IMG/VR virus record: IMGVR_UViG_3300037502_003770
Coordinates: 1 to 53,642 of that record
Direction: 5' to 3' (one strand)
DNA from: a virus
Length of the DNA: 53,642 nucleotides
The position numbers and the translations under genes are program-made. Under the pieces are notes generated by a model. It saw only the letters and a list, made by a program, of their open reading frames with translations, was not told the DNA's origin and made no database searches. This document shows positions 1-53,642 of the stretch, piece after piece (positions within the stretch are counted from its first letter, which is position 1; every line of letters starts with the position of its first letter).

Positions 1-212
1 ATGAACCACTTTTTAATATAGCTGATGAACCTGAATTAAAAAGCTTATTTGATAGTAGTATTAATTACTTAATAAGTATTGATTATTTTTATTATTTAAA
101 TCATTATACAAAAGCTAATTCTGCGTATATTAATACTGAAGACTTTCAGGTTATTAGTAATAATTTAATAGAACAAGAGTTTAACAACCAATCTAACAGA
201 CTAATACTTTAA
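1..212 (+). CDS. Hypothetical protein, 3' end only
   Basis: A reading frame enters from the left edge and stays open from base 3 to the TAA at 210-212, giving 69 visible residues that end in NNQSNRLIL. The ATG at base 1 lies in another frame and meets TAG at its seventh codon, so it is not the start. One base separates this stop from the next ATG, which suggests a shared operon. No domain is recognisable in the visible part. Confidence 0.75.
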   Translation, partial: EPLFNIADEPELKSLFDSSINYLISIDYFYYLNHYTKANSAYINTEDFQVISNNLIEQEFNNQSNRLIL

Positions 213-213
213 T

Positions 214-504
214 ATGAAAAAAATACTATCTTTAATTTTATTGAGTCTAATTTTTTATAGTTGTTCTTCAGAAGATGCTTCTAATAATAAAAAAACTTAC
301 TATAAAGTAGAATATTATGGTTCTTTATATGAAGGTTTTATTATTGATTCTAATAGAAATATTCAACCAAAACTTGTTTTTAATAGTTTAGTGGAAGATG
401 ATTTTTATTTTGATTATATTGCAGGTAAACAAAGGATATGTATACAAACAAATTCGGCAAGTTTTAAATTTTACGAAGGTACTTATAAAATAATAAAACA
501 ATGA
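214..504 (+). CDS. Small lipoprotein
   Basis: This 96-residue protein starts with a lysine pair, a hydrophobic stretch (residues 4-15) and a lipobox-like FYSC, so Cys17 is the expected lipidation site. A Ser/Asn-rich linker (SSEDASNN) follows. The mature part is a short, probably beta-rich domain of unknown function. The protein would be exported by Sec and anchored in a host membrane. Such phage lipoproteins can act in superinfection exclusion or lysis, but nothing here decides between these. Its stop overlaps the next start as ATGA. Confidence 0.8.
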   Translation: MKKILSLILLSLIFYSCSSEDASNNKKTYYKVEYYGSLYEGFIIDSNRNIQPKLVFNSLVEDDFYFDYIAGKQRICIQTNSASFKFYEGTYKIIKQ

Positions 505-794
505 TACAAAAAATAATTTCTTTTTTAAAAAATATAGATTCTTTTATTAGGAAAGTGAATCTTAATATATTGATTTTAACAATATTAACTATTTTTCCTT
601 GGAAGATAAGTATCAACTCAATAGAGTTAAATCTTTCTATGGGAAAAGGTTTACTTATTTTATTAAATAATTTACCTTTAGTAAATATTTATTTATATAT
701 TTTTTACTTATTAGTATTATTTTTTGTAGTATATTTTTCTTATTATTATATAAATTATCTTTTAACTAGTAAACCTAAACAAAACAATGAGTAA
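501..794 (+). CDS. Small membrane protein
   Basis: This 97-residue protein has hydrophobic segments at about 21-34 and 62-84, a possible third at 48-60, and a polar tail (TSKPKQNNE). No family is recognised. The start overlaps the lipoprotein stop by four bases (ATGA) and the end overlaps the next gene by eight, so the three genes are probably translationally coupled. A membrane role together with the upstream lipoprotein is possible but is inference only. Confidence 0.7.
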   Translation: MIQKIISFLKNIDSFIRKVNLNILILTILTIFPWKISINSIELNLSMGKGLLILLNNLPLVNIYLYIFYLLVLFFVVYFSYYYINYLLTSKPKQNNE

Positions 795-1230
795 AAATTA
801 TACAAAACCTAATGTTGAAGGTTATGTTGATACGGTAAGTGATTATTTAAATATTATTAATTACCTTAATAAAGGATTTCTTTTCTTAGTAGAAGAATCT
901 TTTATAACTCAAGTAATACTTAATGAAAATATTAAATCACCTTTTAATGATGATAATAGTGTTTTCTTACTAAGATATAATAATGAAATTTCATTAACTA
1001 ATGGTAATGAAACTTATGGAGTTTTATCTTCTTCAAAAGAAAGACTTTTATCAACAGTACAAATTTTATCGAGAGGGATAGGCACTTTAATACCTGAAAA
1101 TTATGGTTTACCTATTTCTATTTCAGATAACAATAGACTTATTATAGTTAATAATAATAACAAACAAATTTCATTTTATGAATTTGATAATGATTTAGTT
1201 AATGATGGTCAACTTATTCTAACCGTATAA
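787..1230 (+). CDS. Hypothetical protein
   Basis: This is a 147-residue soluble-looking protein without signal peptide or membrane segment. It contains YLNIINYLNKG near the N terminus and ends in alternating hydrophobic and polar residues that suggest beta strands. No family is recognised. It overlaps the upstream membrane protein by eight bases and lies 12 bases before the nicotinamide phosphoribosyltransferase gene, so it is probably co-transcribed with the NAD-salvage gene. Confidence 0.65.
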   Translation: MSKNYTKPNVEGYVDTVSDYLNIINYLNKGFLFLVEESFITQVILNENIKSPFNDDNSVFLLRYNNEISLTNGNETYGVLSSSKERLLSTVQILSRGIGTLIPENYGLPISISDNNRLIIVNNNNKQISFYEFDNDLVNDGQLILTV

Positions 1231-1242
1231 AAGAAAGAAAAT

Positions 1243-2700
1243 ATGGATAACGAAAAAAATATTATAACATCTTCTGATGGTTACAAGTACACCCATCATG
1301 AGTTTTACGCTAATAGAACATCTAAAATTTGGTCTTACCTTGAATCAAGAGGTTCTAATTTAGCGGGTTGTGATTATACACAATTTTTTGGTCTTCAAGC
1401 TATGCTACAAGAAGATTTTACTGGTCAAGTAGTCACAAAAGAAAAAATAGAAGAAGCTGAATTTATCGCAAATAATTCTATATCAAAAAATACTTTTGAT
1501 AAGAAAATGTGGAATTATATATTAGATAAACATGAAGGGAGATTACCTCTTTTGATTAGAGCTGTTCCTGAAGGTTTATGTGTTCCAAATAAACAACTTC
1601 TTATGTCAATTGAAAATACTGATAAGAATGTAAATATTCCTATTGCACCTTTGGTTCAATTTGTAGAAAGTAGATTATTAAATATATGGTATCCTATAAC
1701 AGTTGCTACCATTTCTAATTTTTGTAAATCTATAATTAAAGAAGTTTACAAAAGAACTTCTGATAACGATTTTAATTTATTTTCTCTAAATGATTTTGGT
1801 GCTAGAGGTGCAAGTACAGCTAGTTCAGCACAAATTGGTGGGTCAGCACATTTAATTAATTTCTTAGGTACTGATAATATTCCAGCTATTAAATATTTAA
1901 AAACTTTTTACAATAGAAATAGTTTTTATAATGAAGATGGTTCATTAACAAGTTTTGGTTATTCAGCTAACGCAACCGAACACTCAATAATGACTCAAAG
2001 AGGCGAATCAGGTGAACCTGAAATTATTAAACAAGCTTTAAATAAATTTCCTGAAGGTATTCTTGCTTTTGTAATAGATTCTTTTAACTTTATTAGGTTT
2101 ATTGAACAATATATTTGTAAAGATTTTAAAGAAATTATTCAAAATAGAAAAGGTACTGTAGTAGTTAGACCTGATAGTGGACACCCTATACAAACGCTTT
2201 ATAAGATATTTGATTTACTTTTTGAAGGGTATGGTTATACAGTAAATTCAAAAGGTTTTAAAGTACTTCCTAGTTGTATTAGAGTACTTCAAGGTGATTC
2301 AGTTAATGTAAACTCTATTAGAGAGATACTTCTTGCTTTAGAGAAAAGAGGTATTTCAGCAGAAAATATTATTTTTGGAATGGGTGGAAAACTCTTACAA
2401 GCTGAAATTGATAGAGATACTTTTAAATTTGCTATTAAAACTTCTTATACAGTAATTGATGGTAAACCAATTGATATAATTAAAAATCCTATTGAATTAA
2501 ATCATTTAGGTGAAATTGTACCAAGTTTTAAGAAATCCAAACAAGGAAAATTAAAACTTATTATTGATGAGAATGGTAACTTTAAAACAGTTCCTCAAAC
2601 GCAAGATAATTCTGATGATATATTACAAGACGTTTTTAGAAATGGTGAACTTGTTAGATATCAAACATTAGAAGATATTAGAAAAATTAGTTATAAATAA
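1243..2700 (+). CDS. nadV: Nicotinamide phosphoribosyltransferase (NAMPT/NadV family)
   Basis: Family enzymes join nicotinamide to PRPP to make NMN, the first step of NAD+ salvage. The 485 residues match the family length. Recognisable family blocks are FGARGASTASSAQIGGSAHL near 185-205, ATEHSIMTQRGE with the conserved catalytic-type His near 246, VVVRPDSGHP near 306-315, RVLQGDSVN near 346-354 and IIFGMGGKLLQ near 375-385. A PRPP-synthetase homologue lies 1.7 kb downstream on the same strand. The pair could run ordinary NMN salvage. It could also run the ADP-ribose-pyrophosphate route described for phage NARP1, in which a member of this family makes NAD+ directly. The sequence alone does not decide. 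Upstream bases are A-rich (aaagaaagaaaat) with no clear Shine-Dalgarno site. Confidence 0.95.
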   Translation: MDNEKNIITSSDGYKYTHHEFYANRTSKIWSYLESRGSNLAGCDYTQFFGLQAMLQEDFTGQVVTKEKIEEAEFIANNSISKNTFDKKMWNYILDKHEGRLPLLIRAVPEGLCVPNKQLLMSIENTDKNVNIPIAPLVQFVESRLLNIWYPITVATISNFCKSIIKEVYKRTSDNDFNLFSLNDFGARGASTASSAQIGGSAHLINFLGTDNIPAIKYLKTFYNRNSFYNEDGSLTSFGYSANATEHSIMTQRGESGEPEIIKQALNKFPEGILAFVIDSFNFIRFIEQYICKDFKEIIQNRKGTVVVRPDSGHPIQTLYKIFDLLFEGYGYTVNSKGFKVLPSCIRVLQGDSVNVNSIREILLALEKRGISAENIIFGMGGKLLQAEIDRDTFKFAIKTSYTVIDGKPIDIIKNPIELNHLGEIVPSFKKSKQGKLKLIIDENGNFKTVPQTQDNSDDILQDVFRNGELVRYQTLEDIRKISYK

Positions 2701-3101
2701 TGAAAAAAATAATTACTTTATTATTACTACTTTCAGTAAGTCCTGTTTTTTCACAGAACAGGACTTTTATTACTGATATTGATAGACAAGAATATATTAA
2801 TAAAGAAAAGTTAGATACTTTAAAAAACCTTCTTATTAAAGAGATTAATTTCCCTTTAAAAGCTTCTTCTCTTAATGAAATAGGTTCTTTTTCAGGAAGT
2901 TTTATTATTAATAAAAAAGGAAAATTAATAGGTCTTGTTTTTACTGAAACTAATATTAATTATGATTTTGATAAAGAAATTAAAAAAGTATTTAATAAAA
3001 TTAAAAAGAAAATTACTTTTATTAACAATACAAATCAATTATTATATTATGAATTTAGGTTTAATTTCTTCATTGAGGGAAGTACTTTAAATGAAAACTA
3101 A
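2700..3101 (+). CDS. Exported protein, TonB C-terminal-like domain
   Basis: This 133-residue protein starts with a clear Sec signal peptide (MKKIITLLLLLSVSPVFS, cut expected before Gln19). The rest has the pattern of a TonB C-terminal domain: a strand after GSFSGSFIINKKGKLIG, then VFTETNINYDFDKEIKKVF, then a final F-R-F-N-F strand. Exported stand-alone domains of this type are common in Bacteroidetes, so a host-derived gene acting in the periplasm is plausible. The match is by eye and moderate. It overlaps the NadV stop by one base (TAATG), so translational coupling is likely. Confidence 0.65.
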   Translation: MKKIITLLLLLSVSPVFSQNRTFITDIDRQEYINKEKLDTLKNLLIKEINFPLKASSLNEIGSFSGSFIINKKGKLIGLVFTETNINYDFDKEIKKVFNKIKKKITFINNTNQLLYYEFRFNFFIEGSTLNEN

Positions 3102-3103
3102 TT

Positions 3104-3631
3104 ATGATAATAGAAGAATACGAGGACTTTTTACCTTTTTATTCATCTAATAAATTAGATGAAAATACTTTTGAATTATTAAATAATTCATGTAAAATAT
3201 ACGAATCTATAGAACATAAAATTCGTAATTTACTCTATAATAATGAACTTCATACCGAACATGATTTCAAAGTTCATGTAATTCATTATGATGAAGATAT
3301 AACACCTATAACTGATATTTATACTAGTAGAGGTAAAGAACTTCGTTTTAGAGTAAATCATAAATATTTTGTAGCTTTACGTTTAGAAATTTTATTCTCC
3401 AATAAAGAAGAAATATCTAAAATTATTGATGAACATAATAAATCTATACCTATTAAGTTAGAAGAAAAGTATAATTCAGCAAAAGAATCTCTTTTAAAAA
3501 GAAAAGAAAGTAATATACAATATATCTACAAAGATGTAGATAAAAAAATATTAGAAAATGTAGCTAAGGTCGAAGAAGAATATAATAATAAACTTAAAGA
3601 AATAAATAAAAGATATCATAAAGATGAATAA
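3104..3631 (+). CDS. Hypothetical protein with C-terminal coiled coil
   Basis: This 175-residue protein has a mixed N-terminal domain (HVIHYDEDITPITDIY in the middle) and, from about residue 110, a long charged helix rich in Lys and Glu ending EEYNNKLKEINKRYHKDE, probably a coiled coil. No family is recognised. It starts three bases after the exported protein and overlaps the next gene by eight bases, so it belongs to the same operon. Confidence 0.65.
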   Translation: MIIEEYEDFLPFYSSNKLDENTFELLNNSCKIYESIEHKIRNLLYNNELHTEHDFKVHVIHYDEDITPITDIYTSRGKELRFRVNHKYFVALRLEILFSNKEEISKIIDEHNKSIPIKLEEKYNSAKESLLKRKESNIQYIYKDVDKKILENVAKVEEEYNNKLKEINKRYHKDE

Positions 3632-3863
3632 TATTAATATTGAAAAAATAGAACAAGATTTAGAATATTTTAAATCTGTTAAATATAGAATACGAGAAGA
3701 AGGTTTTCATTATTGTTTTGAATCCTATTCAAATTTTGAAGAAATAACTGATGAATATTTTCATGATTTAAGAAAGGAATATTTAGAAAAAGCTAATGAA
3801 CTTGAAAATTATGTTCATTCAAAAATACAACACTTAGAAAATATAATTCAACAAAATATTTAA
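3624..3863 (+). CDS. Small hypothetical protein, helical
   Basis: These 79 residues are mostly charged and amphipathic (DLRKEYLEKANELENYVHSK), so helical. No motif is recognised. It overlaps the upstream gene by eight bases. A near-perfect A/T palindrome follows its stop, so this may be the last gene of the NAD-salvage operon or the point where a new transcript begins. Confidence 0.6.
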   Translation: MNNINIEKIEQDLEYFKSVKYRIREEGFHYCFESYSNFEEITDEYFHDLRKEYLEKANELENYVHSKIQHLENIIQQNI

Positions 3864-3867
3864 CAAA

Positions 3868-3892
3868 ATATATAATATTCAATATTATATAT
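3868..3892. promoter_or_regulatory. 25-bp A/T palindrome
   Basis: Twelve bases (ATATATAATATT) are followed by a single C and their exact reverse complement. It sits in the 46-base gap between two plus-strand genes. A one-base loop cannot form a normal hairpin, so a dimeric protein operator or a palindromic promoter element is more likely. In DNA this rich in A/T, chance is a real alternative. Confidence 0.35.
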
Positions 3893-3909
3893 AACTAAAC
3901 AAAAACAAT

Positions 3910-4134
3910 ATGAAACTATTTGATAATACACCATCTGAAAAATTTTTTATTTTTCTAAAATTCTTTTTTAAAATATATGTTTTAACACTTTTAGCTATGG
4001 CTGCTTTTAGTTACCTATCTACAATTAATTTAATTATTGTAGGTATTGTTTATATAGGTTTTCCTTTATTTGAATTTTTTCATTTTGGAAAAAAAGTAGA
4101 ATTAAAACAATCACAAGATGATGACGATGAATAA
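3910..4134 (+). CDS. Small membrane protein with acidic tail
   Basis: This 74-residue protein has two hydrophobic segments (about 12-36 and 39-60) and a polar tail ending KQSQDDDDE. No family is recognised. It is preceded by a perfect palindrome and followed, two bases after its stop, by an ATG that opens a frame broken at a tetranucleotide repeat. Confidence 0.65.
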   Translation: MKLFDNTPSEKFFIFLKFFFKIYVLTLLAMAAFSYLSTINLIIVGIVYIGFPLFEFFHFGKKVELKQSQDDDDE

Positions 4135-4150
4135 TTATGAAAATAAAAGC

Positions 4151-4166
4151 AATAAATAAATAAATA
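4151..4166 (+). repeat. (AATA)4 tetranucleotide repeat breaking a reading frame
   Basis: Four tandem AATA units lie just downstream of an ATG at 4137. With four units the frame reads eight codons (MKIKAINK) and stops at TAA. With three units it would continue as MKIKAINKYRYDLIRD straight into the gene below, giving 96 residues. The ATG at 4137 lies two bases after the previous stop, which is the normal spacing here. This is either slipped-strand on/off switching or a simple slippage mutation. Confidence 0.6.
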
Positions 4167-4197
4167 TAGATATGATTTAATTAGAGATATAAAGTCT

Positions 4198-4431
4198 TTG
4201 TTAAAAAGTAAATTTAAGTATAATACTTTTTCTTTTGAAGAAGGCGATATTTATGTTGAAATAATTGATAATGAAGAATTAGAAATTTCATCATTGATGT
4301 CAATTACTTTAGAATTTAATAAATTATATTTTAATTTTTTTAGTTTTAATACAAAGTTTGATTTAGAACTACCTGACGAAACTTTAAGTTACATTAAAAA
4401 CATTTTAACTTCAGAAAAAGCCACTTCATAA
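4198..4431 (+). CDS. Hypothetical protein, probable N-terminal frame break
   Basis: The longest uninterrupted stretch from a usable start begins at TTG (4198) and gives 77 residues (MLKSKFKYNTFSFEEG to ILTSEKATS). No family is recognised. The frame is open upstream to 4156 and reads sensible codons (YRYDLIRDIKS). The natural start is therefore probably the ATG at 4137, cut off by one extra AATA unit. The stop shares one base with the PRPP-synthetase start (TAATG), so the state of this gene could also affect translation of that enzyme. Confidence 0.6.
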   Translation: MLKSKFKYNTFSFEEGDIYVEIIDNEELEISSLMSITLEFNKLYFNFFSFNTKFDLELPDETLSYIKNILTSEKATS

Positions 4432-5402
4432 TGAAAAAAGAAAAACCTTTATTTTTATCGTTTATTAATAATGAAATAGATTTAAGTAATAATACCTTCT
4501 TTAATAAAGAGGTAATTAAACCAATTTATTTCTCAGATAATGAACATAAGATTGTTTTACCTTGTTCTGTTAATAATATGGAGGTTTTTCTTTATAAGAA
4601 ATTCACACCCAATTCTGATAAATTATACGCTGATGTATTTGAATTATTAAATACAATTGATGCTCTTAATAGAAATAACGTATCAAAAATACATTTAGTA
4701 ATTCCTTATTTACCTTTCTCAAGACAGGAAAGAAAGAATAATGAAAGAAGTTCTATAACAGCAAAAATGCTTGCTAAATTATTAAATGACCAAAATATTC
4801 AAACATTATTTACTTATGATTTACATACTTCTGTAATAGAGGCTTTCTATGATTTTCAAGTAAATAATCTTTCACCATTAGGATTAATGCCTCATAGTAG
4901 TATTACTAATAATGATACTATATTTATTTCACCTGATTTTGGTGCTTTAAAGAAAACCAAAACGTTATTTTCTTCTTTTACTCAAGAAAATACTGAATAT
5001 GAAAGATTTCTTTATTTAGATAAAACAAGAACTACTCATAATGAAATTTCTCAAATGACAATAATGTCAAATAACACTAGCATTATTGAAGGAAAAGAAG
5101 TATTTATTTATGATGATATTATTGATACAGGTGGAACAATTTTTAAAGCTGCTGAACTTATAAGAAAGTATAACCCTAAAAGTATAACTTTTTTTGCGAC
5201 ACATGGCATATTTTCTAAAGGAGTAAATCAGACTTGTGAAAAACTTTCACAATATATAGATAATATAATAACAACTAATACTTTAAATAATAAAGAATTT
5301 AAAGACGAAACTAAATTACAAATAACAAATATTGATTCTCATATATTAAACATATTAGAATTACATAAATCCCAAATATCTCTTCATGAATACAGAATGT
5401 AA
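4431..5402 (+). CDS. prs: Ribose-phosphate pyrophosphokinase family protein (PRPP synthetase-like)
   Basis: Family members move the beta,gamma-pyrophosphate of ATP to ribose 5-phosphate to make PRPP. The 323 residues match bacterial length. Landmarks are the ATP-loop PFSRQERKNNERSSITAK (RQERK at 98-102), DLHTSVIEAFYD with the metal-binding His near 128, SPDFGALKKTK, and the phosphoribosyl loop DDIIDTGGT at 228-236. Together with the NAMPT-like protein it could supply PRPP for NMN, or make ADP-ribose pyrophosphate as the NARP1 enzyme of this family does. Substrate choice cannot be read here. It overlaps the gene upstream by one base and the one downstream by 17. Confidence 0.93.
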   Translation: MKKEKPLFLSFINNEIDLSNNTFFNKEVIKPIYFSDNEHKIVLPCSVNNMEVFLYKKFTPNSDKLYADVFELLNTIDALNRNNVSKIHLVIPYLPFSRQERKNNERSSITAKMLAKLLNDQNIQTLFTYDLHTSVIEAFYDFQVNNLSPLGLMPHSSITNNDTIFISPDFGALKKTKTLFSSFTQENTEYERFLYLDKTRTTHNEISQMTIMSNNTSIIEGKEVFIYDDIIDTGGTIFKAAELIRKYNPKSITFFATHGIFSKGVNQTCEKLSQYIDNIITTNTLNNKEFKDETKLQITNIDSHILNILELHKSQISLHEYRM

Positions 5403-5586
5403 TAAAACAAAAGAAGAACTAATATTTAATGCTGCTTTAGAAATATATAAATCTAAAGGTTATTTTTCTGAAAAAATATTAACTGATTCAGTAAAAGAAG
5501 CTCATAAACTGTATGAACTTTGTTTTGCAGAAAAAGAACTAGAAGAAAATACACTTAATAAAATAAAAACTATTTTAAAAGATTAA
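5386..5586 (+). CDS. Small hypothetical protein
   Basis: This is a 66-residue, mostly helical protein (ELIFNAALEIYKSKGYFSEK, then EAHKLYELCFAEKELEE). It overlaps the end of the PRPP-synthetase gene by 17 bases, so it is probably translated from the same message. No family is recognised. Confidence 0.6.
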   Translation: MNTECNKTKEELIFNAALEIYKSKGYFSEKILTDSVKEAHKLYELCFAEKELEENTLNKIKTILKD

Positions 5587-5601
5587 AACAATCAATAAAT
5601 T

Positions 5602-5931
5602 ATGTTGACAACTCTGCCTTCTTATTATATTTCTTGCCCTGATTTCACACCAAAATTTGTCTTTCAAGAAAAATCTTTATATTCAGATGATTTTATTAGC
5701 GGAATGACAGGTTGTTTCTATGGTAGAAGACATATTTTTATATTTGATTTTATTGAATTAGATGAATATTTAAATATGGATTTTGAAACATATAAAAAAT
5801 TAATGCTAGAATTTAATTCTGATTATTTATCAAAAGTAAATAATCTTGTAATAGATGTTCTTCCTGAAATAGAACATAAAATCGAAATGTATTCTTATTA
5901 CTTGGAAATGAAAAAATATGGAAAAAAATAA
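5602..5931 (+). CDS. Hypothetical protein
   Basis: This 109-residue protein starts MLTTLPSYYISCPDF, contains GMTGCFYGRRHIFIFDF and ends in a likely helix (LPEIEHKIEMYSYYLEMKKYG). No family is recognised. It overlaps the next gene by 14 bases. Confidence 0.6.
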   Translation: MLTTLPSYYISCPDFTPKFVFQEKSLYSDDFISGMTGCFYGRRHIFIFDFIELDEYLNMDFETYKKLMLEFNSDYLSKVNNLVIDVLPEIEHKIEMYSYYLEMKKYGKK

Positions 5932-6151
5932 ATATATTCTTGAATCATATTATTATGACAAGAGAACTAATCAAAATACTATCTCTTATGAACCTTTTGA
6001 ACTTGAAAAAGACCAATTCATAGGAAATAGTATTTTGTTTAGCATGTTAAAACCTGAAATGAGGTATTGTATACATAGAATACTTGATTGTCAAACAGGT
6101 ACTTATGTAAATTCATATTTACATAAAGATGAAGTATTGATTATGAATTAA
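5918..6151 (+). CDS. Small hypothetical protein
   Basis: These 77 residues contain KPEMRYCIHRILDCQTGTY. No family is recognised. It is the last gene of the first plus-strand run. Its 3' end overlaps that of the convergent membrane protein gene by 11 bases, so there is no room for a separate terminator between the two. Confidence 0.6.
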   Translation: MEKNKYILESYYYDKRTNQNTISYEPFELEKDQFIGNSILFSMLKPEMRYCIHRILDCQTGTYVNSYLHKDEVLIMN

Positions 6152-6434
6152 TTTCCTCATCAATAGATTTTTCTTGTTCTATAGTTCCTGATGAACTCTT
6201 TTTAAATTCTATTATTTGTTGGAATGTAATTAAACCTAATAGTAATAGTATTATTATACCATCTAAAGCTAAGGCTAATAATAAATAATAAGGATTTGTT
6301 ACATAAATAAAGAAACTATATCTTGCAACAATATAGCAAGTTAATAATATAATCAAGGCAAATACTTTTCTTAAAGAAAAACTTTTACTATAATTATCCA
6401 AAGTGTTTATTAATTTATTAGTGAAATCTTTCAT
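6141..6434 (-). CDS. Small membrane protein
   Basis: This minus-strand protein of 97 residues has two long hydrophobic segments (about 24-45 and 50-72, LLLALALDGIIILLLLGLI) and an acidic tail (EQEKSIDEEINS). It begins 14 bases after the large repeat protein on the same strand and is probably co-transcribed with it from the divergent promoter region at 7916-7975. No family is recognised. Confidence 0.65.
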   Translation of the reverse strand: MKDFTNKLINTLDNYSKSFSLRKVFALIILLTCYIVARYSFFIYVTNPYYLLLALALDGIIILLLLGLITFQQIIEFKKSSSGTIEQEKSIDEEINS

Positions 6435-6448
6435 ATTACTATTTTATT

Positions 6449-7915
6449 TTAAATAGTATTGTTTGCTATTTTATTAATTAAATCTTGTGGAACAGCTGAA
6501 TAATATAATCTTTCTTTATCTTTTTGATAGACAATTTTTAAAATATTAATATATTGTCTTAAATTCATAGTATCATAAACTTCTGTTCCATAAAATTTTA
6601 TTAAGTTTGGGTATATTTTTTTAGTAATTTTTATTGGCATTGGAACATAACGAAAAGTATTAGGATTTTTACTAACAGCTAATTTACATAGTTTATAATT
6701 TCTTCTATAAGCGTCAATATATAATAAAGCGTATGGAAATGAAGAAATTGCGACACTAAGAAATTCATAAGTCATTAATTGTTCTGGTAAATTTTTTACT
6801 AAATCTGGATATTTTCTTAATATTTTTTTAACTAAAACTTTATCTAAATTAATATTTTCTGTTATTGTAATATGATTATTATCTAATAATCTTGGATATT
6901 TACTTAAAAAATAATTATATATTTCACTAGTAACATATTCTTTATTTAATTTTTTTATTGATTCAGGATTAAAATCAATACAAGCTTTAACTAAATCTTC
7001 ATAATAAGGGACATCATTAGGTGTAAGATGACGTAAATGACCTAAATTTTGTAATAAAAATTCTTTATCACTTTCAAAATCAAATTTACTTTCTATATTT
7101 TCTTTTAATAACTTTTTTACCTCTTTTGAAATATATTCTTTAAGTAAATATTTTTCAAGTTTATTTTTATCTTCTGGAAAGTCTTTTATTAATTGAGGAA
7201 TGTATTCTTTAGGAAACCATTTTGACATTAATATAAAATATTCATTATTAATAAAAGCTTTTACATCATGTATTGGTACTAAATTTCTTTTTTCAAAATA
7301 TTCTTCATTTTCATAAGCTATTTTTAGTAAAGAATAATAATTTTTTACCGTTTTTGGTACATATTTTATAATAGTCGGATTATTTAAAACTGCTATTTTA
7401 CATATAGTATAATCTCTTAATTCTTCTGGTATGAATTCTAAAGCCTTACCATTTTCATATACTGCTATTTTACAAAGTAAATAATAATTACTAATATCTT
7501 TTGGTATATATTCTATGTTAGTACCATCTTTAGAAACAGCTTTTTTAGATAATTTATAATCTATTAATTCCTTAGATACAAACCTTATATTAGAACCATC
7601 TATAGAAACAGCTTTTTCACATAGATTATAATTTTGTAAATTTTCTGGTACATATTTTAATGCACGAGGGTTAATATAAACGGCTTTTTCACAAAAATAA
7701 TAATAATTCCATAATTCTTTTGGTAATGCCGACATATCATAATTCAAAATTGTTAGATAATAATCTTGTAATTTTTTATTAGAATAATCTTTTTCTTTAA
7801 AATTATTTAACATAAACAATAAATTCAATGTATCATCACCTTTTTCAATTAAAAAATTATTTAAAGATTCTAAATCTATTTTATTTTTATCATTTATTTG
7901 ATTAATATCCTTCAT
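6449..7915 (-). CDS. DUF4116-like tandem-repeat protein
   Basis: This 488-residue minus-strand protein has, from about residue 60 to 200, six tandem units of 22-24 residues with the pattern Y-x-L-C-x-K-A-V, a short variable turn, then Y-V-P-x-x-L, for example YNLCEKAVSIDGSNIRFVS. A further unit lies near 425-445. The pattern resembles DUF4116 repeats of amoebal-virus and Legionella proteins, whose function is unknown. A central segment reads KEYISKEVKKLLKE. Both the first 40 residues and that segment recur in the plus-strand gene at 10001, so the two are paralogues. The gene is transcribed away from the first virion protein. Confidence 0.75.
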   Translation of the reverse strand: MKDINQINDKNKIDLESLNNFLIEKGDDTLNLLFMLNNFKEKDYSNKKLQDYYLTILNYDMSALPKELWNYYYFCEKAVYINPRALKYVPENLQNYNLCEKAVSIDGSNIRFVSKELIDYKLSKKAVSKDGTNIEYIPKDISNYYLLCKIAVYENGKALEFIPEELRDYTICKIAVLNNPTIIKYVPKTVKNYYSLLKIAYENEEYFEKRNLVPIHDVKAFINNEYFILMSKWFPKEYIPQLIKDFPEDKNKLEKYLLKEYISKEVKKLLKENIESKFDFESDKEFLLQNLGHLRHLTPNDVPYYEDLVKACIDFNPESIKKLNKEYVTSEIYNYFLSKYPRLLDNNHITITENINLDKVLVKKILRKYPDLVKNLPEQLMTYEFLSVAISSFPYALLYIDAYRRNYKLCKLAVSKNPNTFRYVPMPIKITKKIYPNLIKFYGTEVYDTMNLRQYINILKIVYQKDKERLYYSAVPQDLINKIANNTI

Positions 7916-7932
7916 TTAAAAATCATCTTTTC

Positions 7933-7960
7933 TTTAAATAGTAATTTTATACTATTTAAA
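7933..7960. promoter_or_regulatory. Divergent promoter candidate with inverted repeat
   Basis: TTTAAATAGT (7933-7942) and ACTATTTAAA (7951-7960) form a perfect 10-bp inverted repeat between the divergent repeat-protein gene and virion gene. Each arm carries CTATTTA 24-26 bases upstream of its own start codon. The same heptamer precedes five other start codons, so a phage promoter facing both ways is likely. Confidence 0.5.
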
Positions 7961-7975
7961 AGAAAAATATATAAT

Positions 7976-10000
7976 ATGAGTTTTATTATAAAAGATTCAA
8001 ATGTAACTATAAACACTAAATTAACTACTATTGGTAGGTTACAACTAAGTATAGGTAATTTAAATTTTTCAACTATTGAAGTAGGTGATTCTGAAATAGA
8101 TTATAATTATATTAATAAATATGATTTAGAGAATGATAGTACATTTTCTTTTAATATATTAAGACCAAAAGATATTAATTCTATAATAAAAAACCCTATC
8201 CCTATAAATAGTGGTTTTATTGAAACAAAATCTCCTATTACAAATATTTCTCCTATTGAAAAATATATAACTAATACAGCTGATGTAAGAGGGTTTTTTA
8301 CAGGTTCTACATTAAAAAGTAATTTAATAAAATATAGTTCTGCCGTTACAATAAATACTTTAACAGCTCAAACTAATACACTTGATTTAATTTCATATAC
8401 AGCAAATACTGGTGATTATATATTATTTGATATAAATAATAAAAATACAACTCAAAACCAGCAATATACTTTTACTTCAGCAACACCTTCTTATTGGTAT
8501 AAAGTAATTTCTAAAACAGGTACTAGTGTTACTTTAGATAGAAATCTTCCTGTATTATCTGGAAATACTAATAAGAGTTATTTTTATGTATTTAATAGTG
8601 GTAACTCTATTAATAATTTTTATGGTAACAGTTCACCTATTCAATATTGGGATGAATTAACTTTAACTTTTGATTCAAATACCAATGTATCTAATGACGA
8701 TGTAAAAGTTTGGAATTTCAATATTGTATATTCAGACTCTTTACTTGGTTTAAGTGGTTATACCGATAATTATTATAATTCTCAAAATTATCTTTCTTTA
8801 AAAAGATATATTAATGATTTTTATAATACTTCTAATAACATTTATAGAAATGCTTTAGGTATAGTTCATTATACAAATAACAGTATATCTAATTATTATG
8901 GTGAAGGTTTTGATAAAGCAACTTTAAAACTTACAATTCCAAATGTATTATATCATAATGCAGCTTCAACAGATTTAACAGGTATCACTACTGGACTTAT
9001 TTTAACTACTGAAAACGTTAAAAGAACAATATTAGATAGTGTTAATAGTGCATTTACTTTAACATACTATAATCTTATTGATAGTGAATTAAATGTTGTT
9101 GGAAAGGTATTTAATGATTTAAAAGTAATTGTTATTGAAGACCAAGAAATAATTACAGCATTATCTTATAAATCGAATAGAAATTATACATTACCTAATT
9201 TTAATAGTGTATCTACAGTTCCTACAACTAGTAATAATTTTGTAATTACAGCAAGTACTACACAACCAAAAGATGTATACGTTACATATCAATTAATAAA
9301 TACTGGTACTACAGCTAACTATATAGATTCTTATGGTTACTTAAATGGTATTCCTTGTCAATATATAAATAAAATTAGTGGAGTTACACAAAATAGAGAT
9401 ATACAATTTAGTTTCTTATCAGGTGATTTTCCTTTTTTAAGTAAATCTACTGATATATTAAATAATGGTTTAGGTGTACCCTTTAATCGTTTTAAATTGC
9501 TTGTGCAAGTAGTAAATCAAGGTGAGGAAATAGTAAATACTAATTGGAAAGAAATAGATTTAACATCTCAAGTTTTAGATACAACGAATTTGATTATTCC
9601 AACTTCTATTGGTGATAAATTAATTACTTTAAATGGTAATACTTTTGTAAGTAATTCTACTTCTTTTAGTATGAATACTCTTTTAAATATTCCTTCTAAT
9701 GAAGAAAATATTTTACTTAAAAATAATTATCTAGGTTTGGGAGAAGAATGTTTCTTCTTTGGAAATATCGAAGTAGATATTAACGCTATCGCTTTTGAAA
9801 CATCTTTTAATAATGTATTATCATTTAATCAATACAACACTTCAAATAACCCTACTTGGGTAAATACTTTACCTGTTTATATATCAGAAGTTGGTATTTA
9901 TGATAGTGAAAATAATCTTGTTGCAATAGGAAAATTAAAAAATCCTATTGAAAAGAAAAATGGTAAATTAATTATTCTTAGTTTAAGTTTAGATTTTTAA
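7976..10000 (+). CDS. Virion structural protein, probable baseplate/tail component
   Basis: I place the start at the ATG at 7976 (MSFIIKDSNVTINTKL) rather than further upstream, because the earlier codons run through the divergent promoter repeat; this gives 674 residues. The N terminus has the pattern LTTIGRLQLSIGNL, then VGDSEIDYNYI, seen at the start of large structural proteins of T4-like and jumbo phages. The body is beta-rich and Thr/Asn/Ser-rich. The C terminus (ISEVGIYDSENNLVAIGKLK) resembles the last strands of tail-collar proteins and recurs in the second virion protein at 10529. It is probably part of the baseplate or fibre attachment. The match is at pattern level. Confidence 0.7.
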   Translation: MSFIIKDSNVTINTKLTTIGRLQLSIGNLNFSTIEVGDSEIDYNYINKYDLENDSTFSFNILRPKDINSIIKNPIPINSGFIETKSPITNISPIEKYITNTADVRGFFTGSTLKSNLIKYSSAVTINTLTAQTNTLDLISYTANTGDYILFDINNKNTTQNQQYTFTSATPSYWYKVISKTGTSVTLDRNLPVLSGNTNKSYFYVFNSGNSINNFYGNSSPIQYWDELTLTFDSNTNVSNDDVKVWNFNIVYSDSLLGLSGYTDNYYNSQNYLSLKRYINDFYNTSNNIYRNALGIVHYTNNSISNYYGEGFDKATLKLTIPNVLYHNAASTDLTGITTGLILTTENVKRTILDSVNSAFTLTYYNLIDSELNVVGKVFNDLKVIVIEDQEIITALSYKSNRNYTLPNFNSVSTVPTTSNNFVITASTTQPKDVYVTYQLINTGTTANYIDSYGYLNGIPCQYINKISGVTQNRDIQFSFLSGDFPFLSKSTDILNNGLGVPFNRFKLLVQVVNQGEEIVNTNWKEIDLTSQVLDTTNLIIPTSIGDKLITLNGNTFVSNSTSFSMNTLLNIPSNEENILLKNNYLGLGEECFFFGNIEVDINAIAFETSFNNVLSFNQYNTSNNPTWVNTLPVYISEVGIYDSENNLVAIGKLKNPIEKKNGKLIILSLSLDF

Positions 10001-10522
10001 ATGAAAGATATTAATCTAATAAATGATAAAAATCAAATAGATTTAAATTCTTTGAGTAATTTTTTACTTGATAAAGAGGATGATTGTTTAGAAGTTTTTT
10101 TACAAATAAAAGGTTTTAAAGAAATTAATTATATTTCAGAATTCTTTTTTAAAAGAATATTACCTAATAATTATTTTAACAAAGGTTTAATACCAAAAGA
10201 ATTATGGTATGATTATTCTTTTTGTGAAATAGCTGTTTCTCATGAAGGTAATTTTTTAATGAATGTATCAGAAAATATTGAGAATTATTATTCTCTTTGT
10301 GAGAAAGCTGTTTCTCAAAATGGGGGTGCTTTATATCATGTGCCTAAAAATATTCAAGACTATTCTCTTTGCGAGAAAGCCGTTTTACAGAATAAAAATG
10401 TGATAAGATTTATAAAAGACCCTTTAATAAAACAACAAATAAAAGAGAAGTTTAATTTAATGGAATACATTTCTAAAGAAGTAAAGAAATTATTAAAAGA
10501 ATACTATTTAAAAGAAAAATAA
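10001..10522 (+). CDS. Short DUF4116-like repeat protein
   Basis: This 173-residue paralogue of the minus-strand repeat protein shares an N terminus (MKDINLINDKNQIDLNSLSN against MKDINQINDKNKIDLESLNN). It has three repeat units (SFCEIAVSHEGN, SLCEKAVSQNGG, SLCEKAVLQNKN) and the segment MEYISKEVKKLLKE, here at the C terminus. It is effectively a short version with most repeats and the second half missing. The ATG follows the virion protein stop directly, so it is co-expressed with structural genes. The function is unknown; a chaperone or effector role is guesswork. Confidence 0.75.
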   Translation: MKDINLINDKNQIDLNSLSNFLLDKEDDCLEVFLQIKGFKEINYISEFFFKRILPNNYFNKGLIPKELWYDYSFCEIAVSHEGNFLMNVSENIENYYSLCEKAVSQNGGALYHVPKNIQDYSLCEKAVLQNKNVIRFIKDPLIKQQIKEKFNLMEYISKEVKKLLKEYYLKEK

Positions 10523-10528
10523 CATATA

Positions 10529-13042
10529 ATGGGATTCATTAAACAAAGTATTACTAATAATCAGGTAGATTTAACTGCATATTTAACACAAGAAGCTAGA
10601 AAAAATATATTAGATGGTGATAGAGAAGATTTTCAAATATCATATTTTTCTTTATCTGATTCAGATACAAATTATTTCACTTCTAAAGAAATAGTTAATT
10701 CAACAAATAATATATTACCTTCGGGTATGGTTCCTGATATTACAGGTGATTATAATGGTGTTATTAAAAGTATTGCTGGTGGTACTTTGAATCCTAAATA
10801 TTTTTTAAGTGGTTCTACAACTAATAAAGTAGGTATTCCTGGTACATCAGGTTTAGTAGGTGACCAAATCCTTACTGTTAGTTTTATTAATAGACCAATA
10901 AATGAACAATCTTTTATTGATGTTTATCCTACTCTTACTAATGTAAGTAAATCTTTTAGATATTCTATTCAAACAGGATTAGTACCACTTTCAACACCTG
11001 AAACCAATACTTTACAAAATATTAAATATTCATTATCTATTTCAGATATTAGAATACTTAATTCTAATGGTACTCCAGCTGATACAACAGCTTTATTAAA
11101 TCAAGATATAAAAAAATTAATAGAAAATTCATTATATTTTTTTGATATTAATAGAAATTGTAGAAGTAAAAATATTATAGTAGAAAATAGTGTTAGTACA
11201 ATATCTGAAATTAGATTAGATTTCCCTATTAGGGATAATAGATTTACTAATACATACCCTAATATATCTTCAGGTAATACTTTAAATAATATACGATTTA
11301 CAGCTAAAATAAATATTACTTCATTATCATTTTTAAATCTATCACTTAATAGTAATGAGTTTCTTTTTTCAGTAAATAACCCATTAATTAATCAAATTAA
11401 TGGTTCTGGAGGTGTACCACAAATTAGCTTATCACAAAACGCTAGAATTAGAATAAATAATTTAGTTTTACCTGAATCAGTTAGTCTTTCAAATATTATA
11501 GCATTAAAAGAGATAGAAAAAAATGAAGATGGTACTTTAGGTTTTCAAAAAACTCAAACTAGACAAGGAACTACAACTGTAGATGGTCCAGATTTAAAAT
11601 TTACTAAAATTAATCTTGATAATATATTAAATCCTAATGCTAATTTAGCTATGAGTTTTAATATTCCTATTACTACTCCACAAATATCTACATATTTATC
11701 TCGTTTTAATAATACATCATTACAAAGTTTAATTCAACCAACAGCAAATACATCTACTTATAATAACATATTTATTTTAGTTGAAATACCTCAAAATAAA
11801 TATGGTGAAATTATAGATGGTAAAACTATTGAATTAAATATACCTGTAAAATCAGCTTCTACTGTTCAAAATTATAGTTTATATAGTACATATTTCCGTA
11901 GTGAAACATTTCCTAATACTTTAAATTATAATACGTTATTAAGCGACCCTAATTCTTTTTCATCTTATTTTAGTGATGTAAACCCTTCATTAAATAATGA
12001 TAATAATTCAAACGTATCTTATTTATTTTCAAATGAAATAAATAAACCAATATCAACTGAACTTGTTTTAGGAAATAGTTTATTTAGTGGGAGTACAATA
12101 TTAAATTCTAATGGTTATAATGTACCATTTAGTAGTAATATACCTAATAATACTTTAATACAAGTAAGAATTAAATTTAATTCAGGTACTAATCAAAATA
12201 TAAATGATTTATTAGTATTTAATTCTAATAATGAATATATTATTGAAGGTCAAACTCTAACAAATAGAACATTTATAAACCCTGAATTAGCTACAGAAGA
12301 TGAACCAGGTTCTTTTGTTAATAGAGCTTATTATTTTTCATTACCTACTGTTAATAATGATTTAATTTTAAATATAAGAAATTTAAGAAGTTTATCTCAA
12401 TTAGAAGGTTTAACTATTTTTAATACTGGTCCTGATGTATTTAATACTGGTTCATATAATTTAACAATAACTGTAAATCTTTTAAATTCAGTTACAAGTG
12501 AATCAACTTGGAATAAATTTACTAATGTAAATAAATTTTCAACAAATTCATTAAATAATACAGGAAATAAAAAATGGGCTAAATATGATGGTGCGTTATT
12601 AGATAAACCTGTAGGTATTGCTTTCTTAGATAAAGGATTTTTACTTATAACAGACCCAACAATAGTTAATAACTTTAATTATACAGGTGCAACCTCATCA
12701 GGATATAATAATATTACATCAGGTTTAACTTATAGTGGTGGAACTTCTGAATTTACTAGAATATATTTTACTGATACAGATGCAGCTAATATTTCTTTTG
12801 ATAGTATAACTACTGAATATACACAAAATATATTATGTTTAGCTTTAAATAATGAATTTATTACAACTAATAATCCTACTTATCAGTTAGCGTATCAAGA
12901 TGAAAATGTTAAACCATTATATTTTACTCAAATTAATTTACATAATAAAAATGGTAAAATAGTAGGTATTGCAAAAACATCTGAACCAATAAAAAGAACT
13001 TTATCTTCAGTAAATATTTTTAATATCAAGTTGAAATTGTAA
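10529..13042 (+). CDS. Large virion structural protein, probable baseplate/tail component
   Basis: This 837-residue protein has the same layout as the virion protein at 7976. The N-terminal pattern is LTQEARKNILDGDREDF then YFSLSDSDTNYFTS. A long beta-rich, Asn/Ser/Thr-rich body follows. The C-terminal region reads YFTQINLHNKNGKIVGIAK. The SDSDTNY box corresponds to VGDSEIDY of the other protein and to similar boxes in jumbo-phage structural proteins. It starts six bases after the small repeat protein. The exact position in the particle cannot be told. Confidence 0.7.
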   Translation: MGFIKQSITNNQVDLTAYLTQEARKNILDGDREDFQISYFSLSDSDTNYFTSKEIVNSTNNILPSGMVPDITGDYNGVIKSIAGGTLNPKYFLSGSTTNKVGIPGTSGLVGDQILTVSFINRPINEQSFIDVYPTLTNVSKSFRYSIQTGLVPLSTPETNTLQNIKYSLSISDIRILNSNGTPADTTALLNQDIKKLIENSLYFFDINRNCRSKNIIVENSVSTISEIRLDFPIRDNRFTNTYPNISSGNTLNNIRFTAKINITSLSFLNLSLNSNEFLFSVNNPLINQINGSGGVPQISLSQNARIRINNLVLPESVSLSNIIALKEIEKNEDGTLGFQKTQTRQGTTTVDGPDLKFTKINLDNILNPNANLAMSFNIPITTPQISTYLSRFNNTSLQSLIQPTANTSTYNNIFILVEIPQNKYGEIIDGKTIELNIPVKSASTVQNYSLYSTYFRSETFPNTLNYNTLLSDPNSFSSYFSDVNPSLNNDNNSNVSYLFSNEINKPISTELVLGNSLFSGSTILNSNGYNVPFSSNIPNNTLIQVRIKFNSGTNQNINDLLVFNSNNEYIIEGQTLTNRTFINPELATEDEPGSFVNRAYYFSLPTVNNDLILNIRNLRSLSQLEGLTIFNTGPDVFNTGSYNLTITVNLLNSVTSESTWNKFTNVNKFSTNSLNNTGNKKWAKYDGALLDKPVGIAFLDKGFLLITDPTIVNNFNYTGATSSGYNNITSGLTYSGGTSEFTRIYFTDTDAANISFDSITTEYTQNILCLALNNEFITTNNPTYQLAYQDENVKPLYFTQINLHNKNGKIVGIAKTSEPIKRTLSSVNIFNIKLKL

Positions 13043-13045
13043 ATA

Positions 13046-13061
13046 TTTTGACTATTTATAT
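13046..13061 (+). promoter_or_regulatory. Promoter candidate TTTTGACTATTTATAT
   Basis: These 16 bases lie in the 31-base gap before the resolvase gene, with CTATTTA starting 22 bases upstream of its ATG. The identical 16-mer occurs upstream of tnpB at 22155-22170. Reading it as a -35/-10 pair would put the -10 box on the start codon, so the CTATTTAT core is the more likely element. Confidence 0.5.
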
Positions 13062-13073
13062 TAAAATATTTAT

Positions 13074-13670
13074 ATGATTAAAAGTAATGTTATTTTAGGT
13101 TTTGATATTTCAACAACATGTATTGGTTTATCTATATTTGATGAGAGTGGTACATTTTTAGAATTAAAACATATTAAATTAGATGTTGATAAAAAGATTT
13201 TACCTGAAGATAGGTATTTAATAAAAGCTGATATTTTTTCAGAATATTTAACTTTTATAAAAGAAAAATATAATGTAATAAACATTATAGTTGAAGACCC
13301 ATTACAATCATCAAATAACAAATTTACTGTTAATGCTTTATTAAGGTTTAATGGTATTTGTTGTTATATATTGTATAATCTATTTAAATTATCACCTTTA
13401 TTTATACCTATTCATGATATTAGAAGAGCTTTATGTCCAGAATTATTAACATTTAAAAATGGTAAAGGTACATTAAGTTTTAAATCTAAAAATTTAGACC
13501 CTAAAGAATATATTTTTTCTAAAATAAACAATCTTTATCCAGTATTAAGTAATCATTGGTTATATAATAAAAATGGTAATTTAAAAAGTGAAAATTATGA
13601 TATGACCGATGCAATGGCTGTATCTTTAGCTTATTTATTAATAAATAATATAATACAAATTAACGAATAA
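13074..13670 (+). CDS. ruvC: RuvC-like Holliday junction resolvase
   Basis: Family enzymes cut four-way DNA junctions during recombination or before packaging. The 198 residues keep the RNase H-like acidic set: Asp in ILGFDISTTCIGLSIFD (residue 11), Glu in IIVEDP (near 72), and paired Asp at 176 and 179 in DMTDAMAVSLA. The layout Asp-Glu-Asp-Asp and the length fit phage RuvC-like proteins. It sits between the virion genes and a UVR-motif protein, just downstream of a promoter candidate, so late expression is plausible. Confidence 0.85.
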   Translation: MIKSNVILGFDISTTCIGLSIFDESGTFLELKHIKLDVDKKILPEDRYLIKADIFSEYLTFIKEKYNVINIIVEDPLQSSNNKFTVNALLRFNGICCYILYNLFKLSPLFIPIHDIRRALCPELLTFKNGKGTLSFKSKNLDPKEYIFSKINNLYPVLSNHWLYNKNGNLKSENYDMTDAMAVSLAYLLINNIIQINE

Positions 13671-13674
13671 TAAC

Positions 13675-14322
13675 ATGAGAAGAAAAAAACCAACAGAAGG
13701 AAATGAGTTTTTTAATCAATTTATGAATATTTTAATGTATAATAAACATATTGAAGAAACATTTTTTTATAAATTTGAAGAAGAAGAATTGGAGGATATT
13801 AAAAATAATGAACCCGAAATTGCTCAACTTGTAGACCAAATTAAAAACAAAATGCCTTATAGTTTTGGTTTTGAAATGTATTTTTATGATGATGTTGGTT
13901 ATTATATATTTAAAAATATGTTAAATAAATCAATAGGTGTTGATATGGATATTTCCGAAGAAATTAATGAAAATGAAATAGAATCACATTTTTGTTTTCC
14001 ATTCCCAATAGATAAAAATAGTATTTTAGTTTTAGGTCAAGAACATTTTGAAAATTTAGATAAAACTAAAAAAGAAGCTGTGCTAATAGTAACAATTTAC
14101 AGACCTTCAGCTTTAGAATCTTTGGATGAATTTTTATTAGAACATCAACAAGATGAACAAACACAAACAAAACCTAAATCTAATAAAAGAAAAACATTAG
14201 AAGATTTAGAAAAAGATTTGCAAGATGCTTTAAAAATTGAAGATTATGAGAATTGTGCAAAAATTCAAGTAAAAATAGATAAAATTAAAAATAAAGTAGT
14301 AAAAAGACCTTCAAAAAAATAA
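13675..14322 (+). CDS. Hypothetical protein with C-terminal UVR motif
   Basis: This 215-residue protein has an acidic N-terminal domain of unknown fold (residues 1-155, Glu/Asp-rich) and a linker with QTQTKPKSNKRK. The C-terminal helical hairpin LEDLEKDLQDALKIEDYENC then AKIQVKIDKIKNK fits the UvrB/UvrC interaction (UVR) motif, which mediates protein-protein contact. It follows the resolvase by four bases, so a recombination or repair role with a host or phage UVR partner is possible. The N-terminal domain is not recognised. Confidence 0.7.
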   Translation: MRRKKPTEGNEFFNQFMNILMYNKHIEETFFYKFEEEELEDIKNNEPEIAQLVDQIKNKMPYSFGFEMYFYDDVGYYIFKNMLNKSIGVDMDISEEINENEIESHFCFPFPIDKNSILVLGQEHFENLDKTKKEAVLIVTIYRPSALESLDEFLLEHQQDEQTQTKPKSNKRKTLEDLEKDLQDALKIEDYENCAKIQVKIDKIKNKVVKRPSKK

Positions 14323-14347
14323 CAATTTATATAATAGTTTATATTAT

Positions 14348-14382
14348 AATCACTTACAAAAACAGTAAGTGATTATTTTTTT
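14348..14382 (+). terminator. Rho-independent terminator
   Basis: The 10-bp perfect stem AATCACTTAC (14348-14357) / GTAAGTGATT (14365-14374) has a seven-base loop and is followed by ATTTTTTT. It closes the resolvase/UVR-motif transcript before the phosphoesterase gene. Confidence 0.85.
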
Positions 14383-14400
14383 ACATAAATTATTAAATAA

Positions 14401-15984
14401 ATGAATAAAATAGAAATTTTTAAGGAAATTCTTAAACATAGTATCGAAAATAATAAATCAATTAGACAAACATCACTCTTTTTTAATAAGAGTCAAAATT
14501 TCTTTAAAAGAAATCGTCATTTAATTGAATCTTCAACTGAATTACAAGAATTATATCGTGAATATTGTAATAATCATTATTTTAATACTAAAAGCAATCA
14601 ACCTATACCTTTAAAAGCGACAACTATATCTACAACATCTGAACAAGATGATGATATTGATGCACAAGGCAGTACAACCTTTATTGAAAGGGATTCTGAG
14701 AATAAAATATTATATTATCATTATAATATACCTATTAAAGATTCTTTACCTTTAGTTGGTAAATTTTCTCGTATTGAATTTGAATTGTTATATTCTAATT
14801 ATCCTTATATAACAAGAAATTCACTATCACAATTTTTTCCTTATTTGAATTTTCTTGATTTTAAACGTATTCTTAGAGTATTCAATATTACTAAGGATAA
14901 ACTATTTCCTCAACATATTCTTGAAGAACATACTGAAGAACAAATAGCTGAATTTGCTTTAAAAGCAAAAGAACATTCTTCTCATAAAAAGTTTATTGAG
15001 AATAAAAATAGTTTTTTTGAACAAACAACAAAGACTTTACAAAAAGAACTTTTTTCAATACAAGAAAATAAAGATTTTATTTTACAAAATTTAGATTCTT
15101 TATTAAAGAAATATAGTACAGAAGGTTTATTAGTAAAAAAACAGAAATATACAGGTGATAAAGATGAACCAAAATCATTATTTATTTATATTTCTGACCA
15201 ACACGTAGGTGCTTCTAATAATTATGAATCACTTTATGATAATGAATATAATGAAAAAATTTATATAGGTAGAATAGATAAGATATTAGAAAATATTATT
15301 CCAGTTATAATGGATAATAATTTTGAAAATATTTATATTAATAACTTAGGGGATAATTTAGATGGTTATAATGGTTTTACAACTAGAGGTGGTCATACAT
15401 TAGAACAGAATTTAGATAATAAAGAACAATACAAAGTTTATATAAATTCAATGATATATTTATTTAATGAATTATATAAATATTCAAATAAATTTAATAA
15501 TTTACATGTTTTTTGTGTTGGTGATGATAATCATAGTGGTGATTTTGGTTATATGGCAAATTATAGTTTAAAAATATTAAGTGAAAAAATGTTTGAAAAT
15601 TTAACATATACTATTTTCGATAAAACATTAGGTCATTATCAATATGGTGTACATACTTTTATCTTATCACATGGAAAAGATAAAAAAGTAATGAAAAGTA
15701 ATATGCCTCTAATTTTAGACCATAAAACTGAAAATTTACTTACGCAGTACATCATGTACAATAATATACCTACAACTAATAATAATATTTCTTTTGTTAA
15801 AGGTGATTTACACCAAAGTTGTTCACAAACAGGTAAATTATTTAGATATAAGAATGTAGGTTCTATCTTTGGTTCAAGTGGTTATATTATGTTAAATTTT
15901 GGATTTACAAAACCATCTTTTTCTTTTGATATAGTTTATAAAGAAAAAAATATTATTTATGAAAGATACGTTAATTTAAATTAA
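14401..15984 (+). CDS. Calcineurin-like metallophosphoesterase with N-terminal HTH-like region
   Basis: The 527 residues fall into two parts. Residues 1-60 look like a helix-turn-helix (SIRQTSLFFNKSQNFFKRNR). From about 255 there is a metal-dependent phosphoesterase core: SDQH (DxH), NNLGDNLDG (GDxxD), VGDDNHSGD in place of GNHD, LSHGKD, and KGDLHQ. These are the usual dimetal ligands. Related proteins are common in large phages and the natural substrate is generally unknown; nucleic acid is a fair guess beside the DNA polymerase. A terminator upstream and the polymerase three bases downstream suggest a polymerase operon. Confidence 0.8.
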   Translation: MNKIEIFKEILKHSIENNKSIRQTSLFFNKSQNFFKRNRHLIESSTELQELYREYCNNHYFNTKSNQPIPLKATTISTTSEQDDDIDAQGSTTFIERDSENKILYYHYNIPIKDSLPLVGKFSRIEFELLYSNYPYITRNSLSQFFPYLNFLDFKRILRVFNITKDKLFPQHILEEHTEEQIAEFALKAKEHSSHKKFIENKNSFFEQTTKTLQKELFSIQENKDFILQNLDSLLKKYSTEGLLVKKQKYTGDKDEPKSLFIYISDQHVGASNNYESLYDNEYNEKIYIGRIDKILENIIPVIMDNNFENIYINNLGDNLDGYNGFTTRGGHTLEQNLDNKEQYKVYINSMIYLFNELYKYSNKFNNLHVFCVGDDNHSGDFGYMANYSLKILSEKMFENLTYTIFDKTLGHYQYGVHTFILSHGKDKKVMKSNMPLILDHKTENLLTQYIMYNNIPTTNNNISFVKGDLHQSCSQTGKLFRYKNVGSIFGSSGYIMLNFGFTKPSFSFDIVYKEKNIIYERYVNLN

Positions 15985-15987
15985 AAT

Positions 15988-18900
15988 ATGAGTACTAATA
16001 GAAATTATAAAACACTAACAGAAGAAGAACTTAATAATATTGAGAAATTTTTAAATGGTCATAACGATAAACAATATGTAACAGCTGTAGAAACATTTTA
16101 TAATTCTAATATAGCGAAATTAATAATAAAGGATAAAAATACTCGTAAGGTTTCAATTGAAGATTACGAGTATAAACCTTTTATATACCTAAAGGATTTA
16201 AAAAGTTATAATATATCATTATTCGATAATGATAAAGAGCGTTTAAATAAAGCTTTAAAAAAATATAATATTACAATCAATAAACTTCAAACCAAAGACC
16301 ATAATGGAGCTGAGGTTGAAAGATTATTTAATGGTTATAAATATTTAGTTGAAACTAGTTCTAAATATGGTTTTAATGCAATAGCAAACTTTTTTAAAGA
16401 AGGTGGTATTGATTTATTTAGAAAAGCTACTAAAAGTAAAACTTATAATGTTTTAGAAGTAAAATCTAAAAATGAAAATGATTTATATATCAATATCGAA
16501 GATAATCTTTATTTAAATCTTAAAACTAATAAATACGAGATTATTTTAAAAGATTATAGATATATTGAATTTAATAGTATTAAAGTATCTATTAAAAACA
16601 AAAAAGTAAATCAAGAAGCTGAAGATTTCGATTTCGATGATGATTCAGATAATATTAACAAAAAAAGATATTATATTGAAGAAGATAATAATTTAAGGGT
16701 TGTTATTGATGAAGAAATAGAAGTTGGTGATAAGTTAGTTTTAAATTATAATATTTCAAATAGAAACTTTTATTTTAAATTAACAAATGATGAACAATTT
16801 TTAATTTCAACAGGTATTCGTTTATTTAAAGGTTATGAAACTTATAGTGATGTACATAAATTAACACTTGATATTGAAACTACAGGTCTTGACCCTAAAC
16901 GTAGTGAAATATTTTTAATTGGTATTAAAGATAATTATGGTTTTGAACAGGTATTAGAGGGTAGTGAAAAACAAATGATTATTGATTTGTTTAAAACCTT
17001 AATTAAAATAAAACCAAGCATTATTTTAGGACATAATAGTGAAGAATTTGATTTTAATTTTATATTAAAAAGAGCTGAACTATTAGGAATTGATTTAACT
17101 CAAATACAAACAACTCTTTCTAAAGAAAAAGTAATTTATAAGAAAGAAGGTTCTTCTGTTAAATATGGTAATGAGACTCATTTTTATTCTCAAACTATAA
17201 TGTATGGATTCAATGTAATTGATACAATGCACTCTGTAAAAAGAGCGCAAGCAATTAATTCAGATATTAAAAGTGCAAATTTAAAATATATATGTAAATT
17301 TTTAGATGTTGCTAAACCTAATCGTATTTATATTAATGAAGGTTCTGATATTTTTGGGTTCTATAAAGAAAATAAAAATTTTATCATAAATTTAGAAAAT
17401 TCTGAATATTTTATTTTACCTGACGAATATCAAGAAAACCCAAACCAATATTTATTAGATAAAAATTTAGATAAAAACTTTCAGGTAATCACAGGTAAAG
17501 AAATAACAAAAAGATATTTATTAGATGACTTATGGGAAACATTAGAAGTTGATAGAACTTATAATGAATCTACATTCCTTTTATCTAAATTATTACCAGT
17601 ATCTTTTGCTAGAACTGCAACTATTGGTGGAGCTGGAACATGGAACCTTATAATGACCTCTTGGAGCTACGAGAAAAACTTAGCTATTCCATATACACCA
17701 AAGAAACCAAAGTTCACTGGTGGTCTTTCTAGGAGCTTTAAAGTTGGTTTTTTAACTAAGATTGCTAAAGAAGATTATTCAGGTCTATACCCATCTCTTG
17801 AACTAGAATTTGATATTTTTCCAAAACATGATATAACAAATGCTTTATTTGGTATTCTATTATTTTTGAAACTTAATAGAGATAAATTTAAAAAACTAGC
17901 AAAAGATGAAACATTAGAAGACCAATTGAGAAAATTCTATGATTCAAAACAACTTCCTTTAAAAATATTAAACAACTCAAATTTTGGTGCTTTAGGTAGT
18001 GAATTTTTTAATTGGTCAGATTTTGACTGTGCAGAAAGAATTACTTGTTGTGGAAGACAGTATTTAAGATTAATGGTTGATTATTTTATGCAATTTGGGG
18101 CAACTCCAGCTGTATTAGATACTGATGGTTGTAACTTTATTTTACCTAAAATGGTTGATATTGACGAAAAATTTAATAAAGTAAAACCTTATCCTATTTC
18201 TGAATTTATTTATTTTAATGGTAAAAAAGAAGAAAAAGGTGTAGATGGATTTTTAGATTGTTTGGTTGATAATTTTAACAATAATGTTTTAGCTAGTCCA
18301 TATATGAAATTAGATAATGATGGTTTATGGGAATCTGCTATTAATGTATCTAAGAAAAATTACGCTAATTTAGAATATGATAAAAAGAAAAATAAATACA
18401 AAGTTAAATATGTAGGTAATACAATTAAATCAAGAACAATGCCTGAATATATTGAGGAATTTATCAATGAAGGTGTTATGATGATTTTAAATAACAAACC
18501 TAAAGAATTTATCGAGTATTATTATCAATATTTAACTAAAATTTACTTAAAACAAGTACCTTTAAAACAAATAGCTTCTAAAAAAAGAATCAAAGAAAGT
18601 ATTACAGAATATATTAATAGAGGTGTTGATAAAACAGGTAAACCTAAAGCAAAGAAAGCTTTTATGGAATTATTGATTGAAAATAATTTAACAACCGATA
18701 ATATTGATTATGTTTATGTTATTAATAATGGTACAGCTAAAAGTCATGGTGATTCAAAAGTAAATAAAAAAACAGGTAAATTATACTCATATATGTTAAC
18801 AAAAGAAGATATTGAGGATAATCCTGAACAAATAGGAGATTATAATGTTGCTAAATATATTGATAGTTTTAATACAAGGGTTGAAAAATTATTACTAGTA

Positions 18901-19440
18901 TTCAATAAATCAGTATCAGACACTCTTTTAAAGAAAGACCCTTCTCAAAGAGAATATTATAGTGATTCACAATTAGAATTAACCAATTATGATTTAGACA
19001 CTGTACAAGAATTATTTACAATGGAAGAAAAAGAAGTTCTATTTTGGAATAGAACTGGTCTTAATCCAAGAGAAATATTTTCTAACTTTGAAACAGTTAT
19101 TCCTTTAGAAGTAGATTTATATATTGAAAAACTAAATTTAGTTAAAGAAAAATTAAAGGAAACCAATACTGTAGTAAAAGCTCATTATGAAAGATATAAT
19201 AATGGTGATGTAGTTTTAACAATGTCCGATAAATATTATATAATAGAAAATGAAGTTGAAAAAGTAATTCCTGAAAAATTCTATCGTTATATTAATAATG
19301 ATTTATATTTAATACCAGCTTCAATTACTGAAAGAGAAGAATATTTACAATTTACTCAAGATAAAGAAGTTTTAAATAAAAAAGAGTTTTTCCTTTGTAG
19401 AGTAAAAGAAGGTGAATTAATAAAGATTAAACAAATATAA
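15988..19440 (+). CDS. DNA polymerase, family B
   Basis: This is the replicative polymerase with proofreading, 1150 residues. The 3'-5' exonuclease shows LDIETTGL (Asp295/Glu297) and HNSEEFDFNF. The polymerase domain shows motif A as EDYSGLYPS (Asp596), motif B as KILNNSNFGALG (659-670), motif C as LDTDG (Asp711/Asp713), and KKNYANLEY downstream matching the KxY region. An acidic insert (AEDFDFDDDSDNINKKR) precedes the exonuclease. All catalytic residues appear present. The last 300 residues form the thumb and a less conserved tail. Confidence 0.95.
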   Translation: MSTNRNYKTLTEEELNNIEKFLNGHNDKQYVTAVETFYNSNIAKLIIKDKNTRKVSIEDYEYKPFIYLKDLKSYNISLFDNDKERLNKALKKYNITINKLQTKDHNGAEVERLFNGYKYLVETSSKYGFNAIANFFKEGGIDLFRKATKSKTYNVLEVKSKNENDLYINIEDNLYLNLKTNKYEIILKDYRYIEFNSIKVSIKNKKVNQEAEDFDFDDDSDNINKKRYYIEEDNNLRVVIDEEIEVGDKLVLNYNISNRNFYFKLTNDEQFLISTGIRLFKGYETYSDVHKLTLDIETTGLDPKRSEIFLIGIKDNYGFEQVLEGSEKQMIIDLFKTLIKIKPSIILGHNSEEFDFNFILKRAELLGIDLTQIQTTLSKEKVIYKKEGSSVKYGNETHFYSQTIMYGFNVIDTMHSVKRAQAINSDIKSANLKYICKFLDVAKPNRIYINEGSDIFGFYKENKNFIINLENSEYFILPDEYQENPNQYLLDKNLDKNFQVITGKEITKRYLLDDLWETLEVDRTYNESTFLLSKLLPVSFARTATIGGAGTWNLIMTSWSYEKNLAIPYTPKKPKFTGGLSRSFKVGFLTKIAKEDYSGLYPSLELEFDIFPKHDITNALFGILLFLKLNRDKFKKLAKDETLEDQLRKFYDSKQLPLKILNNSNFGALGSEFFNWSDFDCAERITCCGRQYLRLMVDYFMQFGATPAVLDTDGCNFILPKMVDIDEKFNKVKPYPISEFIYFNGKKEEKGVDGFLDCLVDNFNNNVLASPYMKLDNDGLWESAINVSKKNYANLEYDKKKNKYKVKYVGNTIKSRTMPEYIEEFINEGVMMILNNKPKEFIEYYYQYLTKIYLKQVPLKQIASKKRIKESITEYINRGVDKTGKPKAKKAFMELLIENNLTTDNIDYVYVINNGTAKSHGDSKVNKKTGKLYSYMLTKEDIEDNPEQIGDYNVAKYIDSFNTRVEKLLLVFNKSVSDTLLKKDPSQREYYSDSQLELTNYDLDTVQELFTMEEKEVLFWNRTGLNPREIFSNFETVIPLEVDLYIEKLNLVKEKLKETNTVVKAHYERYNNGDVVLTMSDKYYIIENEVEKVIPEKFYRYINNDLYLIPASITEREEYLQFTQDKEVLNKKEFFLCRVKEGELIKIKQI

Positions 19441-19447
19441 TTTAACT

Positions 19448-19555
19448 ATGTTAGAAACAATTAAAAATCTTTTTAAAGATAAAACATTTAATCTAGTAAC
19501 ATTATTTGTTTTATATATAAAAACAGTACAATACTTATTATTGCTCATTTTATGA
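19448..19555 (+). CDS. Very small membrane protein (35 aa)
   Basis: An ATG eight bases after the polymerase stop opens a 35-codon frame (MLETIKNLFKDKTF, then a hydrophobic LVTLFVLYI and VQYLLLLIL). It ends with TGA inside the ATGA of the next gene. The filled gap and the coupling overlap support a real gene. It would be a single-span or monotopic membrane peptide of unknown role. Confidence 0.55.
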   Translation: MLETIKNLFKDKTFNLVTLFVLYIKTVQYLLLLIL

Positions 19556-20043
19556 AAAAATACGAAGTTTATAAAAATTTACAAACAAACATAATCTTTC
19601 AAATTCAAGAAATTGATTTTGAAAGATTTAATCAATTAGGTGAAGTTTATTTTAATTATATTGATACTGAAAATAACAAAGACTCAATATTATATGATGA
19701 TATTGAAGAATTTAATTCTAAAAATGAAAAAATAGAGGATAATGAAATAGTAAATAAGTTTAGAAAGTTATATAATATAAATTACTTTACTTCAAAAGTA
19801 AGTACACTATCTTATTCTGAAGCTATTTCTCTTTATAAAAATAGTTTTTCTAAAACAGATAAATTTCTTTATATAAGACCTTTTTTAGAATTAAAATATA
19901 GTAAATATTCTATTGATTATACTTTAAAATATAATACGAAAAACAATAAATTATTACAATCAATATTAGATACTATCGAAAAAAATAAATTTTTTTGTAG
20001 TAAAAATCAATTCTTAAAATTAATTGAGATAATTAAAATATGA
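19552..20043 (+). CDS. Hypothetical protein
   Basis: This 163-residue protein begins MKKYEVYKNLQTNIIFQIQE, has an acidic segment (YDDIEEFNSKNEKIEDNE) and ends in helices (SILDTIEKNKFFCSKNQFLK). No family is recognised. It overlaps the tiny membrane protein and the amidase-like gene by ATGA on both sides, so the three are translationally coupled. Confidence 0.65.
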   Translation: MKKYEVYKNLQTNIIFQIQEIDFERFNQLGEVYFNYIDTENNKDSILYDDIEEFNSKNEKIEDNEIVNKFRKLYNINYFTSKVSTLSYSEAISLYKNSFSKTDKFLYIRPFLELKYSKYSIDYTLKYNTKNNKLLQSILDTIEKNKFFCSKNQFLKLIEIIKI

Positions 20044-20693
20044 TAAATATAATAGAATTAGATGATATTGTAACAAATACTAGATTCTTTGACGGAACTA
20101 ATGTATTAAAAAAGAGAATCATTCTCTCAGATACATTCTCTTCATCAATAGATGATTATATTAATTACATAAAATTATTTCCAACGTATAGAATACCTAA
20201 TTATATAGTTGGGAAAGACGGAAATATTTATCAGATATTAAAAGATAATAATTATAGTTTATTTATTGATGATTATAATTTTCATGGAAAAGATAAAAAA
20301 TCTCAACAAGAATTTAATTCTCAAAGTATTATTGTTTGTTTAGAAAATAATGGTTATTTATCTAATAGTAATGATTTATATTTAAATCACTTAAACCAAG
20401 AAGTAAACAGGTCTTCTGTAATAGAAAAAAATTTTAGAGGATATATTTATTGGGATAAATACAATGAAATACAGATAGAAAATCTTTTTTTATTATTAGA
20501 TTTTTTATCAGAAAAAACAGGTATTCTAATTAAAAATCCAAAAAATAATTCTTCATTATATGAAGGTTTTTTAAATTATAGTGGTTTATTATTCACTTCA
20601 AATATTAATGATTCATATTTATCACCAAACCCTTCCTTTCCATTTTCATCTTTAAAAGAAAAATTTTCTCCTTTAAAAAAGAAAAGTTTATGA
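20040..20693 (+). CDS. Amidase_2-like protein, apparently lacking zinc ligands
   Basis: The 217 residues follow the order of N-acetylmuramoyl-L-alanine amidase (T7 lysozyme/Amidase_2) blocks. IPNYIVGKDGNIYQIL stands for the usual HF-I-x-x-DG-x-I-Y strand pair. NSQSIIVCLENNGYL stands for the N-x-x-S-I-x-V-x-L-x-x-x-G block, YNEIQIENLFLLLDFL for the Q-x-x-x-L helix, and SPNPSFPFSSLK for the D-P-x-P-x-F-P-W end. The expected ligands are replaced: the first His site reads ILSDTF, the second reads LLFTSNIN, and the Asp/Cys before the final Pro reads Leu-Ser. It is probably a binding or structural protein rather than an active lysin. It is coupled by ATGA to the first array gene. Confidence 0.6.
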   Translation: MINIIELDDIVTNTRFFDGTNVLKKRIILSDTFSSSIDDYINYIKLFPTYRIPNYIVGKDGNIYQILKDNNYSLFIDDYNFHGKDKKSQQEFNSQSIIVCLENNGYLSNSNDLYLNHLNQEVNRSSVIEKNFRGYIYWDKYNEIQIENLFLLLDFLSEKTGILIKNPKNNSSLYEGFLNYSGLLFTSNINDSYLSPNPSFPFSSLKEKFSPLKKKSL

Positions 20694-20887
20694 TAATAAA
20701 AATTAAAATTAACAATATTGAATATACTGAAAATTTAATTAATCTTGAATTATTTTCTATTATTAGAATAAAATATTTATCATTATATTTTAATATTAAA
20801 AAGAAAATTTCTTCTTATTATACTATTCTTAAAGACACAGGTTTTGGTGATTTTGAATTTTATTATAATTTTTCTTATTATAATTAA
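20690..20887 (+). CDS. YxE/FxYYN array protein A1
   Basis: First member of the tiny-gene array, 65 residues. N-terminal strand MIIKIKI, YTE at 12-14, variable middle, and exact FSYYN at the stop. ATGA overlap with the amidase-like gene means the array is read as a continuation of that operon. Function unknown; there is no signal peptide. Confidence 0.7.
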   Translation: MIIKIKINNIEYTENLINLELFSIIRIKYLSLYFNIKKKISSYYTILKDTGFGDFEFYYNFSYYN

Positions 20888-20900
20888 TATAATATAATTT

Positions 20901-21164
20901 ATGTTGTTATGTATTAAATTAAATAATGGTTTTAGATATTTTGAATATTTATATGAAATTTCACAATGTGATAAAATAATATTTGATAATGGAATAATAT
21001 ATTACTTAGAAAGTAAGATAGATTTTTTTAATATAGATAATCGTGAAGCATGTATTCTTTTATCCTTTAAAATAAATACTTTATTTGATTATGATTTTAA
21101 TTATATTGATATATATCAAGAAGAATCTTATGATAGAGAAATTAATTCAATTTATTATAGATAG
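20901..21164 (+). CDS. YxE/FxYYN array protein A2
   Basis: 87 residues, the longest member of block A. It starts MLLCIKL, carries YFE at 13-15 and ends NSIYYR, a degenerate form of the terminal motif. The middle is acidic (YLESKIDFFNIDNREAC). Thirteen bases separate it from A1 and six from A3. Function unknown. Confidence 0.65.
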   Translation: MLLCIKLNNGFRYFEYLYEISQCDKIIFDNGIIYYLESKIDFFNIDNREACILLSFKINTLFDYDFNYIDIYQEESYDREINSIYYR

Positions 21165-21170
21165 TTTATT

Positions 21171-21377
21171 ATGGAAATACAAATTCATTTAAATCTTATT
21201 TCATATATTGAAAAATTATTTTCGGATAAGTTTTTTCACTATAAGAAATATACTTATTGTGAAATTTTTAATATAGATGTTCTATTTGTGGAAATAGATA
21301 ATTTTAACATATATTTTAATTATTTAGATTTTTTATCAGAAAATAAAAAAAAATATTTTAACTACTACAATATATGA
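21171..21377 (+). CDS. YxE/FxYYN array protein A3
   Basis: 68 residues with strand MEIQIHL, YIE at 12-14 and terminal YFNYYNI, one residue past the motif. The tyrosines use TAC codons where other members use TAT, so the motif is kept at protein level. ATGA overlap with A4. Confidence 0.7.
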   Translation: MEIQIHLNLISYIEKLFSDKFFHYKKYTYCEIFNIDVLFVEIDNFNIYFNYLDFLSENKKKYFNYYNI

Positions 21378-21592
21378 ATGAGCTTTCTATCAAAATTGAA
21401 ATCAAATCTTTTGAATATATTGAGTTTATTCAATCAAAAGTTACAATATATTCAAGACACAGTACCAATGAAAAATTTATTTTATTTGGTATGAGATGTA
21501 CTAAATATCTTCCGTTTGCTGCCATTTCGTATTATTTTAATAAAATCGAAATGGAAAATTATTTTTTTAATTATTATAATTACTATTTTTAA
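21374..21592 (+). CDS. YxE/FxYYN array protein A4
   Basis: 72 residues with IKIEIKSFEYIEF at the N terminus (YIE 15-17) and FNYYNYYF at the end. The first 20 residues are almost identical to those of A5 while the middle differs completely, which shows a constant start joined to a variable body. Confidence 0.7.
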   Translation: MNELSIKIEIKSFEYIEFIQSKVTIYSRHSTNEKFILFGMRCTKYLPFAAISYYFNKIEMENYFFNYYNYYF

Positions 21593-21814
21593 ATGAAAAA
21601 TCTTTTTATCAAAATCGAAATCAAATCTTTTAAATATATTGAATTTGTTGATTCTCATCAAGGCGTATATTCAAAACATACAATAAAAGAAAACAATTTT
21701 ATTATATCTTGTTTACCTTTAAGAATATATGACCTCAGATATTATTCATTTATTTCTTATTATTATAATTCTTATGAAAAAATATATTCATTTTTTAAAT
21801 ATTACAGTATATGA
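21593..21814 (+). CDS. YxE/FxYYN array protein A5
   Basis: 73 residues that begin directly after the A4 stop. The N terminus IKIEIKSFKYIEF (YIE 15-17) is nearly the same as A4 at both DNA and protein level, indicating recent duplication. It ends FFKYYSI. ATGA overlap with A6. Confidence 0.7.
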   Translation: MKNLFIKIEIKSFKYIEFVDSHQGVYSKHTIKENNFIISCLPLRIYDLRYYSFISYYYNSYEKIYSFFKYYSI

Positions 21815-22008
21815 AAATAGAAATTAAGATAACAGATATTTTTTCATATAAAGAAATGTTTCTTAGTGATTCATTCATGTCTAGTATATCTTTATATCAA
21901 TTAAAATTTAAACAATTATTTTATGTAGATTTTAATCCTATTTTTTATTGGTGCGCTGATGGTTTTAATAATAAAATAAGAAGGAGGTTTAAATATTATG
22001 GAATTTAG
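21811..22008 (+). CDS. YxE/FxYYN array protein A6
   Basis: 65 residues: MKIEIKI, YKE at 13-15, and RFKYYGI at the end. The codons for three consecutive Arg near the end create an AGGAGG, 12 bases before the ATG of the truncated A7. This is probably coincidental, since neighbours lack such sites. Confidence 0.7.
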   Translation: MKIEIKITDIFSYKEMFLSDSFMSSISLYQLKFKQLFYVDFNPIFYWCADGFNNKIRRRFKYYGI

Positions 22009-22108
22009 TATTTTTATAAAAATTTTTAATTTTGAATATAGTGAACAAATATTAGGTTATTTTCCTATAATAGAATTTATATTAGAATTTACTGTTAACA
22101 AAAGATAA
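21998..22108 (+). pseudogene. YxE/FxYYN array protein A7, 5' fragment cut by the TnpB element
   Basis: 36 codons with a normal family start (MEFSIFIKIF, YSE at 14-16) stop abruptly at TVNKR-TAA next to the hairpin that precedes tnpB. The missing C terminus appears beyond tnpB as VYFPYYYN (about 23474-23500). The fragment overlaps A6 by 11 bases. The element therefore most likely inserted inside an intact array gene. Confidence 0.65.
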
Positions 22109-22149
22109 TAAATTTTATTTAAAATTATGTTAATTTTAAATAAAATTTA
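22109..22149. repeat. 19-bp perfect hairpin, probable left-end structure of the TnpB element
   Basis: Arms 22109-22127 and 22131-22149 are exact reverse complements (TAAATTTTATTTAAAATTA on the left) around the loop TGT. It lies between the truncated array gene and the tnpB promoter candidate. IS200/IS605 elements carry subterminal hairpins, so it may mark the left end. It could instead act as a terminator, although no T-tract follows directly. Confidence 0.55.
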
Positions 22150-22154
22150 ATTCT

Positions 22155-22170
22155 TTTTGACTATTTATAT
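22155..22170 (+). promoter_or_regulatory. Promoter candidate upstream of tnpB
   Basis: Sixteen bases identical to those upstream of the resolvase gene (13046-13061), 39-54 bases before the tnpB ATG. A sigma70-like reading (TTGACT, 17 bases, TAATAT) is also possible at this site only. Confidence 0.45.
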
Positions 22171-22208
22171 CTATAATACTAATATTACTTTATTAAAATT
22201 AATTTTTT

Positions 22209-23447
22209 ATGATTCTTTCTGAAAGACATATAATTTCAAAAAAACATCGATTCTTTAAGGAATGTGATTCTGTTTGTTTAAAAAGTAAGAACCTTTATAA
22301 TTATGCTAATTCTTTAATTGAAAGTCATTTTAATAGTACAGGTAAGTACCTTAATTATAATGGTATTAATAGGATAATGATTGATAGTAATAACCTATTT
22401 TATAGAGATTTACCTGCCAAAGTATCTAACCAAACACTAATGCTTCTTGATAAAAATTGGGTTAATTTTTTTAAGGGTATCAAAGATTGGAAGAAAAACC
22501 CTTCAAAATATAAAGGAAAACCAAATCCTCCCTTAAATAAGGAGAGTAATGAAAGGTTTATCACTATTTACGATTCACAAGCTATAAATAAAAAACTTTT
22601 AAAAAAAGGTGTTCTTAAATTATCTAAGACTAAAATAGAGATAAGTTCTAAAAGAAAGAATGTTAAAGAAATAAGAGTTGTCCCTAAGTTATATTCTTAT
22701 GTGATAGAGATAATATATGAAAGGGAAGAAAAACCAAAATTAGAAGATAATAATAAAATATTTTCTATTGATTTAGGTATAAATAATTTAGCTACAGTTA
22801 CCTCTAACCAAAAAGAAATAACCCCTTTTATAATAAATGGAAAACCTTTAAAAAGTATAAATCAATATTATAATAAGAATCTTTCTTTAATAAAGAAGGA
22901 TTTAAAAAGGAGAAATAACAAAGAGAGTAGTAATAAAGTTAAGAAATTAACATATAAAAGAGAAAATAAAGTAAGAGATTATTTGCATAAAGCAAGTAGG
23001 AAAGTAATAAAATTAGCAAAAGAAAAAGATGTTAACACCATAGTAATAGGGAACAATAAAAATTGGAAACAAAAGACTAATATGAGTTCTAAAAATAATC
23101 AGAACTTCGTTAACATACCTCACAATACATTTATAAAAATGCTTTCTTATAAATGTGAATTAGAAGGGTTAAGGATTATATTACAAGAAGAGAGTTACAC
23201 AAGTCAGGCTTCTTTTTTAAATTTAGATTATATACCTACATACAAACCAAATTGTAAAGAAGAATATTCTTTTAGTGGTTATAGAAAAAGTAGGGGATTA
23301 TATAAAGTTAAAGGAAAAGAGAATAAAATAATAAATGCTGATGTTAACGGTTCTTATAATATATTAAGAAAAGCATTTCCAAATGTATTCACAAATGGAA
23401 TAGAGGGTTTATCAGTGAATCCAATAGTTATAAATGTAGGTAGATAA
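22209..23447 (+). CDS. tnpB: TnpB, RNA-guided nuclease of IS200/IS605 family
   Basis: TnpB proteins are RuvC-type nucleases guided by an RNA from the element's right end, and are ancestors of Cas12. The 412 residues show an N-terminal domain, then the RuvC triad: Asp in FSIDLGINNLATV, Glu in LQEESYTSQASF, and Asp in INADVNGSYNILRK. It belongs to the subtype reading SQASFLNLDYIPTY then FSGYRKSRGLY, which lacks the CxxC zinc finger (a single Cys remains there). All three catalytic acids are present, so it may be active. The guide RNA would span its 3' end and the roughly 50 bases before the next gene. Confidence 0.9.
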   Translation: MILSERHIISKKHRFFKECDSVCLKSKNLYNYANSLIESHFNSTGKYLNYNGINRIMIDSNNLFYRDLPAKVSNQTLMLLDKNWVNFFKGIKDWKKNPSKYKGKPNPPLNKESNERFITIYDSQAINKKLLKKGVLKLSKTKIEISSKRKNVKEIRVVPKLYSYVIEIIYEREEKPKLEDNNKIFSIDLGINNLATVTSNQKEITPFIINGKPLKSINQYYNKNLSLIKKDLKRRNNKESSNKVKKLTYKRENKVRDYLHKASRKVIKLAKEKDVNTIVIGNNKNWKQKTNMSSKNNQNFVNIPHNTFIKMLSYKCELEGLRIILQEESYTSQASFLNLDYIPTYKPNCKEEYSFSGYRKSRGLYKVKGKENKIINADVNGSYNILRKAFPNVFTNGIEGLSVNPIVINVGR

Positions 23448-23453
23448 TATTTA

Positions 23454-23500
23454 CATGATTTACCATAAAAACAATACTGTATATTTTCCTTATTATTATA
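23454..23500 (+). pseudogene. 3' remnant of split array gene A7
   Basis: In one frame this gap reads MIYHKNNTVYFPYYYN, which ends in the family-type F-x-Y-Y-x-N signature just before the ATG of A8. It has no room for an N-terminal part of its own. It is best explained as the tail of the gene whose head ends at 22108. The right junction with the TnpB element lies at or shortly before 23470. Confidence 0.5.
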
Positions 23501-23725
23501 ATGAACGATTTTAGAATAAATATCTTTCTTGAAGAAAGTAATTTTCAATATATTGAAAATCATCGTATGTCTATTTGTTGTTTAATATTTTATTATAATT
23601 CTGATAAATATGATGGTTTATATTTAGAAAATTATATGAAAAATAATATGTTTACATGTAACAAATCATCTTTAACTAAAAAAGGAGTATTTCATACAGA
23701 AAATAAATATTATAGGGTTAATTAA
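23501..23725 (+). CDS. YxE/FxYYN array protein A8
   Basis: 74 residues: MNDFRINIFLEESNFQYIEN with YIE at 17-19, a Cys-containing middle (ICCLIFYYN), and ENKYYRVN at the end, a drifted terminal motif. First intact member after the TnpB insertion. Function unknown. Confidence 0.65.
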   Translation: MNDFRINIFLEESNFQYIENHRMSICCLIFYYNSDKYDGLYLENYMKNNMFTCNKSSLTKKGVFHTENKYYRVN

Positions 23726-23728
23726 ACT

Positions 23729-23926
23729 ATGAATATTCAGATTTATATCAATACATATTATACAATATATAAAGAACGAGGTGATTATAATTATAATGAA
23801 GTTTTATCTCAAATTAGAATAAAAATATTTATTATATATTGTTCTTGTAATAATTATTCTATAAATACAAGTAGAATAGTTAATAATAGTACCAAGAAAA
23901 TTATTGCTTTTAAATACTACCACTAA
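23729..23926 (+). CDS. YxE/FxYYN array protein A9
   Basis: 65 residues: MNIQIYI, YKE at 14-16, ending AFKYYH. Its last 17 bases overlap the 3' end of the convergent gp25-like gene, so block A abuts the baseplate module with no spacer. Confidence 0.65.
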   Translation: MNIQIYINTYYTIYKERGDYNYNEVLSQIRIKIFIIYCSCNNYSINTSRIVNNSTKKIIAFKYYH

Positions 23927-24293
23927 AACTTAAAGAAAGCTCATCTATTTCTTTAGTAGATTTATATTGAAAAATTATATTTATTATAAGTCTACTTTCT
24001 ACCTGTTCATTAGTTATTGATAAAATAGTTAATTCTGGAATAAATTTTTCACTTTTTACTTTAATTTCTTGTTTGATTGTATCAAATGAAATATTATCAT
24101 TTTGTTCAAAAAGCATATATTTTAAACGAGTACCATAATCTCTTCTATAATATCTTGTACCTTCATCTGTAGTTAATAAAAGAAATAACTTACTTTTTAA
24201 TTGTTCTTTTGTTGTAAGATTTACTTTTAATGTAGATGAAATATTATCATCTTCTACAGGATATGATAAAGAGAATGTTTTATTTACTGCCAT
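23910..24293 (-). CDS. Baseplate wedge protein, T4 gp25/GPW family
   Basis: 127 residues with the gp25 signature: LFLLLTTDEGTRYYRRDYGT followed by RLKYMLFEQND, matching the L-x-T-x-x-G-E-R-x-x-x-P-x-Y-G-x-x-L pattern. The family forms part of the inner baseplate wedge of contractile tails. It is transcribed leftward, divergent from the gp6-like gene, from a symmetric promoter region. Start chosen at MAVNKTFSL, 30 bases from the CTATTTA motif. Confidence 0.88.
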   Translation of the reverse strand: MAVNKTFSLSYPVEDDNISSTLKVNLTTKEQLKSKLFLLLTTDEGTRYYRRDYGTRLKYMLFEQNDNISFDTIKQEIKVKSEKFIPELTILSITNEQVESRLIINIIFQYKSTKEIDELSLSFSGSI

Positions 24294-24306
24294 TATATTT
24301 TTTTAT

Positions 24307-24323
24307 CTATTTATATTAAATAG
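24307..24323. promoter_or_regulatory. Symmetric divergent promoter candidate
   Basis: CTATTTA-TAT-TAAATAG is a perfect palindrome with a three-base centre. It lies between the divergent gp25-like and gp6-like genes, with the heptamer 30-31 bases from each start codon. Both genes are late in T4, so this is a good late-promoter candidate. Confidence 0.55.
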
Positions 24324-24337
24324 TTACTTATTAAATA

Positions 24338-26161
24338 ATGGCAACAACATTCGATTATTCAAGAAAAAGTTTTACTGAAATAAGACAACTTCTTTTAAAT
24401 TATATAAAAGACACTTATCCTGAAATATATAATGATTTTAATCAAGATTCATCTATTAATTCAGTATTGCTTGAATTAGTGGCTGCATTAGGTGATAATT
24501 TATATTATGCAATAGATAGAAGTGCAAATGAAGTTTTTGTTGAACAAGCACAAACAAGGAAAGCTTTATTCAACTTATCAAAAACTCTTGGGTCAAAGAT
24601 TCCGAATATAAAACCTTCTATTACTGTTTGTGAATTTACAGTATCAGTTCCAGCAAATGGTGATACTTTTTCTACCGAATATTTACCGATTATAAAATAT
24701 GATACCACAATAGAGAGTAATGGTATTACATTTCAACCTGTAGGTGATATAGATTTTTCAAGTAATTTATCATTTTTTGGAACAAATAATAGAAAAATTC
24801 TACCTAGAATAGAAAATGGTCAAGTAATTGATTATCAAATTACAAAAACTGAAATGGTTATTAGTTCATCAATTAGAACTTTTACTCAAACAGTAAGAGA
24901 AGATAATATACAACCATTTTTAAAATTAACTTTACCTGAAACAAATATTGTTGATATATTAGCTGTTATTGTAAAACCTAATATCAATAATACTTCTTTA
25001 CCTACGGAACAAGATTATATTAATGAAGATTATTTATTTTATGAAGTAGATTATTTAGCTGAGAATCAGGTTTTTGTTGAAAATACTAATTTTAGAGAAG
25101 AAGAAATTAAATCAGGGTATTGGAAAAATATAACTAAAAAGTTTATTAAAGAATTTGATGAAAACGGATTTTGTTCAATTACATTTGGCGGAGGTAACGG
25201 TGATTTAAATTATTTAACAAATAGTTTAAAAAATATTAATGGTTTTGATAAAACTAAACAATATTTGTATAATACAGCTCTTGGTGAAATACCAAATATA
25301 AATTCAACAATTTATATTAAATATAGAATAGGTGGTGGAAAACAAGCAAACGTTTCAGCAAATTCTATAAGAACAGTTGTAAATAATAATATGTTTGTTA
25401 ACGGTACAAACCCTGTTATAAATCAAAGAGTAATTAATAGTTTAAGAGTAAATAATACAATACCTGCTTTTGGTGGTAGAGATAGTCTATCTAATGAAGA
25501 AATTAGAAATTTTATAAAGTATAATTTTTCTGAAAATGGAACTTGTTTAACTACCTCTGATTATATGTTGAGACTTCAAAAAATGGAGGGTAAATATGGT
25601 TTACCTTTCAGGACAACAGTTTTTGAAGAAAATAATAAGATTATAATAAGTATTTTAGGTATTGATAGTAATAACAAACTTGATAATCAATCTACTTCTA
25701 TTTTAAAAGAAAATATTTCAGAATATTTATCAAAATTTAGACCAATGAATGATTACGTAGAAGTTAGAGATGGTCAAATTATTAATCTAGCTTATGATTT
25801 TACTTTATTGATTGATAATAGGTCAAATCCAACAGAAATATTACCACAAGTAATACTTGCAGTAAATGAATTTCATGATATAAATAATAATTTCATGGAT
25901 GATGATTTATTCTTAGGTAATCTAATAGAAAAAATAAATAATATTAACGGAGTATTAAATATTAATTCATATGTTGTTTATAATAAAGTAAATGGTCAAT
26001 ATTCAATAAATACTATAAATATGCCTTTAACTAAAGTAGATGATAGTACTTTTAAAATTGATGTACAACAATCAGTTTTATTATCTTCTAAAGATGCTAT
26101 GTTTGAGGTTAAGTTTCCTGAAAAAGATATAAGAATTAATTTTAAAAGAATTACAATTTAA
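24338..26161 (+). CDS. Baseplate wedge protein, gp6/Baseplate_J-like
   Basis: 607 residues. The N terminus FTEIRQLLLNYIKDTYPEIY then DSSINSVLLELVAALGDNL, with Tyr and Ala-rich helices and QTRKALFNLSKTLG, is characteristic of gp6/J-like wedge proteins. The middle is beta-rich (FNITFGGGNGDLNY-type segments). A later part, FRTTVFEENNKIIISILGID, also fits. It should form the wedge dimer that links tube-side and sheath-side parts of the baseplate. It pairs with the divergent gp25-like gene. Confidence 0.85.
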   Translation: MATTFDYSRKSFTEIRQLLLNYIKDTYPEIYNDFNQDSSINSVLLELVAALGDNLYYAIDRSANEVFVEQAQTRKALFNLSKTLGSKIPNIKPSITVCEFTVSVPANGDTFSTEYLPIIKYDTTIESNGITFQPVGDIDFSSNLSFFGTNNRKILPRIENGQVIDYQITKTEMVISSSIRTFTQTVREDNIQPFLKLTLPETNIVDILAVIVKPNINNTSLPTEQDYINEDYLFYEVDYLAENQVFVENTNFREEEIKSGYWKNITKKFIKEFDENGFCSITFGGGNGDLNYLTNSLKNINGFDKTKQYLYNTALGEIPNINSTIYIKYRIGGGKQANVSANSIRTVVNNNMFVNGTNPVINQRVINSLRVNNTIPAFGGRDSLSNEEIRNFIKYNFSENGTCLTTSDYMLRLQKMEGKYGLPFRTTVFEENNKIIISILGIDSNNKLDNQSTSILKENISEYLSKFRPMNDYVEVRDGQIINLAYDFTLLIDNRSNPTEILPQVILAVNEFHDINNNFMDDDLFLGNLIEKINNINGVLNINSYVVYNKVNGQYSINTINMPLTKVDDSTFKIDVQQSVLLSSKDAMFEVKFPEKDIRINFKRITI

Positions 26162-26164
26162 AAA

Positions 26165-27817
26165 ATGAGTAGTTTAGGTAATAAACAAGCAAAATTAAAG
26201 AATAAATTACAATCTATTCTTTCATTTAATGAAAATATTGAAGTTCCTCAAGTTAATTCAGAGATAAGTACTCCTATATTTTTTATTTTAGATTTATTGT
26301 CTATTATAACACCTAGTTTAGATAATATTATTAATAAATTATTTGATGATAATTTTAAGAACATTAATCAACTTGTTAAAATAATTATATATGAAAACCT
26401 TATTCTAAATATAGAGGATAATTCCGTTAATAATATTTTATTTAGTATAGAAATATCTGATATAGATGTTTTAGAATTATATAATAAAGATTATAGAGAT
26501 TTAGTACATAGTAAATTTTATGGTAATGATGTAGTAAATAAAACTATTAGAGATATAATATTTACTAATTCAGAAAGTAATATTTTAAATAAAGGTCTTT
26601 TTATATCAAGAGATAATAATAGACTTAACGTAAGAATAGAATCTTCTCTTGATTATAAATCTTTTCTGTATAATATTATTTTTGATAACAATTTTGTTAT
26701 TTTAGATAAAGATATGATTCTTTCAGAAATAACAAAATTTACATTCAATTATACACAAGAAGAAAATACTGAATCTTCAATATTAACTTATTTAAAATTT
26801 AAAGAATTAATAAATAATATAGAATCTGATAAAGAAGATATTTTTAATTTAAATAAATATAATAAATTTGATGATAAAGTAAATGAAATTATTAAAGGTA
26901 CTTTTACTAAAAAATTAGGTGTATTTAATATTGAAAAAAAAGTAAATAATATTTATTTTTTTAAATTATTTAATAGTAATGATTATATAAATTCTTTTAT
27001 AAATATAGATACGAATTCAGATTTAATAAAAGATTTAAATAAAATAAATAAGCTAACTTCTAGTCTTAAAGTTAATATACCTAATAATACAAATATAGAT
27101 AACATAAGTAGTGATATTAACACAATATCTAAATATAGTAATGAAGGATTAAATAAATTATCTAATTCTAATATGACTATAAATAATATTAAAGGTACTA
27201 CTAGTAATAATACTAATGTTAACAATAATATTAATGATATAAATAACGCAGCAAATAGCGTTGGTAATGCCACTAATATTGCTGTTAATAATTTAAATAA
27301 AGCAAACCAAAGTTTAAATACTTTATCTAATTTTAATGTTCAATCTAATTCATTAAATAATTTACAAGATGATACTATTAATAAATTAAATGATTCATTA
27401 AATGAATTACAAAACTCAGCCATTACTAATTTAACAAAGGTAAGTGAACCTTTAAGTATTGTGTTTAAATATAAAATACTTACTAATTTCATAAATACAA
27501 TCACATTAAGAAGTGTATTAGACCCTAAAATAAAATTATTATTCTCTATGAATCAATATATTCGTAATGGTGAATATATATCTCAAAAAGATATAATCTT
27601 GTACTCTCAAAATTATGAAACTTTAATTAAAAAAATAACTAATGAATTAAACAAGAATTTTATTTGTTTTCTATTTAAGATTTTAAAAAAAGAAATACTT
27701 AAAATTTTAAAAAAAATTTTAACAGCTATAATTAAAGAAAAATTAATTGCTTATAAAAATATATATTTGTCCCTTCTTTTACCAAGACGTGATAGTACTA
27801 ATAATTTTCAAATATAA
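26165..27817 (+). CDS. Probable baseplate-associated protein with Asn-rich linker
   Basis: 550 residues. A mixed N-terminal domain (1-275) is followed by a long low-complexity stretch dominated by Asn, Ile and Ser (about 280-425, e.g. NINDINNAANSVGNATN). The C-terminal domain contains NTITLRSVLDPKIKLLFSMN and a basic amphipathic helix (FKILKKEILKILKKILTAII). No family is recognised. Position three bases after the gp6-like gene suggests a wedge, hub or tape-like structural role. Confidence 0.65.
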   Translation: MSSLGNKQAKLKNKLQSILSFNENIEVPQVNSEISTPIFFILDLLSIITPSLDNIINKLFDDNFKNINQLVKIIIYENLILNIEDNSVNNILFSIEISDIDVLELYNKDYRDLVHSKFYGNDVVNKTIRDIIFTNSESNILNKGLFISRDNNRLNVRIESSLDYKSFLYNIIFDNNFVILDKDMILSEITKFTFNYTQEENTESSILTYLKFKELINNIESDKEDIFNLNKYNKFDDKVNEIIKGTFTKKLGVFNIEKKVNNIYFFKLFNSNDYINSFINIDTNSDLIKDLNKINKLTSSLKVNIPNNTNIDNISSDINTISKYSNEGLNKLSNSNMTINNIKGTTSNNTNVNNNINDINNAANSVGNATNIAVNNLNKANQSLNTLSNFNVQSNSLNNLQDDTINKLNDSLNELQNSAITNLTKVSEPLSIVFKYKILTNFINTITLRSVLDPKIKLLFSMNQYIRNGEYISQKDIILYSQNYETLIKKITNELNKNFICFLFKILKKEILKILKKILTAIIKEKLIAYKNIYLSLLLPRRDSTNNFQI

Positions 27818-27829
27818 ACATCTTTTAAT

Positions 27830-28231
27830 ATGAAACAAATATTATCTAAATCAATAACAGATGCTTTATCCAAAATTTTATCTCTTAAAGATACCACCAA
27901 GACACCCAAAATACCTTCACCTATAATTCTTAACTCTCAAAATAGAAGCGGTCTATCAGCCCTTAAAATAGCAAATAAGGTATTACAAAAGAAAAGAGAA
28001 TTAGGGTTACCAACAGGAAATTACGAGGATGGTACAGCGAATTATAATGATATTATTATAAAAGAAATTATTGAACAAATATTAATAGCTATTCAAGAAG
28101 ATGCTAAAATAACTGTAGCAATACCTTTGGGTATTCCTGTTACAGCATCAGGGATAGGTGGGGATGGTGTTCCAGTTGTTGTACAAGGTGCTACAACAAA
28201 TATACAATCAGGTGGTGCAATAATACAATAA
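27830..28231 (+). CDS. Probable small virion protein
   Basis: 133 residues: a basic, Pro-containing N terminus (TTKTPKIPSPIIL), a helical middle (ALKIANKVLQKKRELGL) and a Gly-rich beta end (IPVTASGIGGDGVPVVVQGA). The Gly/Val-rich end resembles small spike or hub proteins but no signature is complete. It lies 12 bases after the Asn-rich protein in the baseplate operon. Confidence 0.55.
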   Translation: MKQILSKSITDALSKILSLKDTTKTPKIPSPIILNSQNRSGLSALKIANKVLQKKRELGLPTGNYEDGTANYNDIIIKEIIEQILIAIQEDAKITVAIPLGIPVTASGIGGDGVPVVVQGATTNIQSGGAIIQ

Positions 28232-28234
28232 AAT

Positions 28235-28396
28235 ATGAATATTATATTAATTTTATTAACTATTATAATTATTATTAGTATAGTAATTTATCATATGAAA
28301 ATAGAATTTATTAAAATAGATAATTCTATTGAAAGTAATCAATCTTTAAAGAAAAAAACTTGTAATTGTGGAAAAAAACCAAAAAGAATTAATTAA
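28235..28396 (+). CDS. Very small membrane protein with Cys-Asn-Cys-Gly tail
   Basis: 53 residues: a 19-residue Ile/Leu membrane span directly after the start (MNIILILLTIIIIISIVIYH), then a polar region ending KKKTCNCGKKPKRIN. The stop of the virion gene is four bases upstream and the Nudix GTG start lies inside its 3' end. The CxCG tail might bind metal as a multimer, which is inference. Confidence 0.6.
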   Translation: MNIILILLTIIIIISIVIYHMKIEFIKIDNSIESNQSLKKKTCNCGKKPKRIN

Positions 28397-28760
28397 AACA
28401 GTTTGCATCATTTTATTAAATGATAAAAATGAAATTTTAACTGTTTCAAGAAGAAACGATTATGAAGATTTAGGTTTAATTGGTGGTAAAATCGATGAAA
28501 CTGATTATTCACCTGAAATGGCAGCAATAAGGGAAACTAAAGAAGAAACTAATCTTGATATATATAATTTAAAATTGGTTGATGAAAGAATATATAACGA
28601 TGAATTAATTTATTGTTATGTTGCATCTTATAAAGGTTTTATTAAAGAAGAAAAAAATGGTGGCAAAGTAAAATGGTTATCACCTGAAACAGTAATATGT
28701 GAAGGCTGTACTTTTTCTGATTATAATACAATTATTTTAAAAAAATTAAATCTTATCTAA
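28368..28760 (+). CDS. Nudix hydrolase
   Basis: Nudix enzymes cleave nucleoside diphosphates linked to another group, such as dNTPs, ADP-ribose, NADH or RNA caps. This 130-residue protein has the box GGKIDETDYSPEMAAIRETK then EETNLD, keeping the REtxEE core, with one extra residue between GG and RE and no Glu at the first box position. Start is GTG at 28368, inside the tiny membrane gene. In a phage that also carries NAD-salvage genes, an NAD- or ADP-ribose-related substrate is possible but unproven. Confidence 0.85.
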   Translation: MEKNQKELIKTVCIILLNDKNEILTVSRRNDYEDLGLIGGKIDETDYSPEMAAIRETKEETNLDIYNLKLVDERIYNDELIYCYVASYKGFIKEEKNGGKVKWLSPETVICEGCTFSDYNTIILKKLNLI

Positions 28761-28761
28761 A

Positions 28762-29067
28762 ATGGTTGAAACATTATTAGTATTTATTTTTATTATATTC
28801 CTTGTTTATCAAGGAATATCTTTATTATATAATTATTTTATTATCAGACATTATCTTAAAATTATGAATAATATTCATAATAATGGTAAACTTGGTAAAT
28901 TAAAATTTCTTTTTAAAAAGATTGAGTTTATTTTAAATTCACCTATTTTAAAACAACATTTATATTCTACATTACTTTCTTTAAAAAATAGTCCATATCT
29001 TTTAACTAAAGAAGAAACAATGTATGTAGATAGGTTATTTAATAAGGTAGAAAAAGATAAAGAATAA
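28762..29067 (+). CDS. Small membrane-anchored protein
   Basis: 101 residues: an N-terminal membrane span (LLVFIFIIFLVYQGISLLYNYF), then a basic, helical cytoplasmic part (KLGKLKFLFKKIEF) and a charged end (DRLFNKVEKDKE). No family is recognised. It links the Nudix gene to array block B, with two or fewer bases between genes on both sides. Confidence 0.6.
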   Translation: MVETLLVFIFIIFLVYQGISLLYNYFIIRHYLKIMNNIHNNGKLGKLKFLFKKIEFILNSPILKQHLYSTLLSLKNSPYLLTKEETMYVDRLFNKVEKDKE

Positions 29068-29069
29068 AA

Positions 29070-29252
29070 ATGGTTATATTTATTAGTTGCGCTAGTGCAA
29101 GATATGTAGAAAAATTTTATAATAGAAGTTTATTTTCTGAATTATTTTTAACTAAAATATATATTATATTTTATTGTAACCTTTCTTTAAAATCAAAACT
29201 TATTTCTTTTAAAGAAAGACCTGAAAAAGAATATTTTTCTTATTATAATTAA
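29070..29252 (+). CDS. YxE/FxYYN array protein B1
   Basis: 60 residues: MVIFISC, YVE at 12-14, ending in the exact YFSYYN. First member of block B, two bases after the membrane-anchored protein gene. Function unknown. Confidence 0.7.
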   Translation: MVIFISCASARYVEKFYNRSLFSELFLTKIYIIFYCNLSLKSKLISFKERPEKEYFSYYN

Positions 29253-29258
29253 ACTTTT

Positions 29259-29486
29259 ATGAAAATAAACTTAATTTTAAAAGATTGTGATTATAGAGAA
29301 TATTTTGAGTATGTTGGTGAAAAATTATGTTTTATTGTATGTCATATTATTTACTACGATATTATATTATTTAATCAAATTCAAATAGGTTTAAATTATC
29401 TTATTAATTTAAATATATTTGAATGTTATGACCAATATCGATTTAAAACAAATAGATTTAAACAAGATGTTTATGATTATTATTAA
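29259..29486 (+). CDS. YxE/FxYYN array protein B2
   Basis: 75 residues: MKINLILKDCDYREYFEY with YRE at 12-14 and VYDYY at the end, lacking the final Asn. The leader before it (taaacttttatg) is the same as that before B3, showing that the junctions are duplicated with the genes. Confidence 0.7.
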   Translation: MKINLILKDCDYREYFEYVGEKLCFIVCHIIYYDIILFNQIQIGLNYLINLNIFECYDQYRFKTNRFKQDVYDYY

Positions 29487-29492
29487 ACTTTT

Positions 29493-29717
29493 ATGAAATA
29501 TCTTATTTTTATAGAAATAAACAATTTTAAGTATTTTGAACATATTACGCATGATAATATTTTTTCTGAAATAGTTATTAATATTACACGTTTTACTCAA
29601 AAAGTAGATATGTTTGTTACAGATATGAATTTTATTGAGACATTTACATCTTATAAATGTTCTTTTTATTTTAATGATTATGAATATAAATTTTTTGATT
29701 ATTATAATGATAACTAA
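29493..29717 (+). CDS. YxE/FxYYN array protein B3
   Basis: 74 residues: MKYLIFIEI, YFE at 14-16, ending FFDYYNDN with two residues past the motif. Spacing to B2 is six bases. Function unknown. Confidence 0.7.
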   Translation: MKYLIFIEINNFKYFEHITHDNIFSEIVINITRFTQKVDMFVTDMNFIETFTSYKCSFYFNDYEYKFFDYYNDN

Positions 29718-29721
29718 TATT

Positions 29722-29976
29722 ATGGTAGATTATGAAAAGTTAGTGATAAAAATTCAAATTAATTATTTTAGATATATTGAAATGTATTTTGAATCTTCAG
29801 AAAATATAGGTTCTATGTTTGAATGGTTATATGGTATAAAATTAAGAATCGTTGCAATTTTAAGTAATAATTATTCAAATTCTTACATTGTAGATTATAA
29901 AACATATATGGCAACATATTTTGGTTATTATAACATGAAGTACTCAAAATTAACTAAAATAAAAACAGTAATTTAA
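29722..29976 (+). CDS. YxE/FxYYN array protein B4 with tail extension
   Basis: Start placed at the ATG at 29722 (MVDYEKLVIKIQINYFRYIE), because earlier codons run through B3 in another frame and lack the family start. 84 residues; YIE at 18-20. The terminal motif YFGYYN is followed by 13 extra residues (MKYSKLTKIKTVI), so the stop codon lies beyond the usual point. B8 has a similar basic tail. Confidence 0.68.
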   Translation: MVDYEKLVIKIQINYFRYIEMYFESSENIGSMFEWLYGIKLRIVAILSNNYSNSYIVDYKTYMATYFGYYNMKYSKLTKIKTVI

Positions 29977-29978
29977 TT

Positions 29979-30197
29979 ATGAATATATTTATAAGTCCAC
30001 AAGAAAATAAATATTATACTGAATTTAATTCTGACAATGAATTCGCTTATCAAATAAGATATTATGATATAAATTTAATTTATACAAGAGAAGATTTTGA
30101 TTTAAAGAAAAATAATAATTATAAAAATAGTATTATGAAAATTTTAGATAATGATGATATTTGGAATTATGAATATTTTGATTATTATAATAAATAA
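29979..30197 (+). CDS. YxE/FxYYN array protein B5
   Basis: 72 residues: MNIFISPQENKYYTEFN with YTE at 13-15, a charged middle (YTREDFDLKKNNN) and YFDYYNK at the end. Two bases after B4. Function unknown. Confidence 0.7.
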   Translation: MNIFISPQENKYYTEFNSDNEFAYQIRYYDINLIYTREDFDLKKNNNYKNSIMKILDNDDIWNYEYFDYYNK

Positions 30198-30213
30198 AAT
30201 TATGTTTTAGATT

Positions 30214-30405
30214 ATGAGAATAAATTTAACTTTAAAAAATGGTATTTTATATAATGAATTTTTATATTATGGGCAATATTATTTTCAAATAACGAAGTTA
30301 CACACTATACATATAGTCGAAAATTTTATTTTTACCAAATATAGTTTTTTTTCGTATGTTATTGAAAGTGGTATTAAACCTAAGAATTTTATATATTATA
30401 GTTAA
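30214..30405 (+). CDS. YxE/FxYYN array protein B6
   Basis: 63 residues: MRINLTLKNGILYNEFLYYG with YNE at 13-15, ending NFIYYS. Sixteen bases from B5. Function unknown. Confidence 0.68.
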   Translation: MRINLTLKNGILYNEFLYYGQYYFQITKLHTIHIVENFIFTKYSFFSYVIESGIKPKNFIYYS

Positions 30406-30407
30406 CA

Positions 30408-30608
30408 ATGGAAATAGAAATTAAACTCGAAATATTATTTTATTATGAAAATTATCAAATTGCTAAGGAAAATTATATTTTTAATAAAATCGTATTTAAA
30501 AATTCTGTTATAAATTTTTGTTTAGATAAAAAAATATATTCTAATAAAGTTATTACAAATGGTTGGCATAGTAAAATACTTGAATTTAAATATTACGTTA
30601 TGAAATAA
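30408..30608 (+). CDS. YxE/FxYYN array protein B7
   Basis: 66 residues: MEIEIKLEILFYYENYQ with Y-Y-E at 12-14, ending EFKYYVMK. Two bases after B6. Function unknown. Confidence 0.68.
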   Translation: MEIEIKLEILFYYENYQIAKENYIFNKIVFKNSVINFCLDKKIYSNKVITNGWHSKILEFKYYVMK

Positions 30609-30614
30609 TTAAAC

Positions 30615-30845
30615 ATGGAAGATTTTATCAGAATAGATTTGTATAATTTTTATTATGCTGAAGGTAGGATTAAACATAATAAAAATATATTATACGTTGA
30701 AATAGGTTTTACACAAATAAGAATTATATTCTCAATATCTATATCATATAATATAATACAAGTTTCAAATGTTATTAGTGATGATGGGAAAAGAATGAAT
30801 TTAAAATATTATAATAATGGCTATAAAAAATTAACCAAAACATGA
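30615..30845 (+). CDS. YxE/FxYYN array protein B8 with tail extension
   Basis: 76 residues: MEDFIRIDLYNFYYAEGR with YAE at 14-16. LKYYN is followed by NGYKKLTKT, a basic tail similar to that of B4 (KLTK shared). ATGA overlap with B9. Confidence 0.68.
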   Translation: MEDFIRIDLYNFYYAEGRIKHNKNILYVEIGFTQIRIIFSISISYNIIQVSNVISDDGKRMNLKYYNNGYKKLTKT

Positions 30846-31057
30846 GAATAGATATTATTTTTGATGATTATGATGAATATAGTGAATTTTATTCTAATAT
30901 ATTTTCTATGAAAAGACAAACTTTTTGCTTTAAAATAATTTATGATTTAGGTACTGTTCTTAACGCTGTTTTTGAATATTTTAGTTTAGATATTAAAATA
31001 CAAAACTATAAAAAAACCTTTTTATACGATAAAACATTATTTTCTTACTACAATTAA
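30842..31057 (+). CDS. YxE/FxYYN array protein B9
   Basis: 71 residues: MRIDIIFDDYDEYSEFYS with YSE at 13-15, ending LFSYYN with TAC codons for both tyrosines. Last gene of block B; it faces the minus-strand sigma operon across a terminator. Confidence 0.7.
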   Translation: MRIDIIFDDYDEYSEFYSNIFSMKRQTFCFKIIYDLGTVLNAVFEYFSLDIKIQNYKKTFLYDKTLFSYYN

Positions 31058-31064
31058 AATAAAA

Positions 31065-31092
31065 AAATTCCATTCTAAAAAGAAAGGAATTT
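31065..31092. terminator. Terminator between convergent operons
   Basis: AAATTCC-A-TTCT / AGAA-A-GGAATTT forms an 11-bp stem with one A-A mismatch and an AAAA loop. On the minus strand it is followed by seven T (31061-31067 reversed), so it terminates the sigma/glycosyltransferase operon well. On the plus strand the T-run is poor, so it is a weaker stop for block B. Confidence 0.75.
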
Positions 31093-31112
31093 AAAATATA
31101 CAAATAAAACAA

Positions 31113-31928
31113 CTAAAAATTATAAATATCATCTTCTTCACTTTCTTCCTCTTGACTTGCAAAAATATAAAGGTCTTTAAATTTTAAAATAGAAGCTTTT
31201 ATATCTTTGTTTTTTATCTCTGTCATTGTGTTTATCATATTAAAGACTTTTTTCTTTAAGTAATAAGCTGATAAAGATTTATCTGTAGGAGGAAATAAAC
31301 TATTCCAGTTTTCAAAAATAGAAATCAAACTATTAGCAACTTTAATATCATTAGAATTTAAATTACTATCGCTTTTTATTTGTTTTTCTATTTTATTTTT
31401 TAAGTTAATCATTATATTATCATATTTATTTTTTTCTAATATGATTTTTTCATTTTCTTCTAAAGTATAATTTAGATTAGTATTTTCTAAAGTATATGAA
31501 ATACTTGAAAAATCTTCACTACTAGTTTCTTTATTATACAAAGATTCAGCCCATTTACCAACTTGATTTTTACATATAGTATTTAACATTGAGAAAGCTT
31601 TAGTTCTTTCACCAGCTTTATTTAATCGTGTTTCATCGAAAGTTTCAAGTAGATTAAATATAAAAATAAAAGCTTTCTCATACATATCATCAAAACCTTC
31701 TCTACCAAAGTACTTGCAGTATCTTTTAGTTGATTCATACACCAATTTTCTTAATGGTGTATGAATCTTATCAGTATAAATTCTATTTTTAACATTAATA
31801 TCATTCTCATATTTGTATTCAACCAAAGCTTTTTCTGTTTCTTCATTCCAGTATTTTTCTTTAGGTTTTCTACCTCTTTTTTTCTTAACTACAATAATTT
31901 CTTGTGTAACATTTTTTTCTTCTGACAT
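31113..31928 (-). CDS. Sigma-like factor, probable late-transcription sigma
   Basis: 271 residues, minus strand. A basic N-terminal stretch KKKRGRKPKEK has the AT-hook core (RGRKP at 18-22), suited to A/T-rich DNA. Residues 50-125 resemble sigma region 2: TPLRKLVYESTKRYCKYFGR, then GFDDMYEKAFIFIFNLLETF, then KAFSMLNTICKNQV, as in T4 gp55-like late factors. There is a helical C-terminal half and an acidic tail (EEESEEDDIYNF). It probably directs host RNA polymerase to phage promoters; the CTATTTA motif is a candidate target. It follows the two glycosyltransferase genes in one leftward operon. Confidence 0.7.
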   Translation of the reverse strand: MSEEKNVTQEIIVVKKKRGRKPKEKYWNEETEKALVEYKYENDINVKNRIYTDKIHTPLRKLVYESTKRYCKYFGREGFDDMYEKAFIFIFNLLETFDETRLNKAGERTKAFSMLNTICKNQVGKWAESLYNKETSSEDFSSISYTLENTNLNYTLEENEKIILEKNKYDNIMINLKNKIEKQIKSDSNLNSNDIKVANSLISIFENWNSLFPPTDKSLSAYYLKKKVFNMINTMTEIKNKDIKASILKFKDLYIFASQEEESEEDDIYNF

Positions 31929-31950
31929 TTTTTATTTGTTTAACATAAAA

Positions 31951-32799
31951 TTATTTACTAAAAGTTTTTATCTCACGTTCTTCTGTAAAGAAATATTCTT
32001 TTAAAGCAACTTCATACATTAGATATTCAAATTCTTCTTTTGAAATTTTATGTAAGGAATTACTATCTTTTAACAATTGATATAAATAACTATCTTCTCT
32101 TGTACTTCTATGAATATAACCTATTTTTGGAATAGTATATATTTTTAAAGATTTATGAGCAGCCCTTAACATAAATTCATATATGAAAGTTAATTTAAAA
32201 TTAGTTTTAATTTTACCTATTTTAAGAAAATCTTTTTTCTTAATTAAAGCACCTGACAAACTAAAATTTGGAATAGATTCGATTGTTTTTAAATTTAAAT
32301 AACCTTCTTCATCAATTGTTTCTAATTGTGCAAAAGATAATTCATTTTCAAAACGAATTAAATTTTTATTCATATCAGTTAAACCGACCATTGGCAAGAA
32401 AATAGATACATTATCTTTCCTTTTTCTATATTGTTCAAATAAATTAAACCAATAAGGCATGTATTCATCATCAAATTCTAAAATGGAAAACCATTCAGTT
32501 TTACAATGTTCTACACCTAAATTAATTTGGGATGCAATATCAGTTTTTTCATTATTTTCAACTAATGTAGTTAAAAAAGGATATTTACTAAAATCATATT
32601 CTTTTAAAAAGGTTGTTAATTCTTTATCTTTAACATTATAAACGATTAACAAATTTTCAGGTGAAAATATTTCTTCATCTAATTTATTATCTAGTTTTTG
32701 ATATATTGAATTAATAGCTTTATTAAATAAAGATATATTTACTTCACCTGATAAAGTATGTATTGGTAATATTACTGTAGTATTTTTACTTATATTCAT
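31951..32799 (-). CDS. Glycosyltransferase, GT-A fold (family 2-like)
   Basis: 282 residues, minus strand. The N-terminal strand TTVILPIHTLSG, then NLGVEHCKTEWFSILEFDDE with an E-F-D-D-E metal/nucleotide-sugar site near 118-122, and IPNFSLSGALIKKKDFLKIG followed by an acidic Tyr-Glu block, fit a family 2 glycosyltransferase. Targets could be modified phage DNA bases, virion proteins or host surface sugars. Six bases from the second glycosyltransferase gene in the same operon. Confidence 0.8.
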   Translation of the reverse strand: MNISKNTTVILPIHTLSGEVNISLFNKAINSIYQKLDNKLDEEIFSPENLLIVYNVKDKELTTFLKEYDFSKYPFLTTLVENNEKTDIASQINLGVEHCKTEWFSILEFDDEYMPYWFNLFEQYRKRKDNVSIFLPMVGLTDMNKNLIRFENELSFAQLETIDEEGYLNLKTIESIPNFSLSGALIKKKDFLKIGKIKTNFKLTFIYEFMLRAAHKSLKIYTIPKIGYIHRSTREDSYLYQLLKDSNSLHKISKEEFEYLMYEVALKEYFFTEEREIKTFSK

Positions 32800-32804
32800 T
32801 TTTA

Positions 32805-33896
32805 TTATTTTTTAGTTGAATTAATTTCGTGTGTTAAAGCATCGTTTATTGCGTTTAATCTTTTATTTATAAAATATTCGTATGCAGCTAAACTTGTCTC
32901 ATTAAATTTTTCCATTGTGTAGTTAGATGCTATTTCATCGGTATTTTTAAAATGATTATCATAACCGATATTATTAAGTAACCAACTATTAAATACATTA
33001 CTTACTTCTGTTACTAAATCAAAAATATTACTACACCATACACCACTTTTATCTACAACATATTCAGGTAATAAATCAGGAATTAATCCACATACAACAG
33101 ACTGATTCATCATAGCTTCAATTGGTACAGTACCAAAACCAGCAACCCTATCTAACCATACAACAAATGAACAATCTTTCATTGTTTTAGCAAACTCTTT
33201 TCTTGATTGAAGTCCAGTTTCACCTCTAAGTTCTACAAATTTAACAAAACTTAATTTTTGATTTTTTTGATAAAAAAGTTTTACAAATTTTTCTACTTCA
33301 CCAGGATTTCTACCGTAAATACCAATTTTAGGTAATTTAAATTTAAAATCTCCTTTAAAATAAGAAGGAATACCTATTGTAAAATTTTGCATATCATAAA
33401 TTTGAGAACCGTTACCATGATAAGTATTTAAAAAATCTCTAATATTATCATTAGATACGATAACATCACTAACACCTAGATTAAGCCAGTTCATACCAGA
33501 AATTAAGCCTTTAACAATATATTCATAGTTTTGAGCAATAATTATTTTACCACAATTAATATGTTCAAATGATTTAATAACATTTGTAAAAAATTCAGGT
33601 ATAATAATAAAATCCGATGCAGTAATATTTAATTTACTTACTTTTGAAGGTGTATAATGTTTTAAATTTTTTAATTCATCATCTAAATAAGTAGGTGGTG
33701 TAAATTTCTCATCATTTGTAAAAAATGAAACATTATATCCATTATCTTTTAACAATTTTGCTTGTAAATATATATATTCTAATTCAGATGAATATATATT
33801 ATTTGCGTCTGTAACATAGAAATAAATATTATTAGTTTTTTCTTTAATACTAGTAACTAAATTTTCTATTGTTTTTATTTTATCTTTAATATCCAT
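32805..33896 (-). CDS. Glycosyltransferase, GT-B fold (group 1-like)
   Basis: 363 residues, minus strand. The N-terminal half has alternating strands and helices (DFIIIPEF, CGKIIIAQNYEYIVKG). The C-terminal half has KIGIYGRNPGEVEKF, then MKDCSFVVWLDRVAGFGTVP followed by IEAMMNQSVVCG, the E-x7-E-like donor-site region of GT-B enzymes. It heads the leftward operon. The 49-base gap to the plus-strand array gene C1 must hold promoters for both sides. Confidence 0.8.
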   Translation of the reverse strand: MDIKDKIKTIENLVTSIKEKTNNIYFYVTDANNIYSSELEYIYLQAKLLKDNGYNVSFFTNDEKFTPPTYLDDELKNLKHYTPSKVSKLNITASDFIIIPEFFTNVIKSFEHINCGKIIIAQNYEYIVKGLISGMNWLNLGVSDVIVSNDNIRDFLNTYHGNGSQIYDMQNFTIGIPSYFKGDFKFKLPKIGIYGRNPGEVEKFVKLFYQKNQKLSFVKFVELRGETGLQSRKEFAKTMKDCSFVVWLDRVAGFGTVPIEAMMNQSVVCGLIPDLLPEYVVDKSGVWCSNIFDLVTEVSNVFNSWLLNNIGYDNHFKNTDEIASNYTMEKFNETSLAAYEYFINKRLNAINDALTHEINSTKK

Positions 33897-33945
33897 ATTT
33901 ATTAATATTTTGTTGTTTATTATTAAGAGTAAAAAAACTAATAAA

Positions 33946-34176
33946 ATGGGAAGTTTCTTAAAAATTAGTCTTCTTTTTGAAAATAATTTATTTTATAGAG
34001 AATTTTATGATTCTGATATAAATAAAAGATACTTTCAAGTTGATTTACCTTTTGGTATTACTTTTATCATTAGTGATAATTGTCTAAATATAGAACATTT
34101 TCCTTTACGAATAAATAATATTCCAAAAATATATTTTGATTTTTATTATTATATTAGATATAAATCTTTTCGATAA
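33946..34176 (+). CDS. YxE/FxYYN array protein C1
   Basis: Start chosen at the ATG at 33946 (MGSFLKISLLFENNLFYREF) instead of a TTG at 33910. 76 residues; YRE at 17-19. The end is degenerate (YFDFYYYIRYKSFR). First gene of block C, divergent from the glycosyltransferase operon. Confidence 0.65.
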   Translation: MGSFLKISLLFENNLFYREFYDSDINKRYFQVDLPFGITFIISDNCLNIEHFPLRINNIPKIYFDFYYYIRYKSFR

Positions 34177-34186
34177 AAAAATATTT

Positions 34187-34375
34187 ATGAAAATAATTAT
34201 TCACCTTAGAACAGATGTTTCTTATGAAGAAATATATTACAGTACAAATTTATTCTATTCTTACGTGAATATAGTAAATTTATGTATAAAGTTTTGTACA
34301 AATCTACTTTCTGGGGAAAACTATTCATATATTTTTGATTCAGGTTATAGAAAATATTTTTCTTATTATAATTAA
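34187..34375 (+). CDS. YxE/FxYYN array protein C2
   Basis: Start placed at the ATG at 34187 (MKIIIHLRTDVSYEEIYY), the family-type start. 62 residues with YEE at 13-15 and exact YFSYYN at the stop. Confidence 0.7.
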   Translation: MKIIIHLRTDVSYEEIYYSTNLFYSYVNIVNLCIKFCTNLLSGENYSYIFDSGYRKYFSYYN

Positions 34376-34381
34376 AAACTT

Positions 34382-34582
34382 ATGGAAATATTTATTTATT
34401 TTGATTTTATCTGTTATAAAGAATCTTATTATGATGATAACTTTATAACGGCTGTTATTACTACTATTTTTGGAATAAAACGTCATGAAGAAATTATTAG
34501 ATTATATAAAGATTATTTATATAATCGTCATGTTTATCAAAACAGTAAATTTTCTAAGATAAAATTTTATTGCAGTCCTTAA
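34382..34582 (+). CDS. YxE/FxYYN array protein C3
   Basis: 66 residues: MEIFIYFDFICYKESYY with YKE at 12-14. The end reads KIKFYCSP, a drifted motif. Six bases after C2. Confidence 0.66.
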   Translation: MEIFIYFDFICYKESYYDDNFITAVITTIFGIKRHEEIIRLYKDYLYNRHVYQNSKFSKIKFYCSP

Positions 34583-34584
34583 TT

Positions 34585-34815
34585 ATGAGAATAGGTATTT
34601 TATTAAAAGATATAGATTATTTTGAAAGATATATAAACATCACATCAGAAATATATTTTAAAATAAACTTTAATCAAACTAAAATTTGGTATAGATTTAC
34701 AAGTGAAATATTTAAGATTGATTTATATTATGATTACTATTGTTCTGTAATAATAAAAAACCAAAGAAACATGTTTTATTCTTCTGATTATTATAACTTT
34801 TCACCAAATTATTAA
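34585..34815 (+). CDS. YxE/FxYYN array protein C4
   Basis: Start at the ATG at 34585 (MRIGILLKDIDYFERYI), preferred over a TTG further upstream. 76 residues; YFE at 12-14; DYYNFSPNY at the end, six residues past the motif. Confidence 0.68.
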   Translation: MRIGILLKDIDYFERYINITSEIYFKINFNQTKIWYRFTSEIFKIDLYYDYYCSVIIKNQRNMFYSSDYYNFSPNY

Positions 34816-34816
34816 A

Positions 34817-35020
34817 ATGTTAAAAATAGAAATTTATTTATTATATAATGTTCTCACATATATAGAAGAATTTTTTGATGTGTTTTCAACGGAGTTTAAT
34901 AAAATTTTAAATTCAGTTGAATCAAATTTATCAATTAAATCATATAACACAAAATTTTATTATTATGATTGTTTAAATTTAATCACATCTTATTTTTCAC
35001 GTAAAAACAAATATTATTAA
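34817..35020 (+). CDS. YxE/FxYYN array protein C5
   Basis: 67 residues: MLKIEIYLLYNVLTYIEEFF with YIE at 15-17. The end YFSRKNKYY has the Tyr pair displaced from the Phe. One base after C4. Confidence 0.65.
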   Translation: MLKIEIYLLYNVLTYIEEFFDVFSTEFNKILNSVESNLSIKSYNTKFYYYDCLNLITSYFSRKNKYY

Positions 35021-35024
35021 AATA

Positions 35025-35258
35025 ATGGGTATAGAAATAAAAATATTTCTTGAAAATAATACTTCTTATGAAGAAAATATGCTTTTTGATTATATGAATT
35101 CCGCATTAATTATTAAAAATGTTACTTCGTATTTTATGCTTGTTTTTGGAAATGTTACTGTTAATTATTTACATAATAAGACCATTTGTTATATAATAAA
35201 TACAGACTTTAATGGTCGTGTTGATGCTAAACATTTCTCATATTATAATAATGTTTAA
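35025..35258 (+). CDS. YxE/FxYYN array protein C6
   Basis: 77 residues: MGIEIKIFLENNTSYEENML with YEE at 15-17, ending HFSYYNNV. Four bases after C5. Confidence 0.7.
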   Translation: MGIEIKIFLENNTSYEENMLFDYMNSALIIKNVTSYFMLVFGNVTVNYLHNKTICYIINTDFNGRVDAKHFSYYNNV

Positions 35259-35261
35259 ATA

Positions 35262-35465
35262 ATGAAAATATTTATAGTGTTAATGAATGTTCAATATCTC
35301 GAACAAAATTATTTAACTTTTCCTAATGAAATATTTGTACTTTTAATATTAGATTCGCTTAAATTATCTATTGAATTTGATTTCATTAATTCTGAAGATA
35401 TATTTAGAAACTATAATTATAGATTACCTTCACATATTCAAATTTCTGATTTTATCTTTTATTAA
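35262..35465 (+). CDS. YxE/FxYYN array protein C7
   Basis: 67 residues: MKIFIVLMNVQYLEQNYL with YLE at 12-14, ending SDFIFY, a shortened motif. Three bases after C6. Confidence 0.66.
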   Translation: MKIFIVLMNVQYLEQNYLTFPNEIFVLLILDSLKLSIEFDFINSEDIFRNYNYRLPSHIQISDFIFY

Positions 35466-35479
35466 AGTTAATTATTATT

Positions 35480-35701
35480 ATGGTAAATAAAAATACTAAA
35501 ATTGAAATATGTATTTGGTTAGATAGTAATGATTCTTATGTAGAACAGGTTTATAAATATAGCATGTTTTTAACAAGTATAATATTTTATTGTAATATTG
35601 ACCTTTATATTAGAAGTGATTTTAGTTATGAACATAATAGAATTTTTCATAAAATTTATTCTTTCAATAAAGAGATTGATTATATATTTTATAAATGGTA
35701 A
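35480..35701 (+). CDS. YxE/FxYYN array protein C8
   Basis: 73 residues with a seven-residue extension before the strand (MVNKNTKIEICIWL). YVE at 20-22, ending DYIFYKW. Fourteen bases after C7. Confidence 0.66.
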   Translation: MVNKNTKIEICIWLDSNDSYVEQVYKYSMFLTSIIFYCNIDLYIRSDFSYEHNRIFHKIYSFNKEIDYIFYKW

Positions 35702-35705
35702 CTTT

Positions 35706-35903
35706 ATGAAAATAATTATAAAATTTGGTCCTTTTGTTTATTCTGAAATTTATTACATCATGTTAAAAATTATTGAGGTTGATTTAGTAATAAAAAATCT
35801 TTTCACAAACAATAAATATATTTGTTTTGATTTTAAGGTTAATGAAAAAAATACTAGTCAACATATACTCTCATCTATTGTCAAGTTTAAATATTATTCA
35901 TAA
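35706..35903 (+). CDS. YxE/FxYYN array protein C9
   Basis: Start at the ATG at 35706 (MKIIIKFGPFVYSEIYY). 65 residues; YSE at 12-14; ends KFKYYS. Shares one base with C10 (TAATG). Confidence 0.7.
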   Translation: MKIIIKFGPFVYSEIYYIMLKIIEVDLVIKNLFTNNKYICFDFKVNEKNTSQHILSSIVKFKYYS

Positions 35904-36091
35904 TGGAAATTTTAATTATAAATGAATATTTTTCTTATCAAGAAGATTTTAATCCTAAACTCAGTAAAAGATATTCTAGTTGTTTTATGTTTAGAATATT
36001 TCATTTATTTGAAGATATAACTTTTTTTTATAGAAATAAATATATTGCAACTTATAAAACTTTTAAATATTATGTTTATAAAAATTTTTAA
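35903..36091 (+). CDS. YxE/FxYYN array protein C10
   Basis: 62 residues: MEILIINEYFSYQEDFN with YQE at 12-14. TFKYYVYKNF at the end overlaps the start of C11 by 20 bases. Confidence 0.68.
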   Translation: MEILIINEYFSYQEDFNPKLSKRYSSCFMFRIFHLFEDITFFYRNKYIATYKTFKYYVYKNF

Positions 36092-36305
36092 TAATAATAT
36101 AAAATTTTGTTATGTTGAAAGATTAAATAATTATAATAATTATAATTTTTATTATAATTTACATCTTGGTAATTATAATGAAGTAGTAGATTATTTATTA
36201 AATAAAAAAACTATATCTTATTATGACGCTTTAAATAATTTAAAACATATAAAACTTCAGTATTATAATTTAACTTATTATGATAAAAATTTTGTCTATG
36301 GATAG
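36072..36305 (+). CDS. YxE/FxYYN array protein C11
   Basis: Start at the ATG at 36072 (MFIKIFNNNIKFCYVERLN), the family-type start, overlapping C10. 77 residues, very rich in Asn and Tyr (NNYNNYNFYYN). YVE at 14-16; the end YYDKNFVYG is divergent. Confidence 0.62.
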   Translation: MFIKIFNNNIKFCYVERLNNYNNYNFYYNLHLGNYNEVVDYLLNKKTISYYDALNNLKHIKLQYYNLTYYDKNFVYG

Positions 36306-36537
36306 ATATTTAAAAATAGAAATACATTTAGAAGGTTATGATTCACGTTATCAAGAAAAGTATTACCTACATAATAAAAGTTTAATTACCGAACTTTATT
36401 TAGGTGTTAATAAAAAACTTTTATTTATTGAGTGTTTATATTATCTTAAAAATATAATCAGTTTTAAAACAGACATTTTATACAAAACTGGTAAAGGTTA
36501 TATAAAAAATTTCAAATATTACTTATATGAAAAATAA
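36298..36537 (+). CDS. YxE/FxYYN array protein C12
   Basis: Start at the ATG at 36298 (MDRYLKIEIHLEGYDSRYQE). 79 residues; YQE at 18-20; NFKYYLYEK at the end. Its last 11 bases overlap the methylase start, so methylase translation is probably coupled to the array. Confidence 0.7.
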   Translation: MDRYLKIEIHLEGYDSRYQEKYYLHNKSLITELYLGVNKKLLFIECLYYLKNIISFKTDILYKTGKGYIKNFKYYLYEK

Positions 36538-37387
36538 ATACAATAAATCACCTATGAATTATATAGGTGCAAAAACAAAACTTCTACCTCAAATATTACC
36601 TTTGTTTCCTAGTAAAATAAACAATTTTGTAGATTTATTTTGTGGTGGTTGTACTATCGGTATTAATTTACAAAACGCTAAGAATCATTACTATAATGAT
36701 TCTTTTTCTCAAATAATAGAAATATATAAAAGTTTAACAAGTTTTGAAATAGATTATATTTTAGAATATATAGATTCTAAAATTAAAGAATATAATTTAA
36801 CTATTCTTAATAAAGATGAATTTTATATTTTTCGTGATTATTATAATTCACAAGAAAATAAAAATCCTTTAGATTTATTTATATTACTTGCTTTTAGTTT
36901 TAATCATGATTTAAGATTCAATTCTGAAGGTGTTTTTAACCAAACTTTTGGTTATAAAAAATCCCATTATAACCCTGTAATGAAAAATAATTTAATTGAA
37001 TTTCATAAACAGTTTAAAGAAAGAAATCCTACCTTTTCAAATAAAGAATTTACTAAATTTGATTTTTCTTTTTTAAAAGAAGGTGATTTCGTTTACTGCG
37101 ACCCACCTTATTTAATAACAAACGCTAATTATAATAAATCTTGGGCATCTCAAGATGAAATGAATCTTTTAACATTATTAAAAGATTTAGATAATAGAAA
37201 TATCAAAGTTGCTTTATCAAATGTAATTGAACATAAAGGAAGAAGTAATGATTTCCTTAAAAAATTTATTGGTGATAATGAAAATTTTAAAGTTCATTAT
37301 TTAGATAAGAATTATGATTATTCAAATTTTGGTAGCAAAGATTTGGATAAAGGTAAAACAGTTGAAGTTTTAATAACAAACTATTAA
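36527..37387 (+). CDS. D12-class DNA adenine-N6 methyltransferase (Dam-like)
   Basis: 286 residues with the D12-class order: N-terminal NYIGAKTKLLPQILPLFP, AdoMet motif FVDLFCGGCTIG, and catalytic DPPY in VYCDPPYLITNANYNKSW. This class methylates adenine in short sites such as GATC. In a phage it can protect DNA from host restriction or mark DNA for packaging. The recognition region in the middle is not close enough to predict the site. Sandwiched between array blocks C and D with overlap on the left. Confidence 0.92.
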   Translation: MKNKYNKSPMNYIGAKTKLLPQILPLFPSKINNFVDLFCGGCTIGINLQNAKNHYYNDSFSQIIEIYKSLTSFEIDYILEYIDSKIKEYNLTILNKDEFYIFRDYYNSQENKNPLDLFILLAFSFNHDLRFNSEGVFNQTFGYKKSHYNPVMKNNLIEFHKQFKERNPTFSNKEFTKFDFSFLKEGDFVYCDPPYLITNANYNKSWASQDEMNLLTLLKDLDNRNIKVALSNVIEHKGRSNDFLKKFIGDNENFKVHYLDKNYDYSNFGSKDLDKGKTVEVLITNY

Positions 37388-37394
37388 AGTAATT

Positions 37395-37880
37395 ATGATA
37401 AATGATATTCAAATAAAGACTGATTTCTATTATTATAGGGAGGTTTCTTCACGTTTTAATTTCTTTAATATGTATTTTTATGATTTTAATGTAGTGCCTT
37501 CAACATATAAGAAGTTATTAAATAATATTAGAAATATTAAATCAAAGTATTTTATTTCAATGTTTAAATTTATATCAGAACATGCGAATAAGACTCATAT
37601 AATTAGTGATATATATAACTTTCTTTTAAATAAAGAAATCATTGAAATATTAATAAAAAATAACCAAGTTTTATATGTAGAAAATATTCCATTACCTTTA
37701 AATACAAATAAATATATTTCCCCTTTCCATATAGCTGATGAAGATAAAAGTATTACAGATGAATTTTATCTATATGCTGTAAAATATGTACTAAAAAATC
37801 ATTATGTTTTTGATGACAATTATTTTTTACTGATACCTGAAAAATTTATAAAAGATATAATAAATGAAAATTATAATTGA
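37395..37880 (+). CDS. Long protein with array-type N terminus (D1)
   Basis: 161 residues. The start MINDIQIKTDFYYYREVSS matches the array family (Ile strand, YRE at 14-16). The protein then continues well beyond family length with helical segments (NFLLNKEIIEILIKNNQ) and ends INENYN. It may be a fusion of an array N terminus to another domain, or the similarity may be limited. It overlaps the next gene by 17 bases. Confidence 0.58.
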   Translation: MINDIQIKTDFYYYREVSSRFNFFNMYFYDFNVVPSTYKKLLNNIRNIKSKYFISMFKFISEHANKTHIISDIYNFLLNKEIIEILIKNNQVLYVENIPLPLNTNKYISPFHIADEDKSITDEFYLYAVKYVLKNHYVFDDNYFLLIPEKFIKDIINENYN

Positions 37881-38220
37881 TTTAGAAAATGTTATATATC
37901 GCTATTTTGGTAAAAATAGTACTTTTTATTCACATGAACCTTTTGAAAGAATATTATTTTTATTAGATAATAGTAATGATAAGTTAATATCTATTTTTGA
38001 AAATTTATATACTAATAATATATCTTTAACTATAATATTTAAAACCTATGATTGTATTTTAGTTTTCAATAATGAAAAAAATACTATTAATCCTAGAATA
38101 ATAAGACAAAAAAGGTTTTCTTTAGAAAAAATAAAACATATTCATAAAAATAATTTAAAATCAAGAATTTTTCATTATTCACATACATCATTATATTCAT
38201 TAGTAAGTATTCGTTTATAA
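37864..38220 (+). CDS. Divergent array-like protein (D2)
   Basis: 118 residues. The start MKIIIDLENVIYRYFG fits the array strand, but Tyr replaces Glu in the Y-x-E position (YRY at 12-14). The C terminus is basic and lacks the YYN motif (YSLVSIRL). It is probably a diverged member. It overlaps D1 and is followed by the tiny D3 gene. Confidence 0.55.
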   Translation: MKIIIDLENVIYRYFGKNSTFYSHEPFERILFLLDNSNDKLISIFENLYTNNISLTIIFKTYDCILVFNNEKNTINPRIIRQKRFSLEKIKHIHKNNLKSRIFHYSHTSLYSLVSIRL

Positions 38221-38233
38221 ATTTTAAATAAAT

Positions 38234-38404
38234 ATGATAAAAATCATTATAGTAAATGAAAATTTTAGGTACTATGAAAGTAGTAGTATAACAACTATTA
38301 CTTTAAAGAAGATAAACTTTACAATTGAAGTATCAAATCAAAATTATTTCACTTTATTTTTAACAAAAAATAATAAAAAATTAGATTATTATTATGGAAC
38401 ATAA
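38234..38404 (+). CDS. YxE/FxYYN array protein D3 (56 aa)
   Basis: An ATG at 38234 opens 56 codons: MIKIIIVNENFRYYESSS with Y-Y-E at 13-15, ending LDYYYGT. It fits the array family in start, motif and size. Its 3' end overlaps the next gene by 11 bases, filling what would otherwise be a 170-base gap. Last recognisable member. Confidence 0.62.
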   Translation: MIKIIIVNENFRYYESSSITTITLKKINFTIEVSNQNYFTLFLTKNNKKLDYYYGT

Positions 38405-38621
38405 ATTTACACATGAAGGTAAACTTGGATTTGAAGCTTTTAATGATTTAGTTAAGTTTCTCGATAATAATAGTCCGTTTACGTATTATTTAAAGCGTGA
38501 TTATACATTAAAAATAATAACATATAATCTTTATAATAAAGATAGTAATGAATTTATTATAAAGATTACTTTAAACGATACGATTGAGATTAAAGATAAA
38601 AAAATCTCGATAAAAATTTAA
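38394..38621 (+). CDS. Small hypothetical protein
   Basis: 75 residues, MEHKFTHEGKLGFEAFNDLV at the N terminus and an alternating Ile/Lys beta end (IEIKDKKISIKI). It lacks both array motifs, so it is not counted as a member. It overlaps D3 and is followed by a 65-base gap with a promoter candidate. Confidence 0.58.
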   Translation: MEHKFTHEGKLGFEAFNDLVKFLDNNSPFTYYLKRDYTLKIITYNLYNKDSNEFIIKITLNDTIEIKDKKISIKI

Positions 38622-38639
38622 CAAATTAAATATATATTC

Positions 38640-38648
38640 ATAGTAGTA
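38640..38648 (+). promoter_or_regulatory. Promoter-element candidate ATAGTAGTA
   Basis: This nonamer follows an A/T stretch (TATATATTC) 39 bases before the next start. The same nonamer, also after TATATATA, lies 32 bases before the MoxR-type ATPase gene (52040-52048). Two copies only, so this is tentative. Confidence 0.3.
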
Positions 38649-38686
38649 AACAATTACAACAAAACAATAACATAAACATTTTTAAA

Positions 38687-39250
38687 ATGGCACAACAACA
38701 AGACGATTACAAAGAAGGCTTAAATAATAAAGCCATTGCTGAAACCCACCCTTTTATTTCAGTTAGACAGGCTCTTTCAGTAGCTTTCTTTGAAATTAAA
38801 GAAAATTTCCTTAAAGGTGATGGTACTTTTAAAGTAAAGTCTATTAAAGAAATCTTAGAATCTCACAGAGAAAGTATTATTTCATATTTTAGAATTTTTC
38901 CTGAAACAAAGAATTTTAAAGATGAAGATGATTTGCTTCAAAAAATTCAAGAATGGCATTATGATTTTGTTGGTACTCGTACACCAGCCCCAACCGATGA
39001 TATGTTCATTAACTTTGTAATGAATGATATTTTGAATGATATTAACCTAGGTTATGAAGAAGCTGATTGTGAAGATTCTATTGGTCCACTTTGTTACCTT
39101 TTATACTTTATTTTTCAAATTCCTTACAGTTCACTCAAGAACTTAGAAGCTGTTAAGTTTTACGAATCATTGCGAGGTCCGATAGAAAATTATGTAAGCG
39201 ACAGCGATGCTGTAGTTTTAGAATCTCAAGACCTTACTGATTTATTGTAA
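38687..39250 (+). CDS. Hypothetical protein, probably abundant
   Basis: 187 residues, acidic, with FISVRQALSVAFFEIKENFL near the N terminus and DSDAVVLESQDLTDLL at the end. Codon use is less extreme than its neighbours (more C- and G-ending codons). It stands alone between a promoter candidate and a strong terminator, the layout expected for a highly expressed single gene. No family is recognised; a virion or DNA-binding role is possible. Confidence 0.7.
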   Translation: MAQQQDDYKEGLNNKAIAETHPFISVRQALSVAFFEIKENFLKGDGTFKVKSIKEILESHRESIISYFRIFPETKNFKDEDDLLQKIQEWHYDFVGTRTPAPTDDMFINFVMNDILNDINLGYEEADCEDSIGPLCYLLYFIFQIPYSSLKNLEAVKFYESLRGPIENYVSDSDAVVLESQDLTDLL

Positions 39251-39274
39251 TTTTTGTATTTTTATTTATTTTAC

Positions 39275-39308
39275 ATGCTCACTAATTAATTTTAGTGAGC
39301 ATTTTTTT
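39275..39308 (+). terminator. Rho-independent terminator
   Basis: The 10-bp perfect stem ATGCTCACTA (39275-39284) / TAGTGAGCAT (39293-39302) has an eight-base loop and is followed directly by a run of T. It ends the single-gene transcript of the 187-residue protein. Confidence 0.88.
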
Positions 39309-39361
39309 ACAAAATATCTTTAACTTTGTAGTATAAATATAACTTTAATAATTTTCACTTT

Positions 39362-42022
39362 ATGAAAAACATTTCTTTACTAAAAGAAAAATATAAGCAA
39401 CACGTATTTAATTTATTAGATATAAATACTTCTGTTTTCAATTTTGTTTATGATGTAAATTTATTTCGCAATAGTAAATCTATAAGATTTTTAGAACAAT
39501 TTTATAGAATTGCATCTAAAAATAATAGTTCTGAGTTTAGAGGATTAATTCTTTTAGAAAAAAGTAAGTACGAAAAATATAATAAAAATAAACATTATAT
39601 TTCATTTATTGAAAATGATTATAAAGTTATAACTGCCGACCAGTTTAAATTTAATAATACTGGCAATAAATTAATTCAACATTATTCTACTATCTATTCA
39701 CCTTTTGAGATTTTTGTAATTAAACCAAATATTTCTTTAACTGAAGAAAATTTATACTTCTTAATTGAAGAAGGTATTTCATATAAATTTTATTTACAAT
39801 CAATTAAAGAAATTACTGATGACTTTATTTTAGAAAATTTAGATTTTATTAAAAATAGTTGTATTGATTTTTATTTACACCCTTTAAGTAAAGATATTTA
39901 TTTACCAATATCTGATACTGAAATTACTAATTTTACATCAGAATTATCTGAATATTTAGAAAATAATTATTATTTACCTGTTACATTATTTGATTGTTTA
40001 GACTTAATAAATCAAAAAGTACATAATATTTCTATAAAAGAAAAATTATATTTTAGTTTTATAGAATTAGTAATTAAAACAAAATATAATTATTCAAGGG
40101 ATTTATTAGAAAATATTAATGATTTCTTTAAAAATGAACAAAGTATAATAGACCTTGTTGAACTTGGATATTTTTCAGTAAGAGATATTTTTTATTTTAA
40201 TATTATAATGGAAAATTTTGTTGATAAACTTGTATTTACTAATGGTGAATCAACTAGATATGGTTATGGTAATAAAGAAAAAATTGATTCTTTAATATTT
40301 AAACATGAAAATAAAGAAGAAATCAAAGAAATTATTTATGATATTGTAAAATACAAACTTACTAAAAGTAATAATAAGTATAACTTATTTAAGATGAATT
40401 TTTGTTTTAATGGTGTTTTAACTAATATTCATAATATCTCTGATTTACAACCTAATATTTTCAATATTATATTTGAAATACTAGTTTTTGAAATATATGA
40501 GAAAAATAATACCAGTATTTTCAGATGTTCACAGATAACTAATAATAAATTATTATTTTTATATCTAGCAACGCAATTAAATATTACTAAAGATGATTTA
40601 ATGAAAAATTATGATAGTATTAATAAAATTGATTCTTTAGATGATGTTTTTGAAAACTTAAATTATTTATCTAATAAAGATGAATATTTATTATTAAATA
40701 ATTTAAATATATTAGATAATAAAATTTTATTAAATGAAGTAATAACAAAATTAAAAGAAAACAATTACGAAATATCTTTAGTGGATATATATAATATACC
40801 TGAACATTTTTTAGATGAAAATATAAAATATCTACTTAATTTAGATATTAATAAATTTAATTTATTTGAAAGATTTTATAGTCCTGATTTTACTTCATTA
40901 GTAATTCAACATATTTCTGATGAAGATGTAATAATACAAAATTTTACTAATTCATTAAAATATATTTATGATACTTCTTATATAGACAATATATTGTTTT
41001 ATTATGAAAGTAATAAAACTGTAATTGAAAAGTATGTTACTGGTTTACTTTCTTTACCTATATCAGAAATTAAAACTTTATCACTTTTATTTAAATTTTA
41101 TAATTGTTTAAGTTTTGATACTATGTTTGAATATATAACCAAGTATTCAGAAAATCTAAAATTAGATATTAAAATAGTAGTTGAGGAATTATTATTTAAT
41201 TTAAAACTTCCTAAAGAAATAGTTAAACCTTTAGTAGTTAAATATTTTGAATTCTTAAATAGTTTACCTGAAAAGTATGATTTTATATTTAAGTTATTCA
41301 AGTATAATGATAACTCAGATAATAGTTATTACCATATAAATATAATAGATATTTTAAATCATTTGGTTGATATTAACGTATTTACTGTTAATGATACTCA
41401 TATATTAATACATAAGTATTATAAAGAAAATAGACAATATTATAATATTGCATATTTTAAATTATTTGATTTTAGTATTAAGTATTATTATTTTGATATA
41501 CTTTTAAATCTATTACATTTAGAAGATAAAACGAAATATTTAAGAGAAACTAGAGATGATTTAAGTCTTGATAATATATATACTATCATTTCTTCTAAAA
41601 ATGAGAACATATATCATTTATTACTTAATCCAAATGAAAATCTTCCTTTCAGAAAAAGAGAATTCAATGAAAAAGTAATTGAAATCTTTATGGAAAATAA
41701 ATGGAATTTATTACATCTTTTAGCTTATATTACATATATAACACCACCTAAAAATAGTAAACAATTAGCTGAATTTGTTTTAGCTTTACATAGAAGTAAA
41801 AATTTTAATATTATTAACAATTTTAATCATTATACGTATATAAATTTAGAATATATACAATTATCAAGTAACATTGATTTAAATATAACTAAAACTAAAA
41901 AATTTAAATCAATAAATCATTTATTTGGATATGGTCCAAATATTTATGGAACTATTGTACCTGAGTACATATACAAATTTAATGAAATATTAAACAAAGT
42001 TGTAACTTCAAACAAAAAATAA
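39362..42022 (+). CDS. Large hypothetical protein
   Basis: 886 residues, Asn/Leu/Ile-rich, predicted mostly helical with no signal peptide. Possible helical-repeat character (SNKDEYLLLNNLNILDNKIL, IVVEELLFNLKLPKEIVKP). No conserved catalytic motif is visible. It opens the recombination/replication operon, starting 54 bases after the terminator, and is followed by genes spaced 1-2 bases apart. Function unknown. Confidence 0.7.
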   Translation: MKNISLLKEKYKQHVFNLLDINTSVFNFVYDVNLFRNSKSIRFLEQFYRIASKNNSSEFRGLILLEKSKYEKYNKNKHYISFIENDYKVITADQFKFNNTGNKLIQHYSTIYSPFEIFVIKPNISLTEENLYFLIEEGISYKFYLQSIKEITDDFILENLDFIKNSCIDFYLHPLSKDIYLPISDTEITNFTSELSEYLENNYYLPVTLFDCLDLINQKVHNISIKEKLYFSFIELVIKTKYNYSRDLLENINDFFKNEQSIIDLVELGYFSVRDIFYFNIIMENFVDKLVFTNGESTRYGYGNKEKIDSLIFKHENKEEIKEIIYDIVKYKLTKSNNKYNLFKMNFCFNGVLTNIHNISDLQPNIFNIIFEILVFEIYEKNNTSIFRCSQITNNKLLFLYLATQLNITKDDLMKNYDSINKIDSLDDVFENLNYLSNKDEYLLLNNLNILDNKILLNEVITKLKENNYEISLVDIYNIPEHFLDENIKYLLNLDINKFNLFERFYSPDFTSLVIQHISDEDVIIQNFTNSLKYIYDTSYIDNILFYYESNKTVIEKYVTGLLSLPISEIKTLSLLFKFYNCLSFDTMFEYITKYSENLKLDIKIVVEELLFNLKLPKEIVKPLVVKYFEFLNSLPEKYDFIFKLFKYNDNSDNSYYHINIIDILNHLVDINVFTVNDTHILIHKYYKENRQYYNIAYFKLFDFSIKYYYFDILLNLLHLEDKTKYLRETRDDLSLDNIYTIISSKNENIYHLLLNPNENLPFRKREFNEKVIEIFMENKWNLLHLLAYITYITPPKNSKQLAEFVLALHRSKNFNIINNFNHYTYINLEYIQLSSNIDLNITKTKKFKSINHLFGYGPNIYGTIVPEYIYKFNEILNKVVTSNKK

Positions 42023-42024
42023 CA

Positions 42025-42378
42025 ATGAAAAACAGAGAACTTCTTACTTACAAGTTAACCAATTATTATCAAGCCTTACCTACTCAAGAAACTATTTTTT
42101 CTTCATTAAAGAATGATTTAATCATAAATTTATTAATGAAAAAAAATAGAATTTATGAATATTGTAAACTTTTGAAAAATTGGTTTTCAGATAAAAAAGA
42201 TGAGCTAGAAATATATTATTATGTTGAACATTTAGAAAAAGATATTATCGCAGATTCAAAAGAATCTTATGATGATACAGATGATTCTAATAACAAAAAA
42301 CAATATTTTAATTATACTGTAGCTTATAATAATCAAAAATTAAGAATTAAAATTCTCTTTATAGAAGATAGTAAATAA
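42025..42378 (+). CDS. Hypothetical protein
   Basis: 117 residues with a central acidic stretch (DIIADSKESYDDTDDSN) and a short beta end (QKLRIKILFIEDSK). No family is recognised. Two bases after the 886-residue protein gene and one before the next, so part of the same operon. Confidence 0.6.
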   Translation: MKNRELLTYKLTNYYQALPTQETIFSSLKNDLIINLLMKKNRIYEYCKLLKNWFSDKKDELEIYYYVEHLEKDIIADSKESYDDTDDSNNKKQYFNYTVAYNNQKLRIKILFIEDSK

Positions 42379-42379
42379 T

Positions 42380-43006
42380 ATGAAAAAAAAACAAATTATA
42401 ATTGATTTAGACACTATTAGAGACATGTCTAAAAGATTCTTTATTTATTTAAATAAAGATTATCCATTAATATTCTCCACTTATTTTGAGAATATTTCAA
42501 CAATAAATTCATTCAATTTTATTAGTGAAACTGATTCTATAATAAAATTAGCTAAAAAAGATAAATCTATTACAGATAAAAAATTAAAAAAAGAATTATC
42601 TTCTTTTAGTTTAAGTGAATTTGTTGATGAATATATTTTACAAATATATGGTCATTCAGATAATACTGATATTGATGTTAAAAAATTTATGGGAGAAATA
42701 ATTAATTTTAGATTAAACCATAATAAATATGAACTCACTATTTTAGTTAGGAATTACGTATTTGATGTAAATACAATAAATACTAAAGGTGCAATGGCTA
42801 GTCTTTTATTTATCTCCACAAATTTTAGTACAGTAAATAACGCTAGAATTATTTATTCAGAAAAAGCATTTAAGAAAGAAATAAAATCTTTATCAAAAGA
42901 TAGTTATTTTATTACTAGTGATACAAGATTAGAAAATATTTCACCTAATATTAAAATTATTTCTAACGAAAGACCAATTTCTACAATTTTAAACGAAATT
43001 AACTAA
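42380..43006 (+). CDS. Hypothetical protein
   Basis: 208 residues. It begins MKKKQIIIDLDTIRDMSKRF and has a helical middle (KKDKSITDKKLKKELSSFSL) and a C-terminal alpha/beta region ending ISNERPISTILNEIN. No family is recognised. It shares one base (TAATG) with the Mre11-Rad50 fusion gene, which suggests related function, perhaps as an accessory of that nuclease. Confidence 0.62.
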   Translation: MKKKQIIIDLDTIRDMSKRFFIYLNKDYPLIFSTYFENISTINSFNFISETDSIIKLAKKDKSITDKKLKKELSSFSLSEFVDEYILQIYGHSDNTDIDVKKFMGEIINFRLNHNKYELTILVRNYVFDVNTINTKGAMASLLFISTNFSTVNNARIIYSEKAFKKEIKSLSKDSYFITSDTRLENISPNIKIISNERPISTILNEIN

Positions 43007-46000
43007 TGAAAATAGCTCATTTTGCCGACTTACATTTATCAAACGATGTAAGTCGTTTGCATATTCAAAGAGATATTCTTTTGGATTATACTATTGAACA
43101 AATAAAAATATCACAACCTGATATTATAGTATTTGCAGGAGACACTTTTGATAAACATTTACCTAGTAATGAAACAAAAATTGTTGCAAGTAATTTTTTT
43201 ACTGAATTAAGTAAATATTGTACTAAAATTGTTATAAACAAGGGTAATCATGAACAAAATCAAAAGAACTTATTAAGAGTTTCAAGTATTGAATCTTTTT
43301 TAAAAGTATTAAACAACCCTAAGATACAATATTTAGATAAGACAGGGTTTTATTACGATGATACCAATAAAATTATTTGGTCTAATTGGAACTGGGGTGA
43401 TAAAACATCACCTTATTATGATAATGTAGAAGAATATGAAAATATAAAAAATAATTATTCTAATTACTTTATTATAGATGTATTCCACAACCCTATAAAT
43501 GGTACTGTAACCTATTCAGGTGAAGTCTTTAATGATTCCTCTTATAATAATTTACAATCGTTTAAAGGGGATTTATTGCTTGCTGGTGATATTCACCAAT
43601 ACCAAACATTTAAAAGAGATGGGAAAGTTTTTGGTGCTTATCCGTCTTCTACTTTTCAACAAAATTTTGGTGAAAATATTGAACAACATGGTTTTATTTT
43701 ATGGAATATAGATATTGAAAATAAAAATATCATATCACATAAATTAATTGAAACCAGTAACAATGTATATGCTTACCATAATATACATATACCAGTAAAT
43801 TATGATTATGATAATATTGATATAACTATTGATGATAATTATGATACAAATTATATTAAATTTCATCTTCGTGATTATAAATTTAATATTAACACTATAA
43901 ATAAAAATAAATTAAAAACATATATTAAAAAGAAATATGGTTCTAAAATTTATGCTAATATCTTTTTTAAAGATATAATTATAAATAGTGATAATACTGT
44001 ACAAAGTCATGTTAATAATGTTGATAATGTTTTTGATAAAACAAAATTAAAGGGTTATTTTGTTGATTATATTACTAAGACATTAAGATATGATGAGGCG
44101 TTTGCAAATGAGATTTTAGAAATTGATGAAATGATTTCTCAGCGTATTGAATCATCTATTTCTAGGGTATTTAATAGTGAATGGAAGATAAAGAAATTAT
44201 ATATTGATAATTTTAGGACATTTGGTGAACCTGTTACTATTGATTTATCAGATAAAAATGGATTATTTCAAATAATGGGAGAGAATTATGTTGGTAAAAG
44301 TAAATTATATGATGCTATTTGCTACGTAAATTTTGGTAAGACTCTTGATACTGTTAAAACCATGAAATATGGTGATAGTAGATTTATTAACTATTACAAT
44401 GATAAAAAAGATTATTGTTTAGTTGAAGAATATTTAGAAATTAATGGTAAAAACTATCTTATTGAAAGAAAAACAGAAAGAAAGTGGAATAGGAATGGAA
44501 CAGCATTAACAGCATGCCCTACAACTGTTAATTTTTATGAATTAGATGAAAATTTAGATATTATTCAAAATAATAATGAAGATGTGAAACAAAAAACTAA
44601 ATTATTATTAGAAGAATCAATTGGTACTTTTAATGATTTTTTAAGAGCTTCATTTATTAATTCAGCTACTTTAAATGATTTACTTTCTTCAGATAGAAGT
44701 GTATTTTTAGATTCAATTCTTAAAGATTTAGGTTTAGATATTTTTGATGTTAAACTTAAAGAATTTAAGAACTTAAAGAAAAATCAATATACTCAAAGTG
44801 AACGTATTAATATTGATGTACCAACTGAAGAAGTAAGAATTTCTACTTTGGAAAATCAGATTATTGAAAATAATGATACTATTTCTCAAAATAAAATTAA
44901 AATAGAGGAAATATCATCTTCAATAAATAAAGGTATTAAATACAAAGAAGATGAATTAAAAAAACTAATTCCAATTAATGAAAGTTTAAAAGGACTTACT
45001 TTAGAACAAATTGATTCTAATATACAAAATATTTTAAATCAAAAAGATAAAGTTAATGAAGAGTTAAATGTATTGATAAATAAAATTAATACATTACCAA
45101 TATCTTTTGATGAAAATATTCTTCTTACTTTAGAAAAAGAAAAATCAGATAGGAAACTGTTATATTATACATATAAACAGGAGATTAATGATATTAATAC
45201 TAAAATTAGTACTAACGAAAATAATAAATCAAAAGTAAGAGGTGATGTAGTTCTTTTAGAAAGAGAAATCACAAATTTAGAAAATAAAATTTCTAATGAA
45301 ATAAAACTAATTGATAGTAAAATCCAAAATGAATTAAATGCTATTAAATTAAAAACAAATAGTAAAGTATGTCCAACTTGTAATAGAGAAAAAGATTCTA
45401 ATTCAATAAAAGAAATAGAAAAACAAATATTAGAACACAATAATAATATTTCTTCTTTGGAGTTAGAAAAAACTTCATCTACTGTAATTATTTCTTTTCA
45501 AAATAAAATAGTTGAATTAAAAGAAACTATTATTGAAAAAAATAATACTTTACCTAGTTTTGATACTTTAAATAACTCTTTAAGAGAAAATATTAAAGAA
45601 ATTAATACTAAAATTAGTGAGAATGAACTGTATATTACTGATGTAATTGACCCTGAATTATCTAATCTATTATTAGAGAAAAAAGATTATCTTTTAAGAG
45701 AAAAACTTCTTATTGAAAAAGATAATTTTCCTTCAAAAATAGAGAATCTTACTTTAAAATTAGAGAAAGAAAAAAATAATAGGGAATTACTTATCTCGCA
45801 ACAAAAAAATATTGAATTAAACAATAAAATTCAATCCATTATTGATAAAGCTGATGAGAAAATCAAGCGTTATCAAGATGAGAAATTAGAGTTAGAGAGA
45901 AGTAATTATACATTATCTAATCGTAATGATAATAATCTTAAAACTATTCAAGAAATAAAAGATAAGATTATTAAGTATAATGAACAAATTAGAAAAGAAT

Positions 46001-46479
46001 TAATTAATAAGACCTATGAGGATTGCGTGTCAAGAGATGGTATTCCAACCATGATACTTAGAAACTCTATTGATATTATTAATTCTAATTTAAATGATTT
46101 ATTAACAGATTTACACTTTAATTTATATTTTAATGACGATATAGAATTTCTTTTTTCTAAAAAGATAGATGATAGTAAATTATATAATGCAGTAGAAACA
46201 TCTGGTTTTGAAAGAACAATGATTTCTATTATATTAAGATTTGCTTTAAGAAAAACTAATATTAAGAATAGAAATAATATATTATTGATTGATGAAGTAT
46301 TTGGCACTATTCATGAAAATAATATTGATTTATTCTTATCAGTTATTAATGAAGCGAAAAAAGATATAGAAAAAATCTTTATTATTGAACATTCACATGC
46401 TGATTTAATAAATCCAGACCATTTAATTGAAATCAAATATAATCAAGAAAAACAAACTTCAGAACTTACTTTTAAGTAA
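43006..46479 (+). CDS. Fused Mre11-Rad50-type (SbcD-SbcC, T4 gp47-gp46) recombination nuclease
   Basis: 1157 residues combining two normally separate proteins. Residues 1-380 are the nuclease: HFADLHLS (Asp8/His10), GDTFD (45-49), GNHE (80-83) and GDIHQ (194-198). From about 395 comes the ABC-type ATPase: KKLYIDNFRTFGEP, Walker A GENYVGKS (425-432), long coiled coil, zinc hook CPTC (789-792), second coil, signature region SGFERTMISIILRF, Walker B ILLIDEVFG (Asp1096/Glu1097). In T4 the two-gene complex resects ends for recombination-dependent replication. No stop or shift lies between the halves, so this is a true fusion. Confidence 0.93.
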   Translation: MKIAHFADLHLSNDVSRLHIQRDILLDYTIEQIKISQPDIIVFAGDTFDKHLPSNETKIVASNFFTELSKYCTKIVINKGNHEQNQKNLLRVSSIESFLKVLNNPKIQYLDKTGFYYDDTNKIIWSNWNWGDKTSPYYDNVEEYENIKNNYSNYFIIDVFHNPINGTVTYSGEVFNDSSYNNLQSFKGDLLLAGDIHQYQTFKRDGKVFGAYPSSTFQQNFGENIEQHGFILWNIDIENKNIISHKLIETSNNVYAYHNIHIPVNYDYDNIDITIDDNYDTNYIKFHLRDYKFNINTINKNKLKTYIKKKYGSKIYANIFFKDIIINSDNTVQSHVNNVDNVFDKTKLKGYFVDYITKTLRYDEAFANEILEIDEMISQRIESSISRVFNSEWKIKKLYIDNFRTFGEPVTIDLSDKNGLFQIMGENYVGKSKLYDAICYVNFGKTLDTVKTMKYGDSRFINYYNDKKDYCLVEEYLEINGKNYLIERKTERKWNRNGTALTACPTTVNFYELDENLDIIQNNNEDVKQKTKLLLEESIGTFNDFLRASFINSATLNDLLSSDRSVFLDSILKDLGLDIFDVKLKEFKNLKKNQYTQSERINIDVPTEEVRISTLENQIIENNDTISQNKIKIEEISSSINKGIKYKEDELKKLIPINESLKGLTLEQIDSNIQNILNQKDKVNEELNVLINKINTLPISFDENILLTLEKEKSDRKLLYYTYKQEINDINTKISTNENNKSKVRGDVVLLEREITNLENKISNEIKLIDSKIQNELNAIKLKTNSKVCPTCNREKDSNSIKEIEKQILEHNNNISSLELEKTSSTVIISFQNKIVELKETIIEKNNTLPSFDTLNNSLRENIKEINTKISENELYITDVIDPELSNLLLEKKDYLLREKLLIEKDNFPSKIENLTLKLEKEKNNRELLISQQKNIELNNKIQSIIDKADEKIKRYQDEKLELERSNYTLSNRNDNNLKTIQEIKDKIIKYNEQIRKELINKTYEDCVSRDGIPTMILRNSIDIINSNLNDLLTDLHFNLYFNDDIEFLFSKKIDDSKLYNAVETSGFERTMISIILRFALRKTNIKNRNNILLIDEVFGTIHENNIDLFLSVINEAKKDIEKIFIIEHSHADLINPDHLIEIKYNQEKQTSELTFK

Positions 46480-46488
46480 AAAAATAAA

Positions 46489-48204
46489 ATGTTAAACAAA
46501 AAACTTCTTTTTAAAAAAATTGGCGATTACATGCTTTTATCATATAATTTCGCAGGTCAAATATCTACTGACCTGCGTTATTATCTAAATGATAATTATA
46601 CTATAAAAGGTGTTGCTGATAAACATTATCAATTAACAAATTATGATAGAGTTGAATTTGTTTTTAATGAGAAATTTATTATTAAAGATAGGATAAAACC
46701 TATTATTGAACATATTGAAAAGAATGGTTCATTAATGGTTAATATCTTTTTTAAAAATGGTAAATTCTTACAATATGATTTATTATATTTAATTAAACAT
46801 AATCTTTATTTACATTATAATTTAGAATCTTATAATTCACCTATTAAAAATTTAATTACTGATATTAGGTATTATATCAATCTTAATGGTAATATACCTT
46901 TCAAAGAAAATTCTTTTTTAATTAAAGAGTTTTTATTTGATGGATGGTCGATGTATACTGATAATGTGTCAATAACCTTAGATAATTTAAATTCTTATGC
47001 TCGTGAGAATAATATTAATAAATTATTTCATTATATTAGTGAAAAAGATTTTCCTATTTCAAATGAAATAAAACAAGAAATAGTACTATCTTTAAAAGAT
47101 AATTCTTTTTTAGAAAAATTTATTTCTTTAAATAATAAGAAACTCTTTAATATATTTAATTTATATTTAAGAAACTCATCTAAAGAAGGTAATCTTATTG
47201 CTCTTGATGATTTGTATAAAGTATTAATTAATAAATTTAATGTTGACACTGTTAATTATTTATTACATATCTATACAACATCTTATAGATGTAATAACAT
47301 ATTAAATTATTATTTAAATGATGATAAAGATTACACTAAAATAAATTATAAATATGATGTAGTGGTTTCTAAATTTAGTTTTAAATTTAATGATGAATCT
47401 ATATTTTATGATAACGCAACTATTAGTTCATTACTTTTTACTGAGTATGATTTAATTGATTGTACTAAATTATTAGCAAAATTATATGAAAAATTAGATT
47501 TAAATAATTTAAACATTACTGATAGTGCTTTATTATTATATTACAGTACAAAGTATAATTATTTTGAAAAGTACGTTTCTTATTATTCAAATAATAAATT
47601 ATCATCTATATTAGCACTTAATATGAATGACAGAATTAGGGAAATAGAAGAATTTAAAATACATCAATTAGATAACGCTGATTTAGTTGAGAAAATAATT
47701 GTTCATCTTTATTCAAATAAAGATTATATTAATAATACTGATATAAATGGAATGTTTAATACCTTTTCATTTATAAAATTTTATAATTATGGTTTTAACA
47801 ATAAAATATCTTCTATTTTAAAAACAAATAATATATTTGAAAATATTTTTTCTTTAAAAAATATAAAAATAGAAGATTATATTATGAATTGTAAAAAAGA
47901 ATACATTTTAAAGGATATTTATTATTATATTAATGATATTTCACAATACGTTAACAAAATTAATGATAAAAAACTTCTAATAGAAAAAATAAACCTATTA
48001 ATAAAAGATTCATCTAATTCTTCTTATAAAGAGCCAATATTTAAAATATTATTTGATAGTTTTATTAAAGATTATGATATAAAACTACAAGAAATCTTTA
48101 ATAAAAGATTAAATCGAAAAGAATTATCAACTCATGAATTAAATCTTTTCCAAAGAGAAATTTTTAATTTAATAAAAGCTTATAAAGTATTACCTAATAT
48201 TTAA
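46489..48204 (+). CDS. Large hypothetical protein
   Basis: 571 residues, Asn/Tyr/Leu-rich and mainly helical (e.g. YDLIDCTKLLAKLYEKLDL). No catalytic motif or membrane span is seen. It lies nine bases after the nuclease fusion and abuts the primase gene, so a replication or recombination role is likely by context. Composition resembles the 886-residue protein upstream, but no clear repeat is shared. Confidence 0.68.
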   Translation: MLNKKLLFKKIGDYMLLSYNFAGQISTDLRYYLNDNYTIKGVADKHYQLTNYDRVEFVFNEKFIIKDRIKPIIEHIEKNGSLMVNIFFKNGKFLQYDLLYLIKHNLYLHYNLESYNSPIKNLITDIRYYINLNGNIPFKENSFLIKEFLFDGWSMYTDNVSITLDNLNSYARENNINKLFHYISEKDFPISNEIKQEIVLSLKDNSFLEKFISLNNKKLFNIFNLYLRNSSKEGNLIALDDLYKVLINKFNVDTVNYLLHIYTTSYRCNNILNYYLNDDKDYTKINYKYDVVVSKFSFKFNDESIFYDNATISSLLFTEYDLIDCTKLLAKLYEKLDLNNLNITDSALLLYYSTKYNYFEKYVSYYSNNKLSSILALNMNDRIREIEEFKIHQLDNADLVEKIIVHLYSNKDYINNTDINGMFNTFSFIKFYNYGFNNKISSILKTNNIFENIFSLKNIKIEDYIMNCKKEYILKDIYYYINDISQYVNKINDKKLLIEKINLLIKDSSNSSYKEPIFKILFDSFIKDYDIKLQEIFNKRLNRKELSTHELNLFQREIFNLIKAYKVLPNI

Positions 48205-49206
48205 ATGAAAATAACTGAGCGTGAAGTTAAAGAGATATTAATAAAAAATTTTGGTCAGCCACTTGATACTAAAACAACACAATTAAAATTCAACTGCCCT
48301 TCTTGCAAGGAAGAGAACTTTAATTGTGTTGATAATAAGTATAATTTAGAAATTAAAATTGTACCAGATTCAAATAGGGATAAAAAGAAAATAAAAACAC
48401 ATTGTTGGAAATGTGATGAGGTATCTTTATTTAGATTATTTAAAAAATATGGTAATATAAAAGATTTTAAATTACTTCTTGATTATGAACCTAATTTAGT
48501 AAAAAAGAAAGAAAAAGATTTATTTGTTAAATTACCTAAAGAATATATTAAAATTACTTCTAAAAATTTTAACAACTCTGAAGTTAAACCTTATTATGTT
48601 TACTTAATTAAAAGAGGTTTAAATATAAAAACAATAGAAAAGTATAATATAGGTTATTGTGGAAGTGGTTACTATTCTAATAGAGTAGTGTTTCCTTCAT
48701 ATGATTGTAATAAAAAATTAAATTACTTTACAACAAGAACTATATTAGATAATGTTAAACCCAAAGGTTTAAACCCTCTTTTAAGTAAAGAAGAAATCAT
48801 TTTTAATGAAGGATTAATTAATTTTAATTCAACTGTTTATTTAGTTGAGGGTATATTTGAGTATTTTTCTTTACCTATTAATACTGTAAACCTTTTAGGT
48901 AAAGCTATGTATTTTTTATTATTATCTAAATTAATAAAATATAAACCTAATGTGGTTATTTGTTTAAATAGAGATGCTCTTTATGCTAAAAATAAAAGAT
49001 TCTCAGCACCACAGTCATCTATTCAGATAGCTGAAAATTTATTAGATAATAATATTACTAATGTTAAAATATTATTAATGCCAACAGATAATGATTTAAA
49101 TGATACCTTTATTAAGGGTGGTAAATCTTCAATAAAAGATTTATTAGAAAATAATTTGTTTACCTTAGAAGAGGTAAAAAATAAAATAAAAAATAATGAT
49201 TATTGA
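48205..49206 (+). CDS. DNA primase with zinc ribbon and TOPRIM-like domain
   Basis: 333 residues. The N-terminal zinc ribbon has Cys pairs FNCPSCKEEN and THCWKCDEV. The C-terminal TOPRIM-like part has VYLVEGIFEYFSL with the catalytic-type Glu, VVICLNRDALYAKN, and LMPTDNDLNDTF with the acidic end. This fits phage primases of the DnaG/T4 gp61 type that make RNA primers. The usual DxD is altered to NRD, so the metal site differs slightly. It overlaps the sigma-like gene by 11 bases. Confidence 0.85.
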   Translation: MKITEREVKEILIKNFGQPLDTKTTQLKFNCPSCKEENFNCVDNKYNLEIKIVPDSNRDKKKIKTHCWKCDEVSLFRLFKKYGNIKDFKLLLDYEPNLVKKKEKDLFVKLPKEYIKITSKNFNNSEVKPYYVYLIKRGLNIKTIEKYNIGYCGSGYYSNRVVFPSYDCNKKLNYFTTRTILDNVKPKGLNPLLSKEEIIFNEGLINFNSTVYLVEGIFEYFSLPINTVNLLGKAMYFLLLSKLIKYKPNVVICLNRDALYAKNKRFSAPQSSIQIAENLLDNNITNVKILLMPTDNDLNDTFIKGGKSSIKDLLENNLFTLEEVKNKIKNNDY

Positions 49207-49648
49207 TTTAAACTTTTTAACAGAAAATTATTATAGTAAGATATTAACATTTTTTAGTAATAAAACTAAAAATTATAGTGAGGCACAAGATTTAACTCAT
49301 GATTTTTTCATATATTTAAATGAAATGAATCTAACTAATAAAAATATTATTAATTTAAACACATATATATTTACATGTGCTAATAATTTTTTTAAGAAAA
49401 GTCAAAGTAAAATTAAATTTTACGATATGTCTGATGATTTTGATATTAAAACAACAGTAAATATTGACTCAATTTTTATAAATGATTTATCTTTAAAATT
49501 AAATAAAAAAGATAAAAATTTTTTAGATGTTATATTAACAACTAATTCATTAAAGATTAAAGATTTAGCTAGTGTATGTAATTTAAGTGAACGCCAAATC
49601 AAAACAAAAATGAAAAAACTAAAGACTAATTTGGTCTTAAATATGTAA
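49196..49648 (+). CDS. ECF-like sigma factor
   Basis: 150 residues. A region 2-like part (YSEAQDLTHDFFIYLNEM, then NLNTYIFTCANNFFKK) is followed by a region 4-like helix-turn-helix (KIKDLASVCNLSERQIKTKM). Size and order match small ECF sigma factors. It would redirect host RNA polymerase to a subset of phage promoters. It is the second sigma-like protein in the window and is encoded with replication genes rather than late genes. Confidence 0.78.
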   Translation: MIIDLNFLTENYYSKILTFFSNKTKNYSEAQDLTHDFFIYLNEMNLTNKNIINLNTYIFTCANNFFKKSQSKIKFYDMSDDFDIKTTVNIDSIFINDLSLKLNKKDKNFLDVILTTNSLKIKDLASVCNLSERQIKTKMKKLKTNLVLNM

Positions 49649-49655
49649 GGTAAAT

Positions 49656-49664
49656 CTATTTATA
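49656..49664 (+). promoter_or_regulatory. Promoter candidate CTATTTATA upstream of phoH
   Basis: The CTATTTA motif with the TA extension lies 24 bases before the PhoH start, in the 31-base gap after the sigma gene. It has the same spacing as at the resolvase (22) and the first virion gene (24). Confidence 0.45.
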
Positions 49665-49679
49665 ATAAAACATATTTAT

Positions 49680-50441
49680 ATGGCGAATCCAAATAAAAAA
49701 ACTAAAGTACAAAATCAAATCGAAAATCAGGGATTTTTTAATGGCAGCACCAAAGATGCTGCTTTAAATATTTTAAATCGAACTGAATTTAAGATTTCAG
49801 CTAAAAATGATAACCAAAAAAAATTAATTGAGGCAATATTAAACCCTCATATTGAAATGATTTTTGTTGCGGGTTCAGCTGGTTGTGGTAAGACTTTTTT
49901 GGCTTTAACACAAGCAATTAAATTAGTAGCTAATGAAAAAACAAAATATGATACTATAAATATTTTTAAATCTGTAGCATCAATACCAAATGAAGAAATA
50001 GGTTTTTTACCAGGTTCTATGGAAGAAAAGTTATCAACAACTTTAACTTCTTATGATATGCAATTAGAGAAGATATTAAAAGCTGACCAACTTTCACAAC
50101 TTAAAGAAAAAAAGATTATTCGTTCATTTCCTTTAGCAAATATTAGAGGTTTATCTATTTCTGAATCAGACATTGTAATATTAGATGAAGCTCAAAATAT
50201 AAATATTGAAACAACAAAAACAATATTAACAAGAATGGAAGCTGGTTCTAAATTAATTGTTTTAGGTGATACAACTCAAAAAGATACTAAATCTTATATT
50301 ACAAATGGTTTAGAATTCTTAATGGAAAAATTCACAGGTATTTCAGATAAAATAGAAACAGTTACGTTTACAAAAGATGATATTGTTAGAAATGAATTAT
50401 TCAAAATTATAATTCAAGTTTACGAAGATAATAATTATTAA
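49680..50441 (+). CDS. phoH: PhoH-like ATPase
   Basis: 253 residues, a typical phage PhoH core: Walker A VAGSAGCGKT (63-72), the PhoH-specific EEIGFLPGSMEEKL, and Walker B DIVILDEAQNI (Asp169/Glu170). PhoH proteins are predicted RNA-related P-loop ATPases and are widespread in phages; their role in infection is not settled. The gene has its own promoter candidate upstream and a terminator downstream, so it may be a single-gene transcript. Confidence 0.92.
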   Translation: MANPNKKTKVQNQIENQGFFNGSTKDAALNILNRTEFKISAKNDNQKKLIEAILNPHIEMIFVAGSAGCGKTFLALTQAIKLVANEKTKYDTINIFKSVASIPNEEIGFLPGSMEEKLSTTLTSYDMQLEKILKADQLSQLKEKKIIRSFPLANIRGLSISESDIVILDEAQNINIETTKTILTRMEAGSKLIVLGDTTQKDTKSYITNGLEFLMEKFTGISDKIETVTFTKDDIVRNELFKIIIQVYEDNNY

Positions 50442-50452
50442 AAAATTAAAAT

Positions 50453-50479
50453 CCTTTCCTTTGTGAAAGGTTTTTTTTT
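50453..50479 (+). terminator. Rho-independent terminator
   Basis: Stem CCTTTC (50453-50458) / GAAAGG (50465-50470) with a six-base loop and a run of nine T. It ends the phoH transcript. Confidence 0.85.
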
Positions 50480-50557
50480 AACAATATAAGATATATTTGA
50501 TAATATAAATCATTCCTTTAAGAAACAATTTTTTATTAAATATCATCTTTCATTATT

Positions 50558-52009
50558 ATGAGCGAAACAACAGAATTATTACCTAAGAATTATATTAAAT
50601 TCGATGCAAAGAATATGACAGTTTCTGAACTAGAAAAGTTTTTAGCTGGACCTGATATTCCTTATGATGAATTTGATTTTATTTCTTTTAGAGTTAATAA
50701 AGTTATAAGAACTAAAAGAATAGCACAATCAGTATTTCCTATTTTATCTCATTTTATTGAGGATGTACAAGTATTAGTAATTTGTGATACTATTGATAAT
50801 ACTAAAGCTAATTTAAATGGTAAAACTAATAAAACAGCTTTTACTGATGGGTTAGATATTTACTTTCATAGTAGATTTGCTGAAGCTTTAACAAGTGAAC
50901 AATTCACAGGTATTTATTTCCATGAATTATTTCATATTTTATTAAATCATACTAAAAGATTAAGAAATCGTAAACCAGTATTACATAATATTGCTTGTGA
51001 TTACTTTATTGAAAGAGTTTTAAATGAATTTACAAGTAAAAGAGAATATGAAAAACTCATTCAAAGTGCATCTTTTAGTTGTTTAGATAGAAGTAATACA
51101 TTTGATGCAATGTCAAGTGAAGAGATTTATGAATATTTAGTAAGTAATAAACCTAAAATGAAGAACGATGAGTCTACTTCAAATTATGGTAATAAATCAA
51201 AAATAGATGTTGGTGCTGATGGTGGTATTTCTATTAATGGTGATATTATTGGAAATGTTGAAGATTTAGTAAATACTAAAGTTTATAATTCTAAAGGTGA
51301 ATTAGTTGATATTAAATCAAATATTGAAAGTTCAGGTAAGCGTGAAGCTAGTAATCAAAATCAAAGAGTATTATTAGAATCAAATAAAGATACTATTTTT
51401 GGTAAAATGGCTGCTTTATTTGAAAGAGAATTTGATATTAAAATTGAGGAACCTAAAGTTAATTGGAAAAAAGTTTTACAAAATTTTATTGTAAAAAAAT
51501 TCTCAGCTGATTATTCTTGGCATAGCAAAAGAAGTACTGAATATGGTAGTAGAATGACTTTACCAAACATTGTAGAAGATGGTTCTACAATTAAAATAGG
51601 TGTAGTTATTGATACATCAGGTTCAATGGGTAAAGAAGAAATGGATAATGCTATGACTGAATTATGGCACATTATGAAATCTTTTAAAAGTTTTGAAATT
51701 ACATTAATGTGCTGCGATGCAGATATTGATTATAAAAATATTAAAAAAATCAAAAAGAAAAATGAATTATACGATTTTACCATAGGAGGAGGTGGTGGAA
51801 CAAGTTTTATACCACCTTTTAAATATTTTGATAAATTAAAAAAATTAGATTCACCACACGTCATTTTATATTTTACCGATTGTTATGGTAGTTACCCAGA
51901 AATTAAAAAAAGAAACTATGAAACTATTTGGGTAATTACTCATGATGGTATAGACGAAAAAAATGATTATTATCCTCCTTTTGGTAGAGTAGCTTATTTA
52001 ACAGATTAA
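50558..52009 (+). CDS. Metallopeptidase-like and VWA-domain protein (DUF2201-like)
   Basis: 483 residues. The N-terminal half has the zinc-protease motif HELFH (122-126) in YFHELFHILLNHTKR, with a later His and acidic residue. A poorly conserved linker follows. The C-terminal half is a von Willebrand A-type domain with MIDAS DTSGSM (352-357), the Gly/Thr loop GGGGGTSF and FTDCYGSYP. Such proteins usually pair with a MoxR-type AAA ATPase, which is the next gene. The pair may remodel or assemble a protein complex. 116 bases separate it from phoH, containing a terminator and A/T-rich leader. Confidence 0.85.
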   Translation: MSETTELLPKNYIKFDAKNMTVSELEKFLAGPDIPYDEFDFISFRVNKVIRTKRIAQSVFPILSHFIEDVQVLVICDTIDNTKANLNGKTNKTAFTDGLDIYFHSRFAEALTSEQFTGIYFHELFHILLNHTKRLRNRKPVLHNIACDYFIERVLNEFTSKREYEKLIQSASFSCLDRSNTFDAMSSEEIYEYLVSNKPKMKNDESTSNYGNKSKIDVGADGGISINGDIIGNVEDLVNTKVYNSKGELVDIKSNIESSGKREASNQNQRVLLESNKDTIFGKMAALFEREFDIKIEEPKVNWKKVLQNFIVKKFSADYSWHSKRSTEYGSRMTLPNIVEDGSTIKIGVVIDTSGSMGKEEMDNAMTELWHIMKSFKSFEITLMCCDADIDYKNIKKIKKKNELYDFTIGGGGGTSFIPPFKYFDKLKKLDSPHVILYFTDCYGSYPEIKKRNYETIWVITHDGIDEKNDYYPPFGRVAYLTD

Positions 52010-52039
52010 TCGTTTTAACAAAATAGAAATTTATATATA

Positions 52040-52048
52040 ATAGTAGTA
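52040..52048 (+). promoter_or_regulatory. Promoter-element candidate ATAGTAGTA
   Basis: Nonamer after TATATATA, 32 bases upstream of the AAA ATPase start and shared with the gap before the 187-residue protein gene (38640-38648). Tentative. Confidence 0.3.
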
Positions 52049-52079
52049 CTTTTAACAATAAAACTTATTTTAATACTTT

Positions 52080-53435
52080 ATGTCTAAAAACAAAGCAAGT
52101 TCCGCAGAAGTTAAACAAAATTTTAGATTCAACTTCAACGATGCTAGAAAATTTCTAAAAAGATTACTTTTAGCTGACGAATACAGTACAAGTAATATTA
52201 CACCGATGTTATGGGGTCCTCCTGGAATTGGTAAATCAGCAATGGTTAAATTATTGCAAAAAGAAATGGGTTATGATAGAGTGATTACAATGCTCGTAGG
52301 TTTAAAAAATCCAATTGATATTTCAGGTGTACCATATGTTTTACAAAAAACTATGAAACCTGAAGATGTTAAAATTGAATATCTTTGGAAAGGTGAAAAA
52401 TTTGCTTATATTCCTTTAGATATTTTTGCCGATATTAAAAAAGATGAAAAAGTAATTCTATTTCTTGATGAAGTAAATACTGGAACTCATTTAAATCAAG
52501 TACAAGCCTTCCAAGTTGCATTAGATAGACAAGTAGGTGAACTTAAACTTGGAAAGAATGTAAGGGTTATTATGGCAGGAAATAGAGTACAAGATTCTTC
52601 AGCTGTAATTAATATGAGTAATCCTTTAAAAACAAGACTTACTCACGTTGAAATGTTTGCTGATGCCGATGAGTTTATTGTAGATTTTTTCAAAACATTA
52701 CACCCTTCAATTACTGCTTTTTTAAGAAATAACAAGGATTATATTCATTTAAATGAATTTAATGTTGATTCTGAAAAAAAGAACATAAAAACAGATATTG
52801 AGGAAAATGATAATACATTCCCTTGTCCTAGAAACTGGATTATGTTAAGTGATTATTTATATGCTAATCCACCTCAATTTGGTAAAGATAAACAAGGTAA
52901 ACTTGTAAATTTTAATCAAATTGAACCTAGAGAAATCGCAGGTATTGTTGGTGAATCTGTAGCAACTAAGTTTCACGTTTTCTATTCTTATGAAAGTAGA
53001 ATACCAAATACTCACGAGATTATTATGGGAGTTCAAAAATATGAAGAATTTAAAAAACACCCTATGTTTAATGATAATAAATCAACTGATTTAGGTTTTG
53101 TTAGTTTTTATTATTTAGCATCTCTTTCTAAAAATTTAATTAATGCTTTAGAAAAATTACATCTAAAATATGTAAATGGGAATAGTAATGATAATGATGA
53201 AGCAACTCTTAAAAAGAATATTAGAGCCTTTTTAGTTAACTTTTATTTTGGAGTTCTACCAGTAGAAGCTGAATTTTCAGCCTATGTTAATGGTTTAGTA
53301 ATGGATAAAATAAAAGAGTTAGATAGTAATTTATCTAAAATAGTTTCAGATATTCAAGTGGATGTTTTAACAAACAAATCATTTGAAAAAATGGCAGGTA
53401 AAATATCTCTTTTAGGTGATACTAAATCAGAATAA
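52080..53435 (+). CDS. MoxR-type AAA+ ATPase
   Basis: 451 residues. Walker A GPPGIGKS (46-53), Walker B VILFLDEVN (Asp130/Glu131), sensor region VIMAGNRV and an Arg finger candidate in SNPLKTRLTHVEM fit the MoxR/AAA_5 group. The helical C terminus is specific to this protein. MoxR ATPases work with VWA-domain partners to insert metals or remodel complexes; the partner is the gene directly upstream. A terminator follows. Confidence 0.88.
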   Translation: MSKNKASSAEVKQNFRFNFNDARKFLKRLLLADEYSTSNITPMLWGPPGIGKSAMVKLLQKEMGYDRVITMLVGLKNPIDISGVPYVLQKTMKPEDVKIEYLWKGEKFAYIPLDIFADIKKDEKVILFLDEVNTGTHLNQVQAFQVALDRQVGELKLGKNVRVIMAGNRVQDSSAVINMSNPLKTRLTHVEMFADADEFIVDFFKTLHPSITAFLRNNKDYIHLNEFNVDSEKKNIKTDIEENDNTFPCPRNWIMLSDYLYANPPQFGKDKQGKLVNFNQIEPREIAGIVGESVATKFHVFYSYESRIPNTHEIIMGVQKYEEFKKHPMFNDNKSTDLGFVSFYYLASLSKNLINALEKLHLKYVNGNSNDNDEATLKKNIRAFLVNFYFGVLPVEAEFSAYVNGLVMDKIKELDSNLSKIVSDIQVDVLTNKSFEKMAGKISLLGDTKSE

Positions 53436-53457
53436 TTTTAGTAATTAGTTTTTATTT

Positions 53458-53493
53458 GTGGTCAGGATATAGTAATTATTCTGACCACTTTTT
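53458..53493 (+). terminator. Rho-independent terminator
   Basis: The 8-bp perfect stem GTGGTCAG (53458-53465) / CTGACCAC (53481-53488) with a 15-base loop is followed by five T. It ends the MoxR-type gene. Confidence 0.8.
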
Positions 53494-53516
53494 ATTAAAA
53501 ATAAATAAACCAAAAT

Positions 53517-53642
53517 ATGACAGAAGAAATTAAAAAGATTTTAGCTCTTTCTGAAGAAGAAATTAACAAACTTTCTATTATTCAAATACAAAGTTTAATG
53601 GATAAATTACTTGATTTTTATAGTCAAAATAAATCCGAGCTT
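53517..53642 (+). CDS. Hypothetical protein, 5' end only
   Basis: The ATG at 53517 opens 42 codons to the right edge: MTEEIKKILALSEEEINKLS and a further acidic helix. It runs out of the window. No family can be told from this part. Confidence 0.6.
   Translation, partial: MTEEIKKILALSEEEINKLSIIQIQSLMDKLLDFYSQNKSEL

Follow-up and report, generated by a model that had tools for sequence, protein, structure and literature searches.

The window, a stretch of 53,642 nucleotides at one end of the 312,694-bp phage record IMGVR_UViG_3300037502_003770, carries on its plus strand four blocks of small open reading frames (ORFs), and all 33 of them were found where the sequence-only reading had placed them (Table 1). 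The genome to which they belong is that of a giant T4-like phage. As had been stated, the ORFs are mostly 56-88 codons long (30 of the 33 encode 56-88 aa), while the junctions, described as gaps of 0-16 bases or short overlaps, measure -20 to +16 bases within blocks when the tnpB site is excepted.

Table 1. ORFs of the four plus-strand blocks in the window (LOO, leave-one-out HMM)
Feature	Length (aa)	Position	Strand	Remarks
Member 1	65	20690..20887	+	Y-x-E, F-x-Y-Y-N; recovered by LOO
Member 2	87	20901..21164	+	Y-x-E, C-terminal YY; missed by LOO, 3.9 bits
Member 3	68	21171..21377	+	Recovered by LOO
Member 4	72	21374..21592	+	Paralogue of member 5
Member 5	73	21593..21814	+	Recovered by LOO; blastp match to member 4
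Member 6	65	21811..22008	+	Recovered by LOO
Member 7, N-terminal part only	36	21998..22108	+	Y-x-E; tnpB next
TnpB, IS605-type element, non-member inside block 1		22209..23447	+	PF01385, PF07282, phrog_506
Member 8	74	23501..23725	+	Y-x-E; missed by LOO, 2.3 bits
Member 9	65	23729..23926	+	Recovered by LOO
Member 10	60	29070..29252	+	Confident structure model
Member 11	75	29259..29486	+	Recovered by LOO
Member 12	74	29493..29717	+	Second structure model, weak
Member 13	84	29722..29976	+	Recovered by LOO
Member 14	72	29979..30197	+	Y-x-E, YYN; missed by LOO, 3.1 bits
Member 15	63	30214..30405	+	Recovered by LOO
Member 16	66	30408..30608	+	Recovered by LOO
Member 17	76	30615..30845	+	Top LOO score, 27.2 bits
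Member 18	71	30842..31057	+	Recovered by LOO
Member 19	76	33946..34176	+	LOO 7.9 bits, barely over best non-member ORF
Member 20	62	34187..34375	+	Recovered by LOO
Member 21	66	34382..34582	+	Recovered by LOO
Member 22	76	34585..34815	+	Recovered by LOO
Member 23	67	34817..35020	+	Missed by LOO, 4.9 bits
Member 24	77	35025..35258	+	Recovered by LOO
Member 25	67	35262..35465	+	Recovered by LOO
Member 26	73	35480..35701	+	Recovered by LOO
Member 27	65	35706..35903	+	Recovered by LOO
Member 28	62	35903..36091	+	Recovered by LOO
Member 29	77	36072..36305	+	LOO near miss, 7.0 bits vs 7.3
Member 30	79	36298..36537	+	Recovered by LOO
Member 31, long	161	37395..37880	+	N-terminal element only; Y-x-E; missed by LOO
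Member 32, doubtful	118	37864..38220	+	Without Y-x-E; missed by LOO
Member 33	56	38234..38404	+	Recovered by LOO

The motifs by which these ORFs had been grouped were defined by position and counted over all 33, with 300 shuffles as a control. Y-x-E occurs within the first 28 residues of 32 ORFs, with the Tyr at residue 10-20 (shuffle mean 5.8, maximum 13), and the N-terminal Ile/Leu strand, scored by the weak criterion of hydrophobic-x-hydrophobic in residues 2-11, is present in every one. The C-terminal signature is looser than proposed: it had been said that most members end in F-x-Y-Y, and a Tyr pair indeed lies in the last 12 residues of about four-fifths of them (26/33; shuffle mean 4.7, maximum 12), but the literal F-x-Y-Y is found there in about half (18/33; shuffle mean 0.35, maximum 3), 14 of these 18 carrying it at most three residues from the stop. 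Among the 59 other window ORFs of at least 45 aa, two have Y-x-E, two have Tyr-Tyr and none has F-x-Y-Y. TAC makes up 24 of 112 Tyr codons in the C-terminal pair, 8 of 111 in Y-x-E (111 pattern matches) and 95 of 954 in the rest of these proteins, which places conservation at the protein level. Mutual recovery was assessed by a leave-one-out HMM for 32 ORFs (the truncated member 7 left out) against 78 other window ORFs and 960 shuffled members. Twenty-five of the 32 score over the best of the other window ORFs, the same 25 over the 99th percentile of the shuffled members, and 18 over the best shuffle; seven fail, including the two long ORFs of block 4 with scores below zero. The HMM check suggested with the sequence-only reading is thus passed by 25 of the 32.

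The arrayed family is thus real, and larger than had been claimed (about 100 genes as opposed to about 33). Its N-terminal element, with the approximate consensus M-x-I-x-I-...-[FI]-x-Y-x-E, recurs in about 100 genes in the half of the genome examined; the family occupies about 29 kb, or roughly 9% of the record, and about one-third of the members found lie inside the window. Over the whole record (0.31 Mb) the DNA pattern gave 94 matches vs 35 in the reversed control. Most of the genes stand head to tail in runs of up to 12, frequently with 4-base overlaps (in the genome-wide set an overlap of exactly 4 bases is the commonest junction class, 17/75); most encode 56-100 aa, and a C-terminal motif close to [FL]-K-Y-Y is common among them. 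In longer relatives the N-terminal module precedes other bodies, some with DUF4116 repeats, and the C-terminal motif is, judged by eye, mostly missing.

Searches of limited sensitivity did not reveal the family in related phages that have capsid and baseplate genes in common with this one, nor were its head-to-tail gene rows seen among the related phages examined. A stricter tag pattern matched 25 of 323 ORFs of the phage itself vs 0 of 5354 in the relatives' DNA, and a looser protein pattern matched 111 of 296 ORFs in the loci used from this phage, compared with 109 of 2960 and 35 of 1841 in two sets of 80 relatives' loci. The DNA pattern gave 140 matches vs 97 in the control for 18 related records pooled (3.1 Mb), and some relatives exceed their control, e.g. 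12 vs 4 and 13 vs 5.

The statement that no named family bears this signature is borne out in the libraries searched. With 68 members scanned against Pfam, PHROG, NCBIfam and PADLOC, no family matched more than one member, at a best E of 0.0041, which is the level of chance; PADLOC, a library of defence and not of counter-defence proteins, contributed two such chance-level matches. None of the members scanned resembled a known anti-defence protein, a search of PDB sequences gave no named family, and a Pfam search with member 31 had no match. DUF4116 (PF13475) had no match at E<=0.01 in the 68 members, in contrast to the DUF4116-like repeats that stand behind the N-terminal element in some long members: of eight other tagged long proteins, one scores above the gathering score, four below it, and three have no match. 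In one contact-based model published for this domain it forms an alpha-solenoid, a fold with which a homology model disagrees (PMC8078820).

Structure models were built for two members; each is all-beta, but only one is confident. In the model of member 10 strands span residues 2-6, 10-17, 20-27 and 30-37, and residues 1 to about 37 are predicted to form a four-stranded antiparallel beta-meander, after which come a flexible stretch and an aromatic C-terminal tail that the model does not place; pLDDT by block is 91, 90, 89 and 79, then 48 and 51, leaving the C-terminal third without confidence. The model of member 12 is weak (mean pLDDT 63.6). With the one beta-meander model searched, Foldseek found nothing at E<=0.001 in PDB and BFVD (best 0.39 and 0.058), and VIA gave Z of at most 4.6.

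Such strand-like, aromatic conserved parts would suit subunits that join to one another through their common end strands, the second guess of the sequence-only reading; the product would be a lattice or filament bearing varied bodies, and a tail left unplaced on the monomer is what pairing in trans would predict. However, the unplaced tail is equally explained by a shallow alignment, and most of the longer members are, by eye, without the C-terminal motif. The upstream regions also speak against it. A likely late-promoter octamer, derived from 7 of the 20 genes that it marks (five of the 20 being tnpB or TnpB-like), precedes none of 102 members vs 20 of 121 other ORFs, a contrast that is unchanged when identical rules are applied to both, and it is absent within 300 bases of all 27 run starts. 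Because the late motif is missing, self-assembling subunits become less likely, and we consider them very unlikely. Promoters were assigned to the 27 runs by motif. An early-like promoter is nearest in seven runs with no opposite-strand gene between and in six with such a gene between; the late octamer is nearest in two unobstructed runs (block 1, at 7.6 kb, and the run at 23501, behind tnpB) and in one obstructed run (block 2); 11 have neither motif in the DNA examined.

Another candidate role for the N-terminal element is that of a sorting tag, by which internal proteins would be packed into the head, cut by the prohead protease after the Glu of Y-x-E, and injected. The phage encodes a gp23-type capsid and a gp21-type protease (PF03420 at 199979-200467, E 1.7e-28), one N-terminal element stands on differing bodies, and the columns past the Glu lie almost all at background in an ungapped profile, both in the short (67) and in the long (32) group. 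However, a gapped alignment of 20 longer members extends conservation past the Glu, Y-x-E sits within a predicted strand of the member 10 model, and the late motif is absent upstream of the members. The T4 protease cleaves at the consensus [LI]-x-E, and the presumed, inferred capsid cut site of this lineage reads [IL]-x-E in 81 of 81 sequences, whereas 32 of the 33 window members have Y-x-E. In addition, two head-region proteins of this phage begin with MRKLTLLE-A and MKKLLTE-A, a weak point since the protease relatives listed lack such a start. T4 propeptides of 10-19 residues are cleaved after Glu, and the residue two before it differs in giant phages (S/A-x-E in phiKZ, A-x-E in SPN3US) (PMC9026906, PMC5694885). 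Tyr at that position is therefore not impossible, and because the motifs of other giant phages differ, the mismatch only weakens the proposal. The likeness to IPI-IPIII of T4 is that of small divergent phage proteins with a common short N-terminal segment ending in Glu; IPI opposes a host restriction enzyme (PMC9026906). The family described here differs in its Y-x-E where the capsid site of the lineage has [IL]-x-E, in the lack of a late motif, in the extra C-terminal motif, and in number (about 100 genes vs three), the sequences having been compared through family libraries only. On balance, capsid targeting appears distinctly unlikely.

We also considered precursor peptides, in which the N-terminus would serve a modifying enzyme as leader and the remainder would be a variable core. 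An R2K-clade ATP-grasp gene lies within one array and ABC transporter genes within another, but it is the one R2K-clade gene among the arrays read, the ABC permease matches the binding-protein-dependent (import-type) family, and the bodies of the members are long and strand-rich, all of which makes this origin extremely improbable. An origin as diversity-generating retroelement targets found no support, as the reverse transcriptase domain PF00078 had no match in the record, which is possibly incomplete.

The family bears traces of its growth and decay. For 67 adjacent pairs the mean similarity score is 41.1 vs a mean of 23.8 and a maximum of 31.0 in 2000 permutations, which argues for a tandem origin of new members; members 4 and 5, for instance, are 44% identical (blastp E 1.7e-16), with 83% identity over the first 65 nt. 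The three most similar member pairs have pN 0.21-0.32 at pS 0.28-0.41, compared with pN 0.07-0.08 at pS 0.26-0.33 for three TnpB-like copies in the same genome, and this excess at similar pS indicates fast protein divergence. The dN/dS pooled over 29 member pairs is 0.72, from which positive selection cannot be deduced because synonymous sites in this AT-rich DNA are probably near saturation. The tnpB gene of block 1 separates the truncated member 7 from a downstream YYYN-type tail piece, and a frame-broken member adjoins a TnpB-like gene; because of these two cases single members seem dispensable. A proliferating family under relaxed selection would give much the same picture, and tandem duplicates may simply drift with little function, under weak selection for solubility and translational coupling only. 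The broken members, the inserted transposon genes, the high dN/dS and the sighting of the family in one lineage only, in searches of limited sensitivity, fit such drift. Nonetheless, we regard it as unlikely, given that the N-terminal element and the C-terminal pair are kept at the protein level in about 100 highly diverged genes and that dN/dS is lowest (0.42) at the C-terminal codons.

The family resembles a diversified host-directed toolkit more than it resembles virion components. We propose, with a probability of about 0.42, that these are host-directed proteins expressed early, which share one small scaffold and turn over by birth and death as a repertoire. The sequence-only reading had guessed at a diversified repertoire; tandem duplication, rapid divergence of the proteins and the missing late motif agree with that guess, whose functional part is inferred. 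New members would arise by tandem duplication, and old ones would decay or take transposon hits at low cost. The constant ends may stabilise an inexpensive beta scaffold or attach it to a common partner, and binding to different host targets would fall to the fast-changing middle; the early proteins would thus serve counter-defence or takeover of the host. In the longer relatives the same module would be placed in front of other bodies, some of them with DUF4116 repeats. It is tempting, if rather doubtful, to go further and regard the family as a diversification scaffold evolved by the phage, in which about 100 copies of a beta-domain with fixed ends and free middles, some with solenoid-like extensions, would be expressed early and keep a range of host-protein binders in stock.

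Expanded multigene families of giant viruses likewise have many copies per genome, with a common N-terminal domain and variable C-terminal bodies; however, they carry eukaryotic-type domains, whereas the family described here belongs to a tailed phage and has a beta module without a name. If the diversification scaffold is real, phages would have their own counterpart of the effector families found in giant viruses and pathogens. Should no such repertoire exist, the family would still represent unexplained gene-family growth in a tailed phage; if it does serve counter-defence or takeover, it would offer about 100 natural variants of one scaffold for studying the evolution of phage inhibitors.

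The 33 small ORFs that the sequence-only reading had gathered into one arrayed family were found in the window where it had placed them, and its account of their N-terminus holds almost throughout, since Y-x-E lies near the start of 32 of the 33 by position (maximum 13 in 300 shuffles of the same proteins). The Tyr-Tyr tail said to close most of these proteins is present within 12 residues of the stop in 26 of the 33 (maximum 12 in 300 shuffles) and is missing from the other seven. The expectation that an HMM would recover the members from each other is likewise borne out for the larger part only: leave-one-out HMMs ranked 25 of 32 above the best of 78 other window ORFs and seven, including two long ORFs of block 4, below it. 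Pairwise blastp, with the 33 ORFs alone as the database, links members across blocks, among them members 3 and 20 (2e-7) and members 5 and 12 (1.3e-8).

The family extends far beyond the window. The first HMM matched weakly at 254-257 kb (E values of 6e-4 and 8e-4) and again at 74-75 kb (0.04 and 0.7). Each of these regions holds a further array, of about 20 genes in the former and about 18 in the latter, and a second HMM led to further stretches with members. A protein pattern (Met, two spaced Ile/Val/Leu-type residues and Y-x-E within 26 residues) yielded 111 matches in the 11 loci examined, of which 102 (77 of at most 100 aa, 25 longer) were kept after nine had been removed by hand (13070-, 42425, 69747-, 78374, 86891-, 92848, 102189, 110366 and 205092-) as starts inside methylase or TnpB-like genes, shadow ORFs or lone ORFs. 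The 111 matches come from 296 ORFs of loci picked for having matches, so that member densities there are not genome averages, compared to 109 of 2960 ORFs in one set of 80 relatives' loci and 35 of 1841 in another. The relatives' rate of 1.9-3.7% of ORFs would predict about 6-11 chance matches in 296 ORFs, and possibly more given that the DNA of this phage is AT-richer. A handful of the 102 may therefore not be true members, and members defined by position that lack the exact pattern escape the count. Because some chance matches are expected, the number of members is best read as about 100. The other half of the record was covered by pattern and HMM alone; over the whole record (0.31 Mb) a DNA pattern gave 94 matches vs 35 for the reversed control.

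Conservation was profiled without gaps from the Glu in a short group (n=67) and a long group (n=32), with three short members at 208-209 kb outside both. The Tyr, the Glu and two hydrophobic positions are part of the search pattern and thus conserved by construction; the argument is carried by the unselected columns. In the short group these exceed the 99% null at -7 to -3 and -12 and, after the Glu, slightly at +5; in the long group they do so at -12, -8 to -3, -1 and +16, with +15 at the limit. An alignment of 20 longer members reveals a nearly invariant Asn 18 residues past the Glu, which suggests that the domain continues beyond the Glu with variable spacing. At the other end, 51 of the 67 short members carry Tyr-Tyr within their last 15 residues (shuffle mean 12.7, maximum 19), preceded by F or L two residues back in 32 of the 51 and by Lys one residue back in 27. 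As the codons of Tyr-Tyr-Asn contain TATAAT, conservation of the tail as a promoter was considered and rejected: TAC fills 24 of 112 positions of the Tyr pair, which would be an enrichment if it departs from the norm at all, and codon use at conserved positions argues against such a DNA-level cause.

Some longer members carry DUF4116-like repeats behind the N-terminal element: among eight such long proteins scanned, one passed the Pfam cut-off, four had matches that fell short of it, and the remaining three had no match. DUF4116 matches also occur at 6449-7915 (-) and 10001-10522 (+) of the window, where an alternative N-terminal element (approximately IDLxSLNxFLLEKGD) replaces the Y-x-E module; the same alternative element is shared by the proteins encoded at 197267-198058 and 198048-198659 of the phage record, again in place of the Y-x-E module.

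The AlphaFold2 model of member 10, built with 18 paralogues (mean pLDDT 74.7), contains four predicted strands in residues 2-37 (pLDDT of 91, 90, 89 and 79 for successive tens of residues, low thereafter), and that of member 12, built with 28 paralogues, is weak and mainly beta (63.6). Fold libraries returned no significant match to the member 10 model, the matches being generic meanders such as fatty-acid-binding proteins, Pur-alpha and lectins, and PDB chains searched by sequence with A5 gave none. Full-text searches of literature with few subscription journals and preprints showed no relevant account of phage small-protein arrays or family expansion among the papers listed.

The window is one end of a virus record of 312,694 bp that has T4-type genes for capsid, prohead protease and baseplate. 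Its baseplate wedge protein has relatives at 25-26% identity in a Microcystis phage, Flavobacterium phages and an uncultured 484-kb phage. At 23910-24338 of the window the gp25 and gp6 homologues are divergently oriented; in the related genomes G001 and G013 they are neighbours on one strand, and the boundary of block 1 therefore coincides with a rearrangement.

Relatives of the capsid protein among viral contigs are at most 51% identical among the 80 matches listed, and five of the largest of their records also contain the baseplate wedge gene (32-41% identity). Across 18 records totalling 3.1 Mb (14 of the capsid relatives, one of a baseplate relative and three of named phages) the DNA pattern gave 140 scattered matches vs 97 for the reversed control (20 vs 18 in G001; largest excesses 12 vs 4, twice, and 13 vs 5). 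The HMM had no match at E<=1 in five of those records, compared to 34 matches (32 at E<=1) in the phage's own record, the latter by construction, as 68 own proteins went into the HMM, whose sensitivity is no more than moderate. A stricter pattern for the N-terminal element, written with the members known, hit 25 of 323 own ORFs and none of the 5354 found in 2.35 Mb of DNA from relatives. Pattern scans of viral contigs gave nothing in one case and a single match, within a larger unrelated ORF, in another; genome contigs gave seven single matches, with no ORF of at least 45 aa bearing the element at those loci. A degenerate scan gave 240 stretches, none confirmed. The three patterns of these scans fit just 3, 5 and 12 of 102 own members. 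With tblastn, neither member 12 nor one long member had a match at E<=1 in a phage library. These searches do not prove that the family is absent elsewhere, because the scan patterns fit few own members, the HMM is of moderate sensitivity and near-identical records possibly lie outside the searches; the family may well occur in close kin of the phage.

Adjacent members resemble each other beyond chance (67 pairs, mean score 41.1 vs 23.8; maximum 31.0 in 2000 permutations), which argues for tandem duplication as a main route of expansion. The three most similar pairs show pN of 0.21-0.32 at pS of 0.28-0.41, compared to 0.07-0.08 at 0.26-0.33 for three TnpB-like copies of the same genome. When 29 independent pairs are pooled, the first 20 codons have a dN/dS of 0.64, the middle 0.83 and the last nine 0.42, values inflated by saturation; their order fits fixed ends and a free middle, and they do not show positive selection. 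A diversity-generating retroelement was rejected, as no reverse transcriptase was found in the record, which may be incomplete. At least one member is broken in frame: at 76044-76260 of the record, adjoining a TnpB-like gene, the N-terminal part and the LKLKYYI tail lie in different frames.

Five tnpB or TnpB-like genes lie in or beside the arrays (see table). Three, here called TnpB-like, are 88-89% identical in DNA and have no Pfam match and only sub-threshold TnpB-related or RuvC-like matches, and the one searched has no PDB sequence match. Four more PF01385 matches, at 142.7, 196.3, 217.0 and 299.8 kb, are away from known arrays. Other genes are also found within arrays: ABC permease and ATPase genes at 3399-4211 and 5372-6163 of locus L031, with members between and around them, and an R2K-clade ATP-grasp gene at 9619-10401 (-) of locus L032, in the 254-260 kb array. 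Elsewhere, the window encodes a nicotinamide phosphoribosyltransferase (1243-2700) and a ribose-phosphate pyrophosphokinase-type protein (4431-5402). Phage genes that restore NAD are known to counter NAD-depleting defence.

Features of the phage record outside the member genes
Feature	Sequence	Position (strand)	Remark
gp23 family capsid	whole record (G000)	203488-205011	family match
Peptidase_S77 prohead protease	whole record (G000)	199979-200467	family match
gp25	window		PHROG match; slightly below Pfam cut-off
tnpB (PF01385)	window	22209-23447	in or beside arrays
tnpB (PF01385)	whole record (G000)	62727-63953	in or beside arrays
TnpB-like genes	whole record (G000)	69747-71072, 76259-77581, 86891-88219	sub-threshold matches; in or beside arrays
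ACTATTTA, examples	whole record (G000)	203251, 201738, 199850 (+)	shortly upstream of virion/packaging genes
ACTATTTA, examples	window	10503 (+), 24324 (-)	shortly upstream of virion/packaging genes
TTTAAC...TATAA, examples	whole record (G000)	118211-118242, 119367-119398	intergenic
TTTAAC...TATAA, example	window	50477-50508	intergenic

The octamer ACTATTTA, found upstream of seven of the nine virion genes read and 22-40 bases before the starts of capsid, scaffold, protease and others, is a candidate late promoter of the phage. Of 121 other ORFs of at least 100 aa, 20 have it in the 60 bases before the start (median 1, maximum 6 for 150 permuted octamers), seven of the 20 being the source genes for the octamer and five tnpB or TnpB-like; it precedes all five such genes in or beside the arrays. 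None of the 102 family members has it upstream (18 of 121 others vs 0 of 102 with one start per gene), nor does it occur within 300 bases of any of 27 run starts. The T4 late motif (TATAAATA) and TATAAT / TTGACA motifs are not enriched upstream of array runs. TTTAAC-N13..23-TATAA, seen at 19 intergenic places vs 5 in the reversed control (33 vs 16 overall), is a candidate early promoter. With promoters assigned to runs without regard to terminators, it is the nearest for seven of the 27 runs without obstruction and for six with an opposite-strand gene between; ACTATTTA is nearest for three (two unobstructed, at 1.3 and 7.6 kb), and 11 have neither in the DNA examined. Upstream of block 1 are an amidase and the gene of a family B DNA polymerase, and upstream of the 254-260 kb array is an SNF2-type helicase gene. 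From such motifs and neighbours we infer that the arrays would be expressed early or in the middle of infection.

The nearest functional comparison is with the internal proteins of T4, whose bodies are diverse, whose short N-terminal targeting peptides are cut off behind a Glu, and for which one anti-restriction role is known (PMC9026906, PMC5694885). The N-terminal element of the family could be a capsid targeting sequence, and the same sources describe other giant phages with other residues at the cut site in place of the family's Tyr (PMC9026906, PMC5694885), so that a Tyr there would not be alien to such a role. However, all 81 sequences of this lineage have [IL]-x-E at the presumed capsid site, whereas the family keeps Tyr; this weakens the targeting explanation, and for this reason we do not assign the family to the T4 internal proteins. 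We propose instead that it is most likely a repertoire of host-directed proteins, because it combines tandem duplication, fast divergence of the middles, tolerated loss of single members, occurrence in only one lineage as far as seen, and lack of the late motif.

What the first reader, a model, noticed from the sequence alone, without database searches (positions are those of the whole stretch)
22109..23500. Possibly active phage-borne TnpB without TnpA
The RuvC acids are all present and the gene is full length, yet no tnpA is nearby. It has an identical 16-base promoter candidate to that of the phage resolvase. A phage could use an RNA-guided nuclease against competing phages or for homing into the array. 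A guide RNA would extend from the tnpB 3' end into the short gap before A8, so its guide would be array sequence.
Basis: partly seen in the sequence, partly recalled or inferred. Interest (0 to 1): 0.65.

Follow-up and report, generated by a model that had tools for sequence, protein, structure and literature searches.

The report
Phage TnpB nuclease with guide RNA
A giant bacterial virus carries an intact gene for a small RNA-guided DNA-cutting enzyme whose built-in guide RNA is preserved at the end of the gene and appears to be aimed at the uninterrupted version of its own insertion site, which would suit a selfish element spreading between co-infecting phages.

Summary
ORF 22209-23447 is an intact 412-aa TnpB with RuvC residues D188/E328/D378. 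The 312,694-bp record has no transposase of either TnpA type. The family's own relatives carry an IS607-type serine recombinase, so the missing partner is a serine TnpA, not a Y1 TnpA. The guide-RNA idea is now supported. Across 64 viral relatives, synonymous codons are constrained only in the last ~25 codons. Two covarying hairpins lie there. A covariance model built without this phage finds the window's omegaRNA at 23358-23466 (86 bits). The right end is placed at 23480 (..ACT[GT]), so the predicted guide is ATATTTTCCTTATTATTATA (23481-23500), the tail of a small array gene. The left end is weak (GT at 22094-22095). Joining the ends there would read ..LEFTVYFPYYYNERF*, array-like but short. 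The same genome holds two more TnpBs from separate lineages, each with its own omegaRNA. Most likely this is an IS607-derived tnpB-omegaRNA unit that cuts the empty allele in co-infecting or sibling genomes. Cleavage, TAM and expression are not shown. The shared 16-mer is real, but its promoter role is unproven. New member of a known kind.

The parts
22209..23447 (+). tnpB, 412 aa, RuvC D188/E328/D378; no C4 zinc-finger cysteines, as in the rest of its family
   Evidence: AlphaFold model pLDDT 84, best fold matches AsCas12f and ISDra2 TnpB
22094..23480 (+). inferred extent of the inserted element (left end weak, right end good)
22094..22095 (+). candidate left-end exchange core GT (TTTACT[GT]TAACAAAAG)
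   Evidence: best left-end profile score in 22000-22209 but only 3.1 bits against 12-17 for intact ends; agrees with the right-end core GT; low confidence
22109..22149 (+). inverted repeat TAAATTTTATTTAAAATTA..TAATTTTAAATAAAATTTA, followed by TTCTTTTT (possible terminator or part of the left end)
   Evidence: self-complementary 16-mers
22155..22170 (+). 16-mer identical to 13046-13061; AT-rich promoter-like region of tnpB
23358..23480 (+). omegaRNA scaffold overlapping the last ~30 codons of tnpB and running to the right end
   Evidence: (86.2 bits at 23358-23466 with a model that excludes this genome)
23376..23401 (+). omegaRNA hairpin 1 (TTTCCA / TGGAAT and inner pairs)
   Evidence: covariation
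23405..23422 (+). omegaRNA hairpin 2 (GGGTTT / GAATCC)
   Evidence: covariation
23439..23464 (+). possible third hairpin spanning the stop codon (GGTAGAT / ATTTACC)
   Evidence: read from the sequence; not tested for covariation
23476..23480 (+). right-end motif ACTGT, exchange core GT at 23479-23480
   Evidence: ACT[NT] at the right end of relatives; core agrees with the left end in most elements where both were found
23481..23500 (+). predicted guide ATATTTTCCTTATTATTATA
   Evidence: sequence after the right end
21998..22108 (+). 5' part of the array gene (A7) that the element appears to interrupt
23481..23514 (+). 3' tail of that array gene, overlapping the start of A8 as other array genes overlap
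   Evidence: flank join reads ..LEFTVYFPYYYNERF*

Best explanation
The locus is an IS607-derived 'TnpB plus omegaRNA' unit in a large phage that has no transposase of its own. The tnpB transcript carries a two-hairpin omegaRNA at its 3' end, and TnpB loads it. The guide is the first ~16-20 nt beyond the right end, which is the phage's own array-gene sequence. The complex would cut any copy of the locus that lacks the element (a co-infecting relative, or a sibling genome after loss), and repair from the occupied copy would restore or spread the element, as a homing endonuclease does. Shown here: intact gene, intact omegaRNA, right end, identity of the guide, family kinship with serine-recombinase elements, absence of TnpA. 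Inferred: expression, loading, cleavage, TAM and homing.
For: Catalytic triad and fold intact. Synonymous constraint only over the last ~25 codons (excess codon identity up to +0.21 at codons 397-406; about +0.07 at most in the printed windows before codon 380), and the window copy keeps the constrained codons AGA-AAA-GCA..ATA-GAG..CCA. Covariation: 95.4% of cells paired, 40 double-change cells against 9.7 in shuffles and 1-6 in slid controls. A model without this genome finds one omegaRNA at each of its three tnpBs and nothing else significant in the record (91.7, 86.2, 44.3 bits; next hit E = 9). The three tnpBs fall in three places of the family tree, and serine-recombinase members are scattered through the same tree. 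Close tnpB-only relatives sit among unrelated flanks. TnpB-driven gene drive has been reported for IS200/605 elements on plasmids (PMC11870625).
Against: No empty site or close relative of the phage was found. The left end is weak, and the joined array gene would be only 43 aa against 65-87 for its neighbours. The family's left flank is GT before the core, here it is CT, so the empty site may carry a poor TAM. No RNA or cleavage data exist. GC3 of this tnpB (0.169 against 0.102 +/- 0.022 for phage genes) points to a fairly recent arrival, so the gene could be intact because it is young.
Confidence: 0.55

Rival explanations
1. A passive tnpB-only IS607 insertion: it arrived by TnpA acting in trans, is intact only because it is recent, and has no role for the phage or for its own spread.
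For: GC3 is higher than that of phage genes, so it is not ameliorated; left end weak; dispensable small-gene array as landing site.
Against: The second copy (195927-197117) is fully ameliorated (GC3 0.087) yet keeps its triad and the strongest omegaRNA score (91.7 bits); three separate lineages are all kept intact.
Confidence: 0.3
2. A weapon or regulator: TnpB with its guide acts against rival phages or host genes rather than its own empty site.
For: Phage-encoded TnpB derivatives have been recruited as RNA-guided regulators (TldR, PMC13418256); rivals that share the array would be cut.
Against: The guide is simply the flank of the insertion. TldRs have lost the RuvC acids, this protein has not. 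No stand-alone guide RNA occurs in this genome and no CRISPR-type repeat lies in 19000-27000.
Confidence: 0.1
3. An inactive relic that only looks intact.
For: No expression data; weak left end; the stretch between the hairpins and the right end is longer than in most relatives.
Against: Open frame, triad, constrained codons and both hairpins are all kept.
Confidence: 0.05

Closest known systems
IS607-family elements (serine TnpA + TnpB), here the relatives L004-L007, L079/L080, L098, L107, L110
   Same: TnpB about 41-57% identical, omegaRNA in the tnpB 3' end, right end ACT[NT], 2-bp exchange core as described for IS607 (GG there, PMC6188088)
   Different: no TnpA in this genome; left end weak
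ISFba1-type IS607 TnpB guided by RAGATH-18-derived RNA (PMC11061315)
   Same: RNA-guided nuclease of an IS607 element, guide RNA downstream of tnpB; fold match 8iaz
   Different: NCBIfam IS607_TnpB model scores 21.8 against a cut-off of 350; no Rfam match to the RNA; the AGGAG/GAGGG TAM of that group is not at this site
IS200/IS605 TnpB (ISDra2; PMC8612924)
   Same: same nuclease family, RNA from the 3' end
   Different: no Y1 TnpA beside any relative by a motif scan, nor in this genome; zinc-finger cysteines absent
Other phage-borne TnpBs (Bacillus phage G gp662, Nodularia, Staphylococcus and Lak phages)
   Same: 42-46% identical, mostly without TnpA; TnpB is stated to be frequent in phages (PMC12607003)
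   Different: different insertion sites and guides
TnpB gene drive on plasmids (PMC11870625)
   Same: proposed logic: cut element-free copies in a multi-copy genome
   Different: shown there experimentally for IS200/605 on plasmids; only inferred here for a phage

Membership tests
TnpB RNA-guided nuclease | full-length TnpB protein above curated cut-off | tested here: met
   NF040570, 182 bits against 100; fold search
TnpB RNA-guided nuclease | RuvC triad D/E/D | tested here: met
   D188, E328, D378
TnpB RNA-guided nuclease | omegaRNA overlapping the 3' end of tnpB | tested here: met
TnpB RNA-guided nuclease | guide-directed DNA cleavage with a TAM | not testable with these tools
   needs an in vitro assay
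IS607 element | serine recombinase TnpA in the element | tested here: not met
   PF00239 absent from the whole record; present in 34 of 151 tree members
IS607 element | right end with the family's exchange core | tested here: met
   ACT[GT] at 23476-23480
IS607 element | left end with the family's motif and matching core | tested here: inconclusive
   3.1 bits at GT 22094 against 12-17 in intact elements
IS200/IS605 element | Y1 (HUH) TnpA | tested here: not met
   PF01797 absent; no Y1 motif beside any relative
ISFba1/RAGATH-18 group | RAGATH-18 type RNA and protein above the IS607_TnpB cut-off | tested here: not met
TldR (nuclease-dead TnpB repressor) | loss of the RuvC active site | tested here: not met
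   triad intact
Cas12f CRISPR effector | CRISPR array next to the gene | tested here: not met
   no CRISPR-like direct repeats in 19000-27000
homing endonuclease (functional class) | cuts the allele lacking the element and is copied in | not testable with these tools
   guide equals the insertion flank, empty allele not found

The most novel reading that the evidence does not exclude
TnpB-omegaRNA units without transposase persist and spread in large phages as RNA-guided homing endonucleases: each new insertion reprograms the guide to the empty site, and the polyploid, co-infected phage replication pool supplies the targets. This phage carries three such units from separate lineages.
Probability: 0.4. 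Interest if true: 0.7.

Novelty: new member of a known kind. Interest (0 to 1): 0.4.

Why it matters
It gives a concrete, testable phage TnpB: protein, scaffold, right end and guide are all named. If it homes, it would show that RNA-guided nucleases can act as gene drives inside phage populations, not only on plasmids, and that such an element is re-targeted by every insertion. The omegaRNA family found here is carried by dozens of phages and has no Rfam entry matching it in this window.

Tried and rejected
Related phages through the baseplate and polymerase proteins, to get an empty site: none found. Exact search for the joined empty site in viral contigs: none. Y1-type TnpA as the lost partner: rejected. 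Left-end loss as a rule for phage tnpB-only copies: the motif reaches 8 bits in 14 of 54 phage copies against 18 of 30 TnpA-bearing ones (p = 0.004), but the difference vanishes when only AT-rich loci are compared (p = 0.21 and 0.61), so it is not claimed. A second target of the guide at 731 (one mismatch): it is Phe/Tyr-rich low-complexity sequence inside an unrelated membrane-type protein, treated as chance. Shared 16-mer as proof of common phage control: not accepted.

Full report
What is there. The window is the first 53,642 bases of a 312,694-bp virus record, 21.5% G+C, with phage genes such as a baseplate wedge protein, a family B polymerase and an amidase. ORF 22209-23447 (+) is a complete TnpB of 412 aa. 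D188, E328 and D378 are almost invariant in 141 relatives. An AlphaFold model built from the window and fetched relatives (pLDDT 84) matches AsCas12f, ISDra2 TnpB and ISFba1 TnpB in the PDB. The family lacks the zinc-finger cysteines (read from the alignment).

No transposase. Neither PF00239 nor PF01797 occurs in the record. Of 151 relatives placed in a tree, 34 have an IS607-type serine recombinase upstream, and these are scattered over the tree; no Y1 motif was seen beside any relative. The partner that is missing is therefore a serine TnpA.

The guide RNA. Codon identity among 64 viral relatives exceeds the expectation from codon usage only over the last ~25 codons: AGA, AAA, GCA/GTA, ATA, GAG and CCA are fixed far beyond usage, and the window copy has all of them. 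In 20 sequences the region folds into two hairpins with many compensatory changes: 95.4% of cells paired, covariation score 0.489 against 0.190 in shuffles and at most 0.131 when slid. A model built without this genome scores 86.2 bits (E 5e-13) at 23358-23466. In the whole record it finds only the three tnpB 3' ends (91.7, 86.2 and 44.3 bits; next hit E = 9). The model itself closes the hit at 23466; the right end is taken from the motif described next.

The ends. Relatives finish in ACT[NT] about 10-45 nt after the stop. Where a left end could be aligned it starts GT[NT], and the [NT] pair agreed with that of the right end in all but one of the elements compared by eye, as expected for the 2-bp exchange of IS607 (PMC6188088). 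In the window the right end is ACT[GT] at 23476-23480. The left end is weak: the best site in 22000-22209 is CT[GT] at 22094-22095, 3.1 bits against 12-17, which is about what chance gives in 210 nt. It is favoured only because its core agrees and because joining the flanks there reads MEFSIFIKIFNFEYSEQILGYFPIIEFILEFTVYFPYYYNERF*, whose tail resembles other array genes and overlaps A8 as array genes overlap each other. At 43 aa it is short.

Companions. The record has two more TnpBs, 57% and 45% identical to this one, in different parts of the tree, each beside tandem paralogous genes. GC3 is 0.169 here, 0.087 and 0.152 in the others, and 0.102 +/- 0.022 in other window genes: this copy looks recent, the 195927 copy long resident and still intact. 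The last point is the best hint that such units are kept for a reason.

Mechanism. TnpB of other elements processes its own mRNA into omegaRNA (PMC10278001, abstract) and cuts DNA at the guide (PMC8612924, title and abstract). In plasmids this has been reported to act as a gene drive (PMC11870625). A phage replication pool with many genomes and co-infection offers the same setting, so cutting of the empty allele followed by copying is the best reading, with 0.55 confidence for the whole statement. Expression, loading, cleavage, TAM and homing are inferred. The main rival is a recent passive insertion.

Novelty. TnpB in phages is known (PMC12607003), as are TnpB-only copies and 3'-end omegaRNAs. 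This is a new member of a known kind, with an omegaRNA that Rfam does not recognise here.

Noticed in passing
L147:1186-1296, 1990-2089, 4015-4130; L148:2153-2271; L125:2322-2431; L115:2192-2299; L004:5506-5617; L202 (minus strand, around 1470-1590): Stand-alone omegaRNA-like hairpin pairs in phage contigs, away from any tnpB reading frame; two in the phage of L004 share a leader (AATAGCTAATAAA) and end in the family's right end. They look like internally deleted elements that keep the guide RNA and could act in trans with the phage's TnpB.
   Followed up: partly
window 20690-22108 and 23501-23926: Tight array of small Phe/Tyr-rich genes (65-87 aa) whose ends overlap the next start; no Pfam or PHROG match for those tested.
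   Followed up: partly
G000 62787-63935 and 195927-197117 (outside the window), and window 22209-23447: All three TnpBs of this phage lie in or beside arrays of tandem paralogues, which cover about 17% of the record by a BLAST count; may reflect only that insertions there are tolerated.
   Followed up: partly
L015 (Prevotella phage Lak-A1): The TnpB relative of Lak phage has four stop codons in frame under table 11 and reads through with TAG as a residue.
   Followed up: no
window 1243-2700 and 4431-5402: Nicotinamide phosphoribosyltransferase and ribose-phosphate pyrophosphokinase genes, a possible phage NAD supply pathway.
   Followed up: no
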